This document shows positions 1 through 45,266 of a stretch of DNA of 45,266 bases, one piece after another. The position numbers and the translations under genes were made by a program. This DNA is from a virus, in the IMG/VR virus record IMGVR_UViG_3300046457_000247, positions 1 to 45,266 of that record. One strand, written 5' to 3'. The notes under the pieces were generated by a model, which worked only from the letters and a program-made list of their open reading frames with translations, was not told where the DNA came from and searched no databases. Numbering within the stretch: the first letter of the stretch is position 1; every line of letters begins with the position of its first letter.

Positions 1-97
1 TGTACTGGGTGCTGGTCAGGGTGGCGGCGAGCCACGCCAGTGCGGCGTTGAGAGCGTCGAGGTCGTAAAAGCTCATGGTCTGTGTAGTAGGATTCAT
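1..97 (-). CDS. Unknown protein, N-terminal part only (runs off the left edge)
   Basis: An open frame begins with ATG at 97 and runs leftward for 32 codons without a stop before the window ends. A good ribosome binding site (AAGGAG) lies at about 104-110, six bases from the ATG, and contains the TAA stop of the RCC1-like gene upstream, so the two genes are translationally close. The visible residues (beginning MNPTTQTMSFYDLD) are an alanine- and leucine-rich helix-forming stretch. Position at the end of the tail-fibre block suggests a small structural or tail-assembly protein, but there is too little sequence to name it. Confidence 0.6.
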   Translation of the reverse strand, partial: MNPTTQTMSFYDLDALNAALAWLAATLTSTQY

Positions 98-107
98 GTC
101 TATCTCC

Positions 108-1328
108 TTACCAAGAAATCAAAAATGCGTTCTGCCCGGCGCTCGCGACGGCATCGGTTGGTATCTTGCGCAGCAGGATCGGTGATGTGCCGGTATTCGC
201 GTTCACTGCGTCTGACATGAACACCGGAGAGTCGGACGCCTTACCCGCGTAGTAGAGGTCGCCGTTATCCCGCAGCATATACAGCCCATCGGGTGTAGCC
301 TCGACCCACTTCCAGCTATAATTGAGCCCATTGTCGAGCGATGCTGGTGCGGTGCCGGTGCTCGCATAGCTTGTCAGCCAAGCCGCCCGTCCATCGGCAT
401 TGTTTCCGACGAAAAACGCCCGTCCGTCTGTTTTCAGGATGTACCCGGTGTCGAGGTAACCACTGATCGCTGCCCAATCGGTGTCGGTGCCAATCTGAAT
501 AAAGGTCGTCTGCGATCCGGATATGGTGCCGTTTCTGTTGAAACCGTAGTTGTTCGTCCCACAGGCCCATAGCGTGCCATTTGACTTAATCGCCAGCGTG
601 TTGGTGCTAAAACAGTAGACCTTGGCCCAGTCGGTATCGCCCCCAACCTGCGTTGCCGTGCCGGTGGTGCCCGTGGTCAGGTTTAGACCATTCTTGCCGC
701 TCAGGTTGCTGCCCCACGCCCACATCGTGCCGTCCGACCGTACGGCCATGGCGTGGTTCGATGTGCTGGTGCCGTTGGCGGAGTGGACATCCAACCACGT
801 CGTGCTGCCGTTCAACCGGGTTGGGACAAGATAGTTGCCCGAGGCCAGACCGTTGCCGAACCGTCCGGCCGCGATACCACCGACCCCCCACATGCTGCCG
901 TCGCTCTTGAGCAGAAAAGCCGCGTTCTGGAAGACCGAAACGACCTTGACCCAATCCGAGTCGGTGCCGACCCGAGTTGGCTGAAAAAACGACGCCGAAG
1001 AACCGAGTCCCAACTGGCCGTTATAGTTAACCCCCCACACCCAAAGGCTACCATCTGTCAGTACGGCGTATCCCGCCGAGTAGATGTAGGACGAATTGGA
1101 TTTGGTGACGGCGAGACATTTTGCAGTCTTGTTCGCTATCGAAATGACGCCCCGGCGCGGGAGGTCGGACCGGTTGGCCTTGCCGCTCAAGGCTCCGATA
1201 GAATCATCCCCGATGCCAAAGACGCCGTGCTGGCAGGGCCAGAAACCGTTGGACTTCAGATAATGCACCTCGTCCACCGTGAAAATGCCTTTTTGAAGCA
1301 GCGCGCCCCTTTCGATGCTGGTATGCAT
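108..1328 (-). CDS. RCC1-repeat beta-propeller protein, probable tail-tip adhesin
   Basis: 406 residues. From about residue 85 onward it carries some six or seven repeats with the RCC1 pattern, for example DGSLWVWGVNYNGQLGLG, DGTMWAWGSNLSGKNGL and NGTLWACGTNNYGFNRNG, each followed by a Q-x-G-x-D-x-DW segment. RCC1 repeats build a seven-bladed beta-propeller used for protein or ligand binding. The N-terminal 80 residues lack the repeat and may attach it to the virion. Its ATG overlaps the TAA of the preceding gene by one base (TAATG), and it ends inside the ribosome binding site of the next gene, so it belongs to the tail-fibre operon. Role as a receptor-binding or fibre-tip component is inferred from position. 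The fold call is fairly secure. Confidence 0.8.
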   Translation of the reverse strand: MHTSIERGALLQKGIFTVDEVHYLKSNGFWPCQHGVFGIGDDSIGALSGKANRSDLPRRGVISIANKTAKCLAVTKSNSSYIYSAGYAVLTDGSLWVWGVNYNGQLGLGSSASFFQPTRVGTDSDWVKVVSVFQNAAFLLKSDGSMWGVGGIAAGRFGNGLASGNYLVPTRLNGSTTWLDVHSANGTSTSNHAMAVRSDGTMWAWGSNLSGKNGLNLTTGTTGTATQVGGDTDWAKVYCFSTNTLAIKSNGTLWACGTNNYGFNRNGTISGSQTTFIQIGTDTDWAAISGYLDTGYILKTDGRAFFVGNNADGRAAWLTSYASTGTAPASLDNGLNYSWKWVEATPDGLYMLRDNGDLYYAGKASDSPVFMSDAVNANTGTSPILLRKIPTDAVASAGQNAFLISW

Positions 1329-1663
1329 TAGCTGAGTTCCGTCACACTGGCGATTACGCGGATGTTGGTCGCAGCCGTCGCCTTGATCCGGAGCTTGTCG
1401 CCCGGCTCAAGGATGAGCTTCTGCCCGGCCGCGAACAGGCCAACCGAGGACTGGGTGGGGATCGTCAGATTGAAGACGATTTCGGTCTCGGCACCGGCAG
1501 CGGAAGCGTCCGACAGAACTGCCGTGACATCGGCTGCTGCCGAGGCATGAATGTTGGTTGCCTGAAGCATCATGACGACGGCGCGGGTGTTGGCCGGGCA
1601 GACATACAGATCGGTCATGGTGGTGGTCAGGGTCAGGGTTGCGTTCTTAAAAGCTTCGGCCAT
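1328..1663 (-). CDS. Small virion/tail-tip structural protein
   Basis: 111 residues. The ATG at 1663 is chosen because GGAGG (1669-1673) stands five bases before it; an in-frame start four codons upstream has no such site. The protein reads like a small beta-sandwich: alternating hydrophobic strands, a V-CPANTRAVV-type segment near residue 25, and a C-terminal LEPGDKLRIKATAATN segment. This layout (tail or decoration protein with PA-G-T and L-GD-L-A-A) is common among small phage structural proteins near tail fibres. I know no fixed function. It lies between a fibre protein and the RCC1-like protein. Confidence 0.65.
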   Translation of the reverse strand: MAEAFKNATLTLTTTMTDLYVCPANTRAVVMMLQATNIHASAAADVTAVLSDASAAGAETEIVFNLTIPTQSSVGLFAAGQKLILEPGDKLRIKATAATNIRVIASVTELS

Positions 1664-1664
1664 G

Positions 1665-2222
1665 TCAGCCTCCAAAAATGATTGAGTAAACGATACCGGA
1701 GGTGCCGGTCGTGGTGCCGCCCGTGCCTGCGGGCAACTGTGCTGCGGTCAACTTGCCGTCGCTGCCCAGCGTCGCGACGCCGTTGGCAACGCCAAGCGCG
1801 GTGGTCTGGACAAAACCGCTGGTATCGACCGCAGCCGGAATGGTTGGCTTGTTCAGCAAGTCTGTATAGCTTCCACTGGTTGCTACAGCCGCAAGCGTAG
1901 GGACCACCGGGATGGTGGGTTTATCCGTGAGGTCGAGATAAGAATGAACGTGCGGTGCGGGTGCGAACGTGGTTGGTACACCAGTCAGCGACGAGTAGGC
2001 ATGTACGTGGGCCGCAGGCGGGAAGGTTGCTGGGACTCCAGTAAGGTCCGAGAACGAACCTGAGAAACCGTTCACGAAAACCAACGCGCCGCCGACGACG
2101 GCCATCAACTGGCCGTCCGTGCCGGGAGCTTCGGGGAAGCTGAGACCGCCGCTGCCGAGCTTGACAGCGCCACCGTTTTTGACGCTGATGGTGTCGGATG
2201 AAAAGTCTAAAATCAAGCTCAT
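1665..2222 (-). CDS. Tail-fibre-like protein with D-L-x-x-x-P-T repeats
   Basis: 185 residues. It holds four copies of the phage fibre repeat SY-DL-x-x-x-PT (FSDLTGVPATF, YSSLTGVPTTF, YLDLTDKPTIP, YTDLLNKPTIP), interspersed with AHVH/PHVHS segments, in residues about 55-130. A later segment, GVANGVATLGSDGKLTAAQLP, recurs almost unchanged in the next gene upstream (2226-3566), so the two fibre proteins share a module. The end is glycine-rich. A ribosome binding site (AAGGG, inside the last codons of the upstream gene) precedes the ATG. Such repeats form extended trimeric shafts in tail fibres. The role as a shaft or adaptor segment is inferred. Confidence 0.75.
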   Translation of the reverse strand: MSLILDFSSDTISVKNGGAVKLGSGGLSFPEAPGTDGQLMAVVGGALVFVNGFSGSFSDLTGVPATFPPAAHVHAYSSLTGVPTTFAPAPHVHSYLDLTDKPTIPVVPTLAAVATSGSYTDLLNKPTIPAAVDTSGFVQTTALGVANGVATLGSDGKLTAAQLPAGTGGTTTGTSGIVYSIIFGG

Positions 2223-2225
2223 CGG

Positions 2226-3566
2226 TTAGCCCTTCAGTTTCTTAGTGGTGATTTCGACCTTCCAGCGGATCAGGTTGGTGCTGTTGCCCGACACCCCGAT
2301 GACGATCTTCTGGTAATCGCCCCACATGCTGATCTGAAACTGTTGATCGCTTGCGACATGAACCGTGTCGATCTTGCCGCTACCAATGACTTGCGGATAA
2401 TCGTTGTCCGCCCGAACCATAGCTCGCGTAGTGCCGACGTAGAAATTGTAGCCGTAGTCATCCGTGCCGTAGAGCTTGGCTTCAATGTAGTACATCTCGC
2501 CGTTCAGAACCGGGATGCCGGTAGCGCCGTCCGAGACCCGCGTGATCGGGTTTTGGTCATAGTTGGCGTACGCCTCGGCCGTCCATAGCTCGGCACCACT
2601 GCCACCGCCGCCACCGCCGCCCGCTTGAACGGCGAGGTCCACGTAGCCCTTGCTGACCACATGGGCGTCGTCAGTGGGGGTAAAGTTGGGATCAACCTTA
2701 ACGTCGTACAGGATTGTCGAACTCAGCACTGGTTGTTGCCCAAAGTTCTTGTACAAAGTCCCATTGATGTTGAAGCCGTGCAGAACGCTGACGTTGAACT
2801 GCCGCATCGCACCTGCGCTACCAAAATACATATTCTGGCCCGGATCGATGTATACGTGCTGGAACGCTTCAATCCGCGTGCTGGTGCTGCTCGTGATGCT
2901 CTTGCCGTTGACATCCAACGAACCACCAAGTTTCGGTGCGGTATCCTCTACGAGGGCAGTAATACCGCCGCCGCCGCCGCCCGTGCTGGTCGGAAGCTGC
3001 GAAACCGGAACCTTGCCGTCCGATCCCAAACTGGCGACGCCATTGGCGACGCCCTTGCTGCTGGTCGCAACGAATGCCGACGTATCGACAGACGGAGCGT
3101 CCACGAACACCAGCGCGCCATCCTGATAGGCAACGAACTTGCCGTTGGTGACGCCATCGCCCTTCGGCATCTTGATGCCATTGATCCTGACGGTGCCATT
3201 TCGTAAACCAGACAGGGCGAGGTCAACGTGGGCATCGGCCTGATTTTGGTACGGCGCAATAGAGACCGGCTCCGATCCGCCGCCCGGCAAGAACTGAATG
3301 CTGGCTCCGGCCCCGTTCCAAGTAGTCGGGCCGTCGAAGCGAGCAATTTCACTACCGTTGGCGCAGATGTTTACTTGGTTGTCACCGCTACTATACAGTC
3401 CGGTATCGAGGTCACTATCCCAGCGCAGGGATGGAGACTGATGCGTGCCGCGCGGGAGCACCACGTATCCTACGTTTAGATTGAGGCCCTGATCGTCCGG
3501 TGTTTCGAGCGTCATGGCCCCTACTGCGGCGCTCAGCGCCGCAATCTGGTTGTTGATGGTGAGCAT
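2226..3566 (-). CDS. Tail fibre / tail spike-like protein
   Basis: 446 residues from the ATG at 3566, which shares its A with the TAA stop of the gene upstream (TAATG); a longer in-frame version starts at 3602 but is less likely. The N-terminal third contains a virion-anchor-like stretch (LRWDSDLDTGLYSSGDNQVNI is the kind of short motif seen in fibre proteins with printed-scene repeats). The middle has the GVANGVASLGSDGKVPVSQLP module shared with the neighbour at 1665-2222 and a poly-glycine linker. The C-terminal 115 residues after a second glycine run look like a separate beta-rich domain, possibly a binding head. No chaperone or peptidase motif was seen. Confidence 0.75.
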   Translation of the reverse strand: MLTINNQIAALSAAVGAMTLETPDDQGLNLNVGYVVLPRGTHQSPSLRWDSDLDTGLYSSGDNQVNICANGSEIARFDGPTTWNGAGASIQFLPGGGSEPVSIAPYQNQADAHVDLALSGLRNGTVRINGIKMPKGDGVTNGKFVAYQDGALVFVDAPSVDTSAFVATSSKGVANGVASLGSDGKVPVSQLPTSTGGGGGGITALVEDTAPKLGGSLDVNGKSITSSTSTRIEAFQHVYIDPGQNMYFGSAGAMRQFNVSVLHGFNINGTLYKNFGQQPVLSSTILYDVKVDPNFTPTDDAHVVSKGYVDLAVQAGGGGGGGSGAELWTAEAYANYDQNPITRVSDGATGIPVLNGEMYYIEAKLYGTDDYGYNFYVGTTRAMVRADNDYPQVIGSGKIDTVHVASDQQFQISMWGDYQKIVIGVSGNSTNLIRWKVEITTKKLKG

Positions 3567-5194
3567 TAGTTCACGACCCTCAAAGTGGTGATCGATTTCC
3601 ACGTCATGGCGACATCACCACCGACGATGATGGACAGGCCGTTGGTGGCGACTTCGGCGGTCGCGGCGACGTTCGCGCTGGAGCGACCAATCACCATCGT
3701 TGCCACGCTGCCGTCGTACGAACCAGTATTGCGAACGACGCCCGTGAACTCGAAGGTTCCGTAGCTGGTGCCGTCCGCCGACGCGCCGGAAACCAGCATC
3801 GTGTAGTGCACCACTTTGTTCAGGCCCGGTGCGTAGTACAGGCCACCGGTCGGACGAACCAGACGGGTGGTGGAACCGGCACCGGAATTCGCCGTCCACT
3901 CCTCGGGGAGCTTGCTGGCGACATGATCCTCGACCCACTTCTTCGGCGCGGCGTCGGTGTCGGCGACAGGTGTCTTGAGGCCGGTGACGGTGTTGCCATC
4001 GGCGTCGAGATTGCCAGTCAGCGAGCTATTCAGGAGGCGCGCGTAGTTGAGATCAGCGTACCCGTCCATACCAGCAGAGTAGTTCACGCCGATCTGGACA
4101 CCACCGACGCCACCGCTCGAATTGCCGATGTAAACCATCGGAGCATTGGGGCCGAGGTAAACGTTGCCGGACATCGTGTCGATGAGGATGTCGCCCGTGC
4201 CGCCACCGTTGCTGGTTGCGATGAGGTTCAGATTGCCGACGTTGACCGACAGGGTGCCGCTGTTCGCCGTCGCGAGGTTCACATCCGAGCCGATACCGGT
4301 GGAGAAGATCAGGTTGTGAATCATGGACTCGGTGGGCGAAAGCACGCTACCGACCAGCGCTGGCTTGCCAGAAAGGGAAGTCCAAGAACCATCAAAGAGA
4401 ACCGGACGGTTGGTCAGAGAATTATAGTTGCCATCAAACAGTACCGGCTTGGACTGAATGTCGGACCACTGTCCAGAGATCGCAAGAGCACTCAGCGTCG
4501 GCGCTCCCTGCAAGTCCCCATAAAGACCAGAGAACAGCGAAGGACGGTTCGAGAGCGAGTTATAGTTGCCATCGAACAGCGAGGGCTTGCCGAGAACGTC
4601 CGTCCACTGTCCACTGAGGGCTACAGCACTGAGCGAGGGGCGGTTTTCCAGATCATTATAGTCCGTAACACCGCCGCCACCACCGGTTCCAGCATCGCCA
4701 CGGTCGCCTTTCGGGCCTGTGAGATTGGCACCGGTTGCCGACCAGACATGCGCGGCATTGGTGTAGACATTTCCTGTTTGACTATCCAGATACAGGTCCG
4801 TATCATTGCCGAGGTTTACTTGGGGTGCGCCGGTCCCAACGTGCCACACGCTACCGTCGCGGCCATCCTCGCCATTGCTACCGTCGATCCCTGAAAGGCC
4901 GGTGAACCCACGCAACCCACGCTCGCCGATTTCGCCTTGGGGGCCTGCGGGACCGGGTTCGCCGCGCGCCGCCAGCAGCGACCATTCCTCGCCGCCCGGC
5001 TCGACGCCGGTCACGGTGGCGACCGCCAGCACGAAGGACTGGCCCTCGAACGAAACCGCGTCGTTAAGAACATAGGTGGCGTCTGAAGTATAGGCACCCT
5101 GCCAGACGACGCCTGTACCTGCGGGTCCTTGTGGTCCAATTGGTCCGGGGTAGCCTAATACTGCGCCGCCGTCAACGTAAATGGGATTAGTCAT
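3566..5194 (-). CDS. Collagen-like tail fibre protein
   Basis: 542 residues. Near residues 15-25 and 80-170 there are G-x-y collagen-type repeats (GPIGPQGPAG, GEPGPAGPQGEIGERG, GPKGDRGDAG). Between them is a YTSDATYVLNDAVSFEGQSF segment typical of carbohydrate-binding modules found in phage fibres. Residues about 180-290 are tandem SG-W-D-x-x-x-KP-LFDGNYNSL-NRP repeats, the same DL-x-x-x-P fibre type as in the downstream genes. The C-terminal region is beta-rich. The start has GGAG seven bases upstream and overlaps the preceding gene by eight bases. It is probably a trimeric fibre shaft. Confidence 0.85.
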   Translation of the reverse strand: MTNPIYVDGGAVLGYPGPIGPQGPAGTGVVWQGAYTSDATYVLNDAVSFEGQSFVLAVATVTGVEPGGEEWSLLAARGEPGPAGPQGEIGERGLRGFTGLSGIDGSNGEDGRDGSVWHVGTGAPQVNLGNDTDLYLDSQTGNVYTNAAHVWSATGANLTGPKGDRGDAGTGGGGGVTDYNDLENRPSLSAVALSGQWTDVLGKPSLFDGNYNSLSNRPSLFSGLYGDLQGAPTLSALAISGQWSDIQSKPVLFDGNYNSLTNRPVLFDGSWTSLSGKPALVGSVLSPTESMIHNLIFSTGIGSDVNLATANSGTLSVNVGNLNLIATSNGGGTGDILIDTMSGNVYLGPNAPMVYIGNSSGGVGGVQIGVNYSAGMDGYADLNYARLLNSSLTGNLDADGNTVTGLKTPVADTDAAPKKWVEDHVASKLPEEWTANSGAGSTTRLVRPTGGLYYAPGLNKVVHYTMLVSGASADGTSYGTFEFTGVVRNTGSYDGSVATMVIGRSSANVAATAEVATNGLSIIVGGDVAMTWKSITTLRVVN

Positions 5195-5570
5195 GCGAAT
5201 ACTCCGGAATGGTCTTGACAGTGCCGGAGTAAATGGTCTGATACCAATTTCCGGTCGGTCCGTTGAAAATCTCGATATCGTATCCGAGCGCCGTGTTGCT
5301 CGGGAGCGCGGTGGCGTCGGCGTGGCTGATCGTCACCTTCAAATAGCTGATCGGGTTGCCCTGCGCGTCCTCTTCGGTGACGAACGAAAGCTTGCCGTTG
5401 CTGGTGTTCAAATCGAGGACGATGGGGGCGCGGGGGTCGCGCCGGATGTGCATGCGTGCCTCGTAGCCGGTGGCGTCGAACGGCACGGTCATCGCCGGGT
5501 CCGACCAGAGCGGGAACATTCTGGTATGATTGTCCCCCTGCGTGAATTCAAAATTGTACGGTGCGGACAT
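5187..5570 (-). CDS. Small tail/baseplate-type protein of unknown function
   Basis: 127 residues from the ATG at 5570 (GAGGG ten bases upstream); a TTG start seven codons earlier is less likely. The N-terminus, NFEFTQGDNHTRMFPLW, followed by FDATGYEARMHIRRDP and a later YDIEIF segment, resembles the small beta-sandwich proteins that precede fibre genes and that sit at the tail tip. A TAAATA-type late promoter (5601-5608) lies 30 bases upstream, behind a strong terminator. This gene is therefore the first of a separately initiated fibre operon running to the left edge. Confidence 0.65.
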   Translation of the reverse strand: MSAPYNFEFTQGDNHTRMFPLWSDPAMTVPFDATGYEARMHIRRDPRAPIVLDLNTSNGKLSFVTEEDAQGNPISYLKVTISHADATALPSNTALGYDIEIFNGPTGNWYQTIYSGTVKTIPEYSHD

Positions 5571-5600
5571 GCGCGAATAACCCTCAAACAATCGGTTTGG

Positions 5601-5608
5601 TATTTATC
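5601..5608 (-). promoter_or_regulatory. T4-type late promoter motif GATAAATA
   Basis: The complement reads GATAAATA. It follows a terminator (5616-5642) and precedes the fibre operon beginning at 5570. T4 late promoters have TATAAATA as their only essential element, about 6-13 bases before the transcription start. Confidence 0.6.
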
Positions 5609-5615
5609 GGAGTTG

Positions 5616-5642
5616 AAAAAGCACCCGGCCGGAGCCGGGTGC
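5616..5642 (-). terminator. Intrinsic terminator after the 1378-residue tail gene
   Basis: On the minus strand, a perfect nine-base-pair stem (GCACCCGGC with GCCGGGTGC, 5621-5642), a four-base loop and then five U. It ends the transcript of 5654-9790 just before the next promoter. Confidence 0.85.
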
Positions 5643-5653
5643 TGGTGGTCTGG

Positions 5654-8600
5654 TTAGCCGTGAATGGACAGGGTGCCGGTAGCGATGGACGGAACGAAGG
5701 TGTCAGACTGGCGACTCACATTCACGCTGTAGTCGCCGAGGCCGACAATCTGGAACGTAGGGTCTTTGAAGAACTTGTTCAGATCGCGAGGATGTCCGAT
5801 ATAGCCGACATTACCGGCCCCACCGGTTTTCGGGTGGTTTTTGGTCATTTTGACACCCGGATACACCGTTATTAACCCAACTGGCGGAATAGCTCCGGTG
5901 CCGTTGGGCACGTCGGGAGAAAAGCTCGTGGGCTGATATGCGCCGTACTGTGAGTTGTTCCAGCCGATGCTGATACGAAGATCGTACAAGTTGGGTGTGG
6001 CATTGACGTAGGTGGACGAGAACGGAATGTTGGTCGTTGCCGAAAGGCCATCCTCGTCGGTGACCACCACCGTCAGTGTAAATGCCTCGTTGAAGTATTC
6101 GTGGTTGGCGTACTGGATCGGTGGGTTGCCGGGAGTAAACGGGGCCGTGGCGCTATAGGCGTAGCTGTTCGTCAGGCTACTGACTGCCATGATCTCGTCG
6201 GCGGTGAAGGTCAGGGCCGCGAGCTTGGCGTTGACCTGTGCCTTGTTGCCGGTGAAAGTCCAGACGGCACCGGGTGCCGCGTCGCCGATCTTACCGGCGA
6301 AAGACTTCGACATCGTTGCAGTCACGGTATAAGTGTTGCGGTTGTCGGCGTCCGCGACGACGAGGGCCGGGGTGATCGTGTGAACGCCGGTCGGGTTGTA
6401 AATTTGCTCGACGCCGCCGTTCTGGATCGTGTGGGGCTGGTTGGCCGCAATGCCGTTATAGGTGTGGGTGCCGGTCGAGGTGGACACCGTGTTGGACACC
6501 GTAACACCCATCGTGAAGTTGGCGAAGCTGTCGAAGATCGGCGTAAAGCGGAGCGTTTCCAAGGCCGAATTGACCAGCATCGGTGAGCCGGTGAAGCGCA
6601 CGATGCTGTTGCCACCCGAGGTGCTGTCCGTCCGGGTGACGCCATCCGGTAGCGCCGTCGTCGTCCCCAGCGTGCCGCGCGCAGCCGGGAAGGTGAACTC
6701 AGCGTAGACCGTGTTGGTGTAGGCCAGCGGGTTCATGTTAATCACGCCGCCGACCGTCGAGGACGACAGGTCGGACACGAAGACGTTGATCGAGAAGGAC
6801 TGGCGGAACGGGTCGTCGTTGGTGATGTAAATGGCGGGCAGGTTGAACGGCGTGTCCTCGGTGTAGGACCCGGTATAGTTCAGGTTCGTTGCGCCGAACG
6901 GCTCTGTCGGCTGCGCCGGAATGTACTTCATCGCCGCCAAGGCAGCATTCACTTCGGTGCGGCTGCCGGTCTTGGAGTAGTATTCGAACGCGGTCTCGCC
7001 GGTCGGTGCGAGCGAGCCACATCCAGTGCCCACCGCGTTGTAGATCGCGGTGATCGTGTCGCCCGTATCCGGATCGGTGACGACGATGGCCGGGAAGCTG
7101 AACGGAATGCGAGGATCGTAGGTATAGGTCGCGTTCAGGTTTGTCGCAGTCGGTGCATCATTGATCGGGGTGCACGTCATGATGATCGAACTGGTACGAG
7201 CCGGGGTTTCCACCGTGATGTTGAACGTTAGGTCATAGTTTGCGGCGGGCACAAACGTCACCGAGGACAGTATCGTATTGACGTGGGCGACCTGACCGGT
7301 GATGGTCCTGATCCGGTTGGCTCCAACCACCGTGGTGGTCGCGGTTGCCGTCTGGTAGCTGTTGCTGGTGCTGAGCGAGCCAGCCGCCGAAGGGATCGAC
7401 AGCTTCGCGGTCACGGTGCCGGGAGTATACCCAATTGGCACCGCCGAGATGGTCTTGGTCTGTACAATCCCGGTGTTGTCCGAGTATTGCAGGATGATGT
7501 TGAAGGTCTGGTTGAAGTAGGTGCCGGTCGTCAGGCTGATCGCGGGCGTAATCGCCTTGTTGGTGTCCTCAGTCCACGCGATGGTATGGTCGTCATTGAG
7601 CGTGTCTGTGGTGCCGCTGTTCTTTGGCGTGAAGTTCAGACCACCGATGAGCGCACTCAGTGCGACTGGAGTACCGGAGTAGGTGTAGACGCCATTGGAC
7701 ACTGACATCGGCAGGCCCGAAAACGTACCGACATCCGCAACCGACGTGGAGATCGTCAGCGAGCAGGCGTCCGCCGTGTCGGGATCGCTCAGGGTGATCT
7801 GCTCGCCGATGATGTTATTCAGGAAGTCCGGCCGGTAGTTCAGGGTGGTGGGGGCAGTGAACGTGCTCTTGTCCGCGACCGCATTGCAGTTCATGGTCAG
7901 CGTCGATGAGCCGCCGCGAGCGGTCTGGTCGGAGAATTCAATGCTGATCACAAAGTTGGTGTCCGCGTTGGCGTTCGGTGTGAACTTCAGCGCGGCGAGC
8001 GCGGCGTTAACCTCAACCTCGGACCCCGAAACCGTCCATTTATCGGTCGCGGCGTCCCACGTCCCGCCGCCCGTGGAGGACAGTGCACCGATGCTGGTGC
8101 TGAGCGTAGCGGTCACCGTCAGAACATCGTCGGCATTGACATCACTGATGGACGGAGCGGGGGCAAAGGAATAGACCGCATCTTCCGTCCACAGGTGCGT
8201 GATGTTTGCATTGTTCATCGTCGGCGCAGTCGGCGGCAGGATCGTCTTGACCTTGATCTCCCGCGTCATGCTCTGGCCGAGATCGTTGTTGATCGTCAGG
8301 ATCACCGAGAAGCTTGCCGGATTGACGGCGGCGATCTTGATCGCGAAGGTCCGCATCACCTTGTTGATGTTGCGCAGGGTGTTGGTCGCCTCGTAGTAGC
8401 CCGGTGTCGCGTCAACCGGAGGGTGCCACGATCCAGTGCCAGTCGAGGAGATCACGGCATCCGTCACCTTGCTCATGGTGAAGCGGACGGTGTAGGTCAG
8501 GTCCGAAAATTCAGGCCCAACAATATGCATTGGGAGGACCGGAACAGTGGTCGTGCCCTCAACAACCTCGAAAGACTGATTGCCGTTGATCAGCGTGTAG

Positions 8601-9790
8601 TCCTGAGTATAGAAGTTAATGTTCTCCCGGAGAGTCCCATCATAACGGTCAGTCACGAGCAGTTCGAAGCGTCCGGTCTTGTTGTAGTCGGTGGCTGGAC
8701 GGAAGCGAACGGTGTCGTGATAGGCGTTGAGCGCCGGGCGGACGGCGTAGCACTTCCATGCCAGCGCCCCGGTCTCGCTGTCGATGGCCCAGCGACCAGC
8801 AGCGCGCTCAAGGTCAGCGTTGAGGATGGTGCCGTGGACCAGTTCACCGTGAATGAACAACTCCTGACCGGTTTCCTGTTTCAGGAAGGCCAAGCTGCCA
8901 GCGTCCTGCCGCTTGATTAGAACCACATCAGCCGGGTCGGTTGTGAAGTTGAGCAGGTTAGTACGAACACCCTCGAACGTATCGTAGCGCTCGATGCGCA
9001 GGAACGGCTTGTTGTTGCTGTCGGTGAACGAGGTGGCGACGACGCCATGCAGATGCGCGTTGATGCTGATCGCCGTGGCGATCTTCGACAGGATACCGCT
9101 GGCTCCATCCGACTTGGAAACCGTGGTCCCGCCAATGGTGCCATGGTAATCGACCACCAGCGTGAATGAGGCAGATGGTAGAGTTGCCAGCGCCGTGGTA
9201 TCGACGCTGAGATACTGGTGGCGACCGGACACCGCCTTGGGGGTCCACTTTTCAACGTAGCTGACGACCGAGCCCTTGGTGAAAGCCGGGATATCGAACG
9301 ACTTGGAGGAGGCGTTGACCGTGTACTTCTGGAAGCGCTGCGCCGGGGTGATCGGGGTCATCCAGTAAATCGGCAGGGTGCTGACCTTGAACGGGTCCGC
9401 CTTGGGCTGGAGCGTCATGACGCCGGTCGCCCGCGTCGTCCCACCAACAAAGTTCGTCAGCGTCACCGGAGCCGGAATGGTCGGTAGTTCGGCACCATTG
9501 GCGTCGGCGTGATAAACGAGCGTGCTCAGGACCAGATTGATTTCGGTCGCTGTGCCAATGACAACGAAGCGCCCGAGATCGCCCCAGTAGACACCGGCCT
9601 CGCCGCCCAATTCGGGGTTCTGGCCGGGCACCAGCACAGCTTCACTGGACAGCCGACCGCGATAGGTGCTGGTTCCAAGCTCAATCGTCAGGACCAGCTT
9701 GGTCGTCCCGTAGCTGTCCGGTGCAGTAATGCTGATCGGACAAGCGACACTGCCGCGCTTGGTGTAAATGAACGTCTGTGTTAGTGCCAT
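5654..9790 (-). CDS. Giant Ig/cadherin-like repeat tail protein
   Basis: 1378 residues. Most of it, about residues 400-1300, is a tandem series of roughly 90-130-residue beta-sandwich units. Each ends in a VNAALAALKFTPNAN-like strand pair (VNTILSSVTFVPAANYD, VNAALAAMKYIPAQP, VNSALETLRFTPIFD, VNAKLAALTFTADE) and begins with a D-DTGDT or DPDTADACSL calcium-site-like segment. This is the cadherin/Ig-like repeat type found in large surface adhesins. The N-terminal 400 residues are different and may attach it to the tail tip. The same repeat occurs in the J-like protein upstream. It has a good GGAG site before ATG 9790, a late-promoter motif 45 bases upstream and a terminator after it. It is probably a long side fibre or decoration that binds the host surface. 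Confidence 0.75.
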   Translation of the reverse strand: MALTQTFIYTKRGSVACPISITAPDSYGTTKLVLTIELGTSTYRGRLSSEAVLVPGQNPELGGEAGVYWGDLGRFVVIGTATEINLVLSTLVYHADANGAELPTIPAPVTLTNFVGGTTRATGVMTLQPKADPFKVSTLPIYWMTPITPAQRFQKYTVNASSKSFDIPAFTKGSVVSYVEKWTPKAVSGRHQYLSVDTTALATLPSASFTLVVDYHGTIGGTTVSKSDGASGILSKIATAISINAHLHGVVATSFTDSNNKPFLRIERYDTFEGVRTNLLNFTTDPADVVLIKRQDAGSLAFLKQETGQELFIHGELVHGTILNADLERAAGRWAIDSETGALAWKCYAVRPALNAYHDTVRFRPATDYNKTGRFELLVTDRYDGTLRENINFYTQDYTLINGNQSFEVVEGTTTVPVLPMHIVGPEFSDLTYTVRFTMSKVTDAVISSTGTGSWHPPVDATPGYYEATNTLRNINKVMRTFAIKIAAVNPASFSVILTINNDLGQSMTREIKVKTILPPTAPTMNNANITHLWTEDAVYSFAPAPSISDVNADDVLTVTATLSTSIGALSSTGGGTWDAATDKWTVSGSEVEVNAALAALKFTPNANADTNFVISIEFSDQTARGGSSTLTMNCNAVADKSTFTAPTTLNYRPDFLNNIIGEQITLSDPDTADACSLTISTSVADVGTFSGLPMSVSNGVYTYSGTPVALSALIGGLNFTPKNSGTTDTLNDDHTIAWTEDTNKAITPAISLTTGTYFNQTFNIILQYSDNTGIVQTKTISAVPIGYTPGTVTAKLSIPSAAGSLSTSNSYQTATATTTVVGANRIRTITGQVAHVNTILSSVTFVPAANYDLTFNITVETPARTSSIIMTCTPINDAPTATNLNATYTYDPRIPFSFPAIVVTDPDTGDTITAIYNAVGTGCGSLAPTGETAFEYYSKTGSRTEVNAALAAMKYIPAQPTEPFGATNLNYTGSYTEDTPFNLPAIYITNDDPFRQSFSINVFVSDLSSSTVGGVINMNPLAYTNTVYAEFTFPAARGTLGTTTALPDGVTRTDSTSGGNSIVRFTGSPMLVNSALETLRFTPIFDSFANFTMGVTVSNTVSTSTGTHTYNGIAANQPHTIQNGGVEQIYNPTGVHTITPALVVADADNRNTYTVTATMSKSFAGKIGDAAPGAVWTFTGNKAQVNAKLAALTFTADEIMAVSSLTNSYAYSATAPFTPGNPPIQYANHEYFNEAFTLTVVVTDEDGLSATTNIPFSSTYVNATPNLYDLRISIGWNNSQYGAYQPTSFSPDVPNGTGAIPPVGLITVYPGVKMTKNHPKTGGAGNVGYIGHPRDLNKFFKDPTFQIVGLGDYSVNVSRQSDTFVPSIATGTLSIHG

Positions 9791-9803
9791 GATATCTCCA
9801 ATA

Positions 9804-12800
9804 TTACGTCAGCGCGAGCGCGTCGAGTGCCGTGTATTTATTAGGGTCGGATTTAATGCAACTGACGCTGAACGTGCCGTTGCTGTTCTCCGTGATGCTC
9901 AATACCTTGTACTGGTTGTCCTCGCCCGCGCCAGCGAGGCAGTTGAACGCGGCCCCCGGCGAGAAGCCGTAGGGTCCGGCCAGCGTCAGGATCACGTCCT
10001 TGCCAACCTTCGCCGTCGTTCCAGCGACCGAAACCACCACACCGTCGTCGTTCATGATGTAGAACGTGCCGTCGCCCGGCCCGCGCGACAGGACGTACTG
10101 GCTGTCCGAAATCTTGCGGATAATCCGACCGCCGTACTGGTTCGAGCCGAGCGAGATTTCATCCTCGTTGTTCAGCAGGTAAACCAGATCGCCGGGGATC
10201 AACTGGCTGTGATCCTGCCCAGCGGTGTACGAAACGATGCTGGGATTGGTCTTCTCGGTCGTAATAATCCAAGCCCCGTGACGGCGGGCTTGGCCTTCAC
10301 TGGTGCAACCAAATGCCGCAACCGAATGCTTGACTTCGTAGCCACGGGCCAGAATGTCCACCGGATCGGCGACGAACACGGTATCCTGTTGGAAGTATTT
10401 CGCCGGTTGGTTCCAAGAAATGTCAATAAAATTGTAGTTACTATCCATTGACCCGCCGCTGAAGTTGAATATTCCTCCAGTAACGGTCGAATTGTTCACT
10501 ACCATTACTGGCACGGACGGGCGGTCCTGCATGACACGAACGCCATCGGCGCTGAAAATGACTTGGGCATGCATGACGCCTGCTATGGCATCAAGCACTT
10601 CCAGTCTTGTCATTCCTGCAATCGCGGTGTTGATCGTGTAGCGCCGTTCGGTATCGGTTCCCCGGCCGGTCGGCACGGTCTGGTCGCAACGCTTGGAGCA
10701 CTCGTACAAATCTTGAAGCAGGCGGGTGCGCTGGGCGGGCGTCAGGCGGATCGAATTGCCACAACCGAAGCGGCGGTTCGTAATAAAGCACCAAAGAGCC
10801 CATGCTGGTGATGTAGTATATTCCTGTTTGAACGAAGAATAGTCCCAAGTACCGTGTGATCCCGTGGACGGATCGTAAGCAACTGGCACATCCATGATCA
10901 ACCCGTTAAGAAGAACAGAGATGATCGTGTCATCATCGACTAGCTCCGCAGGCACAGCCATTTCGGTGGTGCTGAGCGAATTGTAGATGCTGTTGGCAAT
11001 CAGGCCAGCGCCAACTGCCGGGAGCAGGTTCAATGCATACTTGCCGAGGCTGGAGAGCAGCGACGGCGAGTTGTCGTTCTTGACGCCGCTGACGCCGCCA
11101 TCCAGAATGCCACCACCGCTCAGCGTCAGATCGCCCTCGGTCTCGGCCGAGATCAGCCAGCCGTTCGCGTCATAGCCCAGCGCTGCTGGTGCAACCAACT
11201 TAATGGTGCTACCAGAAACGTACTCGGCGGTGAAATTCGGTGTGGTCGAGACCGTGTTAACCGAGGACACGAGCGCCTGCGCCGTCAGGGCCAGATTGCC
11301 CTTCCACGTCACCATCGCACTGATCGGCTTCTGGTTGGCGAACAGGCCGATGGCACCGGTCGTACCACCCAGCGTCACGGTGGTGGTGGCACCAACCGCG
11401 TCGCGGGTGATGTTGCCGTTAAGGATTTTGAAGACGCCGCGAGCGCTGGCGCTCTTGTTGGCGCTGTCGATCACGGACGCCGTATAGAGAATGTCGGCGC
11501 TTTCATTGTTGCCGGGGAAATATTGGATGGCCGCGATCATCTGATTGACATTGGCAACCGGACCGGAGACGATCAGCTTCTTGGCGACACCTTGCCACTC
11601 ATAGGAGGCCGGAGGTGCGACTACACTGGTCATCAGGAAACCAGTGCCCTGCTGGAGCGTGAAGGTCACGCTGACATCGGTATCGGCCTGCTGGGTGCTG
11701 GCGCTGAAGACAGGCAGATTGATCGGTGCGATGCTGCCAGCAGAATAGGTCTTGTTCCGGGGCTCCATACCAACGATGGACGGGTTCAACGTGGCACCCT
11801 TGAACACCAGCTTGGCAACCGGCGTGCACGGATCGGTCGGCGGCGGATCGATGGGATCGGGATTATCCGGGCCTTCCGGCTCCTCCGGCGTCTCGGGATC
11901 GGGGTCTTCCGGCGTCACGGGCGGCGGCAGGTTCACATCGGCGTAGCAGCCCTTCGCTATGTAGGTTCCAGAGGCGTTGTACATCGGGTAGATTTCGTCG
12001 TCCGCAATCGTGTTGAGCGGCGGCGGGCACTCCAGCGGCGGCAGCGACGGAATGGTGGGCAGCGGTTTCGGCTCGAACACGGGCGGCGCTACCGGCTCGT
12101 CGGGGATGAAGCTGAAACCTTGGAAGTAGATGTCGCACGAGCTATTGTAATTATCGGCACGATAGATGCGAAGCTCACCCGTGGCGGCGGCACCGCTGAG
12201 CGGATCGCGCACCCGGTTGGGATTGCACGGATCGCTGGCGACGGGCAGACCTTCCCAGTGGAACTCGCCGCTGAGCGACACTGAGTAGTCGGTGTACTTG
12301 TCGGTCACCTGCATGATGCCGGACTTGACCAGCGTGCCGTTCTGGACGACGCACCAAACCAGCGACACGGTGCCGTTGATGCGACACGTGATGGTTTCCG
12401 GAGCGCGGGTGCCCTCGAAGCTGGGGTCCTCCACGACCATTGTCCGGGTCTTGGTCTGCGTCAGGTAGTGACCATTGAGATGGTAGTGCAGGCGGAAGCG
12501 GCCGGGCGACGACAAGTCTATGTTTTCGCTGTACACCTTGTTGTCGCCCGTGTGCGGCAGCAGCTTCAGCGGTTCGAACTGGCGCTTCGGCGGAGCCGCG
12601 TAGGTCGAGGTTTCGCTGAAGGAGAAGGGCGCAATGGGGTTGCAGTTGTAGTCCAGCGCGGGCTGGGCGACGCTGGCGCTGACCACATTCGGGGTGACCA
12701 GCGTGGTCATGACAGAGGCGGTGCTGGCGACACTGGCGACGCTCGCAGTCCCGGTGTCGGTGCCCTCGTCGGTCTCGCCGTCCGTCTCGCCATCGGTCTC

Positions 12801-13502
12801 GTGGCACTTCTCGCAAATGGCTTCGGCGCACATGGCCTGTAGCTCGATGGAGTCCTGCAAGAGAGCCGACAGGTCGAGGTTCTTGAGTTCGCCGGTCACC
12901 GGATCAAGGCTGACGATCTGGCCGTCCGAGAATGAGTCGCCGGAGAAGTTGATCAGGTCGCTGATGCCGGGCAGGGCCTTCTTGACGGTGCCGATCAATT
13001 CGCCGGTCACCGGGTCATCGTCAAATAACTGGTAAATCCAAGGAGCCGCCAGCAAGCCAACGCCACCGCCGATCATGGCGATTTCTTTCAAACCGAAGCC
13101 ATGTTTGTTGGCTTTGCCAGTCTCCTTGTCGATCACTGCTTCCTTGTTGATCAGGATATTCTGCAACTTCTCGGCACCGATGCCCTCAATACCTTTGACC
13201 GGCCCTTCACCATTTGAGAAGCGGTAGATTTTCTGGATGCGATCCGGGTCAAGGTCGTATCTCACTGCCCCTTCATCCAAGATTTTGCCGGTCAGCAAGA
13301 CTTGACCAAATACAATCGGAATTTCCGAGCCGATTTCCTGACCGTAGGACTCGCCGGTATAGAAGTTGTCCTTGGCCGTTCCAGAAGAGAGGTAAGTCTT
13401 GGACAGCAGCGTGGCTGTGCCCTGACGCTCGATCTTCTTGGCGATCATGGGTCCACGGTCAACGGTGACTGCGGAAAGATGGATTGGATTGTTTTCGGCC
13501 AT
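9804..13502 (-). CDS. J-like central tail-tip protein with inserted repeat domain
   Basis: 1232 residues from the ATG at 13502 (AAGGGG upstream); the frame is open further but only through the end of the previous gene. Early residues contain SEIPIVFGQVLLTG, typical of the start of tip attachment proteins. Residues about 820-1150 carry the J-type core (AWALWCFITNRRFGCG, LEVLDAIAGVMHAQVIFSADG, IDISWNQPAKYFQQDTV, QARRHGAWI). A proline/aspartate/glutamate-rich linker lies near residue 520 and one cadherin-like unit (VNQMIAAIQYFPGNN) follows it. J proteins form the tail tip hub and bind the host receptor. Its place directly after an L-like gene matches lambda-type gene order. No separate K or I gene was found. 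Confidence 0.8.
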   Translation of the reverse strand: MAENNPIHLSAVTVDRGPMIAKKIERQGTATLLSKTYLSSGTAKDNFYTGESYGQEIGSEIPIVFGQVLLTGKILDEGAVRYDLDPDRIQKIYRFSNGEGPVKGIEGIGAEKLQNILINKEAVIDKETGKANKHGFGLKEIAMIGGGVGLLAAPWIYQLFDDDPVTGELIGTVKKALPGISDLINFSGDSFSDGQIVSLDPVTGELKNLDLSALLQDSIELQAMCAEAICEKCHETDGETDGETDEGTDTGTASVASVASTASVMTTLVTPNVVSASVAQPALDYNCNPIAPFSFSETSTYAAPPKRQFEPLKLLPHTGDNKVYSENIDLSSPGRFRLHYHLNGHYLTQTKTRTMVVEDPSFEGTRAPETITCRINGTVSLVWCVVQNGTLVKSGIMQVTDKYTDYSVSLSGEFHWEGLPVASDPCNPNRVRDPLSGAAATGELRIYRADNYNSSCDIYFQGFSFIPDEPVAPPVFEPKPLPTIPSLPPLECPPPLNTIADDEIYPMYNASGTYIAKGCYADVNLPPPVTPEDPDPETPEEPEGPDNPDPIDPPPTDPCTPVAKLVFKGATLNPSIVGMEPRNKTYSAGSIAPINLPVFSASTQQADTDVSVTFTLQQGTGFLMTSVVAPPASYEWQGVAKKLIVSGPVANVNQMIAAIQYFPGNNESADILYTASVIDSANKSASARGVFKILNGNITRDAVGATTTVTLGGTTGAIGLFANQKPISAMVTWKGNLALTAQALVSSVNTVSTTPNFTAEYVSGSTIKLVAPAALGYDANGWLISAETEGDLTLSGGGILDGGVSGVKNDNSPSLLSSLGKYALNLLPAVGAGLIANSIYNSLSTTEMAVPAELVDDDTIISVLLNGLIMDVPVAYDPSTGSHGTWDYSSFKQEYTTSPAWALWCFITNRRFGCGNSIRLTPAQRTRLLQDLYECSKRCDQTVPTGRGTDTERRYTINTAIAGMTRLEVLDAIAGVMHAQVIFSADGVRVMQDRPSVPVMVVNNSTVTGGIFNFSGGSMDSNYNFIDISWNQPAKYFQQDTVFVADPVDILARGYEVKHSVAAFGCTSEGQARRHGAWIITTEKTNPSIVSYTAGQDHSQLIPGDLVYLLNNEDEISLGSNQYGGRIIRKISDSQYVLSRGPGDGTFYIMNDDGVVVSVAGTTAKVGKDVILTLAGPYGFSPGAAFNCLAGAGEDNQYKVLSITENSNGTFSVSCIKSDPNKYTALDALALT
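9835..9842 (-). promoter_or_regulatory. Late promoter motif AATAAATA inside the J-like gene
   Basis: The complement reads AATAAATA and lies in the last codons of the J-like gene (Asn-Lys-Tyr), 45 bases before the ATG of the giant repeat protein. It could start a transcript for that gene alone. Confidence 0.5.
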
Positions 13503-13507
13503 TAGTA

Positions 13508-14275
13508 TTATTTCCCCTTCGGATCGGCGAGGTAAGGTATCGGCTGGAGCGGGTTCTGGCGCGAGAAGCGCTTCATGCAGCCAGCGGCAGACAGGCTGCA
13601 CCTGTCCTTTGATTTATCCGCCGTCTCGATGTCGCTGCCGTCCACCCAGTACGTGCCCCAGCCGGTGATGCCGGGATACTTGCTGGCTTCGGCCGGATTG
13701 CCCCACGGGCAGCCGCCATCGGCAACAGAAGTGTAGACGAATTCGCCGGTTGCCGGGTTGAAGATGCGGTACTTGTTGAGGCAGGTCAGGCTGTTCAGCA
13801 CGCGGTTGGCTTTATTGCTCAGACCCTCCAGACCGTAATTGGTCGAGAGCTTGAAGCTCATCTTGGTGCCGGTGCGGCTGATTAAGCCATTGACGTAGAA
13901 GGTCACCTCGCGGAACGCCGAGGCGTCCGGCGTCGCGGCACCGTCGAGGAAGGTGGCGAAGGTCTTCTTGCGTGTGATTTTGAGCCCACGGATATCGCTG
14001 GTCAGGGCGCGGTGGAACAGCGCGTTATCGACCTTGGTCTGGATCGACAGGCGGGGGTCCGGCAACTTGCCGCCCGCCTCAATCGTCAGCGCATCCAAGG
14101 ATATTCCGACATAAGAATAGCTGGTGCCGCCGAACGAGATGTCCTGCTGGCCGTTCCGGTAAGGCGTCCAGTAGAGCACCGTATTGATCGGCGTCTTCAG
14201 CGTGCTGAGATCGAGTTCATAGAGATAGACCAACGCGGAGGGGTTGGTCTTCATCTCCTCCTTGAAGATGCTCAC
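13508..14275 (-). CDS. Minor tail protein L-like, cysteine-cluster tail-tip protein
   Basis: 255 residues from a GTG at 14275 that overlaps the TGA of the gene upstream (GTGA). The C-terminal third has the cysteine pattern of lambda gpL: LTCLNKYRIF, GGCPWG and RCSLSAAGCMKRF, which in that family binds an iron-sulphur cluster. The N-terminal half includes LYELDL and YWTPYRNG segments seen in the L/DUF2163-type tail-tip family. The protein connects the tail tube and the central fibre at the tip. It follows the 121-residue M-like gene and precedes the J-like gene, as expected. Confidence 0.8.
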   Translation of the reverse strand: MSIFKEEMKTNPSALVYLYELDLSTLKTPINTVLYWTPYRNGQQDISFGGTSYSYVGISLDALTIEAGGKLPDPRLSIQTKVDNALFHRALTSDIRGLKITRKKTFATFLDGAATPDASAFREVTFYVNGLISRTGTKMSFKLSTNYGLEGLSNKANRVLNSLTCLNKYRIFNPATGEFVYTSVADGGCPWGNPAEASKYPGITGWGTYWVDGSDIETADKSKDRCSLSAAGCMKRFSRQNPLQPIPYLADPKGK

Positions 14276-14637
14276 TCGAACACCTCCCGGCACTGGATCG
14301 TCCAATTGAACAGCGAGCCGAACTGATCCGGCTGATTGTTGGACGATACGATGTAGAACAGGCCGGTGGTGGCCCCGGTCGGGTCTTCCGGCAGGCAGGG
14401 GATCGTCAGCGTCGTGCCAGCAGCCAAGTGCGGCCGAACAAAGTTACCCAGCGTGACGTGCTCGGCCGGGCTGAGGTTTTCGTAAACGATAGTGAAGACG
14501 GCTGGGGTATTGTTGATCCCATCGGGGATGCGGTTAATCACGCCATCCCCCATCTCCTGAATGTGCATCCGCGCCGCCCGCTGAATGCGGCTGCTCGGCG
14601 TCATTGGCGGGATACCCGCAGTAATCCAATTCGTCAT
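14272..14637 (-). CDS. Minor tail protein, M-like position
   Basis: 121 residues, with GAGG eight bases before the ATG. It sits directly after the tape measure gene and before the L-like gene, the position of gpM in lambda-type tails. The sequence has a beta-rich body with FTIVYENLSPAEH and a C-terminal FNWTIQCREVFE strand, compatible with a small tail-completion protein. The assignment is from gene order, not from a diagnostic motif. Confidence 0.65.
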   Translation of the reverse strand: MTNWITAGIPPMTPSSRIQRAARMHIQEMGDGVINRIPDGINNTPAVFTIVYENLSPAEHVTLGNFVRPHLAAGTTLTIPCLPEDPTGATTGLFYIVSSNNQPDQFGSLFNWTIQCREVFE

Positions 14638-14648
14638 GAAACTCTACC

Positions 14649-17264
14649 TCAGCTAATACCGCCGCCATGACGGAGTTCATCCATCACTGCGACCATGGTT
14701 GTGTTCACCGCCCGGTCGTGCATGGCTTGGATGTCACGCTGGATGCGGTCGTAATCGATATTGGTGCCGTCGCCGGTCACGCTCAGCGCAATCTGCGGCA
14801 TGTTGATCGTCACGCCGCTGCCGCCTTTTGGCACGCTGGGCAGGATGTAGCCGGACTGGCGCGGCACGAACAACTCAGCCTGCTTCTCGCCGACGACGTA
14901 GGGCTTGTTGGCCTCGACGGGTCCACCCTCGGCCCTGAAGCCGCCAAAGAGCGAGGAAACGAGGCTGGAGCCCCCGGCCGAGAACATGCCGAACACGTTG
15001 GCGACCGCCTGCTGGGCGGCGAAACGAGCGAACATTTTTCCGAGATCGCCGAGGAAGTCTTCGGCGTTAAATTTGCCGGTCTCGAAGGCTTCGGCCAGCG
15101 AGTCCTCAAGCGAGTAGAATACGTCCGAGATCGCGTTGCTGGTGATCTCAGCCATGTTGGTCGCCGTATCCATATAATTCTCGATGCCCTGCCGCAGGCC
15201 GAGACCGAAGGTCTGAGAGTCGCGCTGCTGCTGCTCAAGCTGGTCGAGGGCGGCGCTGTAGCGCTCGACGTAGCCGGAGACATCGGCGATCCCGGCCTTC
15301 TCGGCATCCCGCTGCAACGAAATAAGCTTGGTTGCCTTCTCGCGCTCTTTATTGGTCATGCCGAGCACGGCGGCTTCGTCCTGCATGCCCTTCAGGCTGT
15401 CGTTGAAGTTTTCGTTGAAGCTGTCCAGCTTCTCCAGCTTCTCAAGCTGGGCGACCTTCTGCCGGTACAGGTCAAGCTGCTTCTCATCGACGGTCAGCCC
15501 GGCCAGTTTGATCTGGTTCGCCAGTTCGGTCGCCTGCGCTTCCGCCTGACGGGCTTCCTTGGCGAGACCGAACAAACCAATCTGGCGGTCGAGTGACTTG
15601 ATATTCTCGCCGATGATGTCGGTTTCGCGGGTGTGCCACTCCTCGTTCCGCTCCAGCAGCTTGTTGATTTCCTCGCGGCTGGTGCCGATTTTCTTGAGGG
15701 CCGCATCTTCCTTGGTCAGCAGGTCGGTCAGGAACTTTTTCGCTTCCGCGTATTCCTTTTCCTTCGCAATCGCCGGGTCCAAACGGCCGGTGATCTGGTC
15801 GAGCGTGGTCGTCAGCTTCTTAGCCGCCGCGTCGCCGATGGCATCGGGAGTATCAACCTTGATGAGGCCACCCAAAAAGCCGCCCTCGCTCTGGTACTTC
15901 TTGCGTTCTTCTTCCCAGCGCTTGTGAATTTCGGCGAAGACGCTCTTGACGGTCTCGGTAGCGCTGCCCTGATCCGGTAGGGTGATCAGATCGACGGCGG
16001 GCTTGTCCGACTTGGGTCCACCGGTCGAGGCCGAGTAATTGACATCTTCCGGTGAGATGAACTCAATCGTGTCCCGGCCGTTGCCAATATTCAACCGCAT
16101 GTCGCCCATTTTTTTCGCCAGTTCGTCCAGTGCGGCACTGGCAACGCCAATGGTCGAAAGAATAGCAATACCTTTGCGGCCGAACAGGAAGGCACCGACG
16201 ATACCTGCGGTCTGTAACCAGTCCGGCAGAGCATTAAACGTCGTCAACATGTTGTTCATCGCGCTGACCAGAATATTGAACGTCGGGCGAACCGCGTCCA
16301 TGATTTCTGCCGCGCCGAGAACGAACTTTTCAAACATCTCGATCATCTTTGTGCCGATGTCGGCGGCAGTCTTCTCGGTCATTTCCGTGACGCCGAACAA
16401 CTTTTCGCTGACGACCTTGATCAGGGTGCTGATATAGGACGTGATGTTGGTGTTCCGGTTAATCATGCCAACAAAGTTGGTGAACCGATTTTGCGCCTGA
16501 GTCAGCGCGTCCTCGACCGTTCCCGGAAGGGTGTCGAACATCTTGTCGGCCGTGCCCTTCGCCTTTTGCAGCGCACCAACCAGCTTGGCCGAGGTAATCT
16601 CGCCTTCGGCTGCCATGCCTTTTAGTTTGCCAACCGGAACATCCAAGCCTTCAGCAATCGCCCTCGCCAGCGCCGGGGTCTGGTCCAGAATGCTGTTCAG
16701 TTCCTCGGCCTGAAGCTGACCCGAGCCAAGTGCCTGACCTAGCTGGACAAGAGCGGCATCGATGCCCTGCTGGGACCCGCCGCCGATCTTCGCCAGCTTG
16801 GAGATGGTCTCGGTCAGCTTGACCGCATCCTCGTTGCTCTTGCCCATCCCAAGCAGGGTGCGCGAAAGGTTGGAGAACAGGTCTGTGGTTCCGGACAGGG
16901 AAGAATTGGTACGGTTGGCGACGTTGAACAATTCGCCTTGAATTTTGTTGAACTCTTCCTGCGACTTGGTGACCAGCTTCAACTGGCCTTCCATGCGCGA
17001 GTAGCTGTCGGCCGTCTTGATGACGTTGCCGACCATCTGCGCCCCGAAGATACCGGCCACCAGTCCGCCCAGCTTGCCGAAGCCGGAGGAGATACCGGCG
17101 ATCTTGCCGCTGACTGCCGACATCTGGCTGCTCAGGCTCTTGAAATTGGCCTCGCTGCGGGCGACCGACTTGCCCATGGCGAGGATATTCCTCTCCAGCG
17201 CGTCAATCGTCCGGTTTGCCAGATCGGCATCAACAACTACCTGAATGTTCTCTTGATTGCTCAC
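14649..17264 (-). CDS. Tape measure protein
   Basis: 871 residues beginning at GTG 17264, whose GTGA overlaps the stop of the frameshifted chaperone frame. Residues about 60-250 carry a tape-measure domain (GKLGGLVAGIFGAQMVGN, ATGL-like GGGSQQGIDAALVQLGQALGSGQLQAEELNSI, FDTLPGTVEDALTQAQ). Residues about 330-370 are hydrophobic and likely span the membrane at DNA injection. Residues 470-720 are long charged coiled coil. The end contains AEAFETGKFNAEDFLGDL and a GGSSLVSSLFGGFRAEGGPV stretch followed by YVVGEKQAELFVPRQSGYI, a very common tape-measure C-terminus. The protein sets tail length, so the tail is of moderate siphophage length. Confidence 0.92.
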   Translation of the reverse strand: MSNQENIQVVVDADLANRTIDALERNILAMGKSVARSEANFKSLSSQMSAVSGKIAGISSGFGKLGGLVAGIFGAQMVGNVIKTADSYSRMEGQLKLVTKSQEEFNKIQGELFNVANRTNSSLSGTTDLFSNLSRTLLGMGKSNEDAVKLTETISKLAKIGGGSQQGIDAALVQLGQALGSGQLQAEELNSILDQTPALARAIAEGLDVPVGKLKGMAAEGEITSAKLVGALQKAKGTADKMFDTLPGTVEDALTQAQNRFTNFVGMINRNTNITSYISTLIKVVSEKLFGVTEMTEKTAADIGTKMIEMFEKFVLGAAEIMDAVRPTFNILVSAMNNMLTTFNALPDWLQTAGIVGAFLFGRKGIAILSTIGVASAALDELAKKMGDMRLNIGNGRDTIEFISPEDVNYSASTGGPKSDKPAVDLITLPDQGSATETVKSVFAEIHKRWEEERKKYQSEGGFLGGLIKVDTPDAIGDAAAKKLTTTLDQITGRLDPAIAKEKEYAEAKKFLTDLLTKEDAALKKIGTSREEINKLLERNEEWHTRETDIIGENIKSLDRQIGLFGLAKEARQAEAQATELANQIKLAGLTVDEKQLDLYRQKVAQLEKLEKLDSFNENFNDSLKGMQDEAAVLGMTNKEREKATKLISLQRDAEKAGIADVSGYVERYSAALDQLEQQQRDSQTFGLGLRQGIENYMDTATNMAEITSNAISDVFYSLEDSLAEAFETGKFNAEDFLGDLGKMFARFAAQQAVANVFGMFSAGGSSLVSSLFGGFRAEGGPVEANKPYVVGEKQAELFVPRQSGYILPSVPKGGSGVTINMPQIALSVTGDGTNIDYDRIQRDIQAMHDRAVNTTMVAVMDELRHGGGIS

Positions 17265-17581
17265 GCGCCGTCCCTCTTCTGTTTGTCTTGGACCCGCTGG
17301 ACAGCCGTAAGGAATGCCTCGTCCAAAGCCCCGATTATTTCAAGAAATTCCCTTCGCCGAGTAATGCCATACAACTCGATGTAGGCTTGTTTTGAAGGGA
17401 ACGGGATTGCACTTATCCCGCCCATTCCATTATTTAGGCGGTCAGCCGATAGTGCGTCGAACGCACGCATGTAACTCACGGCGTACAGGGGCAGGACTGG
17501 GCAGGGGTGATGGCGCATGATGCTGGGGACATGGGAATATTTTCCCCACTCCACGCGCCATTCAATCAGGTCAGCGCACTT
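17261..17581 (-). CDS. GT extension of the tail assembly chaperone, made by -1 frameshift
   Basis: This frame has no convincing start of its own (only a GTG at 17554 without a good ribosome site). It overlaps the end of the chaperone gene at 17566-18105. Entering it by a -1 slip at the A-AAA-AAA heptamer (17581-17587) adds 106 residues beginning KCADLIEWRVEWGKYS and gives a fusion of about 281 residues. The G/GT arrangement just before the tape measure is conserved in long-tailed phages: both short and fused forms bind the tape measure during tail assembly. The frame ends with a TGA overlapping the tape measure GTG. A TAAATA motif at 17431-17438 lies inside it. Confidence 0.8.
   Translation of the reverse strand, partial: KCADLIEWRVEWGKYSHVPSIMRHHPCPVLPLYAVSYMRAFDALSADRLNNGMGGISAIPFPSKQAYIELYGITRRREFLEIIGALDEAFLTAVQRVQDKQKRDGA
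17431..17438 (-). promoter_or_regulatory. Late promoter motif CCTAAATA upstream of tape measure
   Basis: The complement reads CCTAAATA. It lies within the GT frame, about 170 bases before the tape measure start. It is the farthest from its gene in the set, so the call is weaker. Confidence 0.35.
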
Positions 17582-18105
17582 TTTTTTAGATCGGACACCA
17601 TCTCCGGCTCTTTTTCAGCCTCGGTGCTGATGTGCTGGACCTGCTCGGAGACCCACTCGCGGAACACGTCGTTGCGGGTCAGCAGGTCGGTGGCGCTGGC
17701 GAAGCTGTAGTCCACGGCCTTGCCGCCGATCACGACGCCGGTCCACTGGGTGATGTGCGCAGCCAGAAAGGCGCTCATCATGGCAATGTACTCATCGCCA
17801 TTCTTGAAGTGGTCCATTCGCTTGGGCTGGACGGCCTCGGCGACCGGAGCCGGTGCCGGGGTGCCCTCGGCCTCGGCGGTCTCGCAGTCGGTCAGGTACT
17901 TCTCGTGGTGGGCGGCGGCGACGGCGTACTCGAAGTTGGCGCGGAAATAGGTTTCGAGGCGTGCCAGCTTGTCGAAATCGTACTTCCGGCCAAGGGTGGC
18001 CCAAACATTCTCGTGCATGCGGGGGAGAATGCGAAAGACAATGCCGCTCTGGTGAGCGACTTCAACGGACGGGTCTTCGGCCTTAAAAATGCTATCGAAA
18101 TCCAT
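17566..18105 (-). CDS. Tail assembly chaperone (G-like)
   Basis: 179 residues, with GGAG five bases before the ATG. It lies between the tail tube gene and the tape measure, the standard position of the G chaperone. The sequence is helical and charged, with an alanine/proline-rich linker near residues 85-100. It ends DLKKSALT at TGA 17566-17568. Just before the end, codons CTA AAA AAA form a slippery site that feeds the overlapping -1 frame (17261-17581). A late promoter motif at 18153-18160 and a terminator-like hairpin lie directly upstream. Confidence 0.8.
   Translation of the reverse strand: MDFDSIFKAEDPSVEVAHQSGIVFRILPRMHENVWATLGRKYDFDKLARLETYFRANFEYAVAAAHHEKYLTDCETAEAEGTPAPAPVAEAVQPKRMDHFKNGDEYIAMMSAFLAAHITQWTGVVIGGKAVDYSFASATDLLTRNDVFREWVSEQVQHISTEAEKEPEMVSDLKKSALT
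17580..17587 (-). promoter_or_regulatory. Programmed -1 frameshift site, A-AAA-AAA
   Basis: Eight consecutive A on the coding strand, read CTA AAA AAA AGT in the zero frame. The heptamer A AAA AAA allows both tRNAs to re-pair after a -1 slip. The -1 frame is then open for 106 codons, while the zero frame stops four codons later. Confidence 0.8.
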
Positions 18106-18120
18106 GGTATCTCCGGAAAT

Positions 18121-18149
18121 GAAAGAAGGGCGAACCCAAAGGCTCGCCC
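18121..18149 (-). terminator. Terminator-like hairpin after the tail tube gene
   Basis: On the minus strand, GGGCGA pairs with TCGCCC (18144-18149 with 18128-18133), followed by TTCTTTC. The U-run is imperfect. The promoter motif at 18153-18160 directly abuts it, so a start about six bases downstream would fall within the first arm. Confidence 0.5.
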
Positions 18150-18152
18150 TCC

Positions 18153-18160
18153 TATTTATT
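18153..18160 (-). promoter_or_regulatory. Late promoter motif AATAAATA before the chaperone gene
   Basis: The complement reads AATAAATA, 48 bases before the chaperone ATG and immediately ahead of a hairpin. Confidence 0.6.
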
Positions 18161-18180
18161 AAGTCCGGTGTTAACCGTTG

Positions 18181-19119
18181 TTACGCGCTGCGCTCGACCG
18201 TCAGAGTCTTCGAGTCCGTGCCCCCGAGCGTTCCTTGGAAGCCGATCTCCAAAACAACGTCTTGGTCCAATCCGCCAGCATTGCGGGTCCGGCTGGTCAG
18301 GATCAGGTTCTCGAAGGTGAACTTGTACCAAGCGCCATTCACGTCCGGGATTTTGATCGCCAGCTTAATTGGTGCACCATTTTTGTAGGCTGTGTTAATG
18401 GAATTGGTGCCGCTAAAGTAAGCCTGAAGAGTTCCGGTCAGGTTCGAGCGACCCATGCCAATACCGGCAAGATTAGCCGACCCGATTTGACGTTGTTCCC
18501 TTGCATTATTTTCGAGGGAGAACTGGAAATTCACGAGACCGCCAGTATAGGCCACGCCGTTTACTTCCAGAACCACGTCGTCATCGACGGCGGTCATGAA
18601 CGGATTGGTGCTGGCCGGAGTGACGCTCGACATGATCGTGGTGGCGGCATCGGCGAAGCTGCGGGCCATCAGACCGAAGGTCGCGGTGACCATCTGGCCG
18701 GTTGCCATCGAGACCGACAGGTTGGTGATCTCAGCGCCCCGGTAGATTTCGCACTGATCCCCGGTTGCGTCCGGGAAGATTTTTTCAACCGTCCACGAGG
18801 TGCGGTTAACACCGTTCTGGAGCTTGTCGCCGACCCAAAGTCCCTGAAGGGCCGAAGCAAGTAGAGCTTCAATAATCGGAGCCTTCTTAAGCTCGATATT
18901 CAAATCACCAGCGTTCGTGAAGCCAACAGTCGTGGCTCCGGGGACCTGACGATCCGAACGGAAGGAGTTCGAAGTAATGGTCTGGCGGGCGTTGTTCAGG
19001 CTCTCACCAGTAATCTCAAGTTCCGAACCAACCGGCGTTGCGGGGGTAACGCCCGGCGTGACTTCCGCAACAAGGCGAATGCCGGTACGAGAACTATCAC
19101 TTGTTGCGACGAATGCCAC
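18181..19119 (-). CDS. Major tail (tube) protein
   Basis: 312 residues from a GTG at 19119, chosen because GGAGG stands eight bases before it; a TTG five codons earlier overlaps that site. The early region, TGIRLVAEVTPGVTPATPVGSELEITGESLN followed by SNSFRSDRQVPGATTVGF and GDLNIEL, is the hallmark of the siphophage tail tube family (Phage_tube_2). A second part with FSLENNAREQRQIGS follows. It polymerises into the non-contractile tail tube. It lies after the tail-terminator-type genes and before the chaperones. The SNSFRSDRQ motif is split here only for description. Confidence 0.85.
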   Translation of the reverse strand: MAFVATSDSSRTGIRLVAEVTPGVTPATPVGSELEITGESLNNARQTITSNSFRSDRQVPGATTVGFTNAGDLNIELKKAPIIEALLASALQGLWVGDKLQNGVNRTSWTVEKIFPDATGDQCEIYRGAEITNLSVSMATGQMVTATFGLMARSFADAATTIMSSVTPASTNPFMTAVDDDVVLEVNGVAYTGGLVNFQFSLENNAREQRQIGSANLAGIGMGRSNLTGTLQAYFSGTNSINTAYKNGAPIKLAIKIPDVNGAWYKFTFENLILTSRTRNAGGLDQDVVLEIGFQGTLGGTDSKTLTVERSA

Positions 19120-19146
19120 TTTATATTCCTCCAAGAATGACTTTTG

Positions 19147-19154
19147 TATTTATC
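19147..19154 (-). promoter_or_regulatory. Late promoter motif GATAAATA before the tail tube gene
   Basis: The complement reads GATAAATA. The TAA stop of the preceding gene is inside the motif. The tail tube GTG lies 28 bases downstream. A strong separate promoter for the abundant tube protein would make sense. Confidence 0.65.
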
Positions 19155-19560
19155 GGCGGTCGATGAAATAGTCGGTAATGACGTTTACTTGGACAAACTG
19201 CTGTCCATTTGGCTGTCCAAGGTCGGCCGGGTAACCGGCGCGGAACTGGATGCTCCAGTCATCGCCGCGCAGAGCGACGTACTGGAAGGCGTTGATCGCC
19301 TTGTCGGTCAGTTCATCGAGGCGCTTGGTGCCGATGCCGGGCTTGACGAAAAGCTGGACGATCACGACGCCGACCGTGCGGGTGGTCGGCTGGCCCGCCA
19401 TCGACGCCTGCTGGCTTTCGGCGTGGCGGATGCTGATCCGGGCGAATTCGGTGAGCTTGCTGGGATCGACCGCCTGATTGTCGTAAAACAGCGGGGTGGT
19501 CTTGTTCCAAGCAGTGGTGAAATGGGTGTGGACCGCGTTGCGGACTTCGAGAAAGCTCAT
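19150..19560 (-). CDS. Tail terminator / tail completion protein (probable)
   Basis: 136 residues from ATG 19560, which overlaps the TGA of the preceding gene (TGATG). The sequence begins MSFLEVRNAVHTHFTTAWN, runs through FARISIRHAESQQ and VGVVIVQLFVKPGIGT, and includes RLDELTDKAINAFQ. This beta-alpha layout (DUF4128/gpU-like) is typical of the protein that caps the tail tube and joins it to the head. Its position immediately before the tail tube gene supports this. The stop codon is part of the late promoter motif. Confidence 0.7.
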   Translation of the reverse strand: MSFLEVRNAVHTHFTTAWNKTTPLFYDNQAVDPSKLTEFARISIRHAESQQASMAGQPTTRTVGVVIVQLFVKPGIGTKRLDELTDKAINAFQYVALRGDDWSIQFRAGYPADLGQPNGQQFVQVNVITDYFIDRR

Positions 19561-19877
19561 CACGGCCCTCGCTTGATGTATTTTTTGGTGTTTTTGGTGC
19601 TGACGGCGGCGATGGCCGCTGCAACCATGCCGCGTGGGCTCATGATCGGGGTGCCGTACTCCACGTAGTCGTGATACGGCACGTCGTTATTGAGAGTTGC
19701 CTTGTCGCCCGGCTTCTGCGCGTAGGTCAGGTAATAGCCGCGCTGGAGCGTCCCGGTTTGCACGGGGACCAGTTCCTTGACCTTCTTGAGCAGCTTGTCG
19801 GCCACCTTATTGCAGAGATCGACCGAGGCGGTCTTGCGGAGGCGCTGGATCGTCGCCTTGACACCGATCAGGGGCAT
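19560..19877 (-). CDS. HK97 gp10-like tail completion protein (probable)
   Basis: 105 residues. The layout, a basic N-terminal helix, VKELVPVQTGTLQRGYYL, then NNDVPYHDYVEYGT and a final alanine-rich helix, is that of the gp10/minor-capsid type head-tail family (P-V-x-TG-x-L-x-x-x and Y-x-x-YVEYGT). These proteins help attach tails to heads. The start overlaps the stop of the upstream gene (TGATG), as does its own stop with the next start, so the four connector genes are translationally coupled. Confidence 0.7.
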   Translation of the reverse strand: MPLIGVKATIQRLRKTASVDLCNKVADKLLKKVKELVPVQTGTLQRGYYLTYAQKPGDKATLNNDVPYHDYVEYGTPIMSPRGMVAAAIAAVSTKNTKKYIKRGP

Positions 19878-20257
19878 CAGACCCTCCGCAGGCGCAGATC
19901 GAACATCGCCTTGGCCGGATCGACGTTGACGGCGGTGACGACGTAGCGGAAGCCGTCGAGCAGGATCGTGTCGTTCGGCGACGGCGCGAAGCTGAGGCCG
20001 GTGGTCGGCAGCAGGCAGCGCAGATGGCCCTCGCGCAGGTCGGCCATGGTGGTGGCCTGATCCGGGGTGGCGCTGGCGCTGACGCTGAGGAAGATGGCGG
20101 TGATCGGCGCGGTGACGACGGCGACGCCGTGCTCGCCCGTGGCCGGGTTGAAGCTGCCCGCCTTGTTCATCTGATAGAGGGCGTTCTTGGCGACATCGCC
20201 GAAGGTGTTTTTCACCATGCGGCTCGCCAGATTTTGAAAGGTTTCCTTCAGGCCCAT
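19877..20257 (-). CDS. Head-tail joining protein (probable)
   Basis: 126 residues. It starts MGLKETFQNLASRMVKNTFGDVA and contains TAIFLSVSASATPDQATTM and NDTILLDGFRYVVTAVNVDPA, where a VTAVN...A-YDLRLRR-like strand closes the protein. This is the shape of the head-closure family between the connector adaptor and the gp10-like protein in HK97-type phages. Identification is mainly by gene order. It begins one base after the upstream stop. Confidence 0.6.
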   Translation of the reverse strand: MGLKETFQNLASRMVKNTFGDVAKNALYQMNKAGSFNPATGEHGVAVVTAPITAIFLSVSASATPDQATTMADLREGHLRCLLPTTGLSFAPSPNDTILLDGFRYVVTAVNVDPAKAMFDLRLRRV

Positions 20258-20258
20258 G

Positions 20259-20771
20259 TCAGGCCCTCACGATCCTGACCTGACCATTGGCACGACCGCG
20301 CAGGATCGGAGCCAGCAGGAGATCGACTTTTCTGTTCAGCGACGGACTGGTGGTCGTTGCACCAAAATATTCTTTTTCTTCTTCCATCGTGTCGAGCTTG
20401 ACCCGAACTTTCTTAAGCTGGGTGTCGGCGCTGGCGTTCTGCACCAGTGCGGCGCTGCCGTTCTTCAAATACTGGTAAGCCAGTTCGAACACGGCCTTCT
20501 TCAGTTCAGACGGAATGCCGCTGCGGGTAAAGCCGTTGCGGTCGGTGAACGAAACGCGCGGGAACAGAAGGCTTTGGGTGGCGGTCAGCGGGGTGCCGAG
20601 GAAGCGGGCACCGTAGAGCAGATCGACGCTCTGCGTCGCGTTCAGCAGGGCGGGCTCAGAGTCATACCAGTCGAACACACCGAGCATGGCAAAGTAATCG
20701 CTGGCCTCTTCGAGACTAACGTACGAATTGGCACCAACTACACCAGTGCCCGTTTCAAGAATGATCGCCAT
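20259..20771 (-). CDS. Head-tail connector adaptor protein (probable)
   Basis: 170 residues. It begins MAIILETGTGVVGANSYVSLEEASDYFA and continues with the LLNATQSVDLL, QSLLFPRVSF and IPSELKKAVFELAYQYL segments. This combination is typical of the gp6/DnaT-like adaptor proteins that bind the portal ring and lead to the tail. It is the first gene after the capsid gene. No TAAATA motif was found before it; a hairpin at 20811-20835 separates it from the capsid gene, so it may depend on read-through. Confidence 0.7.
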   Translation of the reverse strand: MAIILETGTGVVGANSYVSLEEASDYFAMLGVFDWYDSEPALLNATQSVDLLYGARFLGTPLTATQSLLFPRVSFTDRNGFTRSGIPSELKKAVFELAYQYLKNGSAALVQNASADTQLKKVRVKLDTMEEEKEYFGATTTSPSLNRKVDLLLAPILRGRANGQVRIVRA

Positions 20772-20810
20772 CGCGCAATGTCCTCAACCAAAATCACATC
20801 AAAATACAAG

Positions 20811-20835
20811 TAGAACAGGGGCCTTTCGGCCCCTG
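20811..20835 (-). terminator. GC-rich hairpin after the capsid gene
   Basis: A perfect eight-base-pair stem (CAGGGGCC with GGCCCCTG, 20816-20835) and a GAAA loop on the minus strand, followed by TTCT. The U-run is short, so it may be a partial terminator that reduces connector expression relative to the capsid protein, or an mRNA-stabilising end. Confidence 0.6.
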
Positions 20836-20850
20836 CCCTTTTCGTAATCC

Positions 20851-21801
20851 TTAGATGTTGACCTTCAGGGCAAACATCGGGACGTTCTTGATGTCGGTGG
20901 TGCGGACCCACTTGGTGCCGTCCTTGAGGACGGAAGCGGCCGGGGACTGACCGTTCGCGCCAACGTCGCCGAGGAAGCTCAGACCCATGGGGTGGATCAC
21001 GAACGAACGACGGGTGTACAGGTTGACATCATCGGTGGCGGGCTTGTATTCAGTCGTGTTGCTGATCAGGTCGAGACCTTCAGCGAAACCAATCGAACCA
21101 GCGGCCAGACCATAGATGGTGGCAACGCCTTCGCCGTCGATCAGCGCTTCGTCCTCGATGATCGGCAGGCCGCGATAGACGCGGACAACGCCACCGGTCG
21201 AATTCGGGATATACTGAATTGCATCCTGACGCTCCATTTCGGCGACCACGAGCGGGTGGGCGGCGAGCAGGGCGACCTTGCCGCGAGCGGAAAGCAGCTT
21301 GTAAGAAGCGGTCAGGAAGTTGTTGAGCGAGAACTTGTCGGCACCGCCCGTGGCAGCAGTAACGTCAGTAACGACGCCAGCCATCGAGGACGAAGCGAAG
21401 ACGCCTTCCAGAACTTCCAAGGTGTGGGTCTGGAACTCGCGCTCCCAGTGAGCAGCCACGCGGCTGGCAATGTAACCAACCAAGTCTTCGCCAGTATAAG
21501 CCTGCGCCAGCAGGTTGACCGAGAAGGCATCGCCCTTGCTGTTGACTACAGCGTGCTGCACGCCGGAACCGATCTTCTTGGTTTCCAGAGCAGTGTTGTC
21601 GGCGAGGACTACCGGACGACCGGTCAGGTCAGTAACGAACGGGACCGTCAGCTTCGCGCCTTTGGTGATCGCCAGACCCGGAACGGTGCGGACTGCGCCG
21701 CTCTTGAACAGATTGGTTTCAATCGTGCTGTTTTCAGCAACGTAGCTGCCGAACGAAGTAGGCAGAACGAGATCGGCAAGCCGAGTAATGAGATTAGCCA
21801 T
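20851..21801 (-). CDS. Major capsid protein
   Basis: 316 residues, GGAG seven bases before the ATG. The sequence has the layout of HK97-fold coat proteins: KGAKLTVPFVTDLTG, then GVQHAVVNSKGDAFSVNLLAQAYTGEDLVG, an E-loop/spine helix region with ASRVAAHWEREFQTHTLEVLEGVF, and late strands including VVRVYRGLPIIEDEAL and SFVIHPMGLSFLGDVG. The V-Y-GLPI-DE-motif and the W-R-Q-L-L-GVF segment recur in siphophage coat proteins. It lies between the scaffold-like gene and the connector genes. Confidence 0.85.
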   Translation of the reverse strand: MANLITRLADLVLPTSFGSYVAENSTIETNLFKSGAVRTVPGLAITKGAKLTVPFVTDLTGRPVVLADNTALETKKIGSGVQHAVVNSKGDAFSVNLLAQAYTGEDLVGYIASRVAAHWEREFQTHTLEVLEGVFASSSMAGVVTDVTAATGGADKFSLNNFLTASYKLLSARGKVALLAAHPLVVAEMERQDAIQYIPNSTGGVVRVYRGLPIIEDEALIDGEGVATIYGLAAGSIGFAEGLDLISNTTEYKPATDDVNLYTRRSFVIHPMGLSFLGDVGANGQSPAASVLKDGTKWVRTTDIKNVPMFALKVNI

Positions 21802-21833
21802 GAAAGGACTCCATCAAATAAGTTGGGTATTAG

Positions 21834-21841
21834 AATTTATC
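21834..21841 (-). promoter_or_regulatory. Near-match late promoter motif GATAAATT before the capsid gene
   Basis: The complement reads GATAAATT, one base off the motif seen elsewhere, 33 bases before the capsid ATG. It is listed as a candidate only. Confidence 0.35.
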
Positions 21842-21874
21842 TTAGTCGTGGCAGCCCTTGGCTTACCTTCGTCT

Positions 21875-21889
21875 GACGGCCTAGCCGTC
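21875..21889. repeat. Hairpin with CGGCCTAGCCG core, capsid side of scaffold gene
   Basis: A perfect inverted repeat (GACGGC, CTA, GCCGTC) just after the scaffold-like stop. A closely related hairpin stands at 22633-22645 before the same gene. There is no U-run. Confidence 0.6.
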
Positions 21890-21890
21890 A

Positions 21891-22604
21891 TTACTTCACG
21901 CCAGCAGCAGCCTTAAGCTGAGCGGCGAGGCTCGGGTTAGTTCGTTCAATCTGAGCCTGTGACGACATGTTGAAGGTGTTGCCCTTCATCCACGGATTGC
22001 CAACATCGGCACCAGTTGTCTTCGTGCTGGGCTGCGCGCCGCTCAGGGGCTTGGCCTTGGAGCGGAATGCGCCAGCAAAATCTGCGTCGGATTTCATCTG
22101 GTTAACCAGATCACGAATGCCCTTGCCTTCCATCGGCAGACCATCGGTATCCAGAACCTCAACGCGGAAGTCGCCCTCGACTTCACTCACGCGAACGCGA
22201 GATTTGATGTGCGGCAGCAACAGCTTGGCGGAGCCTTCTTCGGCGGCGATGGCCGAAATAGCTTCCTTGTCTACGAGATTGGTGGTCAGCTTCGCCATCA
22301 GAGCCGCTTCGCGGGCTTCGCGCTGCTTCAGGGTTTCCCCGTGCTCGTTCTTGAGCTTACCAACCAATTTCTCAAATTCGCCGCGCTCGACAGCCTTCTG
22401 GTGCTCCAGTTCGGCCTGCTGCTGCTTGAGGGTCTTGTATTCTTCCACGTCCACTTCGTCGGCAATGCGCGCCTTCGAACCCAACGTCTTATTGGTCTGG
22501 ATCAGTTCCGCGTTCTTGGCCTTGAGGCCCGCAACCTGTTCCGAAACCATTCGTGCAATTTCCGCTTCGCGTGCGGACTCGTCGTTCCAGTCAATCGTCG
22601 TCAC
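21891..22604 (-). CDS. Scaffold-like protein
   Basis: 237 residues from a GTG at 22604. The N-terminal half is long, highly charged coiled coil (MVSEQVAGLKAKNAEL, LKQQQAELEHQKAVERGEF, KLKNEHGETLKQREAREA). The second half includes LLLPHIKSRVRVSEVEGDF and ends in a disordered region with GNPWMKGN-FNMSSQAQIERTNPSLA, which is typical of phage scaffold/gp20-like proteins that precede the capsid gene. It is expected to guide capsid assembly and then leave. Two matching hairpins flank it. Confidence 0.75.
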   Translation of the reverse strand: MTTIDWNDESAREAEIARMVSEQVAGLKAKNAELIQTNKTLGSKARIADEVDVEEYKTLKQQQAELEHQKAVERGEFEKLVGKLKNEHGETLKQREAREAALMAKLTTNLVDKEAISAIAAEEGSAKLLLPHIKSRVRVSEVEGDFRVEVLDTDGLPMEGKGIRDLVNQMKSDADFAGAFRSKAKPLSGAQPSTKTTGADVGNPWMKGNTFNMSSQAQIERTNPSLAAQLKAAAGVK

Positions 22605-22632
22605 AATAAATGCCCTTGGCTTTAATGTTGAA

Positions 22633-22645
22633 GCGGCCTAGCCGC
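22633..22645. repeat. Hairpin with CGGCCTAGCCG core, portal side of scaffold gene
   Basis: GCGGC, CTA, GCCGC; the counterpart of the hairpin at 21875-21889. It lies in the leader of the scaffold-like gene. Confidence 0.6.
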
Positions 22646-22650
22646 GTAGT

Positions 22651-22688
22651 AATGAAAAGGTGCACTGAGCCTGACTCGGTGCACCTTT
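22651..22688 (-). terminator. Terminator after the portal gene, overlapping a promoter
   Basis: On the minus strand, a ten-base-pair stem (AAAGGTGCAC with GTGCACCTTT, 22656-22688) with a further three pairs inside, followed by TCATT. It shares its first base with the TAAATA motif at 22688-22695. Confidence 0.75.
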
Positions 22689-22695
22689 ATTTAGC
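22688..22695 (-). promoter_or_regulatory. Late promoter motif GCTAAATA before the scaffold gene
   Basis: The complement reads GCTAAATA, directly after the portal stop codon. It runs straight into the terminator hairpin. Confidence 0.6.
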
Positions 22696-24081
22696 TTACT
22701 GTTCGGTGGGGGCTGCCGGAGCCGCCGTTACTGCCACCAGTGCTGCCTTGTCGGCGGCGGTGGCGGCGATCTCGGCGTCAATGGCGACATCCTCGGCGAT
22801 CAGGCCCCGGCGCTGGCACTCGTGGAGCAGGGTCGAGGACGACACCTCGCCAGCGGCCCGAAGCTGGAGCAGCAGCGGCACATCGACGGCGTTGTTGACG
22901 GTGCCAAAGTCCTTGCTGACGACGACGCTCGGCTCGGCGTCGATGCCGCCGACCACGGCCATCATGCGCAGGATGATCTCCAGAGCGTCCTGAAGGTTGA
23001 GCGCCATAGCCTGCAATGCTGCGTGGCTTTCGGCCGCCGTCACAGTCGTCTCGGTTGCAGTCACGTCGGCAGAACCGGTGGCGCGCGCGGTCATTTGAAA
23101 ACCGGCTTTTTCCATCTGTTCTTGCAGGTCCAAAAGGTCCTGCCTGCCAGCGGCAATAGCGGAGCCGTCAGAACCGACCCAGCGCAAGTCTTCGCCGGGT
23201 GCCAAGTCAAAGGCTGCCCCAGCGCCCAAGACCAGTTCATCACTGTTGTCTTCGTCGCGAGCAATGCTGGTCTTGACAAGAATGGGAATACGCGCAGTAC
23301 GAAGGGCTGTGCACTGCTCGGAGGTCGATTGGAAATGACGGAGATTGAGGCTTGCAAGATTAGCCAGCGGGCTCGTGGCAACGAAGCGGTCAACTTTATT
23401 GGCGTAGATTGCAACGAAGGGAATGAAGTCTAGGCCGGTCTCGCCGCTTTCAATCGGAACATCGATGCCACGCTCGTAGACATCATAGCGGCCGATGCTC
23501 AGGACCCGGACTCTCTCGACGTTCTTCTCGCCGAAGGCCCCGTCCGCAACGACGGTGTTCTCGCGGATGCGGACCTGTGTAAGCGTTCTGTTTTGGAACC
23601 TCCAGCCGATCACGTTGAGGGCCGGTACGTGGATCAGGTAGGGGCGGGTGCCTTCCAGACGGTCGTCCAGCAGGGTGCGCTGGTCGAACGGCTTGTCGCT
23701 CTTGGGGGCGTCGATCATCGCGAAGCTGACACCCATCGCCAGCGCATCCATAAACACCGGCCGGACCCACTGATCGAGGTGCGATCCTTCCAAATCGGCA
23801 TCCTCCAGCCACGGCTCCATGGCGGCGGGGACATCGCGGAAGTTCAGCGGCTTGCTGAGGACGCGGCCGACAGAGGCGCGCACCGTGCGGTCAAACTGGT
23901 TGAACAAGTAGCTTCGGGCGGTTCTTGCTATCCAAGACTGCTCGGACTCCGCTTCCTCGCGAACCAAGTATTGAGCGGCGGCTGCCTGCATTGCCGGAGT
24001 GCCGCCAAGTAAGTTGGAGATAAGCTGCCGTTCGGGCAACATCCTTAGATATGCAGCACATGGTGCAAATGCGTCGGTCAC
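22696..24081 (-). CDS. Portal protein (DUF4055 type)
   Basis: 461 residues from a GTG at 24081 (GAGGG seven bases upstream). Features of this portal family: LFNQFDRTVRASVGRVLSKPLNF near residue 65, a stem/crown region with GVSFAMIDAPKS, FIPFVAIYANKVDRF, LRHFQSTSEQCTALRTARIPI, and a C-terminal helix with TETTVTAAESHAALQAMALNLQDALE. The portal forms the dodecameric ring for DNA entry. It lies between the large terminase and the scaffold gene, and a late promoter motif lies 26 bases before it. The C-terminal alanine-rich tail is disordered. Confidence 0.85.
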   Translation of the reverse strand: MTDAFAPCAAYLRMLPERQLISNLLGGTPAMQAAAAQYLVREEAESEQSWIARTARSYLFNQFDRTVRASVGRVLSKPLNFRDVPAAMEPWLEDADLEGSHLDQWVRPVFMDALAMGVSFAMIDAPKSDKPFDQRTLLDDRLEGTRPYLIHVPALNVIGWRFQNRTLTQVRIRENTVVADGAFGEKNVERVRVLSIGRYDVYERGIDVPIESGETGLDFIPFVAIYANKVDRFVATSPLANLASLNLRHFQSTSEQCTALRTARIPILVKTSIARDEDNSDELVLGAGAAFDLAPGEDLRWVGSDGSAIAAGRQDLLDLQEQMEKAGFQMTARATGSADVTATETTVTAAESHAALQAMALNLQDALEIILRMMAVVGGIDAEPSVVVSKDFGTVNNAVDVPLLLQLRAAGEVSSSTLLHECQRRGLIAEDVAIDAEIAATAADKAALVAVTAAPAAPTEQ

Positions 24082-24106
24082 AATATAGCCCTCAAAATCA
24101 CTTTGC

Positions 24107-24114
24107 TATTTATT
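24107..24114 (-). promoter_or_regulatory. Late promoter motif AATAAATA before the portal gene
   Basis: The complement reads AATAAATA, in the 35-base gap between the large terminase stop and the portal GTG. Confidence 0.65.
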
Positions 24115-24116
24115 GG

Positions 24117-25448
24117 TCAGAGCCGTAGGCCCTTGCGTTTGAACTTGGTCTTCTGAATTGGGAAAGTCTGGCAGACAAGATAGCCAAAGGCGTCCGAGAA
24201 ATGGTCCAGTCCGCGACTTTTGTCCGGAGCCCCCGTAGTTGGGTTAAGCTCATGAAATGTTAAACTGCGCAGTAATTCTTTGCAGCGGGGGTGGATTTTT
24301 ACTCTGCGCCTCCCATCGGCCGACTGCAACAATACGTTGCAAGCGAGCACTCTGTCTGCAACGGGGGGATTTTTACGCGGGGCGAGGATTATAAACCCAG
24401 CCTGTCGCAGCAGTTCGATGTTGCTGCCCTGCGTCGAACCCGTCGTCATCTGGTTACCCGAGGCGTCCGGGCAAATATAGATGCGGCGGTTCGGCCAGTT
24501 ACGCTTGATGGCGTCGGCCATCATGTCAGTCGTAGCGTTCTTGAGCAAGAGTTCGGCAAAGATTTCCAAAGAGTTGCCGTCCCTACTCTTCTGCGCTATG
24601 ACTGCCGGGTAGTGGCCGGTGTTAAAGTCCATGCCGATGTAGAGTTCTTCACCCCGATCTTCGACTTCAGCATCGATGTGCGGGACTTGGTTTTCTTCTA
24701 TAGGTAGCGCAGGACGACTATCGAAGTTGTAGAAGACTTTATTCTCAATCTCGGCGTCGAAGGAGCAATGGAATTCCTGATCCACGACGTTCTTCGGCGT
24801 ATTGGCGAGGATGTCGGCCCACTCGTCCGGGTCCATCTCGCCGGTATCGAGCACGCCCTGTACGATTGTGGTCCAGCCCTTGTTGGTCGGATCGAGCCCT
24901 GCGCAATATTGGCGATAAAAGACACCCTGTGGCCCTTTAGGAGTACCCAGCATGAGTATCCAAGCCCGTCGCTGCCGGGTTGTGGGGGAAATGATCTTAT
25001 CCCATACCTCTTCCGAGATACCCTGACTTTCGTCAGTGACGATTCCGGAGTAGTGATTACCTCTTAAGCGCTCGGGTTCCTCTACCCCGGTCAGCTTGAG
25101 AACATTGCCGTTAGTAGTACACCTAACGGTCAGGTCGTTCGAATTGAACTGGATGATGCCAGCTTTGGTTAAGTCAGCGAGGAAGTATTTCAACCAGTCC
25201 CAGCAAATTCCCTTCGCATTCGAGACATTCTGTCCCACGAAAGCGAACGACAACGGCTCGCCTGTCGGAGAATTTGTAAAGACCAGAGCGAAGCATAGCC
25301 GTGCGAGAGCAAATAACGTCTTTCCCGCGCCCCGGTGGCACACGATTACCGAGCGTTTACCTAAAAGTGGAGCTATCCGCTGGGTCCAAGGTCTCGGGGT
25401 GTAAGGGATCGTGCAGTTGAGCACCCCTGTGTTAGCCTGTGCCGTCAT
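24117..25448 (-). CDS. terL: Large terminase subunit
   Basis: 443 residues. ATPase part: Walker A-like CHRGAGKT near residue 38, with the adjacent SVIV strand; a Walker B-like GIVTDES near residue 128; and a coupling region LMLGTPKGPQG near residue 168. Nuclease part: YIGMDFNTGHYPA near residue 272, ICPDASGNQ near residue 325 and DHFSDAFGYLV near residue 423, which supply the acidic residues of the RNase H-like nuclease. The protein packages DNA and cuts it at the portal. The ATG overlaps the preceding stop (ATGA), so it is coupled to three small genes upstream. The Walker B Glu is preceded by a Thr-Asp pair, as in many phage terminases. Confidence 0.92.
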   Translation of the reverse strand: MTAQANTGVLNCTIPYTPRPWTQRIAPLLGKRSVIVCHRGAGKTLFALARLCFALVFTNSPTGEPLSFAFVGQNVSNAKGICWDWLKYFLADLTKAGIIQFNSNDLTVRCTTNGNVLKLTGVEEPERLRGNHYSGIVTDESQGISEEVWDKIISPTTRQRRAWILMLGTPKGPQGVFYRQYCAGLDPTNKGWTTIVQGVLDTGEMDPDEWADILANTPKNVVDQEFHCSFDAEIENKVFYNFDSRPALPIEENQVPHIDAEVEDRGEELYIGMDFNTGHYPAVIAQKSRDGNSLEIFAELLLKNATTDMMADAIKRNWPNRRIYICPDASGNQMTTGSTQGSNIELLRQAGFIILAPRKNPPVADRVLACNVLLQSADGRRRVKIHPRCKELLRSLTFHELNPTTGAPDKSRGLDHFSDAFGYLVCQTFPIQKTKFKRKGLRL

Positions 25449-25675
25449 TGCTGATCGGGCTCGGCTGGGATGAAGTAGGCGATGAAGGCGATATCACCGT
25501 CCTGCGGGGCCAGCGTCACGACCTCGAAGCTGCCCGCGCGCAGGTACTTGGCAAGGTCGCGCCCGGCGCGCTTGCGCATCTCCTTCATCATGAGCTTGCC
25601 GACATCACTGACGGTGACGACGAAGGCGCACTGGTCAGCCAGCGAGCCTGCGGGCGGCGGCGGATGCCTGCTCAC
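25445..25675 (-). CDS. Unknown small protein, terminase operon
   Basis: 76 residues from GTG 25675; the GTG overlaps the TGA of the gene upstream (GTGA), and its own TGA overlaps the terminase ATG (ATGA). A much longer open frame exists in the same register but crosses neighbouring genes. The product has a central charged helix, KLMMKEMRKRAGRDLAKYL, followed by EVVTLAPQDGDIAFIAYFIPAE, a beta hairpin with hydrophobic ends. Function unknown. The chained overlaps argue strongly that it is translated. Confidence 0.6.
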   Translation of the reverse strand: MSRHPPPPAGSLADQCAFVVTVSDVGKLMMKEMRKRAGRDLAKYLRAGSFEVVTLAPQDGDIAFIAYFIPAEPDQQ

Positions 25676-25971
25676 GGGGCTTCGTCCCGGATGATCACGG
25701 CACCGGTCATCGTCATCGCCGCCACCTCGAACTTCAGCTTGGGGAAGAAGAACGAAAGTTTGCGGGCGAGCAAAAAGGCCGACCCGGAATTCGAGAAAAC
25801 GTTCCTGAGATATTTTGGTCCGAGCGGTTTCAGGCTGTCCTTGAGGCAGTAGTTGAAGGGCTGCCCGCCGCACAACACAGCGAAATACGCGGGTGCCTCG
25901 TACAATTCGCGGCTGATTTCGGGTCTGTCCGGAATGATCGCGGATGCTATGATGCGGGCCTTTGGCCTCAT
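25672..25971 (-). CDS. Unknown small protein, terminase operon
   Basis: 99 residues from ATG 25971, overlapping the TGA of the gene upstream (ATGA). It begins MRPKARIIASAIIPDRPEIS and contains a hydrophobic segment, AYFAVLCGGQPFNY, and a basic cluster, LLARKLSFFFPKLKFEVA, near the end. I do not recognise it. It is the second of four chained genes ending in the large terminase. It is probably cytoplasmic, since the hydrophobic runs are short. Confidence 0.6.
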   Translation of the reverse strand: MRPKARIIASAIIPDRPEISRELYEAPAYFAVLCGGQPFNYCLKDSLKPLGPKYLRNVFSNSGSAFLLARKLSFFFPKLKFEVAAMTMTGAVIIRDEAP

Positions 25972-26327
25972 TGTAATGCCTCCAATAGCTGGCAGTGAAA
26001 TAACTTGAACATGGCGGCGTGGCTGCGATGCTTGAACCAAGCGTTGACCCGCTTGCGGCCGGTCGTAGGGTAGGTAAAGGCGAGCGTTGACGGATACCGC
26101 GCCGGGGTATGGGCCTCGATGAACGGAACCAAATAGTCCTGCTCGATGGTGCGCAGAACCAGTGCATCGATCAGCGGTATCTGGTGACAGAAATTGGCCC
26201 AGCGGCTCGACACCGTGCCGATCTTGCAATGAGTGAACCGGGCGGTGGTCGCCTCGATGGCGAGAAACCGAGTATGGTAGATCGGCATCAGCGGCACCGA
26301 GACGCGATAGGTGAACGGCCCCTTCAA
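25968..26327 (-). CDS. Unknown protein with AAMFKLF tail
   Basis: 119 residues if it begins at TTG 26327. No good ribosome site precedes this TTG and an internal ATG (residue 14) is possible, so the start is uncertain. The perfect late promoter TATAAATA (26358-26365) lies 31 bases upstream. Near the C-terminus it has HRSHAAMFKLFHCQ, resembling the A-x-x-FKL-x-W tail of several other small proteins in this window. It overlaps the next gene by four bases (ATGA). Function unknown. Confidence 0.5.
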   Translation of the reverse strand: MKGPFTYRVSVPLMPIYHTRFLAIEATTARFTHCKIGTVSSRWANFCHQIPLIDALVLRTIEQDYLVPFIEAHTPARYPSTLAFTYPTTGRKRVNAWFKHRSHAAMFKLFHCQLLEALQ

Positions 26328-26356
26328 AATGTAAAATCCACAATAAAAACCATAGG

Positions 26357-26953
26357 TTATTTATAGTCGGAGGCGTTCGGGCAGTTCCACCAGTCGATCC
26401 GGGGCTCGGCCTTGGGCTTGGTAAGCTTGAGCGAGAGGGTGCCCTTGGACGGCGGCAGAGCTTTTGGTGCCGGGTCGTTGTACCAGTCCGGTCGATAACC
26501 CTGCTTGATCTCGTGCGCCGAGCGGCCCATGATGTCGCGGGTCTCTTCGCTGATCTTGTGGTACTGGGTCGGCGACAACATCAGCCCGGCGATCTGCATG
26601 AAGATGGTGGCGAAGCTCTTTTCCCCGGCGTCGCGGGCGGTTTTCTTGAGGTGACCAAGCTGGACCGCCATCTGATGGTACTGCTTGCCCAGCGCGTCCC
26701 GCTGGATCAGCAGGTCGGCATAGTCCGGGTGCTTCGGGTTCGCCAGCCTGCGGTCGTAGTGCTGGATCGTCTCGGCCAGCCGCTCGTGCTGCTTGAGCAG
26801 CGTGAAATACTGGCTCTTCAGGCCCTCATACAGCGCCTCCTCCTCGGCCTGCGGCGGTAGATGCAGCACCCGGCCGGTCGCCAGCGGACGAAGCGATTGG
26901 CTGCCGGTGCGGGTCAGGCGGTTATGGGACTGGGAGGTGGTTTTATAAGTCAT
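26357..26953 (-). CDS. Unknown protein with central coiled coil
   Basis: 198 residues. The first 30 residues are basic and disordered. From about residue 35 to 115 there is a long coiled coil (EEEALYEGLKSQYFTLLKQ, LIQRDALGKQYHQMAVQL). The last 60 residues contain WYNDPAPKALPPS and end RIDWWNCPNASDYK. A late promoter motif (26978-26985) stands 25 bases upstream, and the stop codon lies within the next promoter motif. Late timing suggests a structural or lysis-stage role, but I do not recognise the family. Confidence 0.6.
   Translation of the reverse strand: MTYKTTSQSHNRLTRTGSQSLRPLATGRVLHLPPQAEEEALYEGLKSQYFTLLKQHERLAETIQHYDRRLANPKHPDYADLLIQRDALGKQYHQMAVQLGHLKKTARDAGEKSFATIFMQIAGLMLSPTQYHKISEETRDIMGRSAHEIKQGYRPDWYNDPAPKALPPSKGTLSLKLTKPKAEPRIDWWNCPNASDYK
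26358..26365 (-). promoter_or_regulatory. Perfect T4-type late promoter, TATAAATA
   Basis: The complement reads TATAAATA, the T4 late consensus. It overlaps the stop of the coiled-coil gene and heads the four-gene terminase operon. Confidence 0.7.
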
Positions 26954-26963
26954 TGGAGGGTTC

Positions 26964-26977
26964 CTGAGTTAACTCAG
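26964..26977. promoter_or_regulatory. Perfect 14-base palindrome next to a late promoter
   Basis: CTGAGTTAACTCAG, directly downstream (minus strand) of the TAAATA motif at 26978-26985. It would cover the predicted transcription start. It could be an operator or, as RNA, a 5' hairpin. Confidence 0.5.
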
Positions 26978-26985
26978 TATTTATC
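26978..26985 (-). promoter_or_regulatory. Late promoter motif GATAAATA before the coiled-coil gene
   Basis: The complement reads GATAAATA, followed at once by a perfect palindrome. The coiled-coil gene begins 25 bases downstream. Confidence 0.6.
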
Positions 26986-26990
26986 CCTCC

Positions 26991-27287
26991 TCAATTTCCC
27001 CAAAAAAGCTTGAACAGGCAGGCGTCGGCATCGGTCTCGAAGTCGAAATGCGCCACGTACTCGTCAATCACGGCGATCTTATCGATGGTTCGGTTCCAGT
27101 AGACCCACACGGCGGGATCAAGCCCGTTTTCGTAGAGCCAGTGCCAAAGTTCCTGAGACAAAAGATTGAGATAGCATTGCTGCTCGACCGCCGACACCGG
27201 CCGGTCACGGAAACCCGGCCCGCCAACCATGCCATGGTGTACGATGGACCGGTAGTAACACTGGATCATCACGGTAAAGGCGTTCAT
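26991..27287 (-). CDS. Small unknown protein, FKL-tail family
   Basis: 98 residues. It is mostly beta and helix with many aromatics (QELWHWLYENGLDPAVWVYWN) and ends FETDADACLFKLFWGN. This DA-x-LFKL-x-W ending recurs in at least four other small genes here. The predicted ATG is only about six bases past a TAAATA motif at 27293-27300, which would give a leaderless or nearly leaderless transcript, or the motif is not used. Function unknown. Confidence 0.6.
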   Translation of the reverse strand: MNAFTVMIQCYYRSIVHHGMVGGPGFRDRPVSAVEQQCYLNLLSQELWHWLYENGLDPAVWVYWNRTIDKIAVIDEYVAHFDFETDADACLFKLFWGN

Positions 27288-27292
27288 AGATG

Positions 27293-27300
27293 TATTTACG
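27293..27300 (-). promoter_or_regulatory. Possible late promoter motif CGTAAATA
   Basis: The complement reads CGTAAATA, five bases before the ATG at 27287. Spacing is unusual, so this is weaker than the others. Confidence 0.35.
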
Positions 27301-27331
27301 GCACCGCATAGGAGCTATGACATAAGACAGA

Positions 27332-27745
27332 ATGGCCTATTACCCTTGTCCAATCAGAGACTTCGTGTTAAGGTGGCAAAAGGTTGTGGGAAAATTACAA
27401 GAGCACGCGACAGAGATGAAGGTAAGAGATCGAGGAACATTCGCGACGGCGCTGCCAACTGGACGCTATGTCGGAGCCTCTGAACTGCTGGTAGACAAGA
27501 CTTTTCATGTGGTCAGCGTCATCTGTACTCAGGATGAGCGCAACGATCTCGAAAAATGGCTATATGACCATTACGACTGTAGGATGGAACCTTTCTACGA
27601 GTTCACCTACGGCATGCGCCGCCACGAGGCCCGCTGCGCCATGACGACGGTGCCCACGACTATCGATAAGGACTGCGTGCGCTACATCGTGCTGTTCAGC
27701 CACGAGCACGAGTTGGAGGAGTTCGTTCGAAAGTTCAGCCAATGA
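27332..27745 (+). CDS. Small unknown protein
   Basis: 137 residues. No close ribosome binding site precedes ATG 27332; an AGGAG lies 17 bases upstream. The sequence is basic at the start and ends VRYIVLFSHEHELEEFVRKFSQ, a strand-turn-helix that resembles the tails of the other small genes here but without FKL. It overlaps the following gene by four bases (ATGA). It lies divergent from the minus-strand gene at 26991-27287. Function unknown. Confidence 0.6.
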   Translation: MAYYPCPIRDFVLRWQKVVGKLQEHATEMKVRDRGTFATALPTGRYVGASELLVDKTFHVVSVICTQDERNDLEKWLYDHYDCRMEPFYEFTYGMRRHEARCAMTTVPTTIDKDCVRYIVLFSHEHELEEFVRKFSQ

Positions 27746-28005
27746 CGGCGGAATTCTGGTGGCTACAGGAGGTGAAATGGCGGGTCGAGCGCGACCGCAT
27801 CGCTCACGATGAACGCATGGTCCTGAAAGAGTTCGGCCACGTCGTCGTCATTTGGGATGACTACCGCGAAGCGCTGGAGTGGTGCCATACCAGCGCCGGG
27901 GAATTCGGGATTGACTGGGTGTGCGGCCTGTCAGGGCGGAACTGCGGGTCCTTCGCCTTCAAGGATATGGGGAAAGCCGCCCTGTTCAAGCTGCTCTTCA
28001 CATAA
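27742..28005 (+). CDS. Small unknown protein, FKL-tail family
   Basis: 87 residues, start overlapping the preceding stop (ATGA). It contains EFGHVVVIWDDYREALEWCH and ends SFAFKDMGKAALFKLLFT, the A-x-LFKL-type tail. The last eight bases overlap the end of the convergent gene at 27998-28321. Function unknown. Confidence 0.6.
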   Translation: MTAEFWWLQEVKWRVERDRIAHDERMVLKEFGHVVVIWDDYREALEWCHTSAGEFGIDWVCGLSGRNCGSFAFKDMGKAALFKLLFT

Positions 28006-28321
28006 GCTCTTGGTAGTTCACATCGACCACAATGATGGGTGTCGGTTCGGCGACTTCCTTGCCATACTCCACCGGCACCCGAGCGCTCATTAGCTGGGCG
28101 GCGACGGCGACGATCCGCCGACGTTTCAGGAACAATTTTCTGGCGGCTGGGATGAAGCTGAGATAGCGCGCCAGAAGCCGCCAGATCGCTTCTAAGGGCA
28201 GCAGAACGATCCACAGTAGGGTGACAGCGATCTTCCTCTTAAGGCCCTCCTCGGCGTCGAGAACGGCGAGCATGACCCCCATACAGGCGTAGAGGTATCC
28301 GGCGACGATGGCGGCGATCAA
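27998..28321 (-). CDS. Membrane protein, two predicted segments
   Basis: 107 residues from a TTG at 28321 overlapping the preceding stop (TTGA). Two hydrophobic segments, about residues 1-20 (IAAIVAGYLYACMGVMLAVL) and 30-50 (IAVTLLWIVLLPLEAIWRLL), then a basic cytoplasmic tail (LFLKRRRIVAVAAQL). It follows a 32-residue membrane peptide gene. Two short membrane proteins in a row could be a holin-type pair, but no endolysin is visible nearby, so this is only a possibility. Confidence 0.6.
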   Translation of the reverse strand: MIAAIVAGYLYACMGVMLAVLDAEEGLKRKIAVTLLWIVLLPLEAIWRLLARYLSFIPAARKLFLKRRRIVAVAAQLMSARVPVEYGKEVAEPTPIIVVDVNYQELM

Positions 28322-28416
28322 TGCATCACCAGCGAGTGGGCAATCTGGTAATCCATCGTCAGCAGCAGGAACAGCGCGATCAGGGCGACGACGAAGATGA
28401 TGATCCGTTCGGACAT
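28318..28416 (-). CDS. 32-residue membrane peptide
   Basis: The ATG at 28416 has GGAG eleven bases upstream. The product begins MSERIIIFVVALIALFLLLT, a single membrane segment with a charged N-terminus, and ends with a short polar tail. Its stop overlaps the TTG start of the next gene. It is too short for standard gene-calling limits, but the site and overlap make it credible. Role unknown; possibly a small holin or accessory membrane peptide. Confidence 0.55.
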   Translation of the reverse strand: MSERIIIFVVALIALFLLLTMDYQIAHSLVMH

Positions 28417-28462
28417 TGAAAAAAGGCTCCCATGTTTCATTTTTTTAAAATCGGGTAGGGGG

Positions 28463-28675
28463 TTAGCACCAAAATGTCTTGAACAGGACGGCGATTTTGT
28501 CGTCCCATATGATGTAGCGACGGCAGCCCATCTCCACCGGCTGGCTTCGAACCCCCAAGTCTTCCAGCCAGTCGGCGGCATCGTTGCGGAACTGGGTGTT
28601 CTGCATGGGCTCGCGCAGGACGATCTGCTTGGGGGTGCGGTCGAAGAAGAAGATCAGCGTCGGCCGGTAAGTCAT
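28463..28675 (-). CDS. Small unknown protein, FKL-tail family
   Basis: 70 residues. It begins MTYRPTLIFFFDRTPKQIV and ends RRYIIWDDKIAVLFKTFWC, a variant of the LFKL-x-W-C tail seen in its neighbour at 28677-29045. The start lies one base after that neighbour's stop, so the two are likely co-translated. Function unknown. Confidence 0.6.
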   Translation of the reverse strand: MTYRPTLIFFFDRTPKQIVLREPMQNTQFRNDAADWLEDLGVRSQPVEMGCRRYIIWDDKIAVLFKTFWC

Positions 28676-28676
28676 G

Positions 28677-29045
28677 TCAGCACCAAGTCAGTTTGAACAG
28701 GGTGGCTTCGGACAGGTCTTCGAACAAAATTATCCGGCTGGTGCGGATCGTCATCTGGAGAAGGTCGTCGCCATCGTCGTCGTCACCATAGGTCCACAGG
28801 GCCGGGCTGATGGCGAATTCTCGTTCACAGCGATCACCCAGCCACATCACCATGTCGCCGAAGTTGGTGTCCGGCCGGGCGTGGATGTTCGCCAGCGGCG
28901 CACAGGCTTCGGTGATCGTGATCCGGTGGGGCAGATAGTGGAAGCGCTGCTCGAACTCTTGCAGGCGGGAGGCGTTGGCGCGCTTCTTGGCGTCGAGAAC
29001 GTCTTGGCAGACGGTGGCGGACAGGGTGGGGACAGGGTTGGGCAA
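28677..29045 (-). CDS. Small unknown protein, FKL-tail family
   Basis: 122 residues from a TTG at 29045 with GGAG seven bases upstream. It carries an acidic stretch, GDDDDGDDLLQ, near residue 90 and ends FEDLSEATLFKLTWC. The F-x-D-x-x-x-A-x-LFKL-x-W pattern is the clearest member of the repeated tail. It heads a four-gene minus-strand cluster running to the membrane proteins. Function unknown. Confidence 0.6.
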   Translation of the reverse strand: MPNPVPTLSATVCQDVLDAKKRANASRLQEFEQRFHYLPHRITITEACAPLANIHARPDTNFGDMVMWLGDRCEREFAISPALWTYGDDDDGDDLLQMTIRTSRIILFEDLSEATLFKLTWC

Positions 29046-29125
29046 GGATGGCTCCGACGATTGAAAAAACGGTTTCTGTAATCTTTTTTGGCAGTGTGGA
29101 TGGCCTAAGTCTTGGCTTTGACTTC

Positions 29126-29143
29126 AAAAGGGGGCCTCCCCCC
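29126..29143 (-). terminator. Terminator-like hairpin in the 29 kb non-coding region
   Basis: On the minus strand, GGGGG pairs with CCCCC across AGG, followed by TTTTG. It would stop leftward transcripts from 29719-30183 before the small-gene cluster. Confidence 0.5.
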
Positions 29144-29286
29144 TCTCATTAGACTGTAACAGTATCGGTTTCATTCATGCAAATAGATCGATTACTTAGC
29201 GCTAGTCTTCGGCTGGTCGGATGCAGGTCGGGCTTGACGGATCGGATCGCGACGTGCTAGGGCTGGAGGGTCAGGGCGCGCCATGA

Positions 29287-29300
29287 TGGACTATAGTCCA
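29287..29300. repeat. Perfect 14-base palindrome TGGACTATAGTCCA
   Basis: It lies alone in non-coding DNA. The half CTATAGTCC recurs at 30441-30449, each time with GATGG a base or two before it. Possible binding site. Confidence 0.4.
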
Positions 29301-29718
29301 CTGGGTAGGAATAGGCATTTTCCATATTGGATGTTCTGCGTTTTAACAAATGAATGATATCAAGCACTTAGCAAAGTGGTTGAGATTATTGAAGTCCTAC
29401 GATTATGGAGTAGCTGTCCATATGTACCTAGTAACCCGCCAAACCCCCTGATCGTTGTCCCATTTCACTACCTGCACGCGAACATCTCGAAATGACGTGG
29501 GTGTGGCCTGATACCCGCCTCTGTGCAGGATAGGACTACAGTCAGGGCGTTCTCCACATTGGCACAAGAATTGCAAGGCCCGCATAACGGGGCTCTTTGT
29601 TCACGTTTTGTTCCTTTGCCATATGAGAACCCAAGCTCAGGTGCGGCCGACCAGCCCCAGTGCTAAGCAAGTCACCGAGGTAGTACCTCTTTAGAGAAGA
29701 TGCCATATTCTGACCCAA

Positions 29719-30183
29719 TCAACCCTCGTCGTCGTCGTCCGGTAGGTCGATGATGGTGGCCTGCTGGTCTAGCTGGGCGAAGGGGTTGGGTAGCTGGGGC
29801 GTCACGTCCTTGGCGTCAAGCTGGGTGAACATATGCGGGGCTTCGCCGTTGCCCATCACAATACTGATGGTGTGCGTCGTCGTGCTGGTGGTGTCCACGC
29901 TCTTCTTCTCGGCGTGCTTCCTCTTGAGCAGCATGTCGATATAGCCCTTCTGCTGGGCCGGGTCCTCCAGCTTGGTGACGATCAGCATGGCGTGGATTGC
30001 CGGGTCGTACTCCATGAAGTCACAGATTTCATCGAAAGACTTGCCTTGGAGCTTGCGGCACATGGCGCGCAGTTCTTTGTTGGCCTCTTCGACGGCGTTC
30101 TCTTTGGCTAGTGTCTTCTTAGTCTTCTTCCCTGCTGGCATTCCTCCGCCACGATTGGGATCAAACCCCTTTTTGAAAGCCAT
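29719..30183 (-). CDS. Possible small terminase subunit
   Basis: 154 residues from ATG 30183 (AGGAG twelve bases upstream); a longer frame begins at 30249 but would overlap the promoter motif. It begins MAFKKGFDPNRGGGMPAGKK, then a charged helical region (ENAVEEANKELRAMCRKLQGKSFDEICDFM is the most ordered part), and ends with an acidic tail, LPDDDDEG. Small terminases often have a basic/helical N-terminal part and an acidic C-terminus, and a late promoter motif precedes it, but it is 4 kb from the large subunit and no DNA-binding motif is certain. Confidence 0.45.
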   Translation of the reverse strand: MAFKKGFDPNRGGGMPAGKKTKKTLAKENAVEEANKELRAMCRKLQGKSFDEICDFMEYDPAIHAMLIVTKLEDPAQQKGYIDMLLKRKHAEKKSVDTTSTTTHTISIVMGNGEAPHMFTQLDAKDVTPQLPNPFAQLDQQATIIDLPDDDDEG

Positions 30184-30252
30184 TACTTGTTCAAACTCCT
30201 CGAATACTTGGAACGAATACTTTGAGTGCGGCCGACGCCGATTAAGCACGAC

Positions 30253-30260
30253 TATTTAGG
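30253..30260 (-). promoter_or_regulatory. Late promoter motif CCTAAATA
   Basis: The complement reads CCTAAATA, 70 bases before ATG 30183. Confidence 0.5.
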
Positions 30261-30571
30261 CATAGATGGTCATAGACCAAAATAATCGACAGAAAATCTC
30301 ACAAAATCGCATTTTTCTCTTGACAACCATGAAAAAAAAAGGCCCCCATTTTTGTCTCAATACTGTCTCACTCGTTAATGAAACCTTGCGATTACTATAG
30401 CCTAATCGTCTCCAAATCGCTCCGCGTCTTGACGATGGCTCTATAGTCCCGAACGATCTCTTGCTTCTACCTCTTTCATCCAGTCAGGCATCCAGCCCGA
30501 AATTTCTGTTTACACGTGTACCCAGTGCTGCTACTGTTCGGCCCATGGCAACGTTTACGGAGGGTTGTAGG
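30261..30571. other. Divergent intergenic region before the eight-gene operon
   Basis: No gene is seen. It contains a palindrome, TACACGTGTA (30511-30520), whose extended form ACACGTGTACC recurs at 45173-45183, and a weak sigma70-like pair (TTTACA at 30509, TACTGT at 30532, 17-base spacing) for the plus-strand operon. An isolated TTGACA at 30320-30325 has no matching -10. Confidence 0.4.
30511..30520. promoter_or_regulatory. Candidate operator TACACGTGTA
   Basis: It overlaps the weak -35 of the promoter for the 30.6 kb operon. The same 11 bases, ACACGTGTACC, lie in the promoter spacer of the minus-strand gene at 44862-45137. Confidence 0.45.
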
Positions 30572-30937
30572 ATGGTTGAGTTTTCTGATCTGACGGTGAT
30601 CGCGGCGGATGTTCCCGCCTACAGGGTTCCTGAACGGTTCGGGCGCGACGACATCGAGATCAGCGCCAACCATGGCCCGCGCCCTCTCGAAGACACCACC
30701 ATGGAGTTCCGGCGCATGGTCGCGACGCGCCAGTGCATCGCTGGCAACAAGATCGCTGCGATGTCGGTGCACATCTCGGTGGTCACTCCCGCCGAACTGA
30801 TCCAGATATTGTCGCTCGGTGTTCAGCCCTATGCCATGATGCCCTACGAGGTTTGGGAGAATATCCTGCTGGTGTCCAAGCGCGACGACGGCTACTGCCA
30901 GTACACCTTCTTCAACATGCTGGGCGAGGTGGTGTGA
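30572..30937 (+). CDS. Unknown protein, first of an eight-gene operon
   Basis: 121 residues from ATG 30572 (GGAGG eight bases upstream); a longer frame from 30461 has no site and crosses the promoter. It begins MVEFSDLTVIAADVPAYRVP and ends with a strand YCQYTFFNMLGEVV. Its stop TGA overlaps the next start (TGATG). Function unknown. Being first and behind the ACACGTGTACC motif, it may be the most regulated member. Confidence 0.6.
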   Translation: MVEFSDLTVIAADVPAYRVPERFGRDDIEISANHGPRPLEDTTMEFRRMVATRQCIAGNKIAAMSVHISVVTPAELIQILSLGVQPYAMMPYEVWENILLVSKRDDGYCQYTFFNMLGEVV

Positions 30938-31380
30938 TGGACCAGACCAGCCACACCAGCGAGCGCTGCGAGCAGATGTTCAAGCTGCTCATGCCCTTCC
31001 TCAAGGTCTTCGAGGGGGAAAATCTGGAGAAGTACAAGGTTCGCTACGAAGTTCCCTTCGCGCCTGATGTCGTGATCGTCGGCCATGGCGTCCTTCATAG
31101 CGGCGACAGCGACGACCCGAAGTTCAATCCGAACGATGAGATGGTGTACTACGCCATCACCTTCACCGGCAAGGATTTCGAATTCGTCGTAGCGCTGGTT
31201 CTGACGGAAGTTCTGGTGGCGAATTTCATGATGGGCGACGAGGGCAACTGCTACTGGTCCAGCAATCTCGATCCCATGCACTGTGTGTTTGCGCGGGGCG
31301 GTGTCGAGGAGTTCAAGGGCTTCGCGGCGATCTGGAAGCTGTCCGGTAACGAGGTCGTTGTTGTCGAGGAGGTGGCGTGA
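30937..31380 (+). CDS. Unknown protein, operon gene 2
   Basis: 147 residues. The ATG overlaps the preceding TGA. The body has alternating strands (VVIVGHGVLHSGD, VYYAITFTGKDFEFVVAL) and ends with GNEVVVVEEVA. A YYAITF...FEFVVALVL pattern resembles the ferredoxin-like strand layout of its operon neighbours. I do not recognise it. It is coupled to both neighbours by TGATG overlaps. Confidence 0.6.
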   Translation: MDQTSHTSERCEQMFKLLMPFLKVFEGENLEKYKVRYEVPFAPDVVIVGHGVLHSGDSDDPKFNPNDEMVYYAITFTGKDFEFVVALVLTEVLVANFMMGDEGNCYWSSNLDPMHCVFARGGVEEFKGFAAIWKLSGNEVVVVEEVA

Positions 31381-32132
31381 TGCCCGCCTTCACCCATCGC
31401 AAGTCCCCAGTCGAGTACCACCTGCTTGATGTGGACCGGTGGAACGGCATCGAGGTGTCCGGCTACTATCGGCCCAACTATGGCACGCTGGTCTGCAACG
31501 TCTGCTACGCCAAGCCGCCGCATTTCGAGGCGTTCATGGCCGATGTCATGGCGTGGTTCCACAGTCATGGTGTTCCGGTGTTCGATGTCGATTTCGCCCG
31601 GCCGGTTCCTTCGGTTCTGATGGGGGTGTATCACGTCGAGTCCACGGCGCAGTATTCCGGCAGCTATCGCTTCGAAATGCAGGCGGTGACGGATGGGGTG
31701 GCGTCGCCGCTGCTCGATCAGTTCATGACCTTTCTGGCTCCCAACTTCTTCCAAGTGTTCGTCGGGCGGGAGTTGTGGGAAAAGGATATTCCCTCGGATG
31801 CCGTGGTGGTCGCGATGGAGGACGACATCGAGGGGGTGTGCCGGAAGCACGAGATCGCGGTCCGCTACTACCGGAACTTCGAGCGCGGCGTTGCTGGCGA
31901 CGCCATGGTGGATGTGGTCAGTGAGCAGCGCGGGATTGCCAAGAACCGGATCAACCTGTTCGCGGTCGCGGCGTCCGATCTGATCCTCCTGCGCAGTGCC
32001 GTCCCGGTGTTCCGGGCCATCGAGTACCGTCAGTACCTTGCCTGTCGGATGAGCGGCCGGGTGCGCGGCAAGATGAACCGGAAGGCCATCGCCGACGAGT
32101 TCCGGGCGTATTTTAGTCAGGGAGATTTGTGA
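31380..32132 (+). CDS. Unknown protein, operon gene 3
   Basis: 250 residues from ATG 31380; the GTG one codon earlier is unlikely. It is about twice the length of its neighbours and may contain two similar domains: an N-terminal part with PHFEAFMADVMAWFHSHGV and a second with ASPLLDQFMTFLAPNFFQVF. A basic C-terminal segment, MSGRVRGKMNRKAIADEF, follows. No catalytic motif was seen. Overlaps both neighbours by single-base TGATG junctions. Confidence 0.6.
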   Translation: MPAFTHRKSPVEYHLLDVDRWNGIEVSGYYRPNYGTLVCNVCYAKPPHFEAFMADVMAWFHSHGVPVFDVDFARPVPSVLMGVYHVESTAQYSGSYRFEMQAVTDGVASPLLDQFMTFLAPNFFQVFVGRELWEKDIPSDAVVVAMEDDIEGVCRKHEIAVRYYRNFERGVAGDAMVDVVSEQRGIAKNRINLFAVAASDLILLRSAVPVFRAIEYRQYLACRMSGRVRGKMNRKAIADEFRAYFSQGDL

Positions 32133-32464
32133 TGTTCCGCATTGCCACCGATGTGCCGGAGGAGATCGTAGAGGAAGTGGACCGGCTGCGCTATACACTG
32201 GGCATGGTCGAGGCCAAAACCTCCTTTGAGTCTCCGCATCTGGAGTTCCTGAAGGAGAAGTCGTTGGAGATCATCGACCACTTCTCCTATGGCGCTTCCC
32301 TTCGTTGGTTTAATCGCTCGATCCCTCGGAGCATCGAACTCGATAGCAAGCCGTCCGTGGTGTGGGATGATCCGCCCTACATGATCTTCTCGTTCAGTTC
32401 CAAGGAGGAGGCGACCACGGCCTTCATGTTCATGCCACCAGAGATCAACGCACGGGTGTTGTGA
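32132..32464 (+). CDS. Unknown protein, operon gene 4
   Basis: 110 residues. It ends YMIFSFSSKEEATTAFMFMPPEINARVL, a strand-helix-strand resembling the tails of the small FKL proteins (F-S-x-x-x-A-x-x-AF) but without FKL. The N-terminal half is an acidic helix, VPEEIVEEVDRLRYTLGMV. Coupled by TGATG overlaps at both ends. Function unknown. Confidence 0.6.
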   Translation: MFRIATDVPEEIVEEVDRLRYTLGMVEAKTSFESPHLEFLKEKSLEIIDHFSYGASLRWFNRSIPRSIELDSKPSVVWDDPPYMIFSFSSKEEATTAFMFMPPEINARVL

Positions 32465-32889
32465 TGACCGACCAGATGTTTTACCAGTTCAATATCCTCC
32501 TGCCCAAGGAGGTTCGCCTTAGCTGGATTTCGCTCAAGGACCAGTTGGTTGATCCGTTGCGGACGGTTCTGACTGAGCAGGATTTCCAGTGGGCGACGAA
32601 GAACCGGGGGTTCAAGCAGCCGACCGAGCAGTACATTCGGGCGGTTGAGCGGATGTGCGTCGGCCGGGCGCTGCGTCACTGGTGGGATGCCAAGAACAGC
32701 GGTATCACCGCCTCTTTTCGTCCGTGGCCGCACTTCGGGCGCGATAGGAATTGGGAGACGGAGCCGGAGCTTGCCTACATGTACCTTCGCGACGACGATG
32801 AGGCGGTAAAGGCCATGTTGTTCTTGGAGGATGGCCTGCTCCATATGGACGTTGGTTTTCGCGACGGCGAGATCGAGTATCTGTTCTAA
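32464..32889 (+). CDS. Unknown protein, operon gene 5
   Basis: 141 residues. Features include YQFNILLPKEVRLSWISLKD at the start, a central helical segment and a C-terminal ELAYMYLRDDDEAVKAMLFLEDGLLHM, another strand plus D-D-x-A-x-x-A-x-LF segment like its neighbours. It begins by TGATG overlap and ends twelve bases before the next start, the only real gap in this operon. Function unknown. Confidence 0.6.
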   Translation: MTDQMFYQFNILLPKEVRLSWISLKDQLVDPLRTVLTEQDFQWATKNRGFKQPTEQYIRAVERMCVGRALRHWWDAKNSGITASFRPWPHFGRDRNWETEPELAYMYLRDDDEAVKAMLFLEDGLLHMDVGFRDGEIEYLF

Positions 32890-32901
32890 AAGGGGGTGGT
32901 G

Positions 32902-33384
32902 ATGAAAAGTCCAAAGATGATCTTGGTGCGGTTCAGCATGAGCGACAACATGCTGCCGCCTGACGGTATCCGGGTCAAGGTCCGGCATGGCCGGGTCGAG
33001 GAGTTGGATCATCCGATGGTCGAGTGCGAGTTCCTGCGCGATGAGGTCGAGCCGGACTGGCAGGGGCGGATCGATCCCGATGCGGTGATGCGCGAGTTCG
33101 CCGGGTGGATCGCCCGGCATTTCCCTCGGCGGGTCAAGAACAGTCCGTTCGAGGACAATGCCCGCTTCGAGTTCCATGGCCGGGTGCCGAAGGAGAATGT
33201 GACCGAAAGCTTCTTCCTGACGATCCTGCTGGCGCGCGACACCGATACGGCGGTAATCCGTGATCTGATCTTGCGCTCGGGCGGGCGGCTGGTGGACGAT
33301 GATCAGGGGGTCGATCTCGATGATGAGGACGATTTGGGCGACGGCCAGCGCCGGGCGTCGTCTCTGGATGATGAGGACGAGTGA
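32902..33384 (+). CDS. Unknown protein with acidic tail, operon gene 6
   Basis: 160 residues from ATG 32902 (AAGGGGG just upstream; in-frame GTGs precede it). The core includes MILVRFSMSDNMLPPDGIRV and SFFLTILLARDTDTAVIRDLILRSGG, a strand-helix unit. The last 35 residues are very acidic (DDDQGVDLDDEDDLGDG). Such tails occur on DNA-mimic or chaperone-like phage proteins, but that is only a suggestion. It overlaps the next gene (TGATG). Confidence 0.6.
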   Translation: MKSPKMILVRFSMSDNMLPPDGIRVKVRHGRVEELDHPMVECEFLRDEVEPDWQGRIDPDAVMREFAGWIARHFPRRVKNSPFEDNARFEFHGRVPKENVTESFFLTILLARDTDTAVIRDLILRSGGRLVDDDQGVDLDDEDDLGDGQRRASSLDDEDE

Positions 33385-33719
33385 TGACTATTTTCAACGA
33401 TTTGATGTACTGCGAGACCGCTGCCGAGGCCAAGCGCATCTATGAGGTGCTGCTGGGGAAGGCCACCAAGGAGAACGCCAAGCCGGTCGAGGCGCGGTAT
33501 GGCGATGAGGTTGACGACCAGTTCGAGAGCTACGTCGCCGACATGGAGGGCGCGCTGCGCGAGAACGACAACAACCTCAACCGCTCGGTGGACTGGGATG
33601 ATTTTTCCAATCCCCCGGCGTTCGAGGCGCTGTTTCTGGACAAAGGCGGCGACTGCTTCTGCCGGGTGATGGGGGAGTTGCAGTTGCGCGAGTATCCGGA
33701 CCTAGTGAAGCAGGATTGA
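33384..33719 (+). CDS. Unknown protein, operon gene 7
   Basis: 111 residues. It begins MTIFNDLMYCETAAEAKRIYEVL, has an acidic middle (DMEGALRENDNNLNRSVDWDD) and a C-terminal PAFEALFLDKGGDCFCRVMG. No recognised motif. The start and stop both overlap neighbours by TGATG. Function unknown. Confidence 0.6.
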   Translation: MTIFNDLMYCETAAEAKRIYEVLLGKATKENAKPVEARYGDEVDDQFESYVADMEGALRENDNNLNRSVDWDDFSNPPAFEALFLDKGGDCFCRVMGELQLREYPDLVKQD

Positions 33720-34096
33720 TGGTCGAGGAGTATGCCGTCACCGTGGTGCCGCCGCGCTCCGCCCAGCAGCAGGTGGCGTTCGCCCAGCGCGTGCTGGACC
33801 GCTACATGGACCTGAAGCCTGCCAAGGACAGGACGGGTCCCAAGCGCTCTGCGGTGGCCTATGGAGGGCTTCTGGCGGCGGCGCAGGTGCAGGCCATGCT
33901 CGACTGGTTCGAGGCACTGGGGCACCGTCTGCCGCCCTCTGGCGTGCGTGCCGTGGTCGCCCAGTACAGCGTCAGCGGGCCTGTCACATTTTACTTTGAG
34001 GACAAGGCCGAGGCTGCGAAACTAAAAGTGGTGGTGCCGTTCAATCACCTGATGCCGACGCCGCCGTTCGATCCGGCCTACACGGTGGCGGGCTGA
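33719..34096 (+). CDS. Unknown protein, last gene of the operon
   Basis: 125 residues. It has a helical first half (QQVAFAQRVLDRYMDLKPAK, AAAQVQAMLDWFEALGHRL) and a strand plus F-x-D-x-A-x-A-x-LK segment, PVTFYFEDKAEAAKLKVVVPF, close to the FKL-tail pattern. It ends the chain of TGATG-coupled genes; a weak hairpin follows at about 34103-34116. Function unknown. Confidence 0.6.
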   Translation: MVEEYAVTVVPPRSAQQQVAFAQRVLDRYMDLKPAKDRTGPKRSAVAYGGLLAAAQVQAMLDWFEALGHRLPPSGVRAVVAQYSVSGPVTFYFEDKAEAAKLKVVVPFNHLMPTPPFDPAYTVAG

Positions 34097-34259
34097 CTAT
34101 CGAATTGGTTTACCAATCTTTTGGGCTGTCGGCGGGCTACCCCGTTTCCCTCAGTATCTTTGTCGGCCGACTGCTGTCACGGTGAGTGGGTAACGGGCTT
34201 GTGGGCCTGACGGCAATGGCGTCGCAGATTTCCCACCCCCAAACTGGAAGGAAGGCATT

Positions 34260-35072
34260 ATGCCTGTCACGACTATTCGTTCCAATCAACTGGATTGGGA
34301 TGTCTTCAATGGCCTGATCGACAATCTCCGTCAAGACGATATCCCGGTTCTGGTTCAGCAAGTTGACAAGCTGGACGAGACGATTACCCGGATCGCCGCC
34401 AAGCTGTTTCTCGCGGATCGGACGGCAGAACTCGGTGGGTTTCACGCCGATTTGGTCTCCAAGGTCGAGCGCATCGCCAAGAACAAACCCTACGCCCACA
34501 AGCTGGTTGTCTACGGTATCCACATCGATACCGACGCCAAGTTCGACCGGCTGCTGCACGATCAGATTGCCAATATCACCTCTATCTTGGGAGTTCTGAT
34601 CAAGCAGTATCCGCCGAGCACCGAAGTGCCTGATCTCGATGATGTTATCAAGTACATCGAGCGGCGCGGCGGATTGGGGGAGTTTCGGGCCGAGTGGAAG
34701 TCCATCACGTCCAAAGAGGGGCGTCTGCTGGTCGAAGCCAGCCGGGAACAACTCACCACCCTGAACGAAGTTGAGGCCATGAAGCTTGAACTGGCCCAGT
34801 TCAAGGCTCGGGAGCTTCAAATCTCCGTCGATGAGTACAAGGCCCTAGAAGCTGAGGAAAAAGCCCTCCGGGCGAAGCAGGAGTTCAACGAGCAGTTCCT
34901 TGAGGTCGGGCGCACCATCGTTAAGAACGGCACCAAGGTGAAGGAGCGAGACGCGGAGGACAACAAGCTCTACGTCTACTTGGATGGCGTCCTGTACGAG
35001 CCTGATCATCTCGACAAGGAGAAGATCATCGGGGCGTTCTTCCATCAACGCCGCCGACGCGCTGCTTCCTAA
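34260..35072 (+). CDS. Unknown coiled-coil protein
   Basis: 270 residues with a good ribosome site (GGAAGG) before the ATG. It is largely helical: about residues 20-60 (IDNLRQDDIPVLVQQVDKLD), and a long charged coiled coil from about 155 to 220 (NEVEAMKLELAQFKARELQ, EEKALRAKQEFNEQFLEVG). The end is basic (FFHQRRRRAAS). It stands between the eight-gene operon and a strong terminator, so it is probably its own unit or the operon end. Function unknown. Confidence 0.65.
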   Translation: MPVTTIRSNQLDWDVFNGLIDNLRQDDIPVLVQQVDKLDETITRIAAKLFLADRTAELGGFHADLVSKVERIAKNKPYAHKLVVYGIHIDTDAKFDRLLHDQIANITSILGVLIKQYPPSTEVPDLDDVIKYIERRGGLGEFRAEWKSITSKEGRLLVEASREQLTTLNEVEAMKLELAQFKARELQISVDEYKALEAEEKALRAKQEFNEQFLEVGRTIVKNGTKVKERDAEDNKLYVYLDGVLYEPDHLDKEKIIGAFFHQRRRRAAS

Positions 35073-35089
35073 TCTGTTTTAACTCCTGA

Positions 35090-35126
35090 CCCACGGGCTT
35101 CAGCGATGAAGCTCGTGGGCTTTTTT
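35090..35126 (+). terminator. Strong terminator after the coiled-coil gene
   Basis: A 13-base-pair stem with one G-U pair (35090-35102 with 35107-35119), a GCGA loop, then C and six T. A second ATG (35106) that would extend the next gene lies in its loop and is unlikely to be used. Confidence 0.9.
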
Positions 35127-35141
35127 GCTTGGAGGGTCATT

Positions 35142-36635
35142 ATGGGGCACTGGGTGCGGGACGACGAAGTTATACGAAAACTGGCTGAAAAATGGGGATC
35201 GGCCAGAGACTTCACCAACGCTTACATCACCAGAAATGAAAAAGGACTCCGCTACGTCACTTACTGGTGCAACGATCACGGCGGCAACGTGACGCAGCTT
35301 GTTGGCAATTGCCTGAGCAACAATTTCGGCTGCATGATCTGCCGGGGCAAGTGGATGACCCACGATAAACTGATCGAGCAGTTCCGGGAGGCCAATCCTG
35401 CCGAGGACGGTCGATGGCCGTGCGGTTACGACCGGGTAGTTTACGTAAACGATAAGAAGAAGGTGGAGATAGAATGTTTGCGCGATCCCCGCCACGGTGT
35501 GTTCAAAAAGTCCCCGAGTGACCATAAGCAGGGTAAAGGCTGCCCAAAGTGTGGGAAGCGGAGGATGGGTCCGACAAAAAGCTCCAACTGGCTGCACCTG
35601 ATCACCTTTGAGGACTTCGTTACAATGGCCGTCGAAATTTATGGCGACGCCGATGGCTACGACGACGTTCCTCGCGACATGGAGTTCTGGAGCGTTGATG
35701 TGCCGATCTTGTGCGGGACGTGCAGCAAGGTATATCTCCGGAGACCAAGGGAGTACCTGATTGAAAGGAAAGGCTGCCCGGATTGCCGGATCGATCCTCG
35801 CGTCCTCCCCCATCATGTTTGGGTTGAACGCCTTCGTGCCGTCAAGGGCAACCAGTTCGACTACACCCACTCCGTCTTCGGCGCGACTGCTGATAAGTTC
35901 ACCGGTCACTGCTTCAAACACAACGGGCCGTTTACCATGACGCTCGCAGATCATTACTATAACGGTAGTGGTTGCCCGGTATGCGCCGGGGTCGTCTGGA
36001 ACGACGATTATATCATCAAAGAGGGAGAGCGGCTTCACGTGGACGAGAACGGCGTGCCCTTGTACGGGTACTGGAAGGTTCGCGATGTGAAAAGCAAGAA
36101 GGACGACATCACGCTGTGGTGCAAGTACCACAGGGAGTATTTCACGGTGGGCTGCGAGGGCCATATCCATCCAGTTCGCAAATATGGGTGCAAGAAGTGC
36201 GGCAATCATCGGTCAGTGGCGCATCACTACCGCACGCCCGCGCACAAGGCGACCCTGCTGGCGTCAGTTCACGGTGACTTCCACTACGACTGGTCCAACA
36301 CCAAGTGGGGCAATGCCTTCAAGAAGATCAAGGTCGGATGCAACGTCCACGAAAAGGAGTTTCCGACGACCTACCGGGACCATTTTCACCGCAAGTCCGG
36401 TTGTCCGGACTGCGCGATCCTGCGGGCAGGAGCAAATCAGTCCGGCGTCAGCGAGCAGGTTGCTCACATACGCTCGCTGTTCCCGATCAAGTCACAGGAG
36501 GATTTGGAATACCTTCGTGGCTTGGTTCGGTCCGGGATCACGAGACCATCTCAGATCACCCTACCGGCGTCACAGAGCGACCTGTCATTTTCATCTAACG
36601 AACCAAAGTCGGAAGCATTTTATCTAAAGTCGTAG
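35142..36635 (+). CDS. Protein of six tandem zinc ribbons, nuclease domain absent
   Basis: 497 residues from ATG 35142 (GGAGG six bases upstream). It holds six units of the form C-x2-H-x-x-F-x(n)-GCP-x-C: WCNDHGG...GCMIC, CLRDPRHGVF...GCPKC, LCGTC...GCPDC, HCFKHNGPF...GCPVC, WCKYHREYF...GCKKC and GCNVHEKEF...GCPDC. In phages such zinc-ribbon repeats usually precede a small homing-type nuclease. Here the C-terminal 70 residues after the last ribbon show no nuclease motif (no H-N-H, GIY or PD-D/E-x-K pattern). It may be a truncated or domain-less homing protein, or a nucleic acid-binding protein in its own right. Confidence 0.75.
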   Translation: MGHWVRDDEVIRKLAEKWGSARDFTNAYITRNEKGLRYVTYWCNDHGGNVTQLVGNCLSNNFGCMICRGKWMTHDKLIEQFREANPAEDGRWPCGYDRVVYVNDKKKVEIECLRDPRHGVFKKSPSDHKQGKGCPKCGKRRMGPTKSSNWLHLITFEDFVTMAVEIYGDADGYDDVPRDMEFWSVDVPILCGTCSKVYLRRPREYLIERKGCPDCRIDPRVLPHHVWVERLRAVKGNQFDYTHSVFGATADKFTGHCFKHNGPFTMTLADHYYNGSGCPVCAGVVWNDDYIIKEGERLHVDENGVPLYGYWKVRDVKSKKDDITLWCKYHREYFTVGCEGHIHPVRKYGCKKCGNHRSVAHHYRTPAHKATLLASVHGDFHYDWSNTKWGNAFKKIKVGCNVHEKEFPTTYRDHFHRKSGCPDCAILRAGANQSGVSEQVAHIRSLFPIKSQEDLEYLRGLVRSGITRPSQITLPASQSDLSFSSNEPKSEAFYLKS

Positions 36636-36698
36636 TAGTTGGTTCCGGGGAGTGTTGGTACGGTGCACCAGTTCAATCGTCAACAAGGAATTTGGTTC

Positions 36699-37604
36699 AT
36701 GCGTATCGCACTCCTCGCTTCCGTCGCTCTGATCGGTCTCTCGTTCCCGGCATCGGCGCAGGTTCTAAGCCCCGCTCCTTCTGTCGCCAACAACGACGGC
36801 ATGATGACCCAGTACGGGTCCAGCAACACCTTCATCGGCAGCCAGTCCGGTAAGGACAACTACAGCAGCCAGATTCAAGGCAGCCAGTTCGCCACGGTGA
36901 CCGAAGCTCGGGGCGAAGTGACACAGACCGGCAACTGGAACCAGTCCACGCAGTTGCAGCGGTCCAACTACGACCTTGCCAAGACCATCCAGACCGGCAA
37001 TACCAACGAGTCGATCATCTCGCAGGATCGCAGCGTCGATGGCCGCAACACCAGCCTGACCACACAGACCGGCGATCTGAACAAGGTCGAAACCAAGCAG
37101 CAGGATGGAGGCTCGAACCGGTTTGAATCCACGCAGATCGGCAACAAGAACAACATCTTCTCTTACCAGATCAGCAAGTCCAACCTCGCCTACATCGATC
37201 AGAACGGCGACGAAAACAAGGCGACCGTTTGGCAGTACATGGGCGGCAATAACACCACCGACGCCACGCAGAACGGCAACAAGAACACCATCAACGTGAA
37301 GCAGGGGGAGAGCCGGAGCGACCGCTGGAACACCCCGCTGAACAACAGCACCTATCTGACGCAGACCGGCAATTCGAACATCATCACGGTCGAGCAGCTT
37401 GGCACCAGCAGCGGGGCGAACATCTACCAGACCGGCAACAACAACATCGGGTCCGTCTGGCAGTACAGCGGTACGGCTAATCAGGCGACGATCACACAGA
37501 ATGGCGACATGAACCACGGCAGCGTCAGCCAGCAGGGCAGCAAGGACTGGGGCCGCATCTATCAGCAGGGCTACGACAACGCGGCCCACATGACGCAGAA
37601 GTAA
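36699..37604 (+). CDS. Secreted curlin-repeat (CsgA/CsgB-like) protein
   Basis: 301 residues from ATG 36699 (AAGGA nine bases upstream). The first 20 residues, MRIALLASVALIGLSFPASA, are a Sec signal peptide with an A-S-A cleavage site. From about residue 35 on there are roughly a dozen repeats with the curlin pattern Q-x-G-x-x-N, such as TQTGNWNQS, IQTGNTNES, TQTGDLNKV, QNGNKNTI, TQTGNSNII, YQTGNNNIG and TQNGDMNHG, with some degenerate units (QQGSKDWG, QQGYDNAA). Curlin subunits form extracellular amyloid fibres. Host-like moron, or a phage surface protein; no CsgE/F/G partner genes are in the window. Strong terminators stand before (35090) and after (37632) this section. Confidence 0.8.
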   Translation: MRIALLASVALIGLSFPASAQVLSPAPSVANNDGMMTQYGSSNTFIGSQSGKDNYSSQIQGSQFATVTEARGEVTQTGNWNQSTQLQRSNYDLAKTIQTGNTNESIISQDRSVDGRNTSLTTQTGDLNKVETKQQDGGSNRFESTQIGNKNNIFSYQISKSNLAYIDQNGDENKATVWQYMGGNNTTDATQNGNKNTINVKQGESRSDRWNTPLNNSTYLTQTGNSNIITVEQLGTSSGANIYQTGNNNIGSVWQYSGTANQATITQNGDMNHGSVSQQGSKDWGRIYQQGYDNAAHMTQK

Positions 37605-37631
37605 GCCATTCCCGACAATTTGAGCCGTCTT

Positions 37632-37668
37632 GGCCCCGTCAGAGAAATCTGGCGGGGCCGTCTTTTTT
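37632..37668 (+). terminator. Strong terminator after the curlin-like gene
   Basis: A twelve-base-pair stem (GGCCCCG, T-G pair, CAGA; 37632-37643 with 37648-37659), a GAAA loop, then GTC and six T. Confidence 0.9.
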
Positions 37669-37671
37669 GCG

Positions 37672-37700
37672 TTGACAGCGGGGGCGAATCAGCCTCCAAT
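37672..37700 (+). promoter_or_regulatory. Sigma70-type promoter, TTGACA-17-TCCAAT
   Basis: A perfect -35 (TTGACA, 37672-37677), 17 bases, then TCCAAT (37695-37700; four of six). The -10 is inside the inverted repeat at 37693-37733. It would start an early transcript into the replication-type genes. Confidence 0.6.
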
Positions 37701-37733
37701 CCCATTGGTAATCGTGTTAACCAAGATTGGAGG
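37693..37733. promoter_or_regulatory. Nested inverted repeat over the -10, candidate operator
   Basis: Outer arms CCTCCAATC and GATTGGAGG (nine of nine), inner arms TTGGT and ACCAA (five of five), ten-base centre. It covers the -10 and the predicted start, a position from which a bound repressor would block transcription. Alternatively it folds at the 5' end of the mRNA. Confidence 0.6.
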
Positions 37734-37804
37734 ACGGACCGGAAAACTGGAGGCCATCATAACGAAACCCCGCCGCGCTGGTAAGAGCAGGGCAGGGTTC
37801 CGAA

Positions 37805-37840
37805 CCTATAGGAAGACGCTTTGCAACCTCATCCTATAGG
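37805..37840. repeat. Two CCTATAGG palindromes 28 bases apart
   Basis: Identical eight-base palindromes at 37805-37812 and 37833-37840, in the leader between the promoter and the replication-type gene. Confidence 0.45.
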
Positions 37841-37850
37841 CTCGGCATCA

Positions 37851-37873
37851 CCGGTCAATGTTTTTTTGACCGG
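37851..37873. repeat. Inverted repeat CCGGTCAA / TTGACCGG
   Basis: Perfect eight-base arms with a T-rich seven-base loop, between the CCTATAGG pair and the next gene. Confidence 0.5.
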
Positions 37874-37917
37874 ATACCCAGCTTTTGTCTGCGCGGCTAA
37901 CCAACAGGATAGCTGCC

Positions 37918-38985
37918 TTGACCGACCGATATGGAATTGTTACCGCCGACATCTTCGACCACGAGCCCGATCCGGGCGCGGTCGCCGTCTTCACCTTCCT
38001 TGCCGTCCACGCCGGGCGGGATGGCTGCTGCTGGCCGAGCCTGAGCACCATCGCCGCCAAGGTCAAACGCTCGGTGCCGTGGGTGATCGAGAAACTGGAC
38101 TGGCTGCGCTCCCACGATCTGGTCACGGAGCCGGAAACCCGCCCGGCGCGGGCAGCGGGGGCGCGCTCCAACGTTTATCAAATCCGCCGCCCAGCACTAA
38201 AGAAATCACGGCCCAACCCTCAGCCCGCTGCACACAAACAGGTAGGGGAACAGGTAGATGAACAAAGACTCCCCCCTTACCCCCCGATGGGGGGCGAGAG
38301 AGGGGGTTCTTCGCCATCGGTTCCGAGGGAAAGGCGGGAGCGGAGGCAACGGACTCCGGCGCTGGATACCGACGCGGCGGTAGACAGGGCGGTGGAGCAT
38401 GCAGAGGCGTCTATCAGCCGCGCAGGAGGCGCTGTGGGGGCTGCTGGCTCAGCAGGGTGTGCGCTGACCGTCGTTGGCTCCAACGCCATCAGCGGCGCTC
38501 TGACGGCCCCTGCGACCCCACAGGAGACCCGAATCGCGGAGTGGGCGATTTCCTACTCCTACTCCGAGACGCGGATGGTGGATTGGGCCGACGATATCAA
38601 GGATCAGATGGTCCGCGAGATCGACCTGCTGGATACCGCCATCGCCCGGCAGGAGCAGGAGTTGCGTGGGGCCGACCCGGCGACGATAGGGACCGTCCTG
38701 AAGCCGCTGATCGCCGGGAAGGACTGCTCCGATGTTTCATGGGAAACATTGGCCTACAGCCTGTCGCTGGAGATCGCCACGCTCCATACCTCGCTCCCGG
38801 CCGGGCTGCTGATGCGGGCGGCGCGGGAGGTGATGAAGAAGAAAACCGGCTACCATAAGCGGCGGATCGAGGCGGGCGACCTGATCGCCGCCGTCAAGCC
38901 CGCCATCGAGGTCGAGGAGGAGCGCCTGCGGCGGCTGAAGGATATCCGGGCCAAGGTCGCCCACCTCAAGGACAGGAGGCGCTAG
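37918..38985 (+). CDS. Helix-turn-helix replication-type protein
   Basis: 355 residues from TTG 37918 (AGGA eight bases upstream); a TTG at 37885 has no site. The first 75 residues form a winged-helix-type domain: VFTFLAVHAGRDGCCWPSLS, then TIAAKVKRSVPWVIEKLDWL, then LVTEPETR, the HTH_36 pattern of phage replication initiators. A proline/arginine-rich linker follows (residues 95-155). The second half is helical (IAEWAISYSYSETRMVDWAD, MREIDLLDTAIARQEQEL). It lies after the promoter/operator region and upstream of a helicase-like gene. Role in replication initiation or as a transcription factor is inferred. It ends in CTAG shared with the convergent gene. Confidence 0.65.
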   Translation: MTDRYGIVTADIFDHEPDPGAVAVFTFLAVHAGRDGCCWPSLSTIAAKVKRSVPWVIEKLDWLRSHDLVTEPETRPARAAGARSNVYQIRRPALKKSRPNPQPAAHKQVGEQVDEQRLPPYPPMGGERGGSSPSVPRERRERRQRTPALDTDAAVDRAVEHAEASISRAGGAVGAAGSAGCALTVVGSNAISGALTAPATPQETRIAEWAISYSYSETRMVDWADDIKDQMVREIDLLDTAIARQEQELRGADPATIGTVLKPLIAGKDCSDVSWETLAYSLSLEIATLHTSLPAGLLMRAAREVMKKKTGYHKRRIEAGDLIAAVKPAIEVEEERLRRLKDIRAKVAHLKDRRR

Positions 38986-39491
38986 GCGATCTGCGGGAGG
39001 CTCCAGATCGTGGCGTAGTCGATCAGGCGGCAGGGCACACTGTAGACGACACCGTTGTTGGCAGTGTGCCCCAAGGGAGGCACCGTGCTGTGGGCGAGGA
39101 AGTCGGCCTTGCTGATCCAGCCGACATGCCAGCCCCATATCGCGCGCGGATCGCTTTGCGTGAAGGCATAGGAGTCGGTCTGCTGGGTGTTGTTGATGAT
39201 CACGGCGTCGAAACTGGGCGCGGGCTGCTGAACCCGATCCTTCGCTTTGACATCGGCCGTGACCATGACGCCGTTGGGCAGGATCACCTCGTAGTCGTAC
39301 TGGAACCCATTGACGCGGGTGAACGACAGACCTTTGTGCTTCAGGTATGCCTCGAACAATTCCTCGCCGAGGAATCCCTGAAAGTTCCTGTGTCCCCCAG
39401 TGTAGCTGTTCGGTAGGGTTCCCATGGCGTTGGCGGCATTGAGCGCGCGGGTCCGCATGGCCTGATCGATAGCGATTTTCATGGCGGTCAT
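38982..39491 (-). CDS. PD-(D/E)XK-like nuclease (candidate)
   Basis: 169 residues from ATG 39491, overlapping the preceding stop (ATGA). Candidate active-site elements: GFLGEELFEAYLKHKG near residue 40 (acid in the first helix), FQYDYEVILPNGV near residue 70, and VTADVKAKDR near residue 83, with the D-x-K pair of the core strand. This order (E, D, then D-x-K) fits the restriction endonuclease-like fold. No specific subfamily is recognised. It is oriented against the neighbouring replication-type gene and shares the last four bases (CTAG) with it. Confidence 0.5.
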   Translation of the reverse strand: MTAMKIAIDQAMRTRALNAANAMGTLPNSYTGGHRNFQGFLGEELFEAYLKHKGLSFTRVNGFQYDYEVILPNGVMVTADVKAKDRVQQPAPSFDAVIINNTQQTDSYAFTQSDPRAIWGWHVGWISKADFLAHSTVPPLGHTANNGVVYSVPCRLIDYATIWSLPQIA

Positions 39492-39754
39492 GCGAACACC
39501 AGCTTGCAAAGGGCTGCGTCCTGCTGGTCCCAAAACGCGATCCAGCCGTTCTCGTGCGAGTAGGGGATGGCGTTCTCGTCATCCTCGTCCTGCTCCTCGT
39601 CCATGCCCATGAACCAACCGAAGTAATTTCCTCGGCAGGCGCGCAGGAAGTCGCTGAGTTCGGTGCTGAGCGTAATATCTTCGCAGTCGTTGCAGGGGCG
39701 GGCGTAGCCCTCATAGTGGTCCGAGCCGACCTTGACCCGGTAAATCTTACTCAT
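39488..39754 (-). CDS. Small acidic protein, FKL-like tail
   Basis: 88 residues from ATG 39754 (AAGG upstream). It begins MSKIYRVKVGSDHYEGYARP, has CNDCED, an acidic stretch (MDEEQDEDDENAIPYS) and ends NGWIAFWDQQDAALCKLVFA, a variant of the A-x-LFKL tail with Cys in place of Phe. Its stop overlaps the nuclease candidate's start (ATGA). A weak promoter (TTGCAG, 18 bases, TATATG) is seen upstream at about 39790-39820. Function unknown. Confidence 0.6.
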   Translation of the reverse strand: MSKIYRVKVGSDHYEGYARPCNDCEDITLSTELSDFLRACRGNYFGWFMGMDEEQDEDDENAIPYSHENGWIAFWDQQDAALCKLVFA

Positions 39755-39863
39755 AGCAAAAGCGCCTTTCGTGGGTAGGAGCCCCATATACCACTTTGTT
39801 CGTTCGGCCTGCAATATCTGGTTGCGCTGGGTGATGGCGTCGGCTAGGGAGGCGGCGGGTACG

Positions 39864-39933
39864 GGGCTACGACAATGACAGCAGAAGCGTGTTGCCAGCC
39901 TGTTTACCAAATAGCCTTCACGGGCTACGACAA
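39864..39933. repeat. Two outlying copies of the array hairpin motif
   Basis: GGGGCTACGACAA ends one copy (39863-39875) and a stem-loop AGCC-TTCACG-GGCT followed by ACGACAA forms the second (39912-39933). They lie 58 bases apart and in the opposite orientation to the array at 44392-44862. The first copy lacks a clear matching arm. Confidence 0.5.
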
Positions 39934-39988
39934 CAACGTGTACACCGCGTCGGTGTTCTCCCGACGACCAAGCCCCGGCCCGAATACG

Positions 39989-40018
39989 AAAAACCCCACC
40001 GACTTTCGTCAGTGGGGC
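39989..40018 (-). terminator. Strong minus-strand terminator
   Basis: On the minus strand, a CCCCAC...GTGGGG type stem (39994-40017 with one bulge pair), a GAAA loop and TTTTT. No clear minus-strand gene lies to its right, which suggests an untranslated leftward transcript or bidirectional use. Confidence 0.7.
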
Positions 40019-40040
40019 CTTCGCTCTAAGGGAGCAAGAT

Positions 40041-40289
40041 TTGACTATGAAAAGACTCGCATTCGTCGTGAACCACTCGACAAAGGTAGTATCTCAAACT
40101 GGTTCGGCTGGCGCAATATCTTTTTCACCAAAAATTCGTTTTCCGCCGTACATCCCTCTGCTGGCTCCGCCAGTCATTATCTTTTCGTTCTGGATGAGAT
40201 CAGTTGGAAATGCAGTGGGTTCTCCCAGTTTGGCGCGCCAGCGCCTTGCTGGGAGATCACGTCTGCTCTGGATCGCGAAGCGTAGCTGA
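40041..40289 (+). CDS. Doubtful 82-residue frame overlapping the structured RNA
   Basis: A TTG (40041) or ATG (40047) follows AGGGAG. The product has one hydrophobic run, IPLLAPPVIIFSFWM, and ends LLWIAKRS. I have the impression that similar peptides are annotated in many prophages near antisense-RNA immunity regions. The frame runs through the first stem-loop and into the second, so it may be a by-product of a conserved RNA rather than a real gene. Confidence 0.25.
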   Translation: MTMKRLAFVVNHSTKVVSQTGSAGAISFSPKIRFPPYIPLLAPPVIIFSFWMRSVGNAVGSPSLARQRLAGRSRLLWIAKRS

Positions 40290-40316
40290 GTGAGCCAGAT
40301 CAGACGTGTTTTCGTT
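40221..40316 (+). ncRNA. Structured RNA of two strong stem-loops with terminator
   Basis: Stem-loop 1: TCTCCCAG with CTGGGAGA (40221-40256) enclosing GGCGC-GCCA-GCGCC, symmetric three-base bulges on each side. Stem-loop 2: CACGTCTG, one mismatch, TCTGG, paired with CCAGA and CAGACGTG (40258-40308), a small CGC-GAA-GCG hairpin in its loop, then TTTTCGTT. The paired arms are nearly perfect over 13 bases each. Resembles the c4-type antisense RNAs that regulate phage anti-repressor operons, but the target is unknown and this naming is a hypothesis. Confidence 0.5.
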
Positions 40317-40589
40317 AAAGATTTTTTCACGGCTATGCCAGATCATGATCATGGCGATGATCGCTGACGCGATCCTCGCAGCCCTGATCCATCTGGTCAG
40401 GGCTCCGCCCTTTCCAGAAACAGATCAGTGCCTTTCCAGATACATACAATGCTCGGCTCCGCCCTTTTCCTTGCTTTATTCCGTCAATTAGTTGCTTAAG
40501 TCCTTTAGGAATTATTCGATGGAATAAAATTATATTGATTAGCTGGAGTATGCGGCGTAAAACGGCTTATTGGTTTGGAGAAATTTTTC

Positions 40590-42116
40590 GTGAACGAATT
40601 GACCATATACTACAGCGGCGCACGGTGCGGCGCTGGCAAAACCGACTGGATCGTGGCCTCTACCGCCCAGCAACCCGGCCGCAGCGTCATCGCGGTGGAT
40701 CGCCGGGAGGTCATGGACGGCCTCAAGGAACGACTGGACAACGCCGCCATGGAGGCGGGTCACCGGCCGGTCATCGACATCATCCGCAGCCCGCTGTCGT
40801 CCGCCGACATCGAGGGCACCAGCAACGTCCGCCGCGACTTCCGGATGGCTGCCGACAAGCACCGCCACCGGCCGCACGTCATCGTGATCGTGACGCATGA
40901 AGCGCTGCGCGGCAGCGATCTGACCGGCTTCACCGGCTGGGACCTGTACATTGACGAGGTGCCCTCGATCATCGACATGGCGGAATGCTGCACGCCTGCT
41001 CAGATCGACCACTTCGCCGCCTGCTACCGGCTGGTGCCGGTCACCCCCGGCGTCTCGCAGATCGTCGCCACCGAGAATACCCCGACCGTCGCCATGTACG
41101 CCGAGGATCAGGACTTGTCGGAATGGGTGTCGTTCCGCCGCCGCGTCGGCTCGGAGCAGGGCGTCTTCACCAACCTGACCGACTGGACCGACATGGCCGG
41201 GAGCAATCACTGGCAATGGTGGTCGATCTGGTCGCCCTACGAACTGAGCGCGTTCAACCGGATCGTCATGGTCGGCAACGCCTTCATGTCCAGCCTGACC
41301 GCCAAGGTGATCCAGCACAATTTCCCGCAGGTCGAACTCAAGGAGTTCCACATCGGCTCGCGCCCGTGGCAGCCGCGCAACGTCACGATCCGGTACTTCG
41401 CCGATAACCATGTCGCTGGCAGCAATCTTTGGTTCGGCTGCCCGGAAACCAAACGGAAGGGTATCCGGCCGGTCGGCGAGATTTGCCCGGCGCGCTGGAT
41501 GGACTGGGTGCGCAACAACACCGATCACGGCCAGCACGTCTGGACATCCAACGTCACGGTGGCGATGTGGCTGACCGGCACCGACATTCCGAACCGGATC
41601 ACGCCGAAGGTGGCGGGCAGCAACAAGTACCGCGACCGCACGGTGGCCTCGATCATCTATTCCAGCAAGGTTCGTCCGACGCTGATCCCGGTCTACCGCG
41701 CCTTGGGGATCGAGCCGGAGGATGTCGTGCGGGCGCAGGAGCACGAGGACATCGCCCAGTTCGCCATGCGCACCTCGCTGCGGATGCCCAACGATGATCG
41801 CGCAGTCGAAATCCGCGTCTACGACTACGAGCAGGCCAGCATCCTGAAGCGGTATCTGGAGGACAACTACCCCTTCGCGGTGGCGCTGGTCTATCAGGAC
41901 ATCGGGATCAACCACATCGTCAAGGCCCGACCCGGACCGAAAGTGCCCGAGCGCACCCAGTCGGAGCAGGCGGCGCACGCGGTGCAGGTCAGGAAGACCA
42001 ACGCCGAGAAGGCCAAGGAGCGGCGCGACGCCGAGAAGGCAGCCAAGATCGCGGCCGGGACCTACAAGCCGAGAGGCCGTCCCAAGGGCTGGCGGAAGGT
42101 GAAAGACCATGACTGA
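40590..42116 (+). CDS. Helicase-like ATPase with basic AT-hook-like tail
   Basis: 508 residues from GTG 40590 (GGAG ten bases upstream). Walker A near residue 10 (SGARCGAGKTDWIV) and a DEVPS box near residue 130 (LYIDEVPSIIDM), preceded by VIVIVTHEALRG, a common motif Ia/Ib context in superfamily 2 helicases. A later VGNAFMSSLTAKVIQ fits the motif III/IV area. The last 35 residues are very basic and include TYKPRGRPKGWRK, an AT-hook-like R-G-R-P core, suited to DNA binding. Its Walker B is DEVPS rather than DEAD/DExH. Probably part of the phage replication module, but a ring or packaging motor cannot be excluded. Confidence 0.65.
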   Translation: MNELTIYYSGARCGAGKTDWIVASTAQQPGRSVIAVDRREVMDGLKERLDNAAMEAGHRPVIDIIRSPLSSADIEGTSNVRRDFRMAADKHRHRPHVIVIVTHEALRGSDLTGFTGWDLYIDEVPSIIDMAECCTPAQIDHFAACYRLVPVTPGVSQIVATENTPTVAMYAEDQDLSEWVSFRRRVGSEQGVFTNLTDWTDMAGSNHWQWWSIWSPYELSAFNRIVMVGNAFMSSLTAKVIQHNFPQVELKEFHIGSRPWQPRNVTIRYFADNHVAGSNLWFGCPETKRKGIRPVGEICPARWMDWVRNNTDHGQHVWTSNVTVAMWLTGTDIPNRITPKVAGSNKYRDRTVASIIYSSKVRPTLIPVYRALGIEPEDVVRAQEHEDIAQFAMRTSLRMPNDDRAVEIRVYDYEQASILKRYLEDNYPFAVALVYQDIGINHIVKARPGPKVPERTQSEQAAHAVQVRKTNAEKAKERRDAEKAAKIAAGTYKPRGRPKGWRKVKDHD

Positions 42117-42432
42117 GCCGACCCCCTGCCCCGTCTGCGGCGCGACCGAGCGCTGGGCGAACGGTGACTGCGCGCCGTGCGGCCGGGCGCGCGGCCGGAC
42201 CCAGTACCGCAAGGACCCGGCGCTCAGCCGGGCGCAGGCCAAGGCGCGCTACGACAAGGACCCGGCCAAGCAGATCGCCCTGACCCGCGCGTGGCAGGAC
42301 GCCAACCGGGATCACGTCCGTGCCTATCAGAAGGACTACTACAAGACCCCGGAGCAGCGCACCAAGCGGGCGGCGCAGAAGCGGGCATGGTACATCAAGA
42401 ACAAAGCCAAACAAAATAAAGACAAAGATTAG
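42109..42432 (+). CDS. Small zinc-ribbon DNA-binding-type protein
   Basis: 107 residues. Near the N-terminus CPVCGATERWANGDCAPCG gives two Cys pairs, a zinc ribbon. The rest is a highly basic, tyrosine- and lysine-rich helical region (YRKDPALSRAQAKARYDKD, YYKTPEQRTKRAAQKRAWY). It overlaps the helicase gene by eight bases. Such small basic zinc proteins often bind DNA or resemble the front part of HNH-type nucleases; no HNH motif is present. Confidence 0.6.
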   Translation: MTEPTPCPVCGATERWANGDCAPCGRARGRTQYRKDPALSRAQAKARYDKDPAKQIALTRAWQDANRDHVRAYQKDYYKTPEQRTKRAAQKRAWYIKNKAKQNKDKD

Positions 42433-42441
42433 GACAATTTT

Positions 42442-42702
42442 ATGACCAACGATGATATGAACGACCTGTTCGCCCTGATCACCAGCCTGATCGAGCGGGT
42501 GGATGCACTGGAAGCCGAGAAGGCCGACACCGAGAAGATGATCGGCCTGATCGTGGATCAACTGGAGGAGGCGCAGAACCGCAGCCGACAGGCGCTCGAC
42601 ATCGCCCAGCAGCCCCAGCGCGACGCGCAGGCGCGGGCAGCCGCCCTTGGAATCACCTACGAGAACCCCAAACTTGCAGAGATGATGGCACGCCGTGGCT
42701 AA
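42442..42702 (+). CDS. Small coiled-coil protein
   Basis: 86 residues. A heptad-like coil covers about residues 8-60 (LFALITSLIERVDALEAEK, MIGLIVDQLEEAQNRS). It ends LGITYENPKLAEMMARRG. Function unknown. It follows the zinc-ribbon gene closely and overlaps the next gene by eight bases. Confidence 0.6.
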   Translation: MTNDDMNDLFALITSLIERVDALEAEKADTEKMIGLIVDQLEEAQNRSRQALDIAQQPQRDAQARAAALGITYENPKLAEMMARRG

Positions 42703-42880
42703 GATCGATCACAACAGGCAACGGGCTAAGGCCAAAGGGGTTGTCGCATGGCACGCCAGCGTTGTTGAGATGGCGGTGAACGGCGTTTATGATGAGGCAC
42801 GGCAACGGCGGTTGGACCGGTGGAAGAAAAGGCTGAAGACGCGCAAGCCGAAGCCCTACCGGAGCATACCGATCAACTGA
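42695..42880 (+). CDS. Small basic protein
   Basis: 61 residues from GTG 42695. About a third are Lys or Arg (ARQRRLDRWKKRLKTRKPKP). It overlaps the preceding gene and is followed within 13 bases by the next. A nucleic acid-binding role is possible. No family recognised. Confidence 0.5.
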   Translation: MAKIDHNRQRAKAKGVVAWHASVVEMAVNGVYDEARQRRLDRWKKRLKTRKPKPYRSIPIN

Positions 42881-42892
42881 GGGAGACGGGAT

Positions 42893-43216
42893 TTGGGCAA
42901 GACAGTGACATACGGGGATCGCGAGTTTGACCTTCAGGAAGTCATTCGCCTGCTCAATCAGGCGAGCAGCGTGCGCGCCGTGATCCGGCAACTCGACCTG
43001 CCGGTGGGCGGCGGCAGCTACCGCTTTCTCAATCAGGTGATCGAGGGCTGCGGCGTCGATATCAGCAGGATGCCCCGGCAGGCGTGGGCCGCTGGCCTGA
43101 CGATTGAGCACCCGCTGATCCGCAAGCGCCAGTCGCGCATGCCGCCGACCCGGCACCGGCTCAAGAAGGCGGAGAAGGAAGCGCTGGCACGCCAGCAGCA
43201 GATGGAGCAGGCTTGA
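42893..43216 (+). CDS. Homing-endonuclease-type helical domain protein, nuclease part missing
   Basis: 107 residues from TTG 42893 (GGGAG eight bases upstream). The segment LNQASSVRAVIRQLDLPVGG and then YRFLNQVIEGCGVDISRM matches the DNA-binding helical unit that precedes HNH domains in many phage homing-type proteins (S-x-R-x-V-x-x-x-L-x-L...G-x-Y...GVD-S). No HNH follows. The C-terminus is a basic helix. It overlaps the convergent resolvase-like gene by 56 bases. Confidence 0.5.
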   Translation: MGKTVTYGDREFDLQEVIRLLNQASSVRAVIRQLDLPVGGGSYRFLNQVIEGCGVDISRMPRQAWAAGLTIEHPLIRKRQSRMPPTRHRLKKAEKEALARQQQMEQA

Positions 43217-43565
43217 TCAGGGCGAAGAAGGCGTCCATGTCGAGGACGACCAGCGGCTTCCTGCGATCCTGCTTGATCACGACCAGCGGCGTCAGGTTGC
43301 CCTGAGAGGCAGCCTGATCCATCGCGTCATAGATCAGGCTGAAGCCCGCCGCGCGGGCTTTGACTTCCACCTCATAGGGAAATGCCGCCTTGGCGGCGGT
43401 GCTCAGGATCACATCCGAGCCATTGCTGCCCATCGGGCAACTTCTGACATCATCCTCGGTCAGTGCCGAGAAGGTATCTAAAACTTTGGCGACGACCGCC
43501 TGCTGCGCGCGTCTTCCTTTTGCCTTACCGGCTTGTACACTAATCCGAGCCACGTTAAACACCAT
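43161..43565 (-). CDS. Holliday junction resolvase-like (PD-(D/E)XK) protein
   Basis: 134 residues from ATG 43565. The core matches phage PD-(D/E)XK resolvase-type proteins: GSNGSDVILSTAAKAAFPYEV (D and the strand), EVEVKARAAGFSLI with the E-x-K pair near residue 70, IYDAMDQAASQGN and then LVVIKQDRRKPLVVLDMDAF. These enzymes resolve branched DNA before packaging, which fits a late promoter. Its promoter motif (43582-43589) is divergent from that of the next gene. It overlaps the end of 42893-43216. Confidence 0.7.
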   Translation of the reverse strand: MVFNVARISVQAGKAKGRRAQQAVVAKVLDTFSALTEDDVRSCPMGSNGSDVILSTAAKAAFPYEVEVKARAAGFSLIYDAMDQAASQGNLTPLVVIKQDRRKPLVVLDMDAFFALIKPAPSAAGVPALPSPPS

Positions 43566-43566
43566 C

Positions 43567-43574
43567 CATAAATA
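43567..43574 (+). promoter_or_regulatory. Late promoter motif CATAAATA, plus strand
   Basis: The only plus-strand member found in a gene gap. It lies 27 bases before ATG 43602. Confidence 0.55.
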
Positions 43575-43581
43575 CTAATCC

Positions 43582-43589
43582 TATTTACG
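43582..43589 (-). promoter_or_regulatory. Late promoter motif CGTAAATA, minus strand
   Basis: It faces the resolvase-like gene. The plus-strand motif lies seven bases away, so two divergent late promoters share 23 bases. Confidence 0.5.
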
Positions 43590-43601
43590 AAAGTGATTTT
43601 G

Positions 43602-43934
43602 ATGCGCGCGATACGAACGATTTTTGGTGAACTGAAAGCAGCCTTCATGAAGGGGGTGCGCGAGGAGCGGCGCGAGCAGGCGGAGCGCTTTTTCGTCGGC
43701 GAGATGGACGGCGACACCGAGATGGTCCTGATGCTGGAAGAGTACATCGAGGCGATGGACTGCAACGATCCGGTCAGCACCGACCTGCTGCTGGCCTACA
43801 CCGACCGCCGCACCAAGTACATCTTCGACCAGTCGGTGCGGTTCAAGCGCGACTACCGCTACACCCTGACCAAGCTCGACATCGACACCCGGATACTGGG
43901 GCTGATCGCCCACGGAGGCCGCGACGATGCCTAA
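43602..43934 (+). CDS. Unknown late protein
   Basis: 110 residues from ATG 43602; a GTG three codons upstream is less likely. It is helical and charged throughout (ELKAAFMKGVREERREQAER, MVLMLEEYIEAMDCND). A TAAATA motif precedes it. It overlaps the next gene by eight bases. No family recognised. Confidence 0.6.
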   Translation: MRAIRTIFGELKAAFMKGVREERREQAERFFVGEMDGDTEMVLMLEEYIEAMDCNDPVSTDLLLAYTDRRTKYIFDQSVRFKRDYRYTLTKLDIDTRILGLIAHGGRDDA

Positions 43935-44175
43935 GATCACGCCGCCGCCCAAGGCGCAGTTCAATCCGGCCCACATCGCCGAGGTCTCCGGCGTCAACCG
44001 CGCCAAGTATCTCGCCGAGATGCGCGCCCACATCGCCCGCCAGTGGGAAGAATATAATATCGACGCCAGACTGGCGATCCCGTATAAACAGATAGTGACC
44101 GATTGCCGAGTGATTTCGAAGAAGCCGCACGTGGCTTCTGTGCCAAAGTCTTGGGCCAAATCGAAGAAGTCGTGA
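43927..44175 (+). CDS. Unknown small basic protein
   Basis: 82 residues. It includes PKAQFNPAHIAEVSGVNRAKY and ends with basic VPKSWAKSKKS. It is co-transcribed with the gene before it. Function unknown. The DNA after it has no further plus-strand gene before a terminator at 44362-44388. Confidence 0.55.
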   Translation: MPKITPPPKAQFNPAHIAEVSGVNRAKYLAEMRAHIARQWEEYNIDARLAIPYKQIVTDCRVISKKPHVASVPKSWAKSKKS

Positions 44176-44861
44176 TTGGATACAAGCGAATACCTCAGAC
44201 CACGGGGCCTGCGTTAACCGCCAAAATTCGGTGCAGGGAGGTGGTACGAAGTCCACTGGGCGGTGGCTTCGCATTGGAAACAACACCCAGCGCGCTCGGA
44301 GGAATAAAGCCGGTATTTGCCTATAAGTACCCGCCTTCTCGCCTCGCGGAACGCAAAACAGAAAGGCTCCCTTGCGGGAGCCTTTTTCGTTCGTAGCCCC
44401 TTGAAGGGCTTGGGTAATCGCCTTTTATTCAACCGGCGATCTGATTTTGTCGTAGCCCCTGAAAGGGCTTGCTGCGGGAGGTTATCCAGCAGATACCGGG
44501 CTTGTTGTCGTAGCCCCTTGAAGGGCTGGTTAGATGCCGTGCGGCCGGACCGATGATGACTTATTGTCGTAGCCCCATAAGGGCTTCGCGCCTCCAGTGG
44601 TTGGTTCGAGATACCGCGCTATCTCTATTTGTCGTAGCCCCATCAGGGCTTGCCGTCTCAGGCTAATCGTCGCCGACGCCTCGCTGTTTTCGTAGCACCA
44701 TTCTCGGCGCTTAGCTTTCCGTCTCTGTAGTTGTCGTAGCCCCCGAAGGGGCTCACTCTTCCACGTCGCCCAAGCTGAGGTAGTTGTCGTAGCCCCTTGA
44801 AGGGCTTGATCGGTCAGTCCGCCTTGCCAGAATTGGACAACATTGCCGTAGCCCGGAGGGC
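44176..44861. other. Non-coding region with terminator and hairpin array
   Basis: The first 185 bases show no gene or tRNA that I could support. A plus-strand terminator ends that part. The rest is an array of nine hairpins described separately. Confidence 0.6.
44362..44388 (+). terminator. Plus-strand terminator before the hairpin array
   Basis: GGCTCCC with GGGAGCC (44365-44382), a TTGC loop and five T. It ends the transcript of 43602-44175. Confidence 0.85.
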
Positions 44862-44862
44862 T
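44392..44862. repeat. Array of nine hairpins at about 59-base spacing
   Basis: Units begin CGTAGC at 44392, 44451, 44509, 44568, 44633, 44691, 44735, 44788 and 44847 (steps 59, 58, 59, 65, 58, 44, 53, 59). The consensus is TTGTCGTAGCCCC, a short loop, GGGGCT, TG. Both arms vary together: unit 7 has CCCCC with GGGGG-type pairing, unit 9 has a shorter CCC with GGG pair, unit 6 has AGCACC with a GGCGCT-type arm. The bases between units are 20-42 long and unrelated. The 5' flank TTGTCG is conserved. On the minus strand each unit reads stem-loop then CTACGACAA. Confidence 0.75.
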
Positions 44863-45137
44863 CAGACCCCGACCAACTCCCCCTCGAAGGCAGCCTGCTC
44901 GGCCTTGTTGGCGAACTTGACGTAGACCGAGAACGAACCGTCCAGTTCCTTGCTCCAGCCGTAGCTGAAGAAGCCGACGATGCGGCGGTCCAGCCACTCG
45001 CACAGGCCGCTGTTCTTGATCATGAACTGGGTGATGGCGTCCTCGCCGGTCGCGGTGCGGTAGCTGTCCACCGTGGTCGTGAAGGTCTCGGTGATGCCGG
45101 TGCCGATCTCGTCGTAGCGGTGCTTGTCCTTGCGCAT
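44862..45137 (-). CDS. Unknown protein, strand-helix tail
   Basis: 91 residues from ATG 45137 (GGAGG five bases upstream). It ends DGSFSVYVKFANKAEQAAFEGE, a strand-helix resembling the other small proteins' tails, without FKL. The stop codon is next to the last hairpin of the array, so the array is its 3' untranslated region when read in this direction. A sigma70-like promoter with an ACACGTGT core in the spacer lies upstream. Function unknown. Confidence 0.65.
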   Translation of the reverse strand: MRKDKHRYDEIGTGITETFTTTVDSYRTATGEDAITQFMIKNSGLCEWLDRRIVGFFSYGWSKELDGSFSVYVKFANKAEQAAFEGELVGV

Positions 45138-45166
45138 GTCGTCCTCCATCTCGTTGCCGTCAGACA

Positions 45167-45194
45167 AAGATAACACGTGTACCTATGGCGTCAA
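45167..45194 (-). promoter_or_regulatory. Sigma70-like promoter with embedded palindrome
   Basis: On the minus strand, TTGACG (45189-45194), 16 bases, TATCTT (45167-45172). The spacer holds ACACGTGT (45173-45180), shared with the 30.5 kb promoter. Confidence 0.5.
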
Positions 45195-45252
45195 TCATTT
45201 TTTTACGTCTCGGGCAGACTATCTCCCTGCAATCTTAGCTAGGAGGACCCGC

Positions 45253-45266
45253 ATGGTCACAGTGAC
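45253..45266 (+). CDS. Start of a gene running off the right edge
   Basis: ATG 45253 follows AGGAGG by six bases. Only four codons are visible, so nothing can be said about the product. Confidence 0.4.

Follow-up and report, generated by a model that had tools for sequence, protein, structure and literature searches.

In phage T4, late promoters consist of a single element, TATAAATA at -13 to -6, of which the first T is poorly kept in relatives according to the part of the source available (PMC1524935), and the accessible text of PMC2988020 describes these promoters as lacking a -35 element. Hexamers with the TAAATA core of this element recur in front of the late genes of a phage whose head and tail genes are of siphophage type. 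This raises the questions of whether the hexamers are late promoters and of what would read them. The DNA analysed here, called the window, is a stretch of viral DNA of 45,266 bases (IMG/VR record IMGVR_UViG_3300046457_000247, positions 1-45,266).

The window and its phage

The window is the entire record, classified as linear, and at its left end a gene is cut, indicating that it is a genome fragment. Several of the longer records among its portal relatives span about 51 to 65 kb and therefore some kilobases of the genome are probably missing, which makes the absence of a reader gene from the window weak evidence. A simple gene map made for this analysis contains 56 genes and is 87% coding. 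The structural genes (head, tail and packaging set) match siphophage families, in agreement with the preliminary description of this DNA, and the portal protein aligns with that of YuA over 91% of the query (tblastn, 34.5% identity, E 6e-46), identifying it as a portal of the YuA kind. The window does not have the T4-type head and tail genes by which members of the T4 superfamily are recognized. Judged by its structural genes, the phage is a siphophage outside the T4 superfamily.

The window also encodes a replication-initiator-like gene, and most of the plus-strand genes at 30.5-44 kb are without a family match. Among 50,697 phage records, the only matches of a helicase-like gene (40575-42116) are two records of one phage, the T4-type jumbo phage Atu_ph07. 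Single-protein scans of IMG/VR with the portal, head, terminase and helicase proteins yielded no close relative of the window, and neither did a megablast of positions 1-25000 against the phage records. Small proteins ending in LFKLxW, five of which are present in the window, were considered as a T4-type marker and rejected, as none occurs in the fetched parts of Cr30, phiN3 and Atu_ph07.

Enrichment and strand bias of TAAATA

TAAATA occurs 13 times in the window as compared to a mean of 3.61 (maximum 8) in 100 dinucleotide shuffles, none of which reaches 13. Twelve of the copies are on the minus strand, which is the late strand, and one is on the plus strand. All 13 coordinates given in the preliminary description are exact, and the enrichment over shuffled sequence that it had set as a check is found both in this total and in the gaps between genes. 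Nine minus-strand copies lie wholly in gaps between called genes where 1.1 are expected (0 of 1000 shuffles reach 9), and TAAATA is the top-ranked hexamer of the late-strand gaps (7 against 0.53 expected, p 1.5e-6). On the minus strand taken as a whole, its rank among about 4,096 hexamers is 38th, 3rd, 11th and 5th under Markov models of order 1, 2, 3 and 4, respectively. Since it is not first there, its strongest point is position and not raw count; the hexamers which outrank it are presumably driven by coding. One-mismatch variants of TAAATA are without a comparable minus-strand bias. The full octamer is present as a single copy, which is not significant by itself, as 8 of 100 shuffles also contain one.

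Table 1. TAAATA boxes of the window, a one-mismatch form, and the hairpins that adjoin two of the boxes
Feature	Position	Strand	Context
TAAATA (ATAAATA)	5601..5606	-	before gene 5187-5570 and tail fibre group
TAAATA (ATAAATA)	9835..9840	-	before 1378-aa gene 5654-9790; just inside end of preceding J-like tail gene
TAAATA, doubtful	17431..17436	-	inside probable tail-chaperone frame; 167 nt before tape measure gene
TAAATA (ATAAATA)	18153..18158	-	before tail assembly chaperone gene 17566-18105
TAAATA (ATAAATA)	19147..19152	-	before tail protein gene 18181-19119; overlaps preceding stop codon
ATAAATT, one mismatch to box	21834..21840	-	before major head protein gene 20851-21801
TAAATA (CTAAATA)	22688..22693	-	before scaffold gene 21891-22604
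TAAATA (ATAAATA)	24107..24112	-	before portal gene 22696-24081
Full TATAAATA	26358..26365	-	before small-gene operon leading to large terminase gene (24117-25448); overlaps preceding stop codon
TAAATA (ATAAATA)	26978..26983	-	before gene 26357-26953 (198 aa)
TAAATA (GTAAATA)	27293..27298	-	predicted +1 coincides with the A of ATG 27287
TAAATA (CTAAATA)	30253..30258	-	before gene 29719-30183
TAAATA (ATAAATA)	43569..43574	+	before plus-strand genes 43593/43647-43934 and 43927-44175
TAAATA (GTAAATA)	43582..43587	-	before RusA-like resolvase gene 43161-43565
Strong terminator-like hairpin, 13 pairs	18124..18153	-	adjoins box 18153
Strong hairpin, 14 pairs	22656..22688	-	adjoins box 22688; pairs listed on plus strand

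Position and geometry of the sites

Eleven of the 12 late-strand sites end 6-84 nt before a start codon (Table 1). The preliminary description had placed nearly all of them 25-70 bases before a late gene; this holds for 8 of the 12, while the others lie at 6, 17, 84 and 167 bases. The most distant one, at 17431, is within a probable tail-chaperone frame that the gene map omitted, which is how it entered the gap count, and it may be a chance occurrence. The genes that follow the boxes also include small ones without an assigned role. Gene 29719-30183 is, by eye, a possible small terminase; two single-sequence structure models were too poor for use (mean pLDDT 47 and 46) and that of this gene was uninformative. 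The major head gene, whose own box is the one-mismatch form, could be read also from the scaffold box. The RusA-like resolvase gene is isolated on the minus strand, surrounded by the early-type region of the plus strand. It has a box to itself, which together with the box at 43569 forms a 19-bp palindrome, TAAATACTAATCCTATTTA. Resolvase gene 49 of T4 also has a late role.

Alignment of the 13 sites reveals the common hexamer and an A just before it in 8 of them, the column profile being otherwise flat. The best 6-mer in the 50 bases upstream occurs at 4 of the 13 sites, no better than in shuffled upstream sequence, and this search thus gives no -35 partner for the boxes. Sites resembling those of sigma-70 are not above chance in the late region (5 against 6.3 and 3 against 5.6). 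A longer extended form of 34 nt, which includes the ribosome-binding region, is common to 5601, 19147 and 24107. A scan of IMG/VR with a 23-base extended motif gave one match; it lies in what looks like coding sequence of an AT-rich contig and was judged to be chance. A sigma-28-like reading of GCCGATAA at 19147 was dropped, as the other sites do not have this sequence and no matching -35 could be seen by eye.

Start points were predicted six bases past each box, following the T4 start point as given in the portion of PMC1524935 consulted. The predicted leaders would be 0-78 bases in length, with 161 for the doubtful 17431 site. At 27293 the predicted start coincides with the first base of the start codon and therefore a leaderless mRNA is predicted.

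Boxes nested in hairpins

Two boxes of the window (18153 and 22688) and one of the podophage fragment L170 (10720; see below) lead directly into strong hairpins, of which an RNA beginning at the predicted +1 would hold only part. With this start the folding energy changes from -23.6 to -10.9 kcal/mol at 18153, from -19.8 to -10.0 kcal/mol at 22688 and from -20.1 to -7.2 kcal/mol at L170:10720. Hairpins of -19.8 kcal/mol or lower are found in 13 of 811 sampled late-strand 44-mers, and the binomial chance of three such hairpins in 24 sites is 0.006, computed after the pattern had been noticed. On the simplest reading, each of these sites would superimpose the promoter of a unit on the terminator of the unit before it, such that initiated transcripts pass and read-through does not.

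Comparison with a gp55-encoding phage and with portal relatives

Sinorhizobium phage phiN3 (49% GC), which encodes gp55 and a sliding clamp, served as a yardstick. TAAATA is strongly one-sided in it as in the window (20 minus against 2 plus in 50 kb), and its boxes likewise stand immediately upstream of structural genes, those of the gp23 head, the scaffold, the tube and the sheath. The order-1 p for TAAATA is 1e-6 on the late strand of the window and 1.5e-4 in phiN3. The two differ in the base before the box, which is mostly C in phiN3 (CTAAATA) while the window prefers A, and in the gp55 and sliding clamp genes of phiN3.

The YuA-like siphophages (Mesyanzhinovviridae) resemble the window in their portal (about 32-37% identical) and in the order of their head, connector and tail genes. 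In contrast to the window, TAAATA is rare in them (1-2 per genome), and the promoters annotated in the YuA record are -24/-12 promoters and sigma70 promoters that depend on a phage cofactor. In four GC-rich portal relatives, counted in full, there are one or two copies each, both strands together. Of 456 portal relatives found in IMG/VR (portal 32-38% identical) we examined 80, and the smallest p in the 160 strand tests was 0.004 (L026, minus) as compared to 1e-6 in the window; L026 and L019 were inspected by eye and dropped, as they showed no boxes before late genes. The 16 portal relatives located in bacterial genomes include no clear user of the motif, the lowest p (0.003) belonging to an AT-rich locus (42% GC) on the strand opposite to the portal gene. 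On these comparisons, the TAAATA boxes are not a trait of the window's phage kind.

A second case in a podophage fragment

A second locus with this arrangement, L170, was found among 80 terminase relatives examined, of at least 481. It is the sole GC-balanced locus that stands out among those 80 (p 2.9e-4, one of 160 tests). L170 is part of a 27,137-base IMG/VR record and encodes a podophage-type head-tail adaptor and tail tubular proteins, on the basis of which we read it as a podophage. The whole record has 12 copies of TAAATA on the late strand against 1 on the other, a number which 0 of 1000 shuffles reach (mean 3.5). By eye, 11 of the 12 coincide with the start of a late-strand gene or closely precede it, and one is mid-gene; the preceding base is A in 9 of the 12. 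AT-rich loci with an excess on the opposite strand (for example L154, L177 and L137) gave p values lower than or similar to that of L170 and were set aside as probable coding bias, apparently from Tyr-Leu codons.

The nearest named relative of L170 by portal is HTVC010P (36%), an AT-rich genome in which TAAATA is present in only 1 of the 14 late-strand gaps listed, overlapping the flanking stop and start codons. The boxes are thus not a trait of that podophage group, and the portal relatives of L170 contain no clear TAAATA user besides L170 itself (re-fetched as L184).

Search for the reader

Profiles built from seven gp55 proteins, ranging from T4 to Caulobacter and cyanophage forms, were compared with 464 reading frames of the window, which is a fragment, and gave a best hhalign probability of 5.7%, as compared to more than 99.6% for held-out gp55 proteins in the same test. 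The PHROG gp55 families, sigma regions 2 (PF04542) and 4 and the C-domain of the gp45 clamp (PF09116) are likewise absent from this fragment. No gp55 was found in the L170 record or in 50 fetched records of relatives; the search used on the relatives recovers four gp55-encoding phages, themselves members of the profile. The co-activator gp33 is described in the available text of PMC2988020 as a small, variable protein.

What the boxes are and what may read them

The window shares with the gp55/gp33/gp45 system of T4 a box of the (A)TAAATA type with a variable first T, the absence of a -35 or any further upstream element, one box per late unit and a position on the late strand, in so far as that system is covered by the accessible parts of PMC1524935 and PMC2988020. 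It differs from T4 in its siphophage head and tail genes, in having no gp55 or T4-type clamp in the 45-kb fragment, and in the terminator-like hairpins that adjoin some boxes. The preliminary description had read the sites as T4-type late promoters. Their enrichment, one-sidedness, place before late genes, lack of a -35 element and T4 geometry are consistent with this. The gp55-like sigma, which it expected, with a co-activator, elsewhere in the genome, was not found in the window. As far as the sequence tells, the set would work like T4 late promoters, and it may belong to the gp55 system.

Comparable single-element systems have been described in other phages. In phiEco32, a non-T4 phage, middle and late promoters with a single element are read by the phage sigma gp36, which according to the part of the source available lacks region 4, and transcription starts 6-8 bases downstream (PMC8948821). 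Its box is tAATGTAtA and not TAAATA, and its sigma gene is known. Phage rV5 is of another, non-siphophage kind and has a looser late motif, TggTAaAAtA (8 copies by MEME), which is T4-late-like although the accessible text reports no gp55, gp33 or gp45 homologues (PMC3606486). A counter-example is Ma-LMM01, which is T4-like and, in the portion of the source consulted, without gp55, its late promoters being host-like (PMC5780444).

It seems rather probable to us that the TAAATA boxes are single-element late promoters read by a region-2-only phage sigma encoded outside the fragment. The host RNA polymerase core would carry a specificity factor of the phage, reduced to the region-2, -10-reading part of a sigma. 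Each late transcription unit would have one start, about 6 bases past the (A)TAAATA bound by this polymerase. The gene for the factor would act in trans and most likely lies in the missing part of the genome, encoding a gp55-like or some other minimal sigma. At some junctions the box would adjoin the terminator of the preceding unit, where upstream read-through would be stopped, and a transcript from +1 would escape termination by holding only part of the hairpin. A region-2-only sigma in the missing part would explain the motif, the lack of a -35 and the late placement without a new principle; against it we count the absence of gp55, sigma region and clamp from the window, the lack of gp55 in the 50 fetched records of relatives, the one-mismatch box at the major head gene, and the hexamers that exceed TAAATA in overrepresentation on the minus strand as a whole.

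There is a modest chance that the factor is encoded within the window and is invisible to profiles, as a sigma of a new kind or as a phage activator that works with a host sigma. The many plus-strand genes without a family match would leave room for such a factor, and phiEco32 and rV5 are precedents in the parts of those sources available (PMC8948821, PMC3606486), but no sigma domain was found, and an activator working with host sigma should as a rule be accompanied by a binding site upstream, of which none is common to the sites. It is improbable in our estimate that the phage lacks a reader and lives as a late-transcription parasite on the gp55 machinery that a T4-type phage co-infecting the same host provides. 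The same box and geometry in the gp55-encoding phiN3, the helicase-like gene matching Atu_ph07 and the lack of a reader gene in the window fit such borrowing. Set against them are the window's own head, tail and packaging set and its replication-initiator-like gene, and a gene missing from a fragment shows little.

A host alternative sigma would account for the motif in two unrelated small phages, the window and L170, neither of which has gp55 in its available part. We regard this as slightly less probable again, as host alternative sigmas usually need two elements and no second one is common to the sites, and as no clear TAAATA user is among the 16 portal relatives from bacterial genomes. Least probable of all is that the boxes are not promoters but a by-product of stop codons or of the T-rich terminator tails of opposite-strand transcripts. 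Two sites (19147 and 26358) do overlap a stop codon, and three (9835, 22688 and 26978) adjoin hairpins, where an opposite-strand tail would read TATTTA. This accounts for only a few sites, most having neither stop codon nor hairpin tail, and it leaves aside the same box before the late genes of phiN3 and the preceding A kept in 8 of 13.

As read from its sequence, this siphophage has a candidate T4-style late promoter set, with a putative second case in the unrelated podophage fragment L170. A mainly open-access literature search met no report of TAAATA late promoters in a siphophage, which does not contradict the preliminary description, where none was known. As a tentative and rather doubtful generalization, T4-type late promoters may extend beyond the T4 superfamily. 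At least two small phages of unrelated kinds, one a siphophage and one a podophage, would have come to the TAAATA box by convergence or by acquisition. They would read it by something other than a recognisable gp55, either a new minimal sigma or the gp55 of a co-infecting T4-type phage, and some of the boxes would be nested in terminators, thereby insulating each late unit.

A TAAATA promoter in small siphophages and podophages would mean that gp55-type sigmas move between phage kinds, or that another sigma reads the box, or that small phages exploit T4-type machinery. Those phages that are without a replicative clamp of their own would show if such promoters work without clamp activation.

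Facing boxes and hairpins

Two TAAATA boxes, which resemble T4-type late promoters, face each other in the window and form the 19-bp sequence TAAATACTAATCCTATTTA; their predicted starts, six bases past each box, are divergent and lie four bases apart at 43580 (plus strand) and 43576 (minus strand). In the podophage locus L170, boxes enter hairpins at L170:10720 and L170:4671, where folding energies change from -20.1 to -7.2 kcal/mol and from -10.0 to -1.8 kcal/mol, respectively, once the RNA begins at the predicted +1.

Other features of the window

Five small proteins have in common a similar C-terminal tail, ..AALFKLxW, and are dissimilar elsewhere. The same regular expression did not find this tail in the examined parts of the phage sequences Cr30, phiN3 and Atu_ph07. 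The latter, an Agrobacterium jumbo phage, is the sole match among phage records (21.5% identity, 81% covered) of a gene judged by eye to be helicase-like. The tail fibre group ends with a protein that carries RCC1-like repeats (RCC1, regulator of chromosome condensation).

A short hairpin repeat, TTGTCGTAGCCCC..GGGGCT, occurs nine times, with unrelated stretches of mostly 31-33 nt between the copies, and two further copies, 58 nt apart, are present on the opposite strand. Comparison of this repeat with Rfam gave no match. The spacing of the nine copies is CRISPR-like, with diverged repeats.

Curlin-associated repeats (Pfam PF07012) occur six times in one protein (E 2.5e-24), which by eye also has an apparent signal peptide. 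The presence of such repeats in a phage protein is unexpected.

Location of the features in the window
Feature	Position	Strand
RCC1-like protein	108-1328	-
Small proteins with ..AALFKLxW tail	26991-27287, 28463-28675, 28677-29045	-
Small protein with ..AALFKLxW tail	27742-28005	+
Small protein with ..AALFKLxW tail	39488-39910	-
Curlin-repeat protein	36639-37604	+
Hairpin repeat, two copies	39871-39938	-
Helicase-like gene	40575-42116	+
Facing boxes	43569-43587	
Hairpin repeat, nine copies	44386-44866	+

Follow-up and report, generated by a model that had tools for sequence, protein, structure and literature searches.

Tailed phages such as T4 and T7 possess clusters of small early genes devoted to host take-over and anti-defence. 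The locus studied here, an operon of eight genes (g1 to g8), lies in a virus record of 45,266 bases which was analysed at its full length and is referred to as the window. Like the T4 and T7 clusters, it consists of orphan genes which are small, evolve quickly and follow one another on the same strand. It differs from them in that its genes match no named family and in that a C-terminal module borne by at least one of its products, the FKL tail, is common to many genes of unrelated phages, while the profile of this module finds nothing in T4. Coupled operons of orphan phage genes as such are of an already known kind. A further point of comparison is Sinorhizobium phage Phosso (PV764938.1), whose FKL proteins, annotated as "hypothetical protein", possess the same C-terminal module as six clear members encoded in the window and whose FKL-tail genes are likewise small and often overlapping. 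Phosso, however, is a 469-kb jumbo phage as opposed to the present 45-kb siphovirus, and g8 and g4 of the latter have degenerate tails. The best sub-threshold match obtained with the operon proteins leads to P1 defence-against-restriction protein A, as 34 residues of g2 align to its DarA_N domain (PF18788; E 0.014, 15.7 bits compared to a cut-off of 27). Considering the low score and the short, local nature of this match within a protein of 147 aa we treated it as due to chance.

By its gene content the virus record represents a siphovirus genome. Its minus strand encodes the tail and head proteins and the packaging machinery, among them tip protein J, tape measure, major head protein, portal and terminase large subunit, while the replication genes are located on the plus strand. 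Positions 20300 to 45260 (25 kb) lack any near DNA match among 50,697 phage records, the terminase shares no more than 35% identity with known ones, and portal and TerL are without useful close relatives among viral contigs. The gene of an RCC1-repeat (beta-propeller) protein (108-1328, minus strand) closes the tail gene block.

The eight open reading frames between 30572 and 34096 on the plus strand are packed head to tail and show a codon-position GC pattern typical of real genes. The original prediction counted TGATG overlaps at seven of eight junctions. Eight genes, however, possess seven junctions, six of which indeed consist of a TGA stop codon sharing its A with the following ATG, while g5 and g6 are separated by a gap. 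Since only 82 of the 759 TGA triplets on the operon strand are part of a TGATG, this frequency greatly exceeds what chance would yield. At five of the six junctions the sequence is GTGATG, and the downstream gene could equally well start with GTG and overlap its predecessor by 4 nt (GTGA). In either case, overlapping stop and start codons, which characterise a translationally coupled operon, are present at six out of seven junctions. The products would be co-translated through stop-start re-initiation, aided at some junctions by a Shine-Dalgarno site inside the preceding gene. A fixed ratio of products, which had been deduced from this layout, does not follow from it, as overlap coupling alone sets no ratio and as the strength of the ribosome sites differs widely between the genes: the calculated duplex energies range from about -16 to -5.5 kcal/mol, with good sites at g2, g3 and g6 and poor ones at g5, g7 and g8.

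Upstream of g1 the candidate operator, from which the original prediction derived a putative early or middle expression, could not be substantiated, the divergent spacer containing weak imperfect repeats only, and a sequence scan of this spacer found promoter matches to be no more frequent than in shuffled sequences. Downstream, a terminator scan yielded no noteworthy site between g8 and g9 and a strong terminator after g9. Since the latter is the first strong terminator-like site, a single transcript probably spans g1 to g9. We regard g1 to g8 as probably constituting one translationally coupled operon of small accessory proteins which probably extends to g9. The gene following the terminator (35142-36635, plus strand) encodes a protein which contains treble-clef zinc repeats and shows a relationship to HNH endonuclease families of phages (PHROG 681, E 2e-32; DUF4379). 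For this gene we prefer the ATG at 35142, which is preceded by GGAGGG, to the listed start at 35106, as a reading frame starting at the latter position would begin within the terminator hairpin. Further downstream (36693-37604, plus strand) a phage-borne protein with numerous curlin repeats (PF07012, E 1.3e-24) and an apparent signal peptide is encoded. The CsgB and CsgA models match it with E values of 7e-20 and 5e-18, yet below the model cut-offs. A curli-like secreted protein encoded by a phage looks unusual. Its gene is followed by a second strong terminator-like site (37631-37660, plus strand; 13-bp stem and T run).

The eight operon products contain no recognised domain, a statement of the original prediction which holds above cut-off in Pfam, PHROGs and NCBIfam. 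In the same three collections none of them matches a known anti-defence or host-inhibitor family, and none matches a PHROG structural family. Scans of viral contigs, which detect close relatives only, provided no relatives of g2, g3 and g6; tblastn against phage records provided none of g2, g3, g5, g6 and g8, and among bacterial genomes none was obtained for g3. Pairwise comparison revealed no paralogy above chance among g1 to g8 and no similarity between these proteins and those of the fetched FKL-tail arrays described below.

The FKL tail is a C-terminal strand-helix element with the consensus F-x-F-x-D-x-x-[DE]-A-x-L-F-K-L-x-W. Outside the operon, six small open reading frames of the window clearly carry it, ending in a manner resembling A-x-[LC]-F-K-L-x-W, and a profile derived from other phages only places exactly these six on top of all 357 open reading frames (E 2e-9 to 0.0076, calculated for a set of 3000). 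A first profile, built from the six window tails, did not clearly single out operon genes. In the ranking by the external profile the six clear members are followed by 44862-45176, g8, 27332-27745 and g4, and in that by an iterated profile by 27332-27745, g8, 44862-45176, g6, g4 and g3 (Table 1).

Table 1. Features of the operon, its flanks and the FKL-tail genes of the window. Values of p refer to the shuffle test with three models; E values refer to the profile from other phages (external) and to profile A1, built from 107 members.
Feature	Position	Strand	Description
Divergent spacer	30250-30571		between leftward gene 29719-30249 and g1; probable promoter region by gene orientation
g1	30572-30937	+	121 aa, orphan; no FKL-tail signal (p 0.32-0.39)
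g2	30937-31380	+	147 aa, orphan; TGATG overlap with g1; FKL-tail p 0.14-0.65, not significant
g3	31380-32132	+	250 aa, orphan; TGATG overlap with g2; weak FKL-family signal
g4	32132-32464	+	110 aa; TGATG overlap with g3; probable divergent FKL-family member (MIFSFSSKEEATTAFMFMP)
g5	32464-32889	+	141 aa, orphan; TGATG overlap with g4; weak FKL-tail signal, one model only
g6	32902-33384	+	160 aa, orphan; 12-nt gap after g5; weak FKL-family signal
g7	33384-33719	+	111 aa, orphan; TGATG overlap with g6; no FKL-tail signal (p 0.32-0.61)
g8	33719-34096	+	125 aa; TGATG overlap with g7; divergent FKL-tail member (VTFYFEDKAEAAKLKVVVP)
g9	34260-35072	+	270 aa, orphan; probably last gene of the g1-g8 transcript
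Intrinsic-type terminator	35090-35119	+	13-bp stem, then TTTTTT
Clear FKL-tail member	25968-26327	-	AAMFKLFHC; external E 1.7e-4; A1 E 1.2e-8
Clear FKL-tail member	26991-27287	-	ADACLFKLFWGN; external E 3e-9; A1 E 9e-12 (sequence included in A1)
Divergent FKL-family candidate	27332-27745	+	Trp helix present, tail degenerate; p 0.0015/0.0005/0.51; overlaps next gene by 4 nt
Clear FKL-tail member	27742-28005	+	KAALFKLLFT; external E 2.6e-7; A1 E 1.6e-9
Clear FKL-tail member	28463-28675	-	IAVLFKTFWC; external E 0.0033; A1 E 1.4e-7
Clear FKL-tail member	28677-29045	-	EATLFKLTWC; external E 2e-9; A1 E 7.6e-10
Clear FKL-tail member	39488-39910	-	DAALCKLVFA; external E 0.0076; A1 E 1.3e-7
Divergent FKL-family candidate	44862-45176	-	p 0.001/0.0005/0.17; hhalign rank 8 of 38

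Each protein was then compared with 2000 shuffled versions of itself using three models, with 20 genes of the same phage serving as controls (60 tests, lowest p 0.034). The module of g8 scores beyond its own shuffles in all three models (p 0.0005 each) and beyond the control genes. For g4, p amounts to 0.0035, 0.014 and 0.0015, for g3 to 0.023, 0.0055 and 0.68, for g6 to 0.053, 0.0075 and 0.65 and for g5 to 0.45, 0.46 and 0.026, while g1, g2 and g7 with p of at least 0.14 in all models give no signal of the family. In hhalign, g8 reaches an E value of 0.0007 and rank 6 of 38, above one of the clear members; g4, g3, g5 and g6 are not separated from the controls. The matches of both g4 and g8 lie near the C-terminus with the elements in the right order. 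In g8 the tail is degenerate, with F replaced by L and W by V, and both proteins look like those array members of other phages which lack the FKLxW letters yet retain an aromatic strand and the alanine. Profiles, shuffles and hhalign taken together, the strand-helix tail which the original prediction ascribed to several of the products is supported for g8, as judged from its sequence a divergent family member, and is probable for g4. The signals of g3, g5 and g6 are suggestive of membership, and in g1, g2 and g7 the tail was not seen.

Beyond this phage, a DNA pattern for the FKL ending identified 49 stretches in viral contigs, several of them with two or three copies. In the loci fetched on this basis the tail is present in 167 of 2911 open reading frames compared to 0.25 expected from shuffled tails, about 54 of the 167 being the pattern matches themselves. 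The same pattern led to 17 stretches in 84,980 bacterial and archaeal genomes; by the profile, members are present in only one of these stretches, which lies on a 64-kb contig of Pseudoroseomonas deserti. This contig (NZ_MLCO01000069.1; L083 and L093) harbours three FKL-tail genes and is probably a phage or prophage, as identical match scores recur in a 55.8-kb IMG/VR record. Within the class to which the Pseudoroseomonas genome belongs, any FKL-tail copy is present in 3 of 289 genomes. With profile A1, six of whose members originate from this window, individual IMG/VR records yielded 101, 82, 79, 62 and 53 copies, and 22 further records 2 to 66 copies each; these IMG/VR records were picked for holding the pattern, and the frequency of the family is not measurable from them. 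Phosso yielded 56 matches, Agrobacterium phage Atu_ph07 three weak ones, and seven control phages (phiKZ, T4, CcrColossus, phiM12, RHph_Y2_11, Kolga and Sf-CH5) contained no copies. None of the 107 A1 members matches PHROGs at E 0.01, and searching Pfam with them gave five isolated weak hits, each to a single member; the NCBIfam search covered, among the FKL-related queries, the operon proteins. Sequence comparison with solved structures gave no match to FKL-tail proteins, and no description of the tail was found in the literature searched, preprints and most subscription papers lying outside that search. Neither Pfam nor PHROGs contains the FKL-tail family, which we provisionally consider undescribed.

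We counted 263 FKL-family genes in 195 kb of array DNA, and in some records their density reaches one per 1-4 kb. Among 179 pairs of array neighbours on the same strand, a 4-nt overlap is present in 84 and a 1-nt overlap in 22, with the start nearest to the preceding stop taken for each gene, which favours overlaps. The arrays are thereby packed in the manner of the operon. In the IMG/VR records L054 and L058 (417 kb and 119 kb) 49 and 39 members, respectively, stand almost back to back in a partly common gene order. In these records two large FKL-tail arrays on opposite strands converge, and the strands of the matches suggest the same layout in two others. Copies common to different phages mostly show pN/pS values of 0.23 to 0.5 (between-record median 0.42, closest pair 0.23), so that they are kept by purifying selection. 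As the tail leucines make use of all six leucine codons, the constraint acts on the protein rather than on the DNA. A conservation at the DNA level, such as that of a recombination site, was ruled out since synonymous codons vary freely, and so was the idea that the conserved WGG ending serves as a ribosome site, the glycine codons mostly being GGT or GGC. Shine-Dalgarno-like content is moderately higher before overlapping genes (0.53 versus 0.35), which does not explain the tail.

The reading which we tentatively favour is that of a siphovirus accessory operon with small, fast-diverging products, some of which (g8, probably g4 and possibly up to five) belong to the FKL-tail family and which are likely host-directed. 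The FKL module would form the core of a small single-domain protein with the order helix-strand-strand-helix, as deduced from residue propensities only, while the remaining surface would diverge quickly, enabling each copy to bind its own target, most likely one of the host. The products may thus act as host take-over or counter-defence factors. This function class appears most plausible from the genomic setting, because the latter consists of dozens of small, diverging, coupled genes which are phage-borne and nearly absent from bacterial genomes. Less likely, in our view, is that the eight genes are unrelated orphan accessory genes without any common theme, packed for compactness, with the likeness of the g4 and g8 tails reflecting convergence on a common strand-helix pattern. 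The absence of pairwise similarity, the silence of g1, g2 and g7 in every model and the fact that hhalign singles out g8 only agree with this explanation. It hardly accounts for g8 and g4 scoring well above their own shuffles while 20 control genes do not, nor for the correctly ordered C-terminal position of both matches in a phage with six clear members. At the other extreme, all eight genes might stem from one FKL-tail family, the tail with its near-invariant lysine docking to a common partner and the variable remainder binding a different host protein in each copy. If true, this would provide the phage with a kit of interchangeable adaptors, existing in up to about a hundred versions in giant phages. 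As g1, g2 and g7 are free of signal and those of g3, g5 and g6 are weak, the operon as a whole is not one demonstrated family, and we regard this proposal as very improbable.

Two further explanations concern the site of action. The FKL-tail proteins, including those of the operon, might bind the phage's own nucleic acids as small RNA- or DNA-binding regulators of phage genes instead of addressing host targets. The tail lysine, present in 90% of 397 profile-selected members, exceeds what core packing needs, and the element order, predicted from propensity only, is compatible with a ferredoxin- or RRM-like domain. With up to 101 very different copies per phage, which are hard to square with one regulatory task, and with no similarity to any solved nucleic-acid-binding protein in the sequence search, we consider such a role improbable. 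Least probable of all seems late production of the products as minor components of the virion or as injected proteins: the operon is located on the strand opposite to the virion genes and co-directional with the replication genes, and no PHROG structural family is matched. In favour of such a function, g2 has its best Pfam match, though far below the cut-off, in the internal head protein family DarA_N of P1, and four of the clear FKL genes lie on the structural-gene strand adjoining the packaging genes.

Small orphan genes account for most of the unexplained coding capacity of phages. One module which links hundreds of such genes and is absent from PHROGs and Pfam offers a handle on this phage dark matter, and Phosso, being cultured and equipped with as many copies as given above, represents a ready test system.

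Follow-up and report, generated by a model that had tools for sequence, protein, structure and literature searches.

This locus raises the question of what a phage might do with a single curlin-repeat protein. Curli are sticky amyloid fibres of bacteria. Their genes have mostly been described in marine phages, as modules that include CsgGF, and what they do there is debated. The window, that is, the whole stretch of 45,266 bases analysed here (IMG/VR record IMGVR_UViG_3300046457_000247), is a virus record containing siphovirus head and tail genes. Its minus strand carries a portal (PHROG 145), a major head protein (PHROG 247), a terminase, a tape measure protein and J-like tail genes; searches for related phages via the capsid or the terminase gave distant matches only. 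The coordinates and the length of the phage-encoded reading frame agree with those given in an earlier note on this DNA, and its features are collected in Table 1. Two further minus-strand proteins lie in the tail region. One of them, 406 aa long (108-1328), is encoded where the tail block ends and matches phage families of the regulator of chromosome condensation (RCC1-type) with E=2.4e-32, and a 1378-aa ORF (5654-9790) has no match at E<=0.01 in either PHROG or Pfam.

Table 1. Features of the curlin locus and its immediate surroundings in the window.
Feature	Position	Strand	Details
Upstream neighbour, HNH/treble-clef endonuclease-like	35106..36635	+	509 aa; PHROG 681, 559; Pfam DUF4379
Shine-Dalgarno-like AAGGAA	36685..36690	+	8 bases before the curlin ATG
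Curlin-repeat CDS	36699..37604	+	301 aa; mature part without cysteine, pI ~5.4
Putative Sec signal peptide	36699..36758	+	residues 1-20, expected cut ASA/Q; by inspection and alignment with bacterial curlin leaders
Mature curlin solenoid (predicted)	36759..37601	+	~22-23 half repeats by reading of the sequence; 13 QxGxxN, 20 N-x5-Q; AF2 strands
Intrinsic terminator 3' of the curlin gene	37631..37660	+	13 pairs, 9 G-C, then TCTTTTTTGC
Downstream neighbour, replication initiator O-like	37885..38985	+	366 aa; PHROG 391, 1032, 270

About a dozen curli-like Q-x-G-x-x-N repeats had been noticed in the protein on first reading. The mature part contains 13 QxGxxN motifs, against a mean of 0.42 and a maximum of 3 in 2000 composition shuffles. 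Curlin repeats are described, in the accessible part of the source, as N-x-psi-x-psi-x-Q kernels with X-G-X-X arcs (PMC10192328); the 301-aa protein has 20 such N-x5-Q kernels where shuffling gives 4.1, and it also scores above the cut-off of the Pfam family PF07012 (Curlin_rpt), with 86.4 bits against 20.7 (E=1.2e-24, five stretches). A phmmer search of PDB sequences retrieved the curli subunit 8c50 with E=2.4e-24 and, weakly, E. coli CsgA (8enq, E=0.046). The NCBIfam models for CsgB (NF007506, 71 bits against a cut-off of 165) and CsgA (NF007470, 65 against 160) also match, below their curated cut-offs, and the protein is accordingly not assigned to either equivalog. Because the motif excess, the Pfam match, the sub-threshold NCBIfam matches and the PDB sequence matches agree, the repeats are, as judged from the sequence, curlin repeats beyond chance.

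The N-terminus, MRIALLASVALIGLSFPASA followed by Q, displays a basic start, a hydrophobic core and an AxA site by inspection. When this segment is aligned with bacterial curlin leaders, Ala18 and Ala20 are invariant in all five rows. An alternative TTG start at 36639 is possible and would give a longer ORF; the ATG at 36699 is preceded by AAGGAA and opens directly into the leader. Export of the curlin protein by the Sec pathway is therefore likely on these sequence features.

The stacked beta-solenoid that the earlier note expected is what the structure predictions return. AlphaFold2 (AF2) run without an alignment gave a model with a pLDDT of 60.7 and 22 strands at curlin half-repeat spacing, too weak a basis for searching by fold. 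With an alignment of 15 rows, in which the window protein was joined by 14 trimmed segments of homologues and most of the 40 matches listed were left out, the mean pLDDT rose to 80.1 and the pTM to 0.79, and most ten-residue blocks from residue 121 on exceeded 85; residues 1-29 and 207-209 are of low confidence. Because this alignment holds curlins, the curli likeness is partly built in, and as evidence this model is not wholly independent. Foldseek found no match in the PDB at E<=0.001 with either model. A second look with VIA-align placed 8c50 first, with a Z of 29.7 over 267 residues, an rmsd of 9.2 and 29% identity; the next chain reached 16.6. Three proteins of uncultured Caudovirales annotated 'Curlin associated' (A0A6J5MAT5, A0A6J5M3R0 and A0A6J5TAJ1) are the best viral fold matches in the structure library BFVD, with E from 4.9e-5 to 1.3e-3 (two at E<=0.001) and 18-19% identity to the window protein. 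Taken together, the models support a fold consisting of about 11 stacked curlin repeats. The 8c50 chain, the CsgA homologue R15.5 from Pontibacter korlensis, shares this curlin solenoid but has 15.5 regular repeats (PMC10192328, from the part of the text available), compared with about 11 partly degenerate ones here.

By reading of the sequence, the N-terminal repeats are degenerate, some half repeats lacking the N or Q ladder residues, and a long insertion at about residues 203-215 has a mean pLDDT of 63. Both features could stop regular stacking, as would suit a curli antagonist, namely a curlin with degenerate repeats which, by capping or poisoning host fibres or by jamming CsgG, would thin the curli coat and so ease the adsorption or spread of progeny. 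The C-terminal half, however, is regular and models well, and bacterial CsgA also has degenerate repeats, according to the accessible part of PMC10192328. We consider such an antagonist decidedly unlikely.

The curlin gene is placed on the plus strand between the endonuclease-like and the replication-initiator-like ORFs, apart from the head and tail genes, which lie on the minus strand. For this reason particle coating, one of the roles suggested in the earlier note, is the least likely of its options. Tail spikes often have beta-helical or solenoid folds, and some do appear among the weaker VIA-align matches; a structural or decorating role in the virion nevertheless sits badly with the putative signal peptide, with a gene that adjoins replication-type functions on the opposite strand and with the absence of any PHROG family at E<=0.1. 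We regard a virion role as extremely improbable.

The gene had also been taken for a free-standing, moron-like unit between strong terminators. The downstream part of this claim stands, as a 13-pair stem with a T-run follows the stop codon. A terminator scan of 36400-38000 found no plus-strand terminator 5' of the gene, and the second terminator-like site in that interval lies within the curlin gene itself, as a weak minus-strand match of 5 pairs, so that the idea of a unit framed by two terminators has to be given up. Only 63 bases separate the stop of the upstream ORF (36635) from the curlin ORF, and the two may therefore be co-transcribed. Gene and window have the same GC content (58.6% each), and the gene's GC at third positions, 0.85, falls inside the range of nine other measured genes (0.64-0.88); the composition thus bears no sign of recent import.

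No close relative of the whole curlin protein was found in viral contigs, genome contigs or the phage collection, and the 50 plasmid records that match it, mainly from Rhizobium, Pseudoalteromonas and Sphingobium, all do so at less than 60% identity. A C-terminal signature drawn from the protein is matched by 22 genome stretches; among ten genomes taken from 10 of these 22 loci, eight match the protein at E<=0.001. The best, from Stutzerimonas, has 38% identity over residues 105-301. In class-wide samples, matches at E<=1e-8 are found in 3 of 385 alphaproteobacterial and 2 of 369 gammaproteobacterial genomes, one of the latter being the same Stutzerimonas. Curlins of bacterial type VIII secretion systems (T8SS; Indioceanicola, Sphingobium, Sphingomonas and Stutzerimonas) resemble the window protein in leader, repeat spacing and the C-terminal QxGxxNxA..TQ, but their identities are about 25-39% among the matches listed. 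Alphaproteobacterial curlins align along the protein at 28-35% identity, including the leader and the same C-terminal end. Recent capture from any sampled genome has thus left no sign in the sequence.

Viral relatives were also sought with three repeat-pattern scans, none of which amounts to a census. The first pattern returned 100 viral stretches which, by eye, were all other Q-rich repeats or frames with stops except one (L017), and it was dropped. Many phage proteins among these loci (L010-L109) have 11-residue repeats of the QAGLANQ type, which look helical but whose spacing passes for that of curlins in a DNA pattern; such repeats are a trap for pattern-based curlin searches. The second pattern returned 24 stretches. 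Four of them are curlins (L017, L116, L117 and L122), and the other 20 have an unrelated protein with IQNGVKxT repeats. In these 20 (L110-L115, L118-L121 and L123-L132) the protein is identical or almost so from one stretch to the next; it has many VEDTIQNGVKHT repeats and is by eye unrelated to curlins. The third pattern returned 11 stretches, namely L017, nine curlin-like C-terminal domains and one chance frame (L205). The nine IMG/VR loci (L200-L204 and L206-L209) share a C-terminal domain ending in TVTQGQ or similar after varied N-terminal parts, and their products look like phage adhesin-curlin fusions. One of them (L203) bears an F5/8 type C (discoidin) domain; csgG is present in L201, L202 and L207, and csgF in L201 and L202. 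In Pfam searches of two of the nine, the score of L207 attained the curlin cut-off and that of L203 fell short of it.

Like the earlier note, we see no curli export partners in the window. Profile searches for CsgG, CsgF and CsgE gave no match in it, and the same CsgG and CsgF searches gave clear matches in two of the five virus records searched, both of which (G002 and G003) had been found through the curlin pattern. Neither CsgG nor CsgF was matched in the remaining two records, G001 and G004 (16 kb). PF07012 scores above its cut-off in all four records other than the window. A parallel case is G001 (L017), a 29 kb record with a terminase, in which a small lone curlin (PF07012, 75.3 bits) likewise occurs with neither CsgG nor CsgF in the record. 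It differs from the window in that its curlin has 116 aa, a weaker leader by inspection and other neighbours (Mom-like and anti-restriction). The genes of this record (L017, L210-L211) include two Mom-like modification proteins, an anti-restriction protein and the terminase.

Two explanations turn on this absence. No exact terminal overlap was found in the window, so the record may be a fragment, and missing csg genes could then lie outside it as parts of a complete curli system of the phage's own. Pelagiphage curlins do sit with csgG and csgF (PMC9599517, as far as the accessible text goes). Yet in G002 and G003 both genes are no more than about 5 kb from a curlin, while here the record extends over 45 kb with genes on both sides of the curlin, and a complete system is very unlikely. 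Alternatively, no host channel would be needed if the curlin gathered in the periplasm or the cell, were freed at lysis and polymerised outside, trapping debris, virions or neighbouring cells. The lack of export genes in the record fits such release, as does the report, in the part of PMC10192328 available, that R15.5 forms fibres in vitro alone; the same text states that R15.5 binds thioflavin T poorly. The putative signal peptide and the place between endonuclease-like and replication genes do not indicate a late, lysis-linked role, and we judge lysis release unlikely.

Within the accessible portions of the sources, pelagimyophages carry CsgF and CsgG (PMC7029224), HTVC023P-type pelagiphages carry CsgG, CsgF and CsgA/B together with FecR (PMC9599517), and the methylophage Melnitz has CsgGF, its authors stating that csgA and csgB are missing (PMC9004378). 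In contrast to this stated absence, the Melnitz records MZ577095-MZ577098 (e.g. H97) carry the annotation 'curlin associated repeat protein' for a product that is 67% identical to the L117 curlin. The uses proposed in the same three sources, as far as they could be accessed, are sibling capture, defence against superinfection, uptake or lysis control. The window shares with these modules (HTVC008M, HTVC023P-type and Melnitz) a phage-encoded curlin-repeat protein, and the viral loci L116 and L117 carry PF07012 as well. Unlike the modules, which have CsgG and CsgF (PMC9599517 and PMC9004378 in their accessible parts; G002 and G003), the window has neither beside its curlin and does not represent a pelagiphage-type T8SS module. 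Its phage is a siphovirus unrelated to the pelagiphages and Melnitz, and its curlin is 26% identical to that of L117. No description of a lone phage curlin was found in the literature available to us, which covers subscription journals thinly. Phage curlins as such are already published; the window differs in that its curlin stands alone and belongs to a siphovirus that does not resemble the marine phages and whose host is probably alphaproteobacterial.

This host assignment is favoured because portal relatives with E<=1e-20 were found in 7 of 385 alphaproteobacterial genomes (best 41% identity) and in none of 369 gammaproteobacterial ones, a zero that lacks a positive control and shows little, and because Rhizobium phages take the top four places among the tape measure matches listed. 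PF07012 matches none of the seven alphaproteobacterial genomes with portal relatives, so that no curlins were detected in the hosts of these related prophages. Five of the seven have a CsgG-family match, mostly weak, with one strong (G182, 2.5e-32). Two Sphingomonas genomes (G005 and G006) contain both CsgG and curlins. In the curli locus of plasmid p2 of Sphingomonas sp. NY01, unlike in the window, csgF and csgG adjoin the curlin-like genes, and a host with a locus of this type would therefore supply the channel.

Among the explanations considered, we lean tentatively, at a little short of an even chance, towards a phage curlin that is exported by host CsgG/CsgF and joins, seeds or decorates host curli. 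The phage gene would yield a curlin whose leader likely takes it to the periplasm through Sec; the host CsgG/CsgF system would then pass it to the surface, where it may seed, extend or decorate the curli of the infected or lysogenic cell. The phage might gain, more speculatively, by holding sibling cells together or by masking receptors from rival phages. Against export by host CsgG stand the lack of PF07012 in the seven portal-relative genomes and the fact that the best-scoring sampled bacterial curlin match is gammaproteobacterial (Stutzerimonas). The NCBIfam scores below the cut-offs, the degenerate N-terminal repeats, the insertion near residues 203-215, the Foldseek null result in the PDB and the possibly fragmentary record are further points against it.

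A bolder and rather doubtful proposal is that a single Trojan curlin passes out through host CsgG and, as a seed, a cap or a new surface, remodels the amyloid coat of the infected cell, and that lone curlins form a strategy distinct from the T8SS modules of marine phages, with L017 as a second case. The lone siphovirus curlin suggests that the fibre subunit, and not the pore, can be what a phage needs. The locus offers a small test system, with one gene, one protein and a measurable fibre, and the export of a phage curlin onto the host surface would make a functional amyloid the connection between phage infection and the aggregation or surface masking of the host.

Follow-up and report, generated by a model that had tools for sequence, protein, structure and literature searches.

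Phages are known to make RNAs that mimic CRISPR repeats (Racr), and in one case the racr follows a small acr gene in a shared transcript (PMC10651486). The racrs known to date are solitary, as the definition under which they were sought requires (PMC10651486). Viral mini-arrays, which hold one or two spacers, have repeats identical to those of the host and use the Cas proteins of that host (PMC11656645). In staphylococcal type III-A systems, the mature crRNAs carry a constant 8-nt 5' tag, ACGAGAAC, which is followed by a spacer of 29 or 35 nt (PMC5687920).

Here we analyse an array of hairpin units in a 45,266-nucleotide stretch of viral DNA, the whole of which we refer to as the window (positions 1 to 45,266 of IMG/VR record IMGVR_UViG_3300046457_000247). 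Like a racr, this is a phage-borne, intergenic, CRISPR-repeat-like hairpin without cas genes that could be transcribed together with a small ORF; unlike a racr, it is present as nine degenerate units rather than as one solitary unit, and no cognate host repeat was found. It has in common with the viral mini-arrays a repeat-spacer layout in a virus without cas genes, but differs from them in its eight spacers of variable length, its degenerate repeats and the lack of any target found. When compared with a CRISPR array proper, the window does not have the near-identical direct repeats, since its nine units differ in both loop and stem, whereas a relative described below, G764, does have them; the spacers of the window are unique, and neither cas genes in cis nor spacer matches to mobile elements were found for it. 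Type III-A repeats have a stem-then-handle geometry. The units resemble the staphylococcal repeats in having an 8-nt handle, ACGANAAC (in G764, the staphylococcal tag itself), followed by ~35 nt, and differ from them in that the stem of the window has another sequence, its repeats are non-identical and no cas genes were found.

A regular array of nine hairpin units

Nine hairpin units were identified at positions 44387-44862, within a non-coding stretch that closes the window between two convergent genes. All nine are arranged head-to-tail, the exact 13-mer TTGTCGTAGCCCC is present in six of them, and the conserved flank reads TTGTCGTAGC on the plus strand. The motif count of the array was matched by none of 100 shuffles, and the start-to-start distances of 59, 58, 59, 65, 58, 44, 53 and 59 nt (range 44-65, usually 58-59; CV 0.10) show a regularity that was equalled by 6 out of 200,000 placements drawn at random. 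The array is thus real and far from chance, in agreement with the original prediction, which had described nine units with a conserved flank and a period of about 59 and had placed them at the right coordinates.

The array region has stops in all six frames and is non-coding; a coding array is ruled out by these stops together with a spacing that is not a multiple of three. Eight unique intervening stretches, here called spacers, separate the units (44411..44841, minus strand) and measure ~20-42 nt, mostly 35-36 nt. No structure beyond that of shuffled sequence was detected in them (Stouffer z ~0), which bears out the earlier description of unrelated DNA between the units. Matches to GGCTACGACAA at positions 37575, 39871 and 39929 of the window lie in or adjoin coding sequence, where they correspond to Gly-Tyr-Asp-Asn codons, and were excluded as units.

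The hairpins are complete on the minus strand

Both strands of the nine units can pair, but only the minus strand gives the array its full structure, with 53 of 53 stem pairs formed as compared with 46 of 53 on the plus strand. The difference arises because U.G and G.U pairs of the minus strand correspond to C.A mismatches on the plus strand, at pair 6 in six units and at pair 4 in unit 6. Since the six cases of wobble at pair 6 may represent one inherited event, the window provides about two independent observations of strand. The original prediction had been made on the plus strand, which was the wrong one, and had missed the 8-nt handle, which is the reverse complement of its own flank.

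Read on the minus strand, the unit comprises a stem of 5-6 bp (AGCCCU/GGGGCU), a loop of 3-6 nt, the 8-nt 3' handle (ACGANAA(C)) and ~35 nt of unique sequence; with the units of the window aligned by position, the 7-8 nt beyond the stem are strongly conserved, and next to no conservation is left after them. Unit 9 (44842..44862), which would be the first in the RNA, has the hairpin AGCCC-UCC-GGGCU and the handle ACGGCAAU. It would be followed by unit 8 (44783..44806), with AGCCCU-UCAA-GGGGCU and the handle ACGACAAC; by unit 7 (44730..44753), with AGCCCC-UUCG-GGGGCU and again ACGACAAC; by unit 6 (44686..44711), with AGCGCC-GAGAAU-GGUGCU and ACGAAAAC; by unit 5 (44628..44650), with AGCCCU-GAU-GGGGCU and ACGACAAA; and by unit 4 (44563..44585), with AGCCCU-UAU-GGGGCU and ACGACAAU. 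Unit 3 (44504..44527) repeats the hairpin AGCCCU-UCAA-GGGGCU with ACGACAAC, unit 2 (44446..44469) combines AGCCCU-UUCA-GGGGCU with ACGACAAA, and unit 1 (44387..44410), which would be the last in the RNA, has AGCCCU-UCAA-GGGGCU with a degenerate handle, ACGAACGA, and is not followed by a spacer. All of these units lie on the minus strand.

Eight of the nine stems carry AGCCC/GGGCT. The sole double change is found in unit 6, where pair 4 goes from C-G to G.U and pairing is retained on the minus strand only. Because the stem hardly varies in the window, the idea of compensatory arms rests on this one double change; the claim that the two arms change together is thin within the window, and is supported once relatives are pooled with it (see below). 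The AGCCC..GGGCT stem, which we take to be reminiscent of boxB, also led us to consider phage nut sites, a candidate that was dropped because the loops range in length from 3 to 6.

The strand data also bear on a reading of the plus strand as TTGTCGTAG plus a palindrome, according to which GTAG-tagged REP elements were inserted repeatedly into the phage. The short palindrome, one end of which bears GTAG, and the convergent intergenic site are as in such elements, and clustering is known among GTAG REPs (PMC3733652). However, pairing favours the other strand, the AG of GTAG pairs with the CT of the opposite arm in all nine units, so that GTAG is not unpaired, and the head-to-tail arrangement of the nine units is reported to be absent or under-represented among REPs (PMC3733652). 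There is, in addition, no RAYT (Y1_Tnp) transposase in the four records searched, and the element is not high-copy in any of the ~750 bacterial genomes examined. We therefore regard an origin from REP elements as improbable.

The anatomy of the unit likewise bears on a TIGR-like stem-loop array, that is, one whose box C/D guide RNAs are bound by a Tas protein with a Nop domain. TIGR arrays are tandem phage stem-loops with variable intervening sequence; they occur in phage and gut contigs, with ~13 units, and do without identical repeats (PMC12045711). The array of the window nevertheless has one conserved flank only, on the 3' side, instead of paired box C/D motifs, and a longer unit of ~59 rather than 36. 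As no match to the Nop domain (PF01798) was found in the phage records either, although Tas may be too divergent for this Pfam model, a TIGR-like array appears highly improbable.

A predicted transcript with a small ORF

An ORF of 95 aa and the array are together bracketed, on the minus strand, by a promoter-like site and by the best terminator, which is a strong one. The promoter-like site is sigma-70-like (TTGACG-16-TATCTT, with TG before the -10; 45167..45194) and was found once, as compared with a shuffle mean of 0.2. The ORF (44862..45149; 95 aa from ATG, or 104 aa from a GTG at 45176) ends in a stop codon that abuts the hairpin of unit 9, and the predicted intrinsic terminator, AAAGGCTCCC-GCAA-GGGAGCCTTT followed by CTGTTTT (44362..44385), lies directly past unit 1. 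We suggest that these elements would make up a short minus-strand mRNA, from promoter through 95-aa ORF and nine units to terminator, with the array as its 3' part. For most clusters scanned, the window included, no sigma-70-like site was found directly upstream of the first unit; in the window this is because the putative promoter precedes the 95-aa ORF. The product of the ORF has no recognisable relative and falls into no recognised protein family, and its AF2 single-sequence model has a pLDDT of 61. A search for a ToxN-like toxin beside the array, as in type III toxin-antitoxin systems with their ToxI repeats, gave no match, nor did it in control genomes.

The portal of the window phage is at most 36% identical to the portals of Xanthomonas, Stenotrophomonas, Variovorax and Pseudomonas phages. 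A RusA-like Holliday junction resolvase (phrog_244) is encoded near the array (43161-43565, minus strand), and a protein predicted to be secreted and containing curlin repeats (PF07012, E 2e-24), which seems unusual in a tailed phage, is encoded at 36639-37604 on the plus strand. Since an ORF from 45253 runs in frame into base 1 (45253-45266 and 1-220), the record may represent a complete genome in circularly permuted form.

The hairpin unit recurs in unrelated phages

Scanning IMG/VR for exact 21-mers and 23-mers gave no match, and no relatives were found there via the 95-aa protein or via the portal. Relatives were found by running two-unit gapped patterns over IMG/VR, which revealed that the hairpin unit of the array recurs in five or more further phage lineages; many scan matches, L177, L181, L185 and L187 among them, were discarded as coding or simple repeats. 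G001/G002 (L017/L019) contain an array of several units together with dispersed units, G763 (L175) has about seven units, and G766 (L199 2950-4250) has 17 degenerate units of the form GGCCAYCC..GGATGGCTACGATAAC. G765/G767 have ~25 clustered units and further dispersed ones, and G764 (IMGVR_UViG_3300045771_000049, a viral contig of 152 kb) combines an exact array with dispersed single and paired units. The window phage has no genes in common with G002, and its proteins are only weakly similar to those of G763. Several G766 spacers are ~88% identical to one another, which indicates that this array grew by block duplication. In G001 (L017 5372-5620), the hairpin interior AGCCCTACAAACGAGGGCT and its exact reverse complement both occur and the orientation of the outer flank is constant, as if the interior had been inverted.

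Conservation of the stem in relatives had been set in advance as a test of the original prediction, and the stem was found to be conserved. In G764, moreover, the stems pair despite base changes (AGUCGC/GCGGCU, AGUCUGC/GCAGGCU and AGCCACUU/GAGUGGCU). When the four base pairs at the foot of the stem were used to set the register and pairs 5 and 6 were scored, the pooled stems formed these pairs in 106 of 148 cells, as compared with 72 +/- 4 when 3' arms were shuffled across phages and 91 +/- 3 when they were shuffled within phages; in each of the two schemes, the observed value was reached by 0 of 5000 shuffles. The signal within phages comes mainly from G764 (27 of 34, as compared with 15); it is absent in G765 (33 versus 31), G766 adds none and the window cannot yield any. 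These sequence comparisons support covariation of the unit stems once relatives are pooled with the window. An excess of G.U pairs on the sense strand was seen in the window, G763, G764 and G765, whereas G766 reverses it at pairs >=3, where A.C mismatches are the more numerous.

An exact CRISPR-like array contains the same hairpin

The start of G764 (L182 1-450) holds five exact 36-nt repeats, GTCCGGCACAGCCTTCGTTTGTAAGGCTACGAGAAC, and one more with a short deletion, with spacers of exactly 30 nt, one of which occurs twice. This arrangement is that of a CRISPR array, in a contig that is classed as viral, and it is cut by the contig end. The 3' half of the 36-nt repeat is the hairpin unit of the window. 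G001 comes from the same sample as G764, and its units carry the loop CGTTTGT as in the G764 repeat. The original prediction was right in stating that the repeats of the window are non-identical and that no Cas gene is found, but it dismissed CRISPR too quickly, as the geometry of the unit is that of a CRISPR repeat and the exact array of G764 has the same hairpin. The last eight bases of the G764 repeat, ACGAGAAC, are identical to the staphylococcal type III-A crRNA tag, a match that was compared post hoc and that we take as a lead, not as proof. G764 also encodes a TnpB-like protein matching the PADLOC models for Cas12f and Cas12u4 (42835-44106 in G764; L207 2835-4106); because this gene lies 42 kb from the array and is missing from the other records, we draw no link between them.

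The exact array has implications for a different reading, in which the degenerate units would give rise to functional guides, using a Cas effector of the host or of a co-infecting element against other phages, plasmids or host transcripts. It shows that the hairpin core can occur in a true CRISPR-like array; the handle and the ~35-nt spacers are also as expected of guides, G766 has 17 units with partly duplicated spacers, and viral mini-arrays aimed at competing viruses provide a precedent (PMC11656645). Yet the spread in spacer length and the non-identical repeats of the window indicate that its units were not copied in by Cas1-Cas2. Furthermore, no significant spacer match was found in phage and plasmid collections, which are without hosts and close relatives, or across 0.7 Mb of viral contigs that were fetched, so that the spacer search proposed along with the original prediction returned nothing from the collections searched, an outcome named there as part of what would count against it. 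On balance, we consider a functional guide array unlikely.

The positions of the units in G764 raise another alternative, namely that a non-CRISPR RNA-binding protein or endoribonuclease, of host or phage, reads AGYC/GGCU plus ACGANAA, either in 3' UTRs or as a sponge. In G764, and in the window too, units are often found immediately behind a stop codon of the same strand, which keeps a protein other than Cas in play; the G764 units just 3' of genes also fit a general 3'-UTR element. In line with this, the stem base and handle are fixed across units, and the loop and upper stem are variable. Such binding sites would, however, leave the spacing of ~59 and the exact 36+30 array of G764 unexplained, and we know of no protein for this motif. 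This explanation therefore seems doubtful to us.

Searches for Cas proteins and bacterial counterparts

No Cas6 was found in the phage records with a model of limited reach, and PADLOC gave no credible Cas match on the scanned subset of ORFs of the window, a record that may be incomplete. None of 398 Pseudomonadota genomes contained arrays matching the general two-unit pattern. Likewise, 754 bacterial genomes from two classes had no multi-copy array of the unit, with counts at control level, and in a scan of genome contigs no tandem of handles was present in the loci fetched, among the matches listed (mostly actinobacterial). Rfam gave no match for the array unit, CRISPR repeat families included, and neither the motif nor such an array was found in the literature, in which subscription journals were thinly covered.

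Discussion

Our best reading of the array, which we put forward tentatively, is that it is transcribed to yield crRNA-like decoys that jam host CRISPR. A host CRISPR repeat-binding or Cas6-like protein would bind each stem of the transcript, perhaps cutting at the stem base, and the resulting crRNA-like RNAs, with a proper handle and useless spacers, would occupy Cas proteins, possibly those of a type III-like system. Such occupancy would blunt host CRISPR immunity, making the array a multi-copy counterpart of the solitary-repeat RNA anti-CRISPRs. In favour of decoys, the geometry of the unit, its handle and its spacer length match those of crRNAs; against them are the failure to find a bacterial array with this repeat in the genomes searched, the degenerate repeats and a 95-aa ORF without recognisable relative. 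Among the functions suggested in the original prediction, an RNA sponge or decoy and a set of small-RNA processing sites are the two that fit the evidence best.

We know of no earlier description of a long degenerate array in which the stem base and the 8-nt handle alone are retained. The array may be seen as phage-borne CRISPR-repeat mimicry in a new form, and there is a real chance that it represents a separate class. It is conceivable, if somewhat short of probable, that phage RNA arrays with the stem base AGYC/GGCU, the handle ACGANAAC and a variable spacer form a distinct class among unrelated uncultured phages, one in which arrays evolve through degeneration and the duplication of blocks, and not through spacer acquisition, with its members acting either as CRISPR decoys in multiple copies or as guides that borrow Cas effectors. 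The family is easily searchable, as a stem AGYC/GGCU followed directly by ACGANAA, in tandem. If the units are decoys, they would amount to a dosage strategy against CRISPR; if guides are made from them, a phage would be keeping a guide array without adaptation genes.
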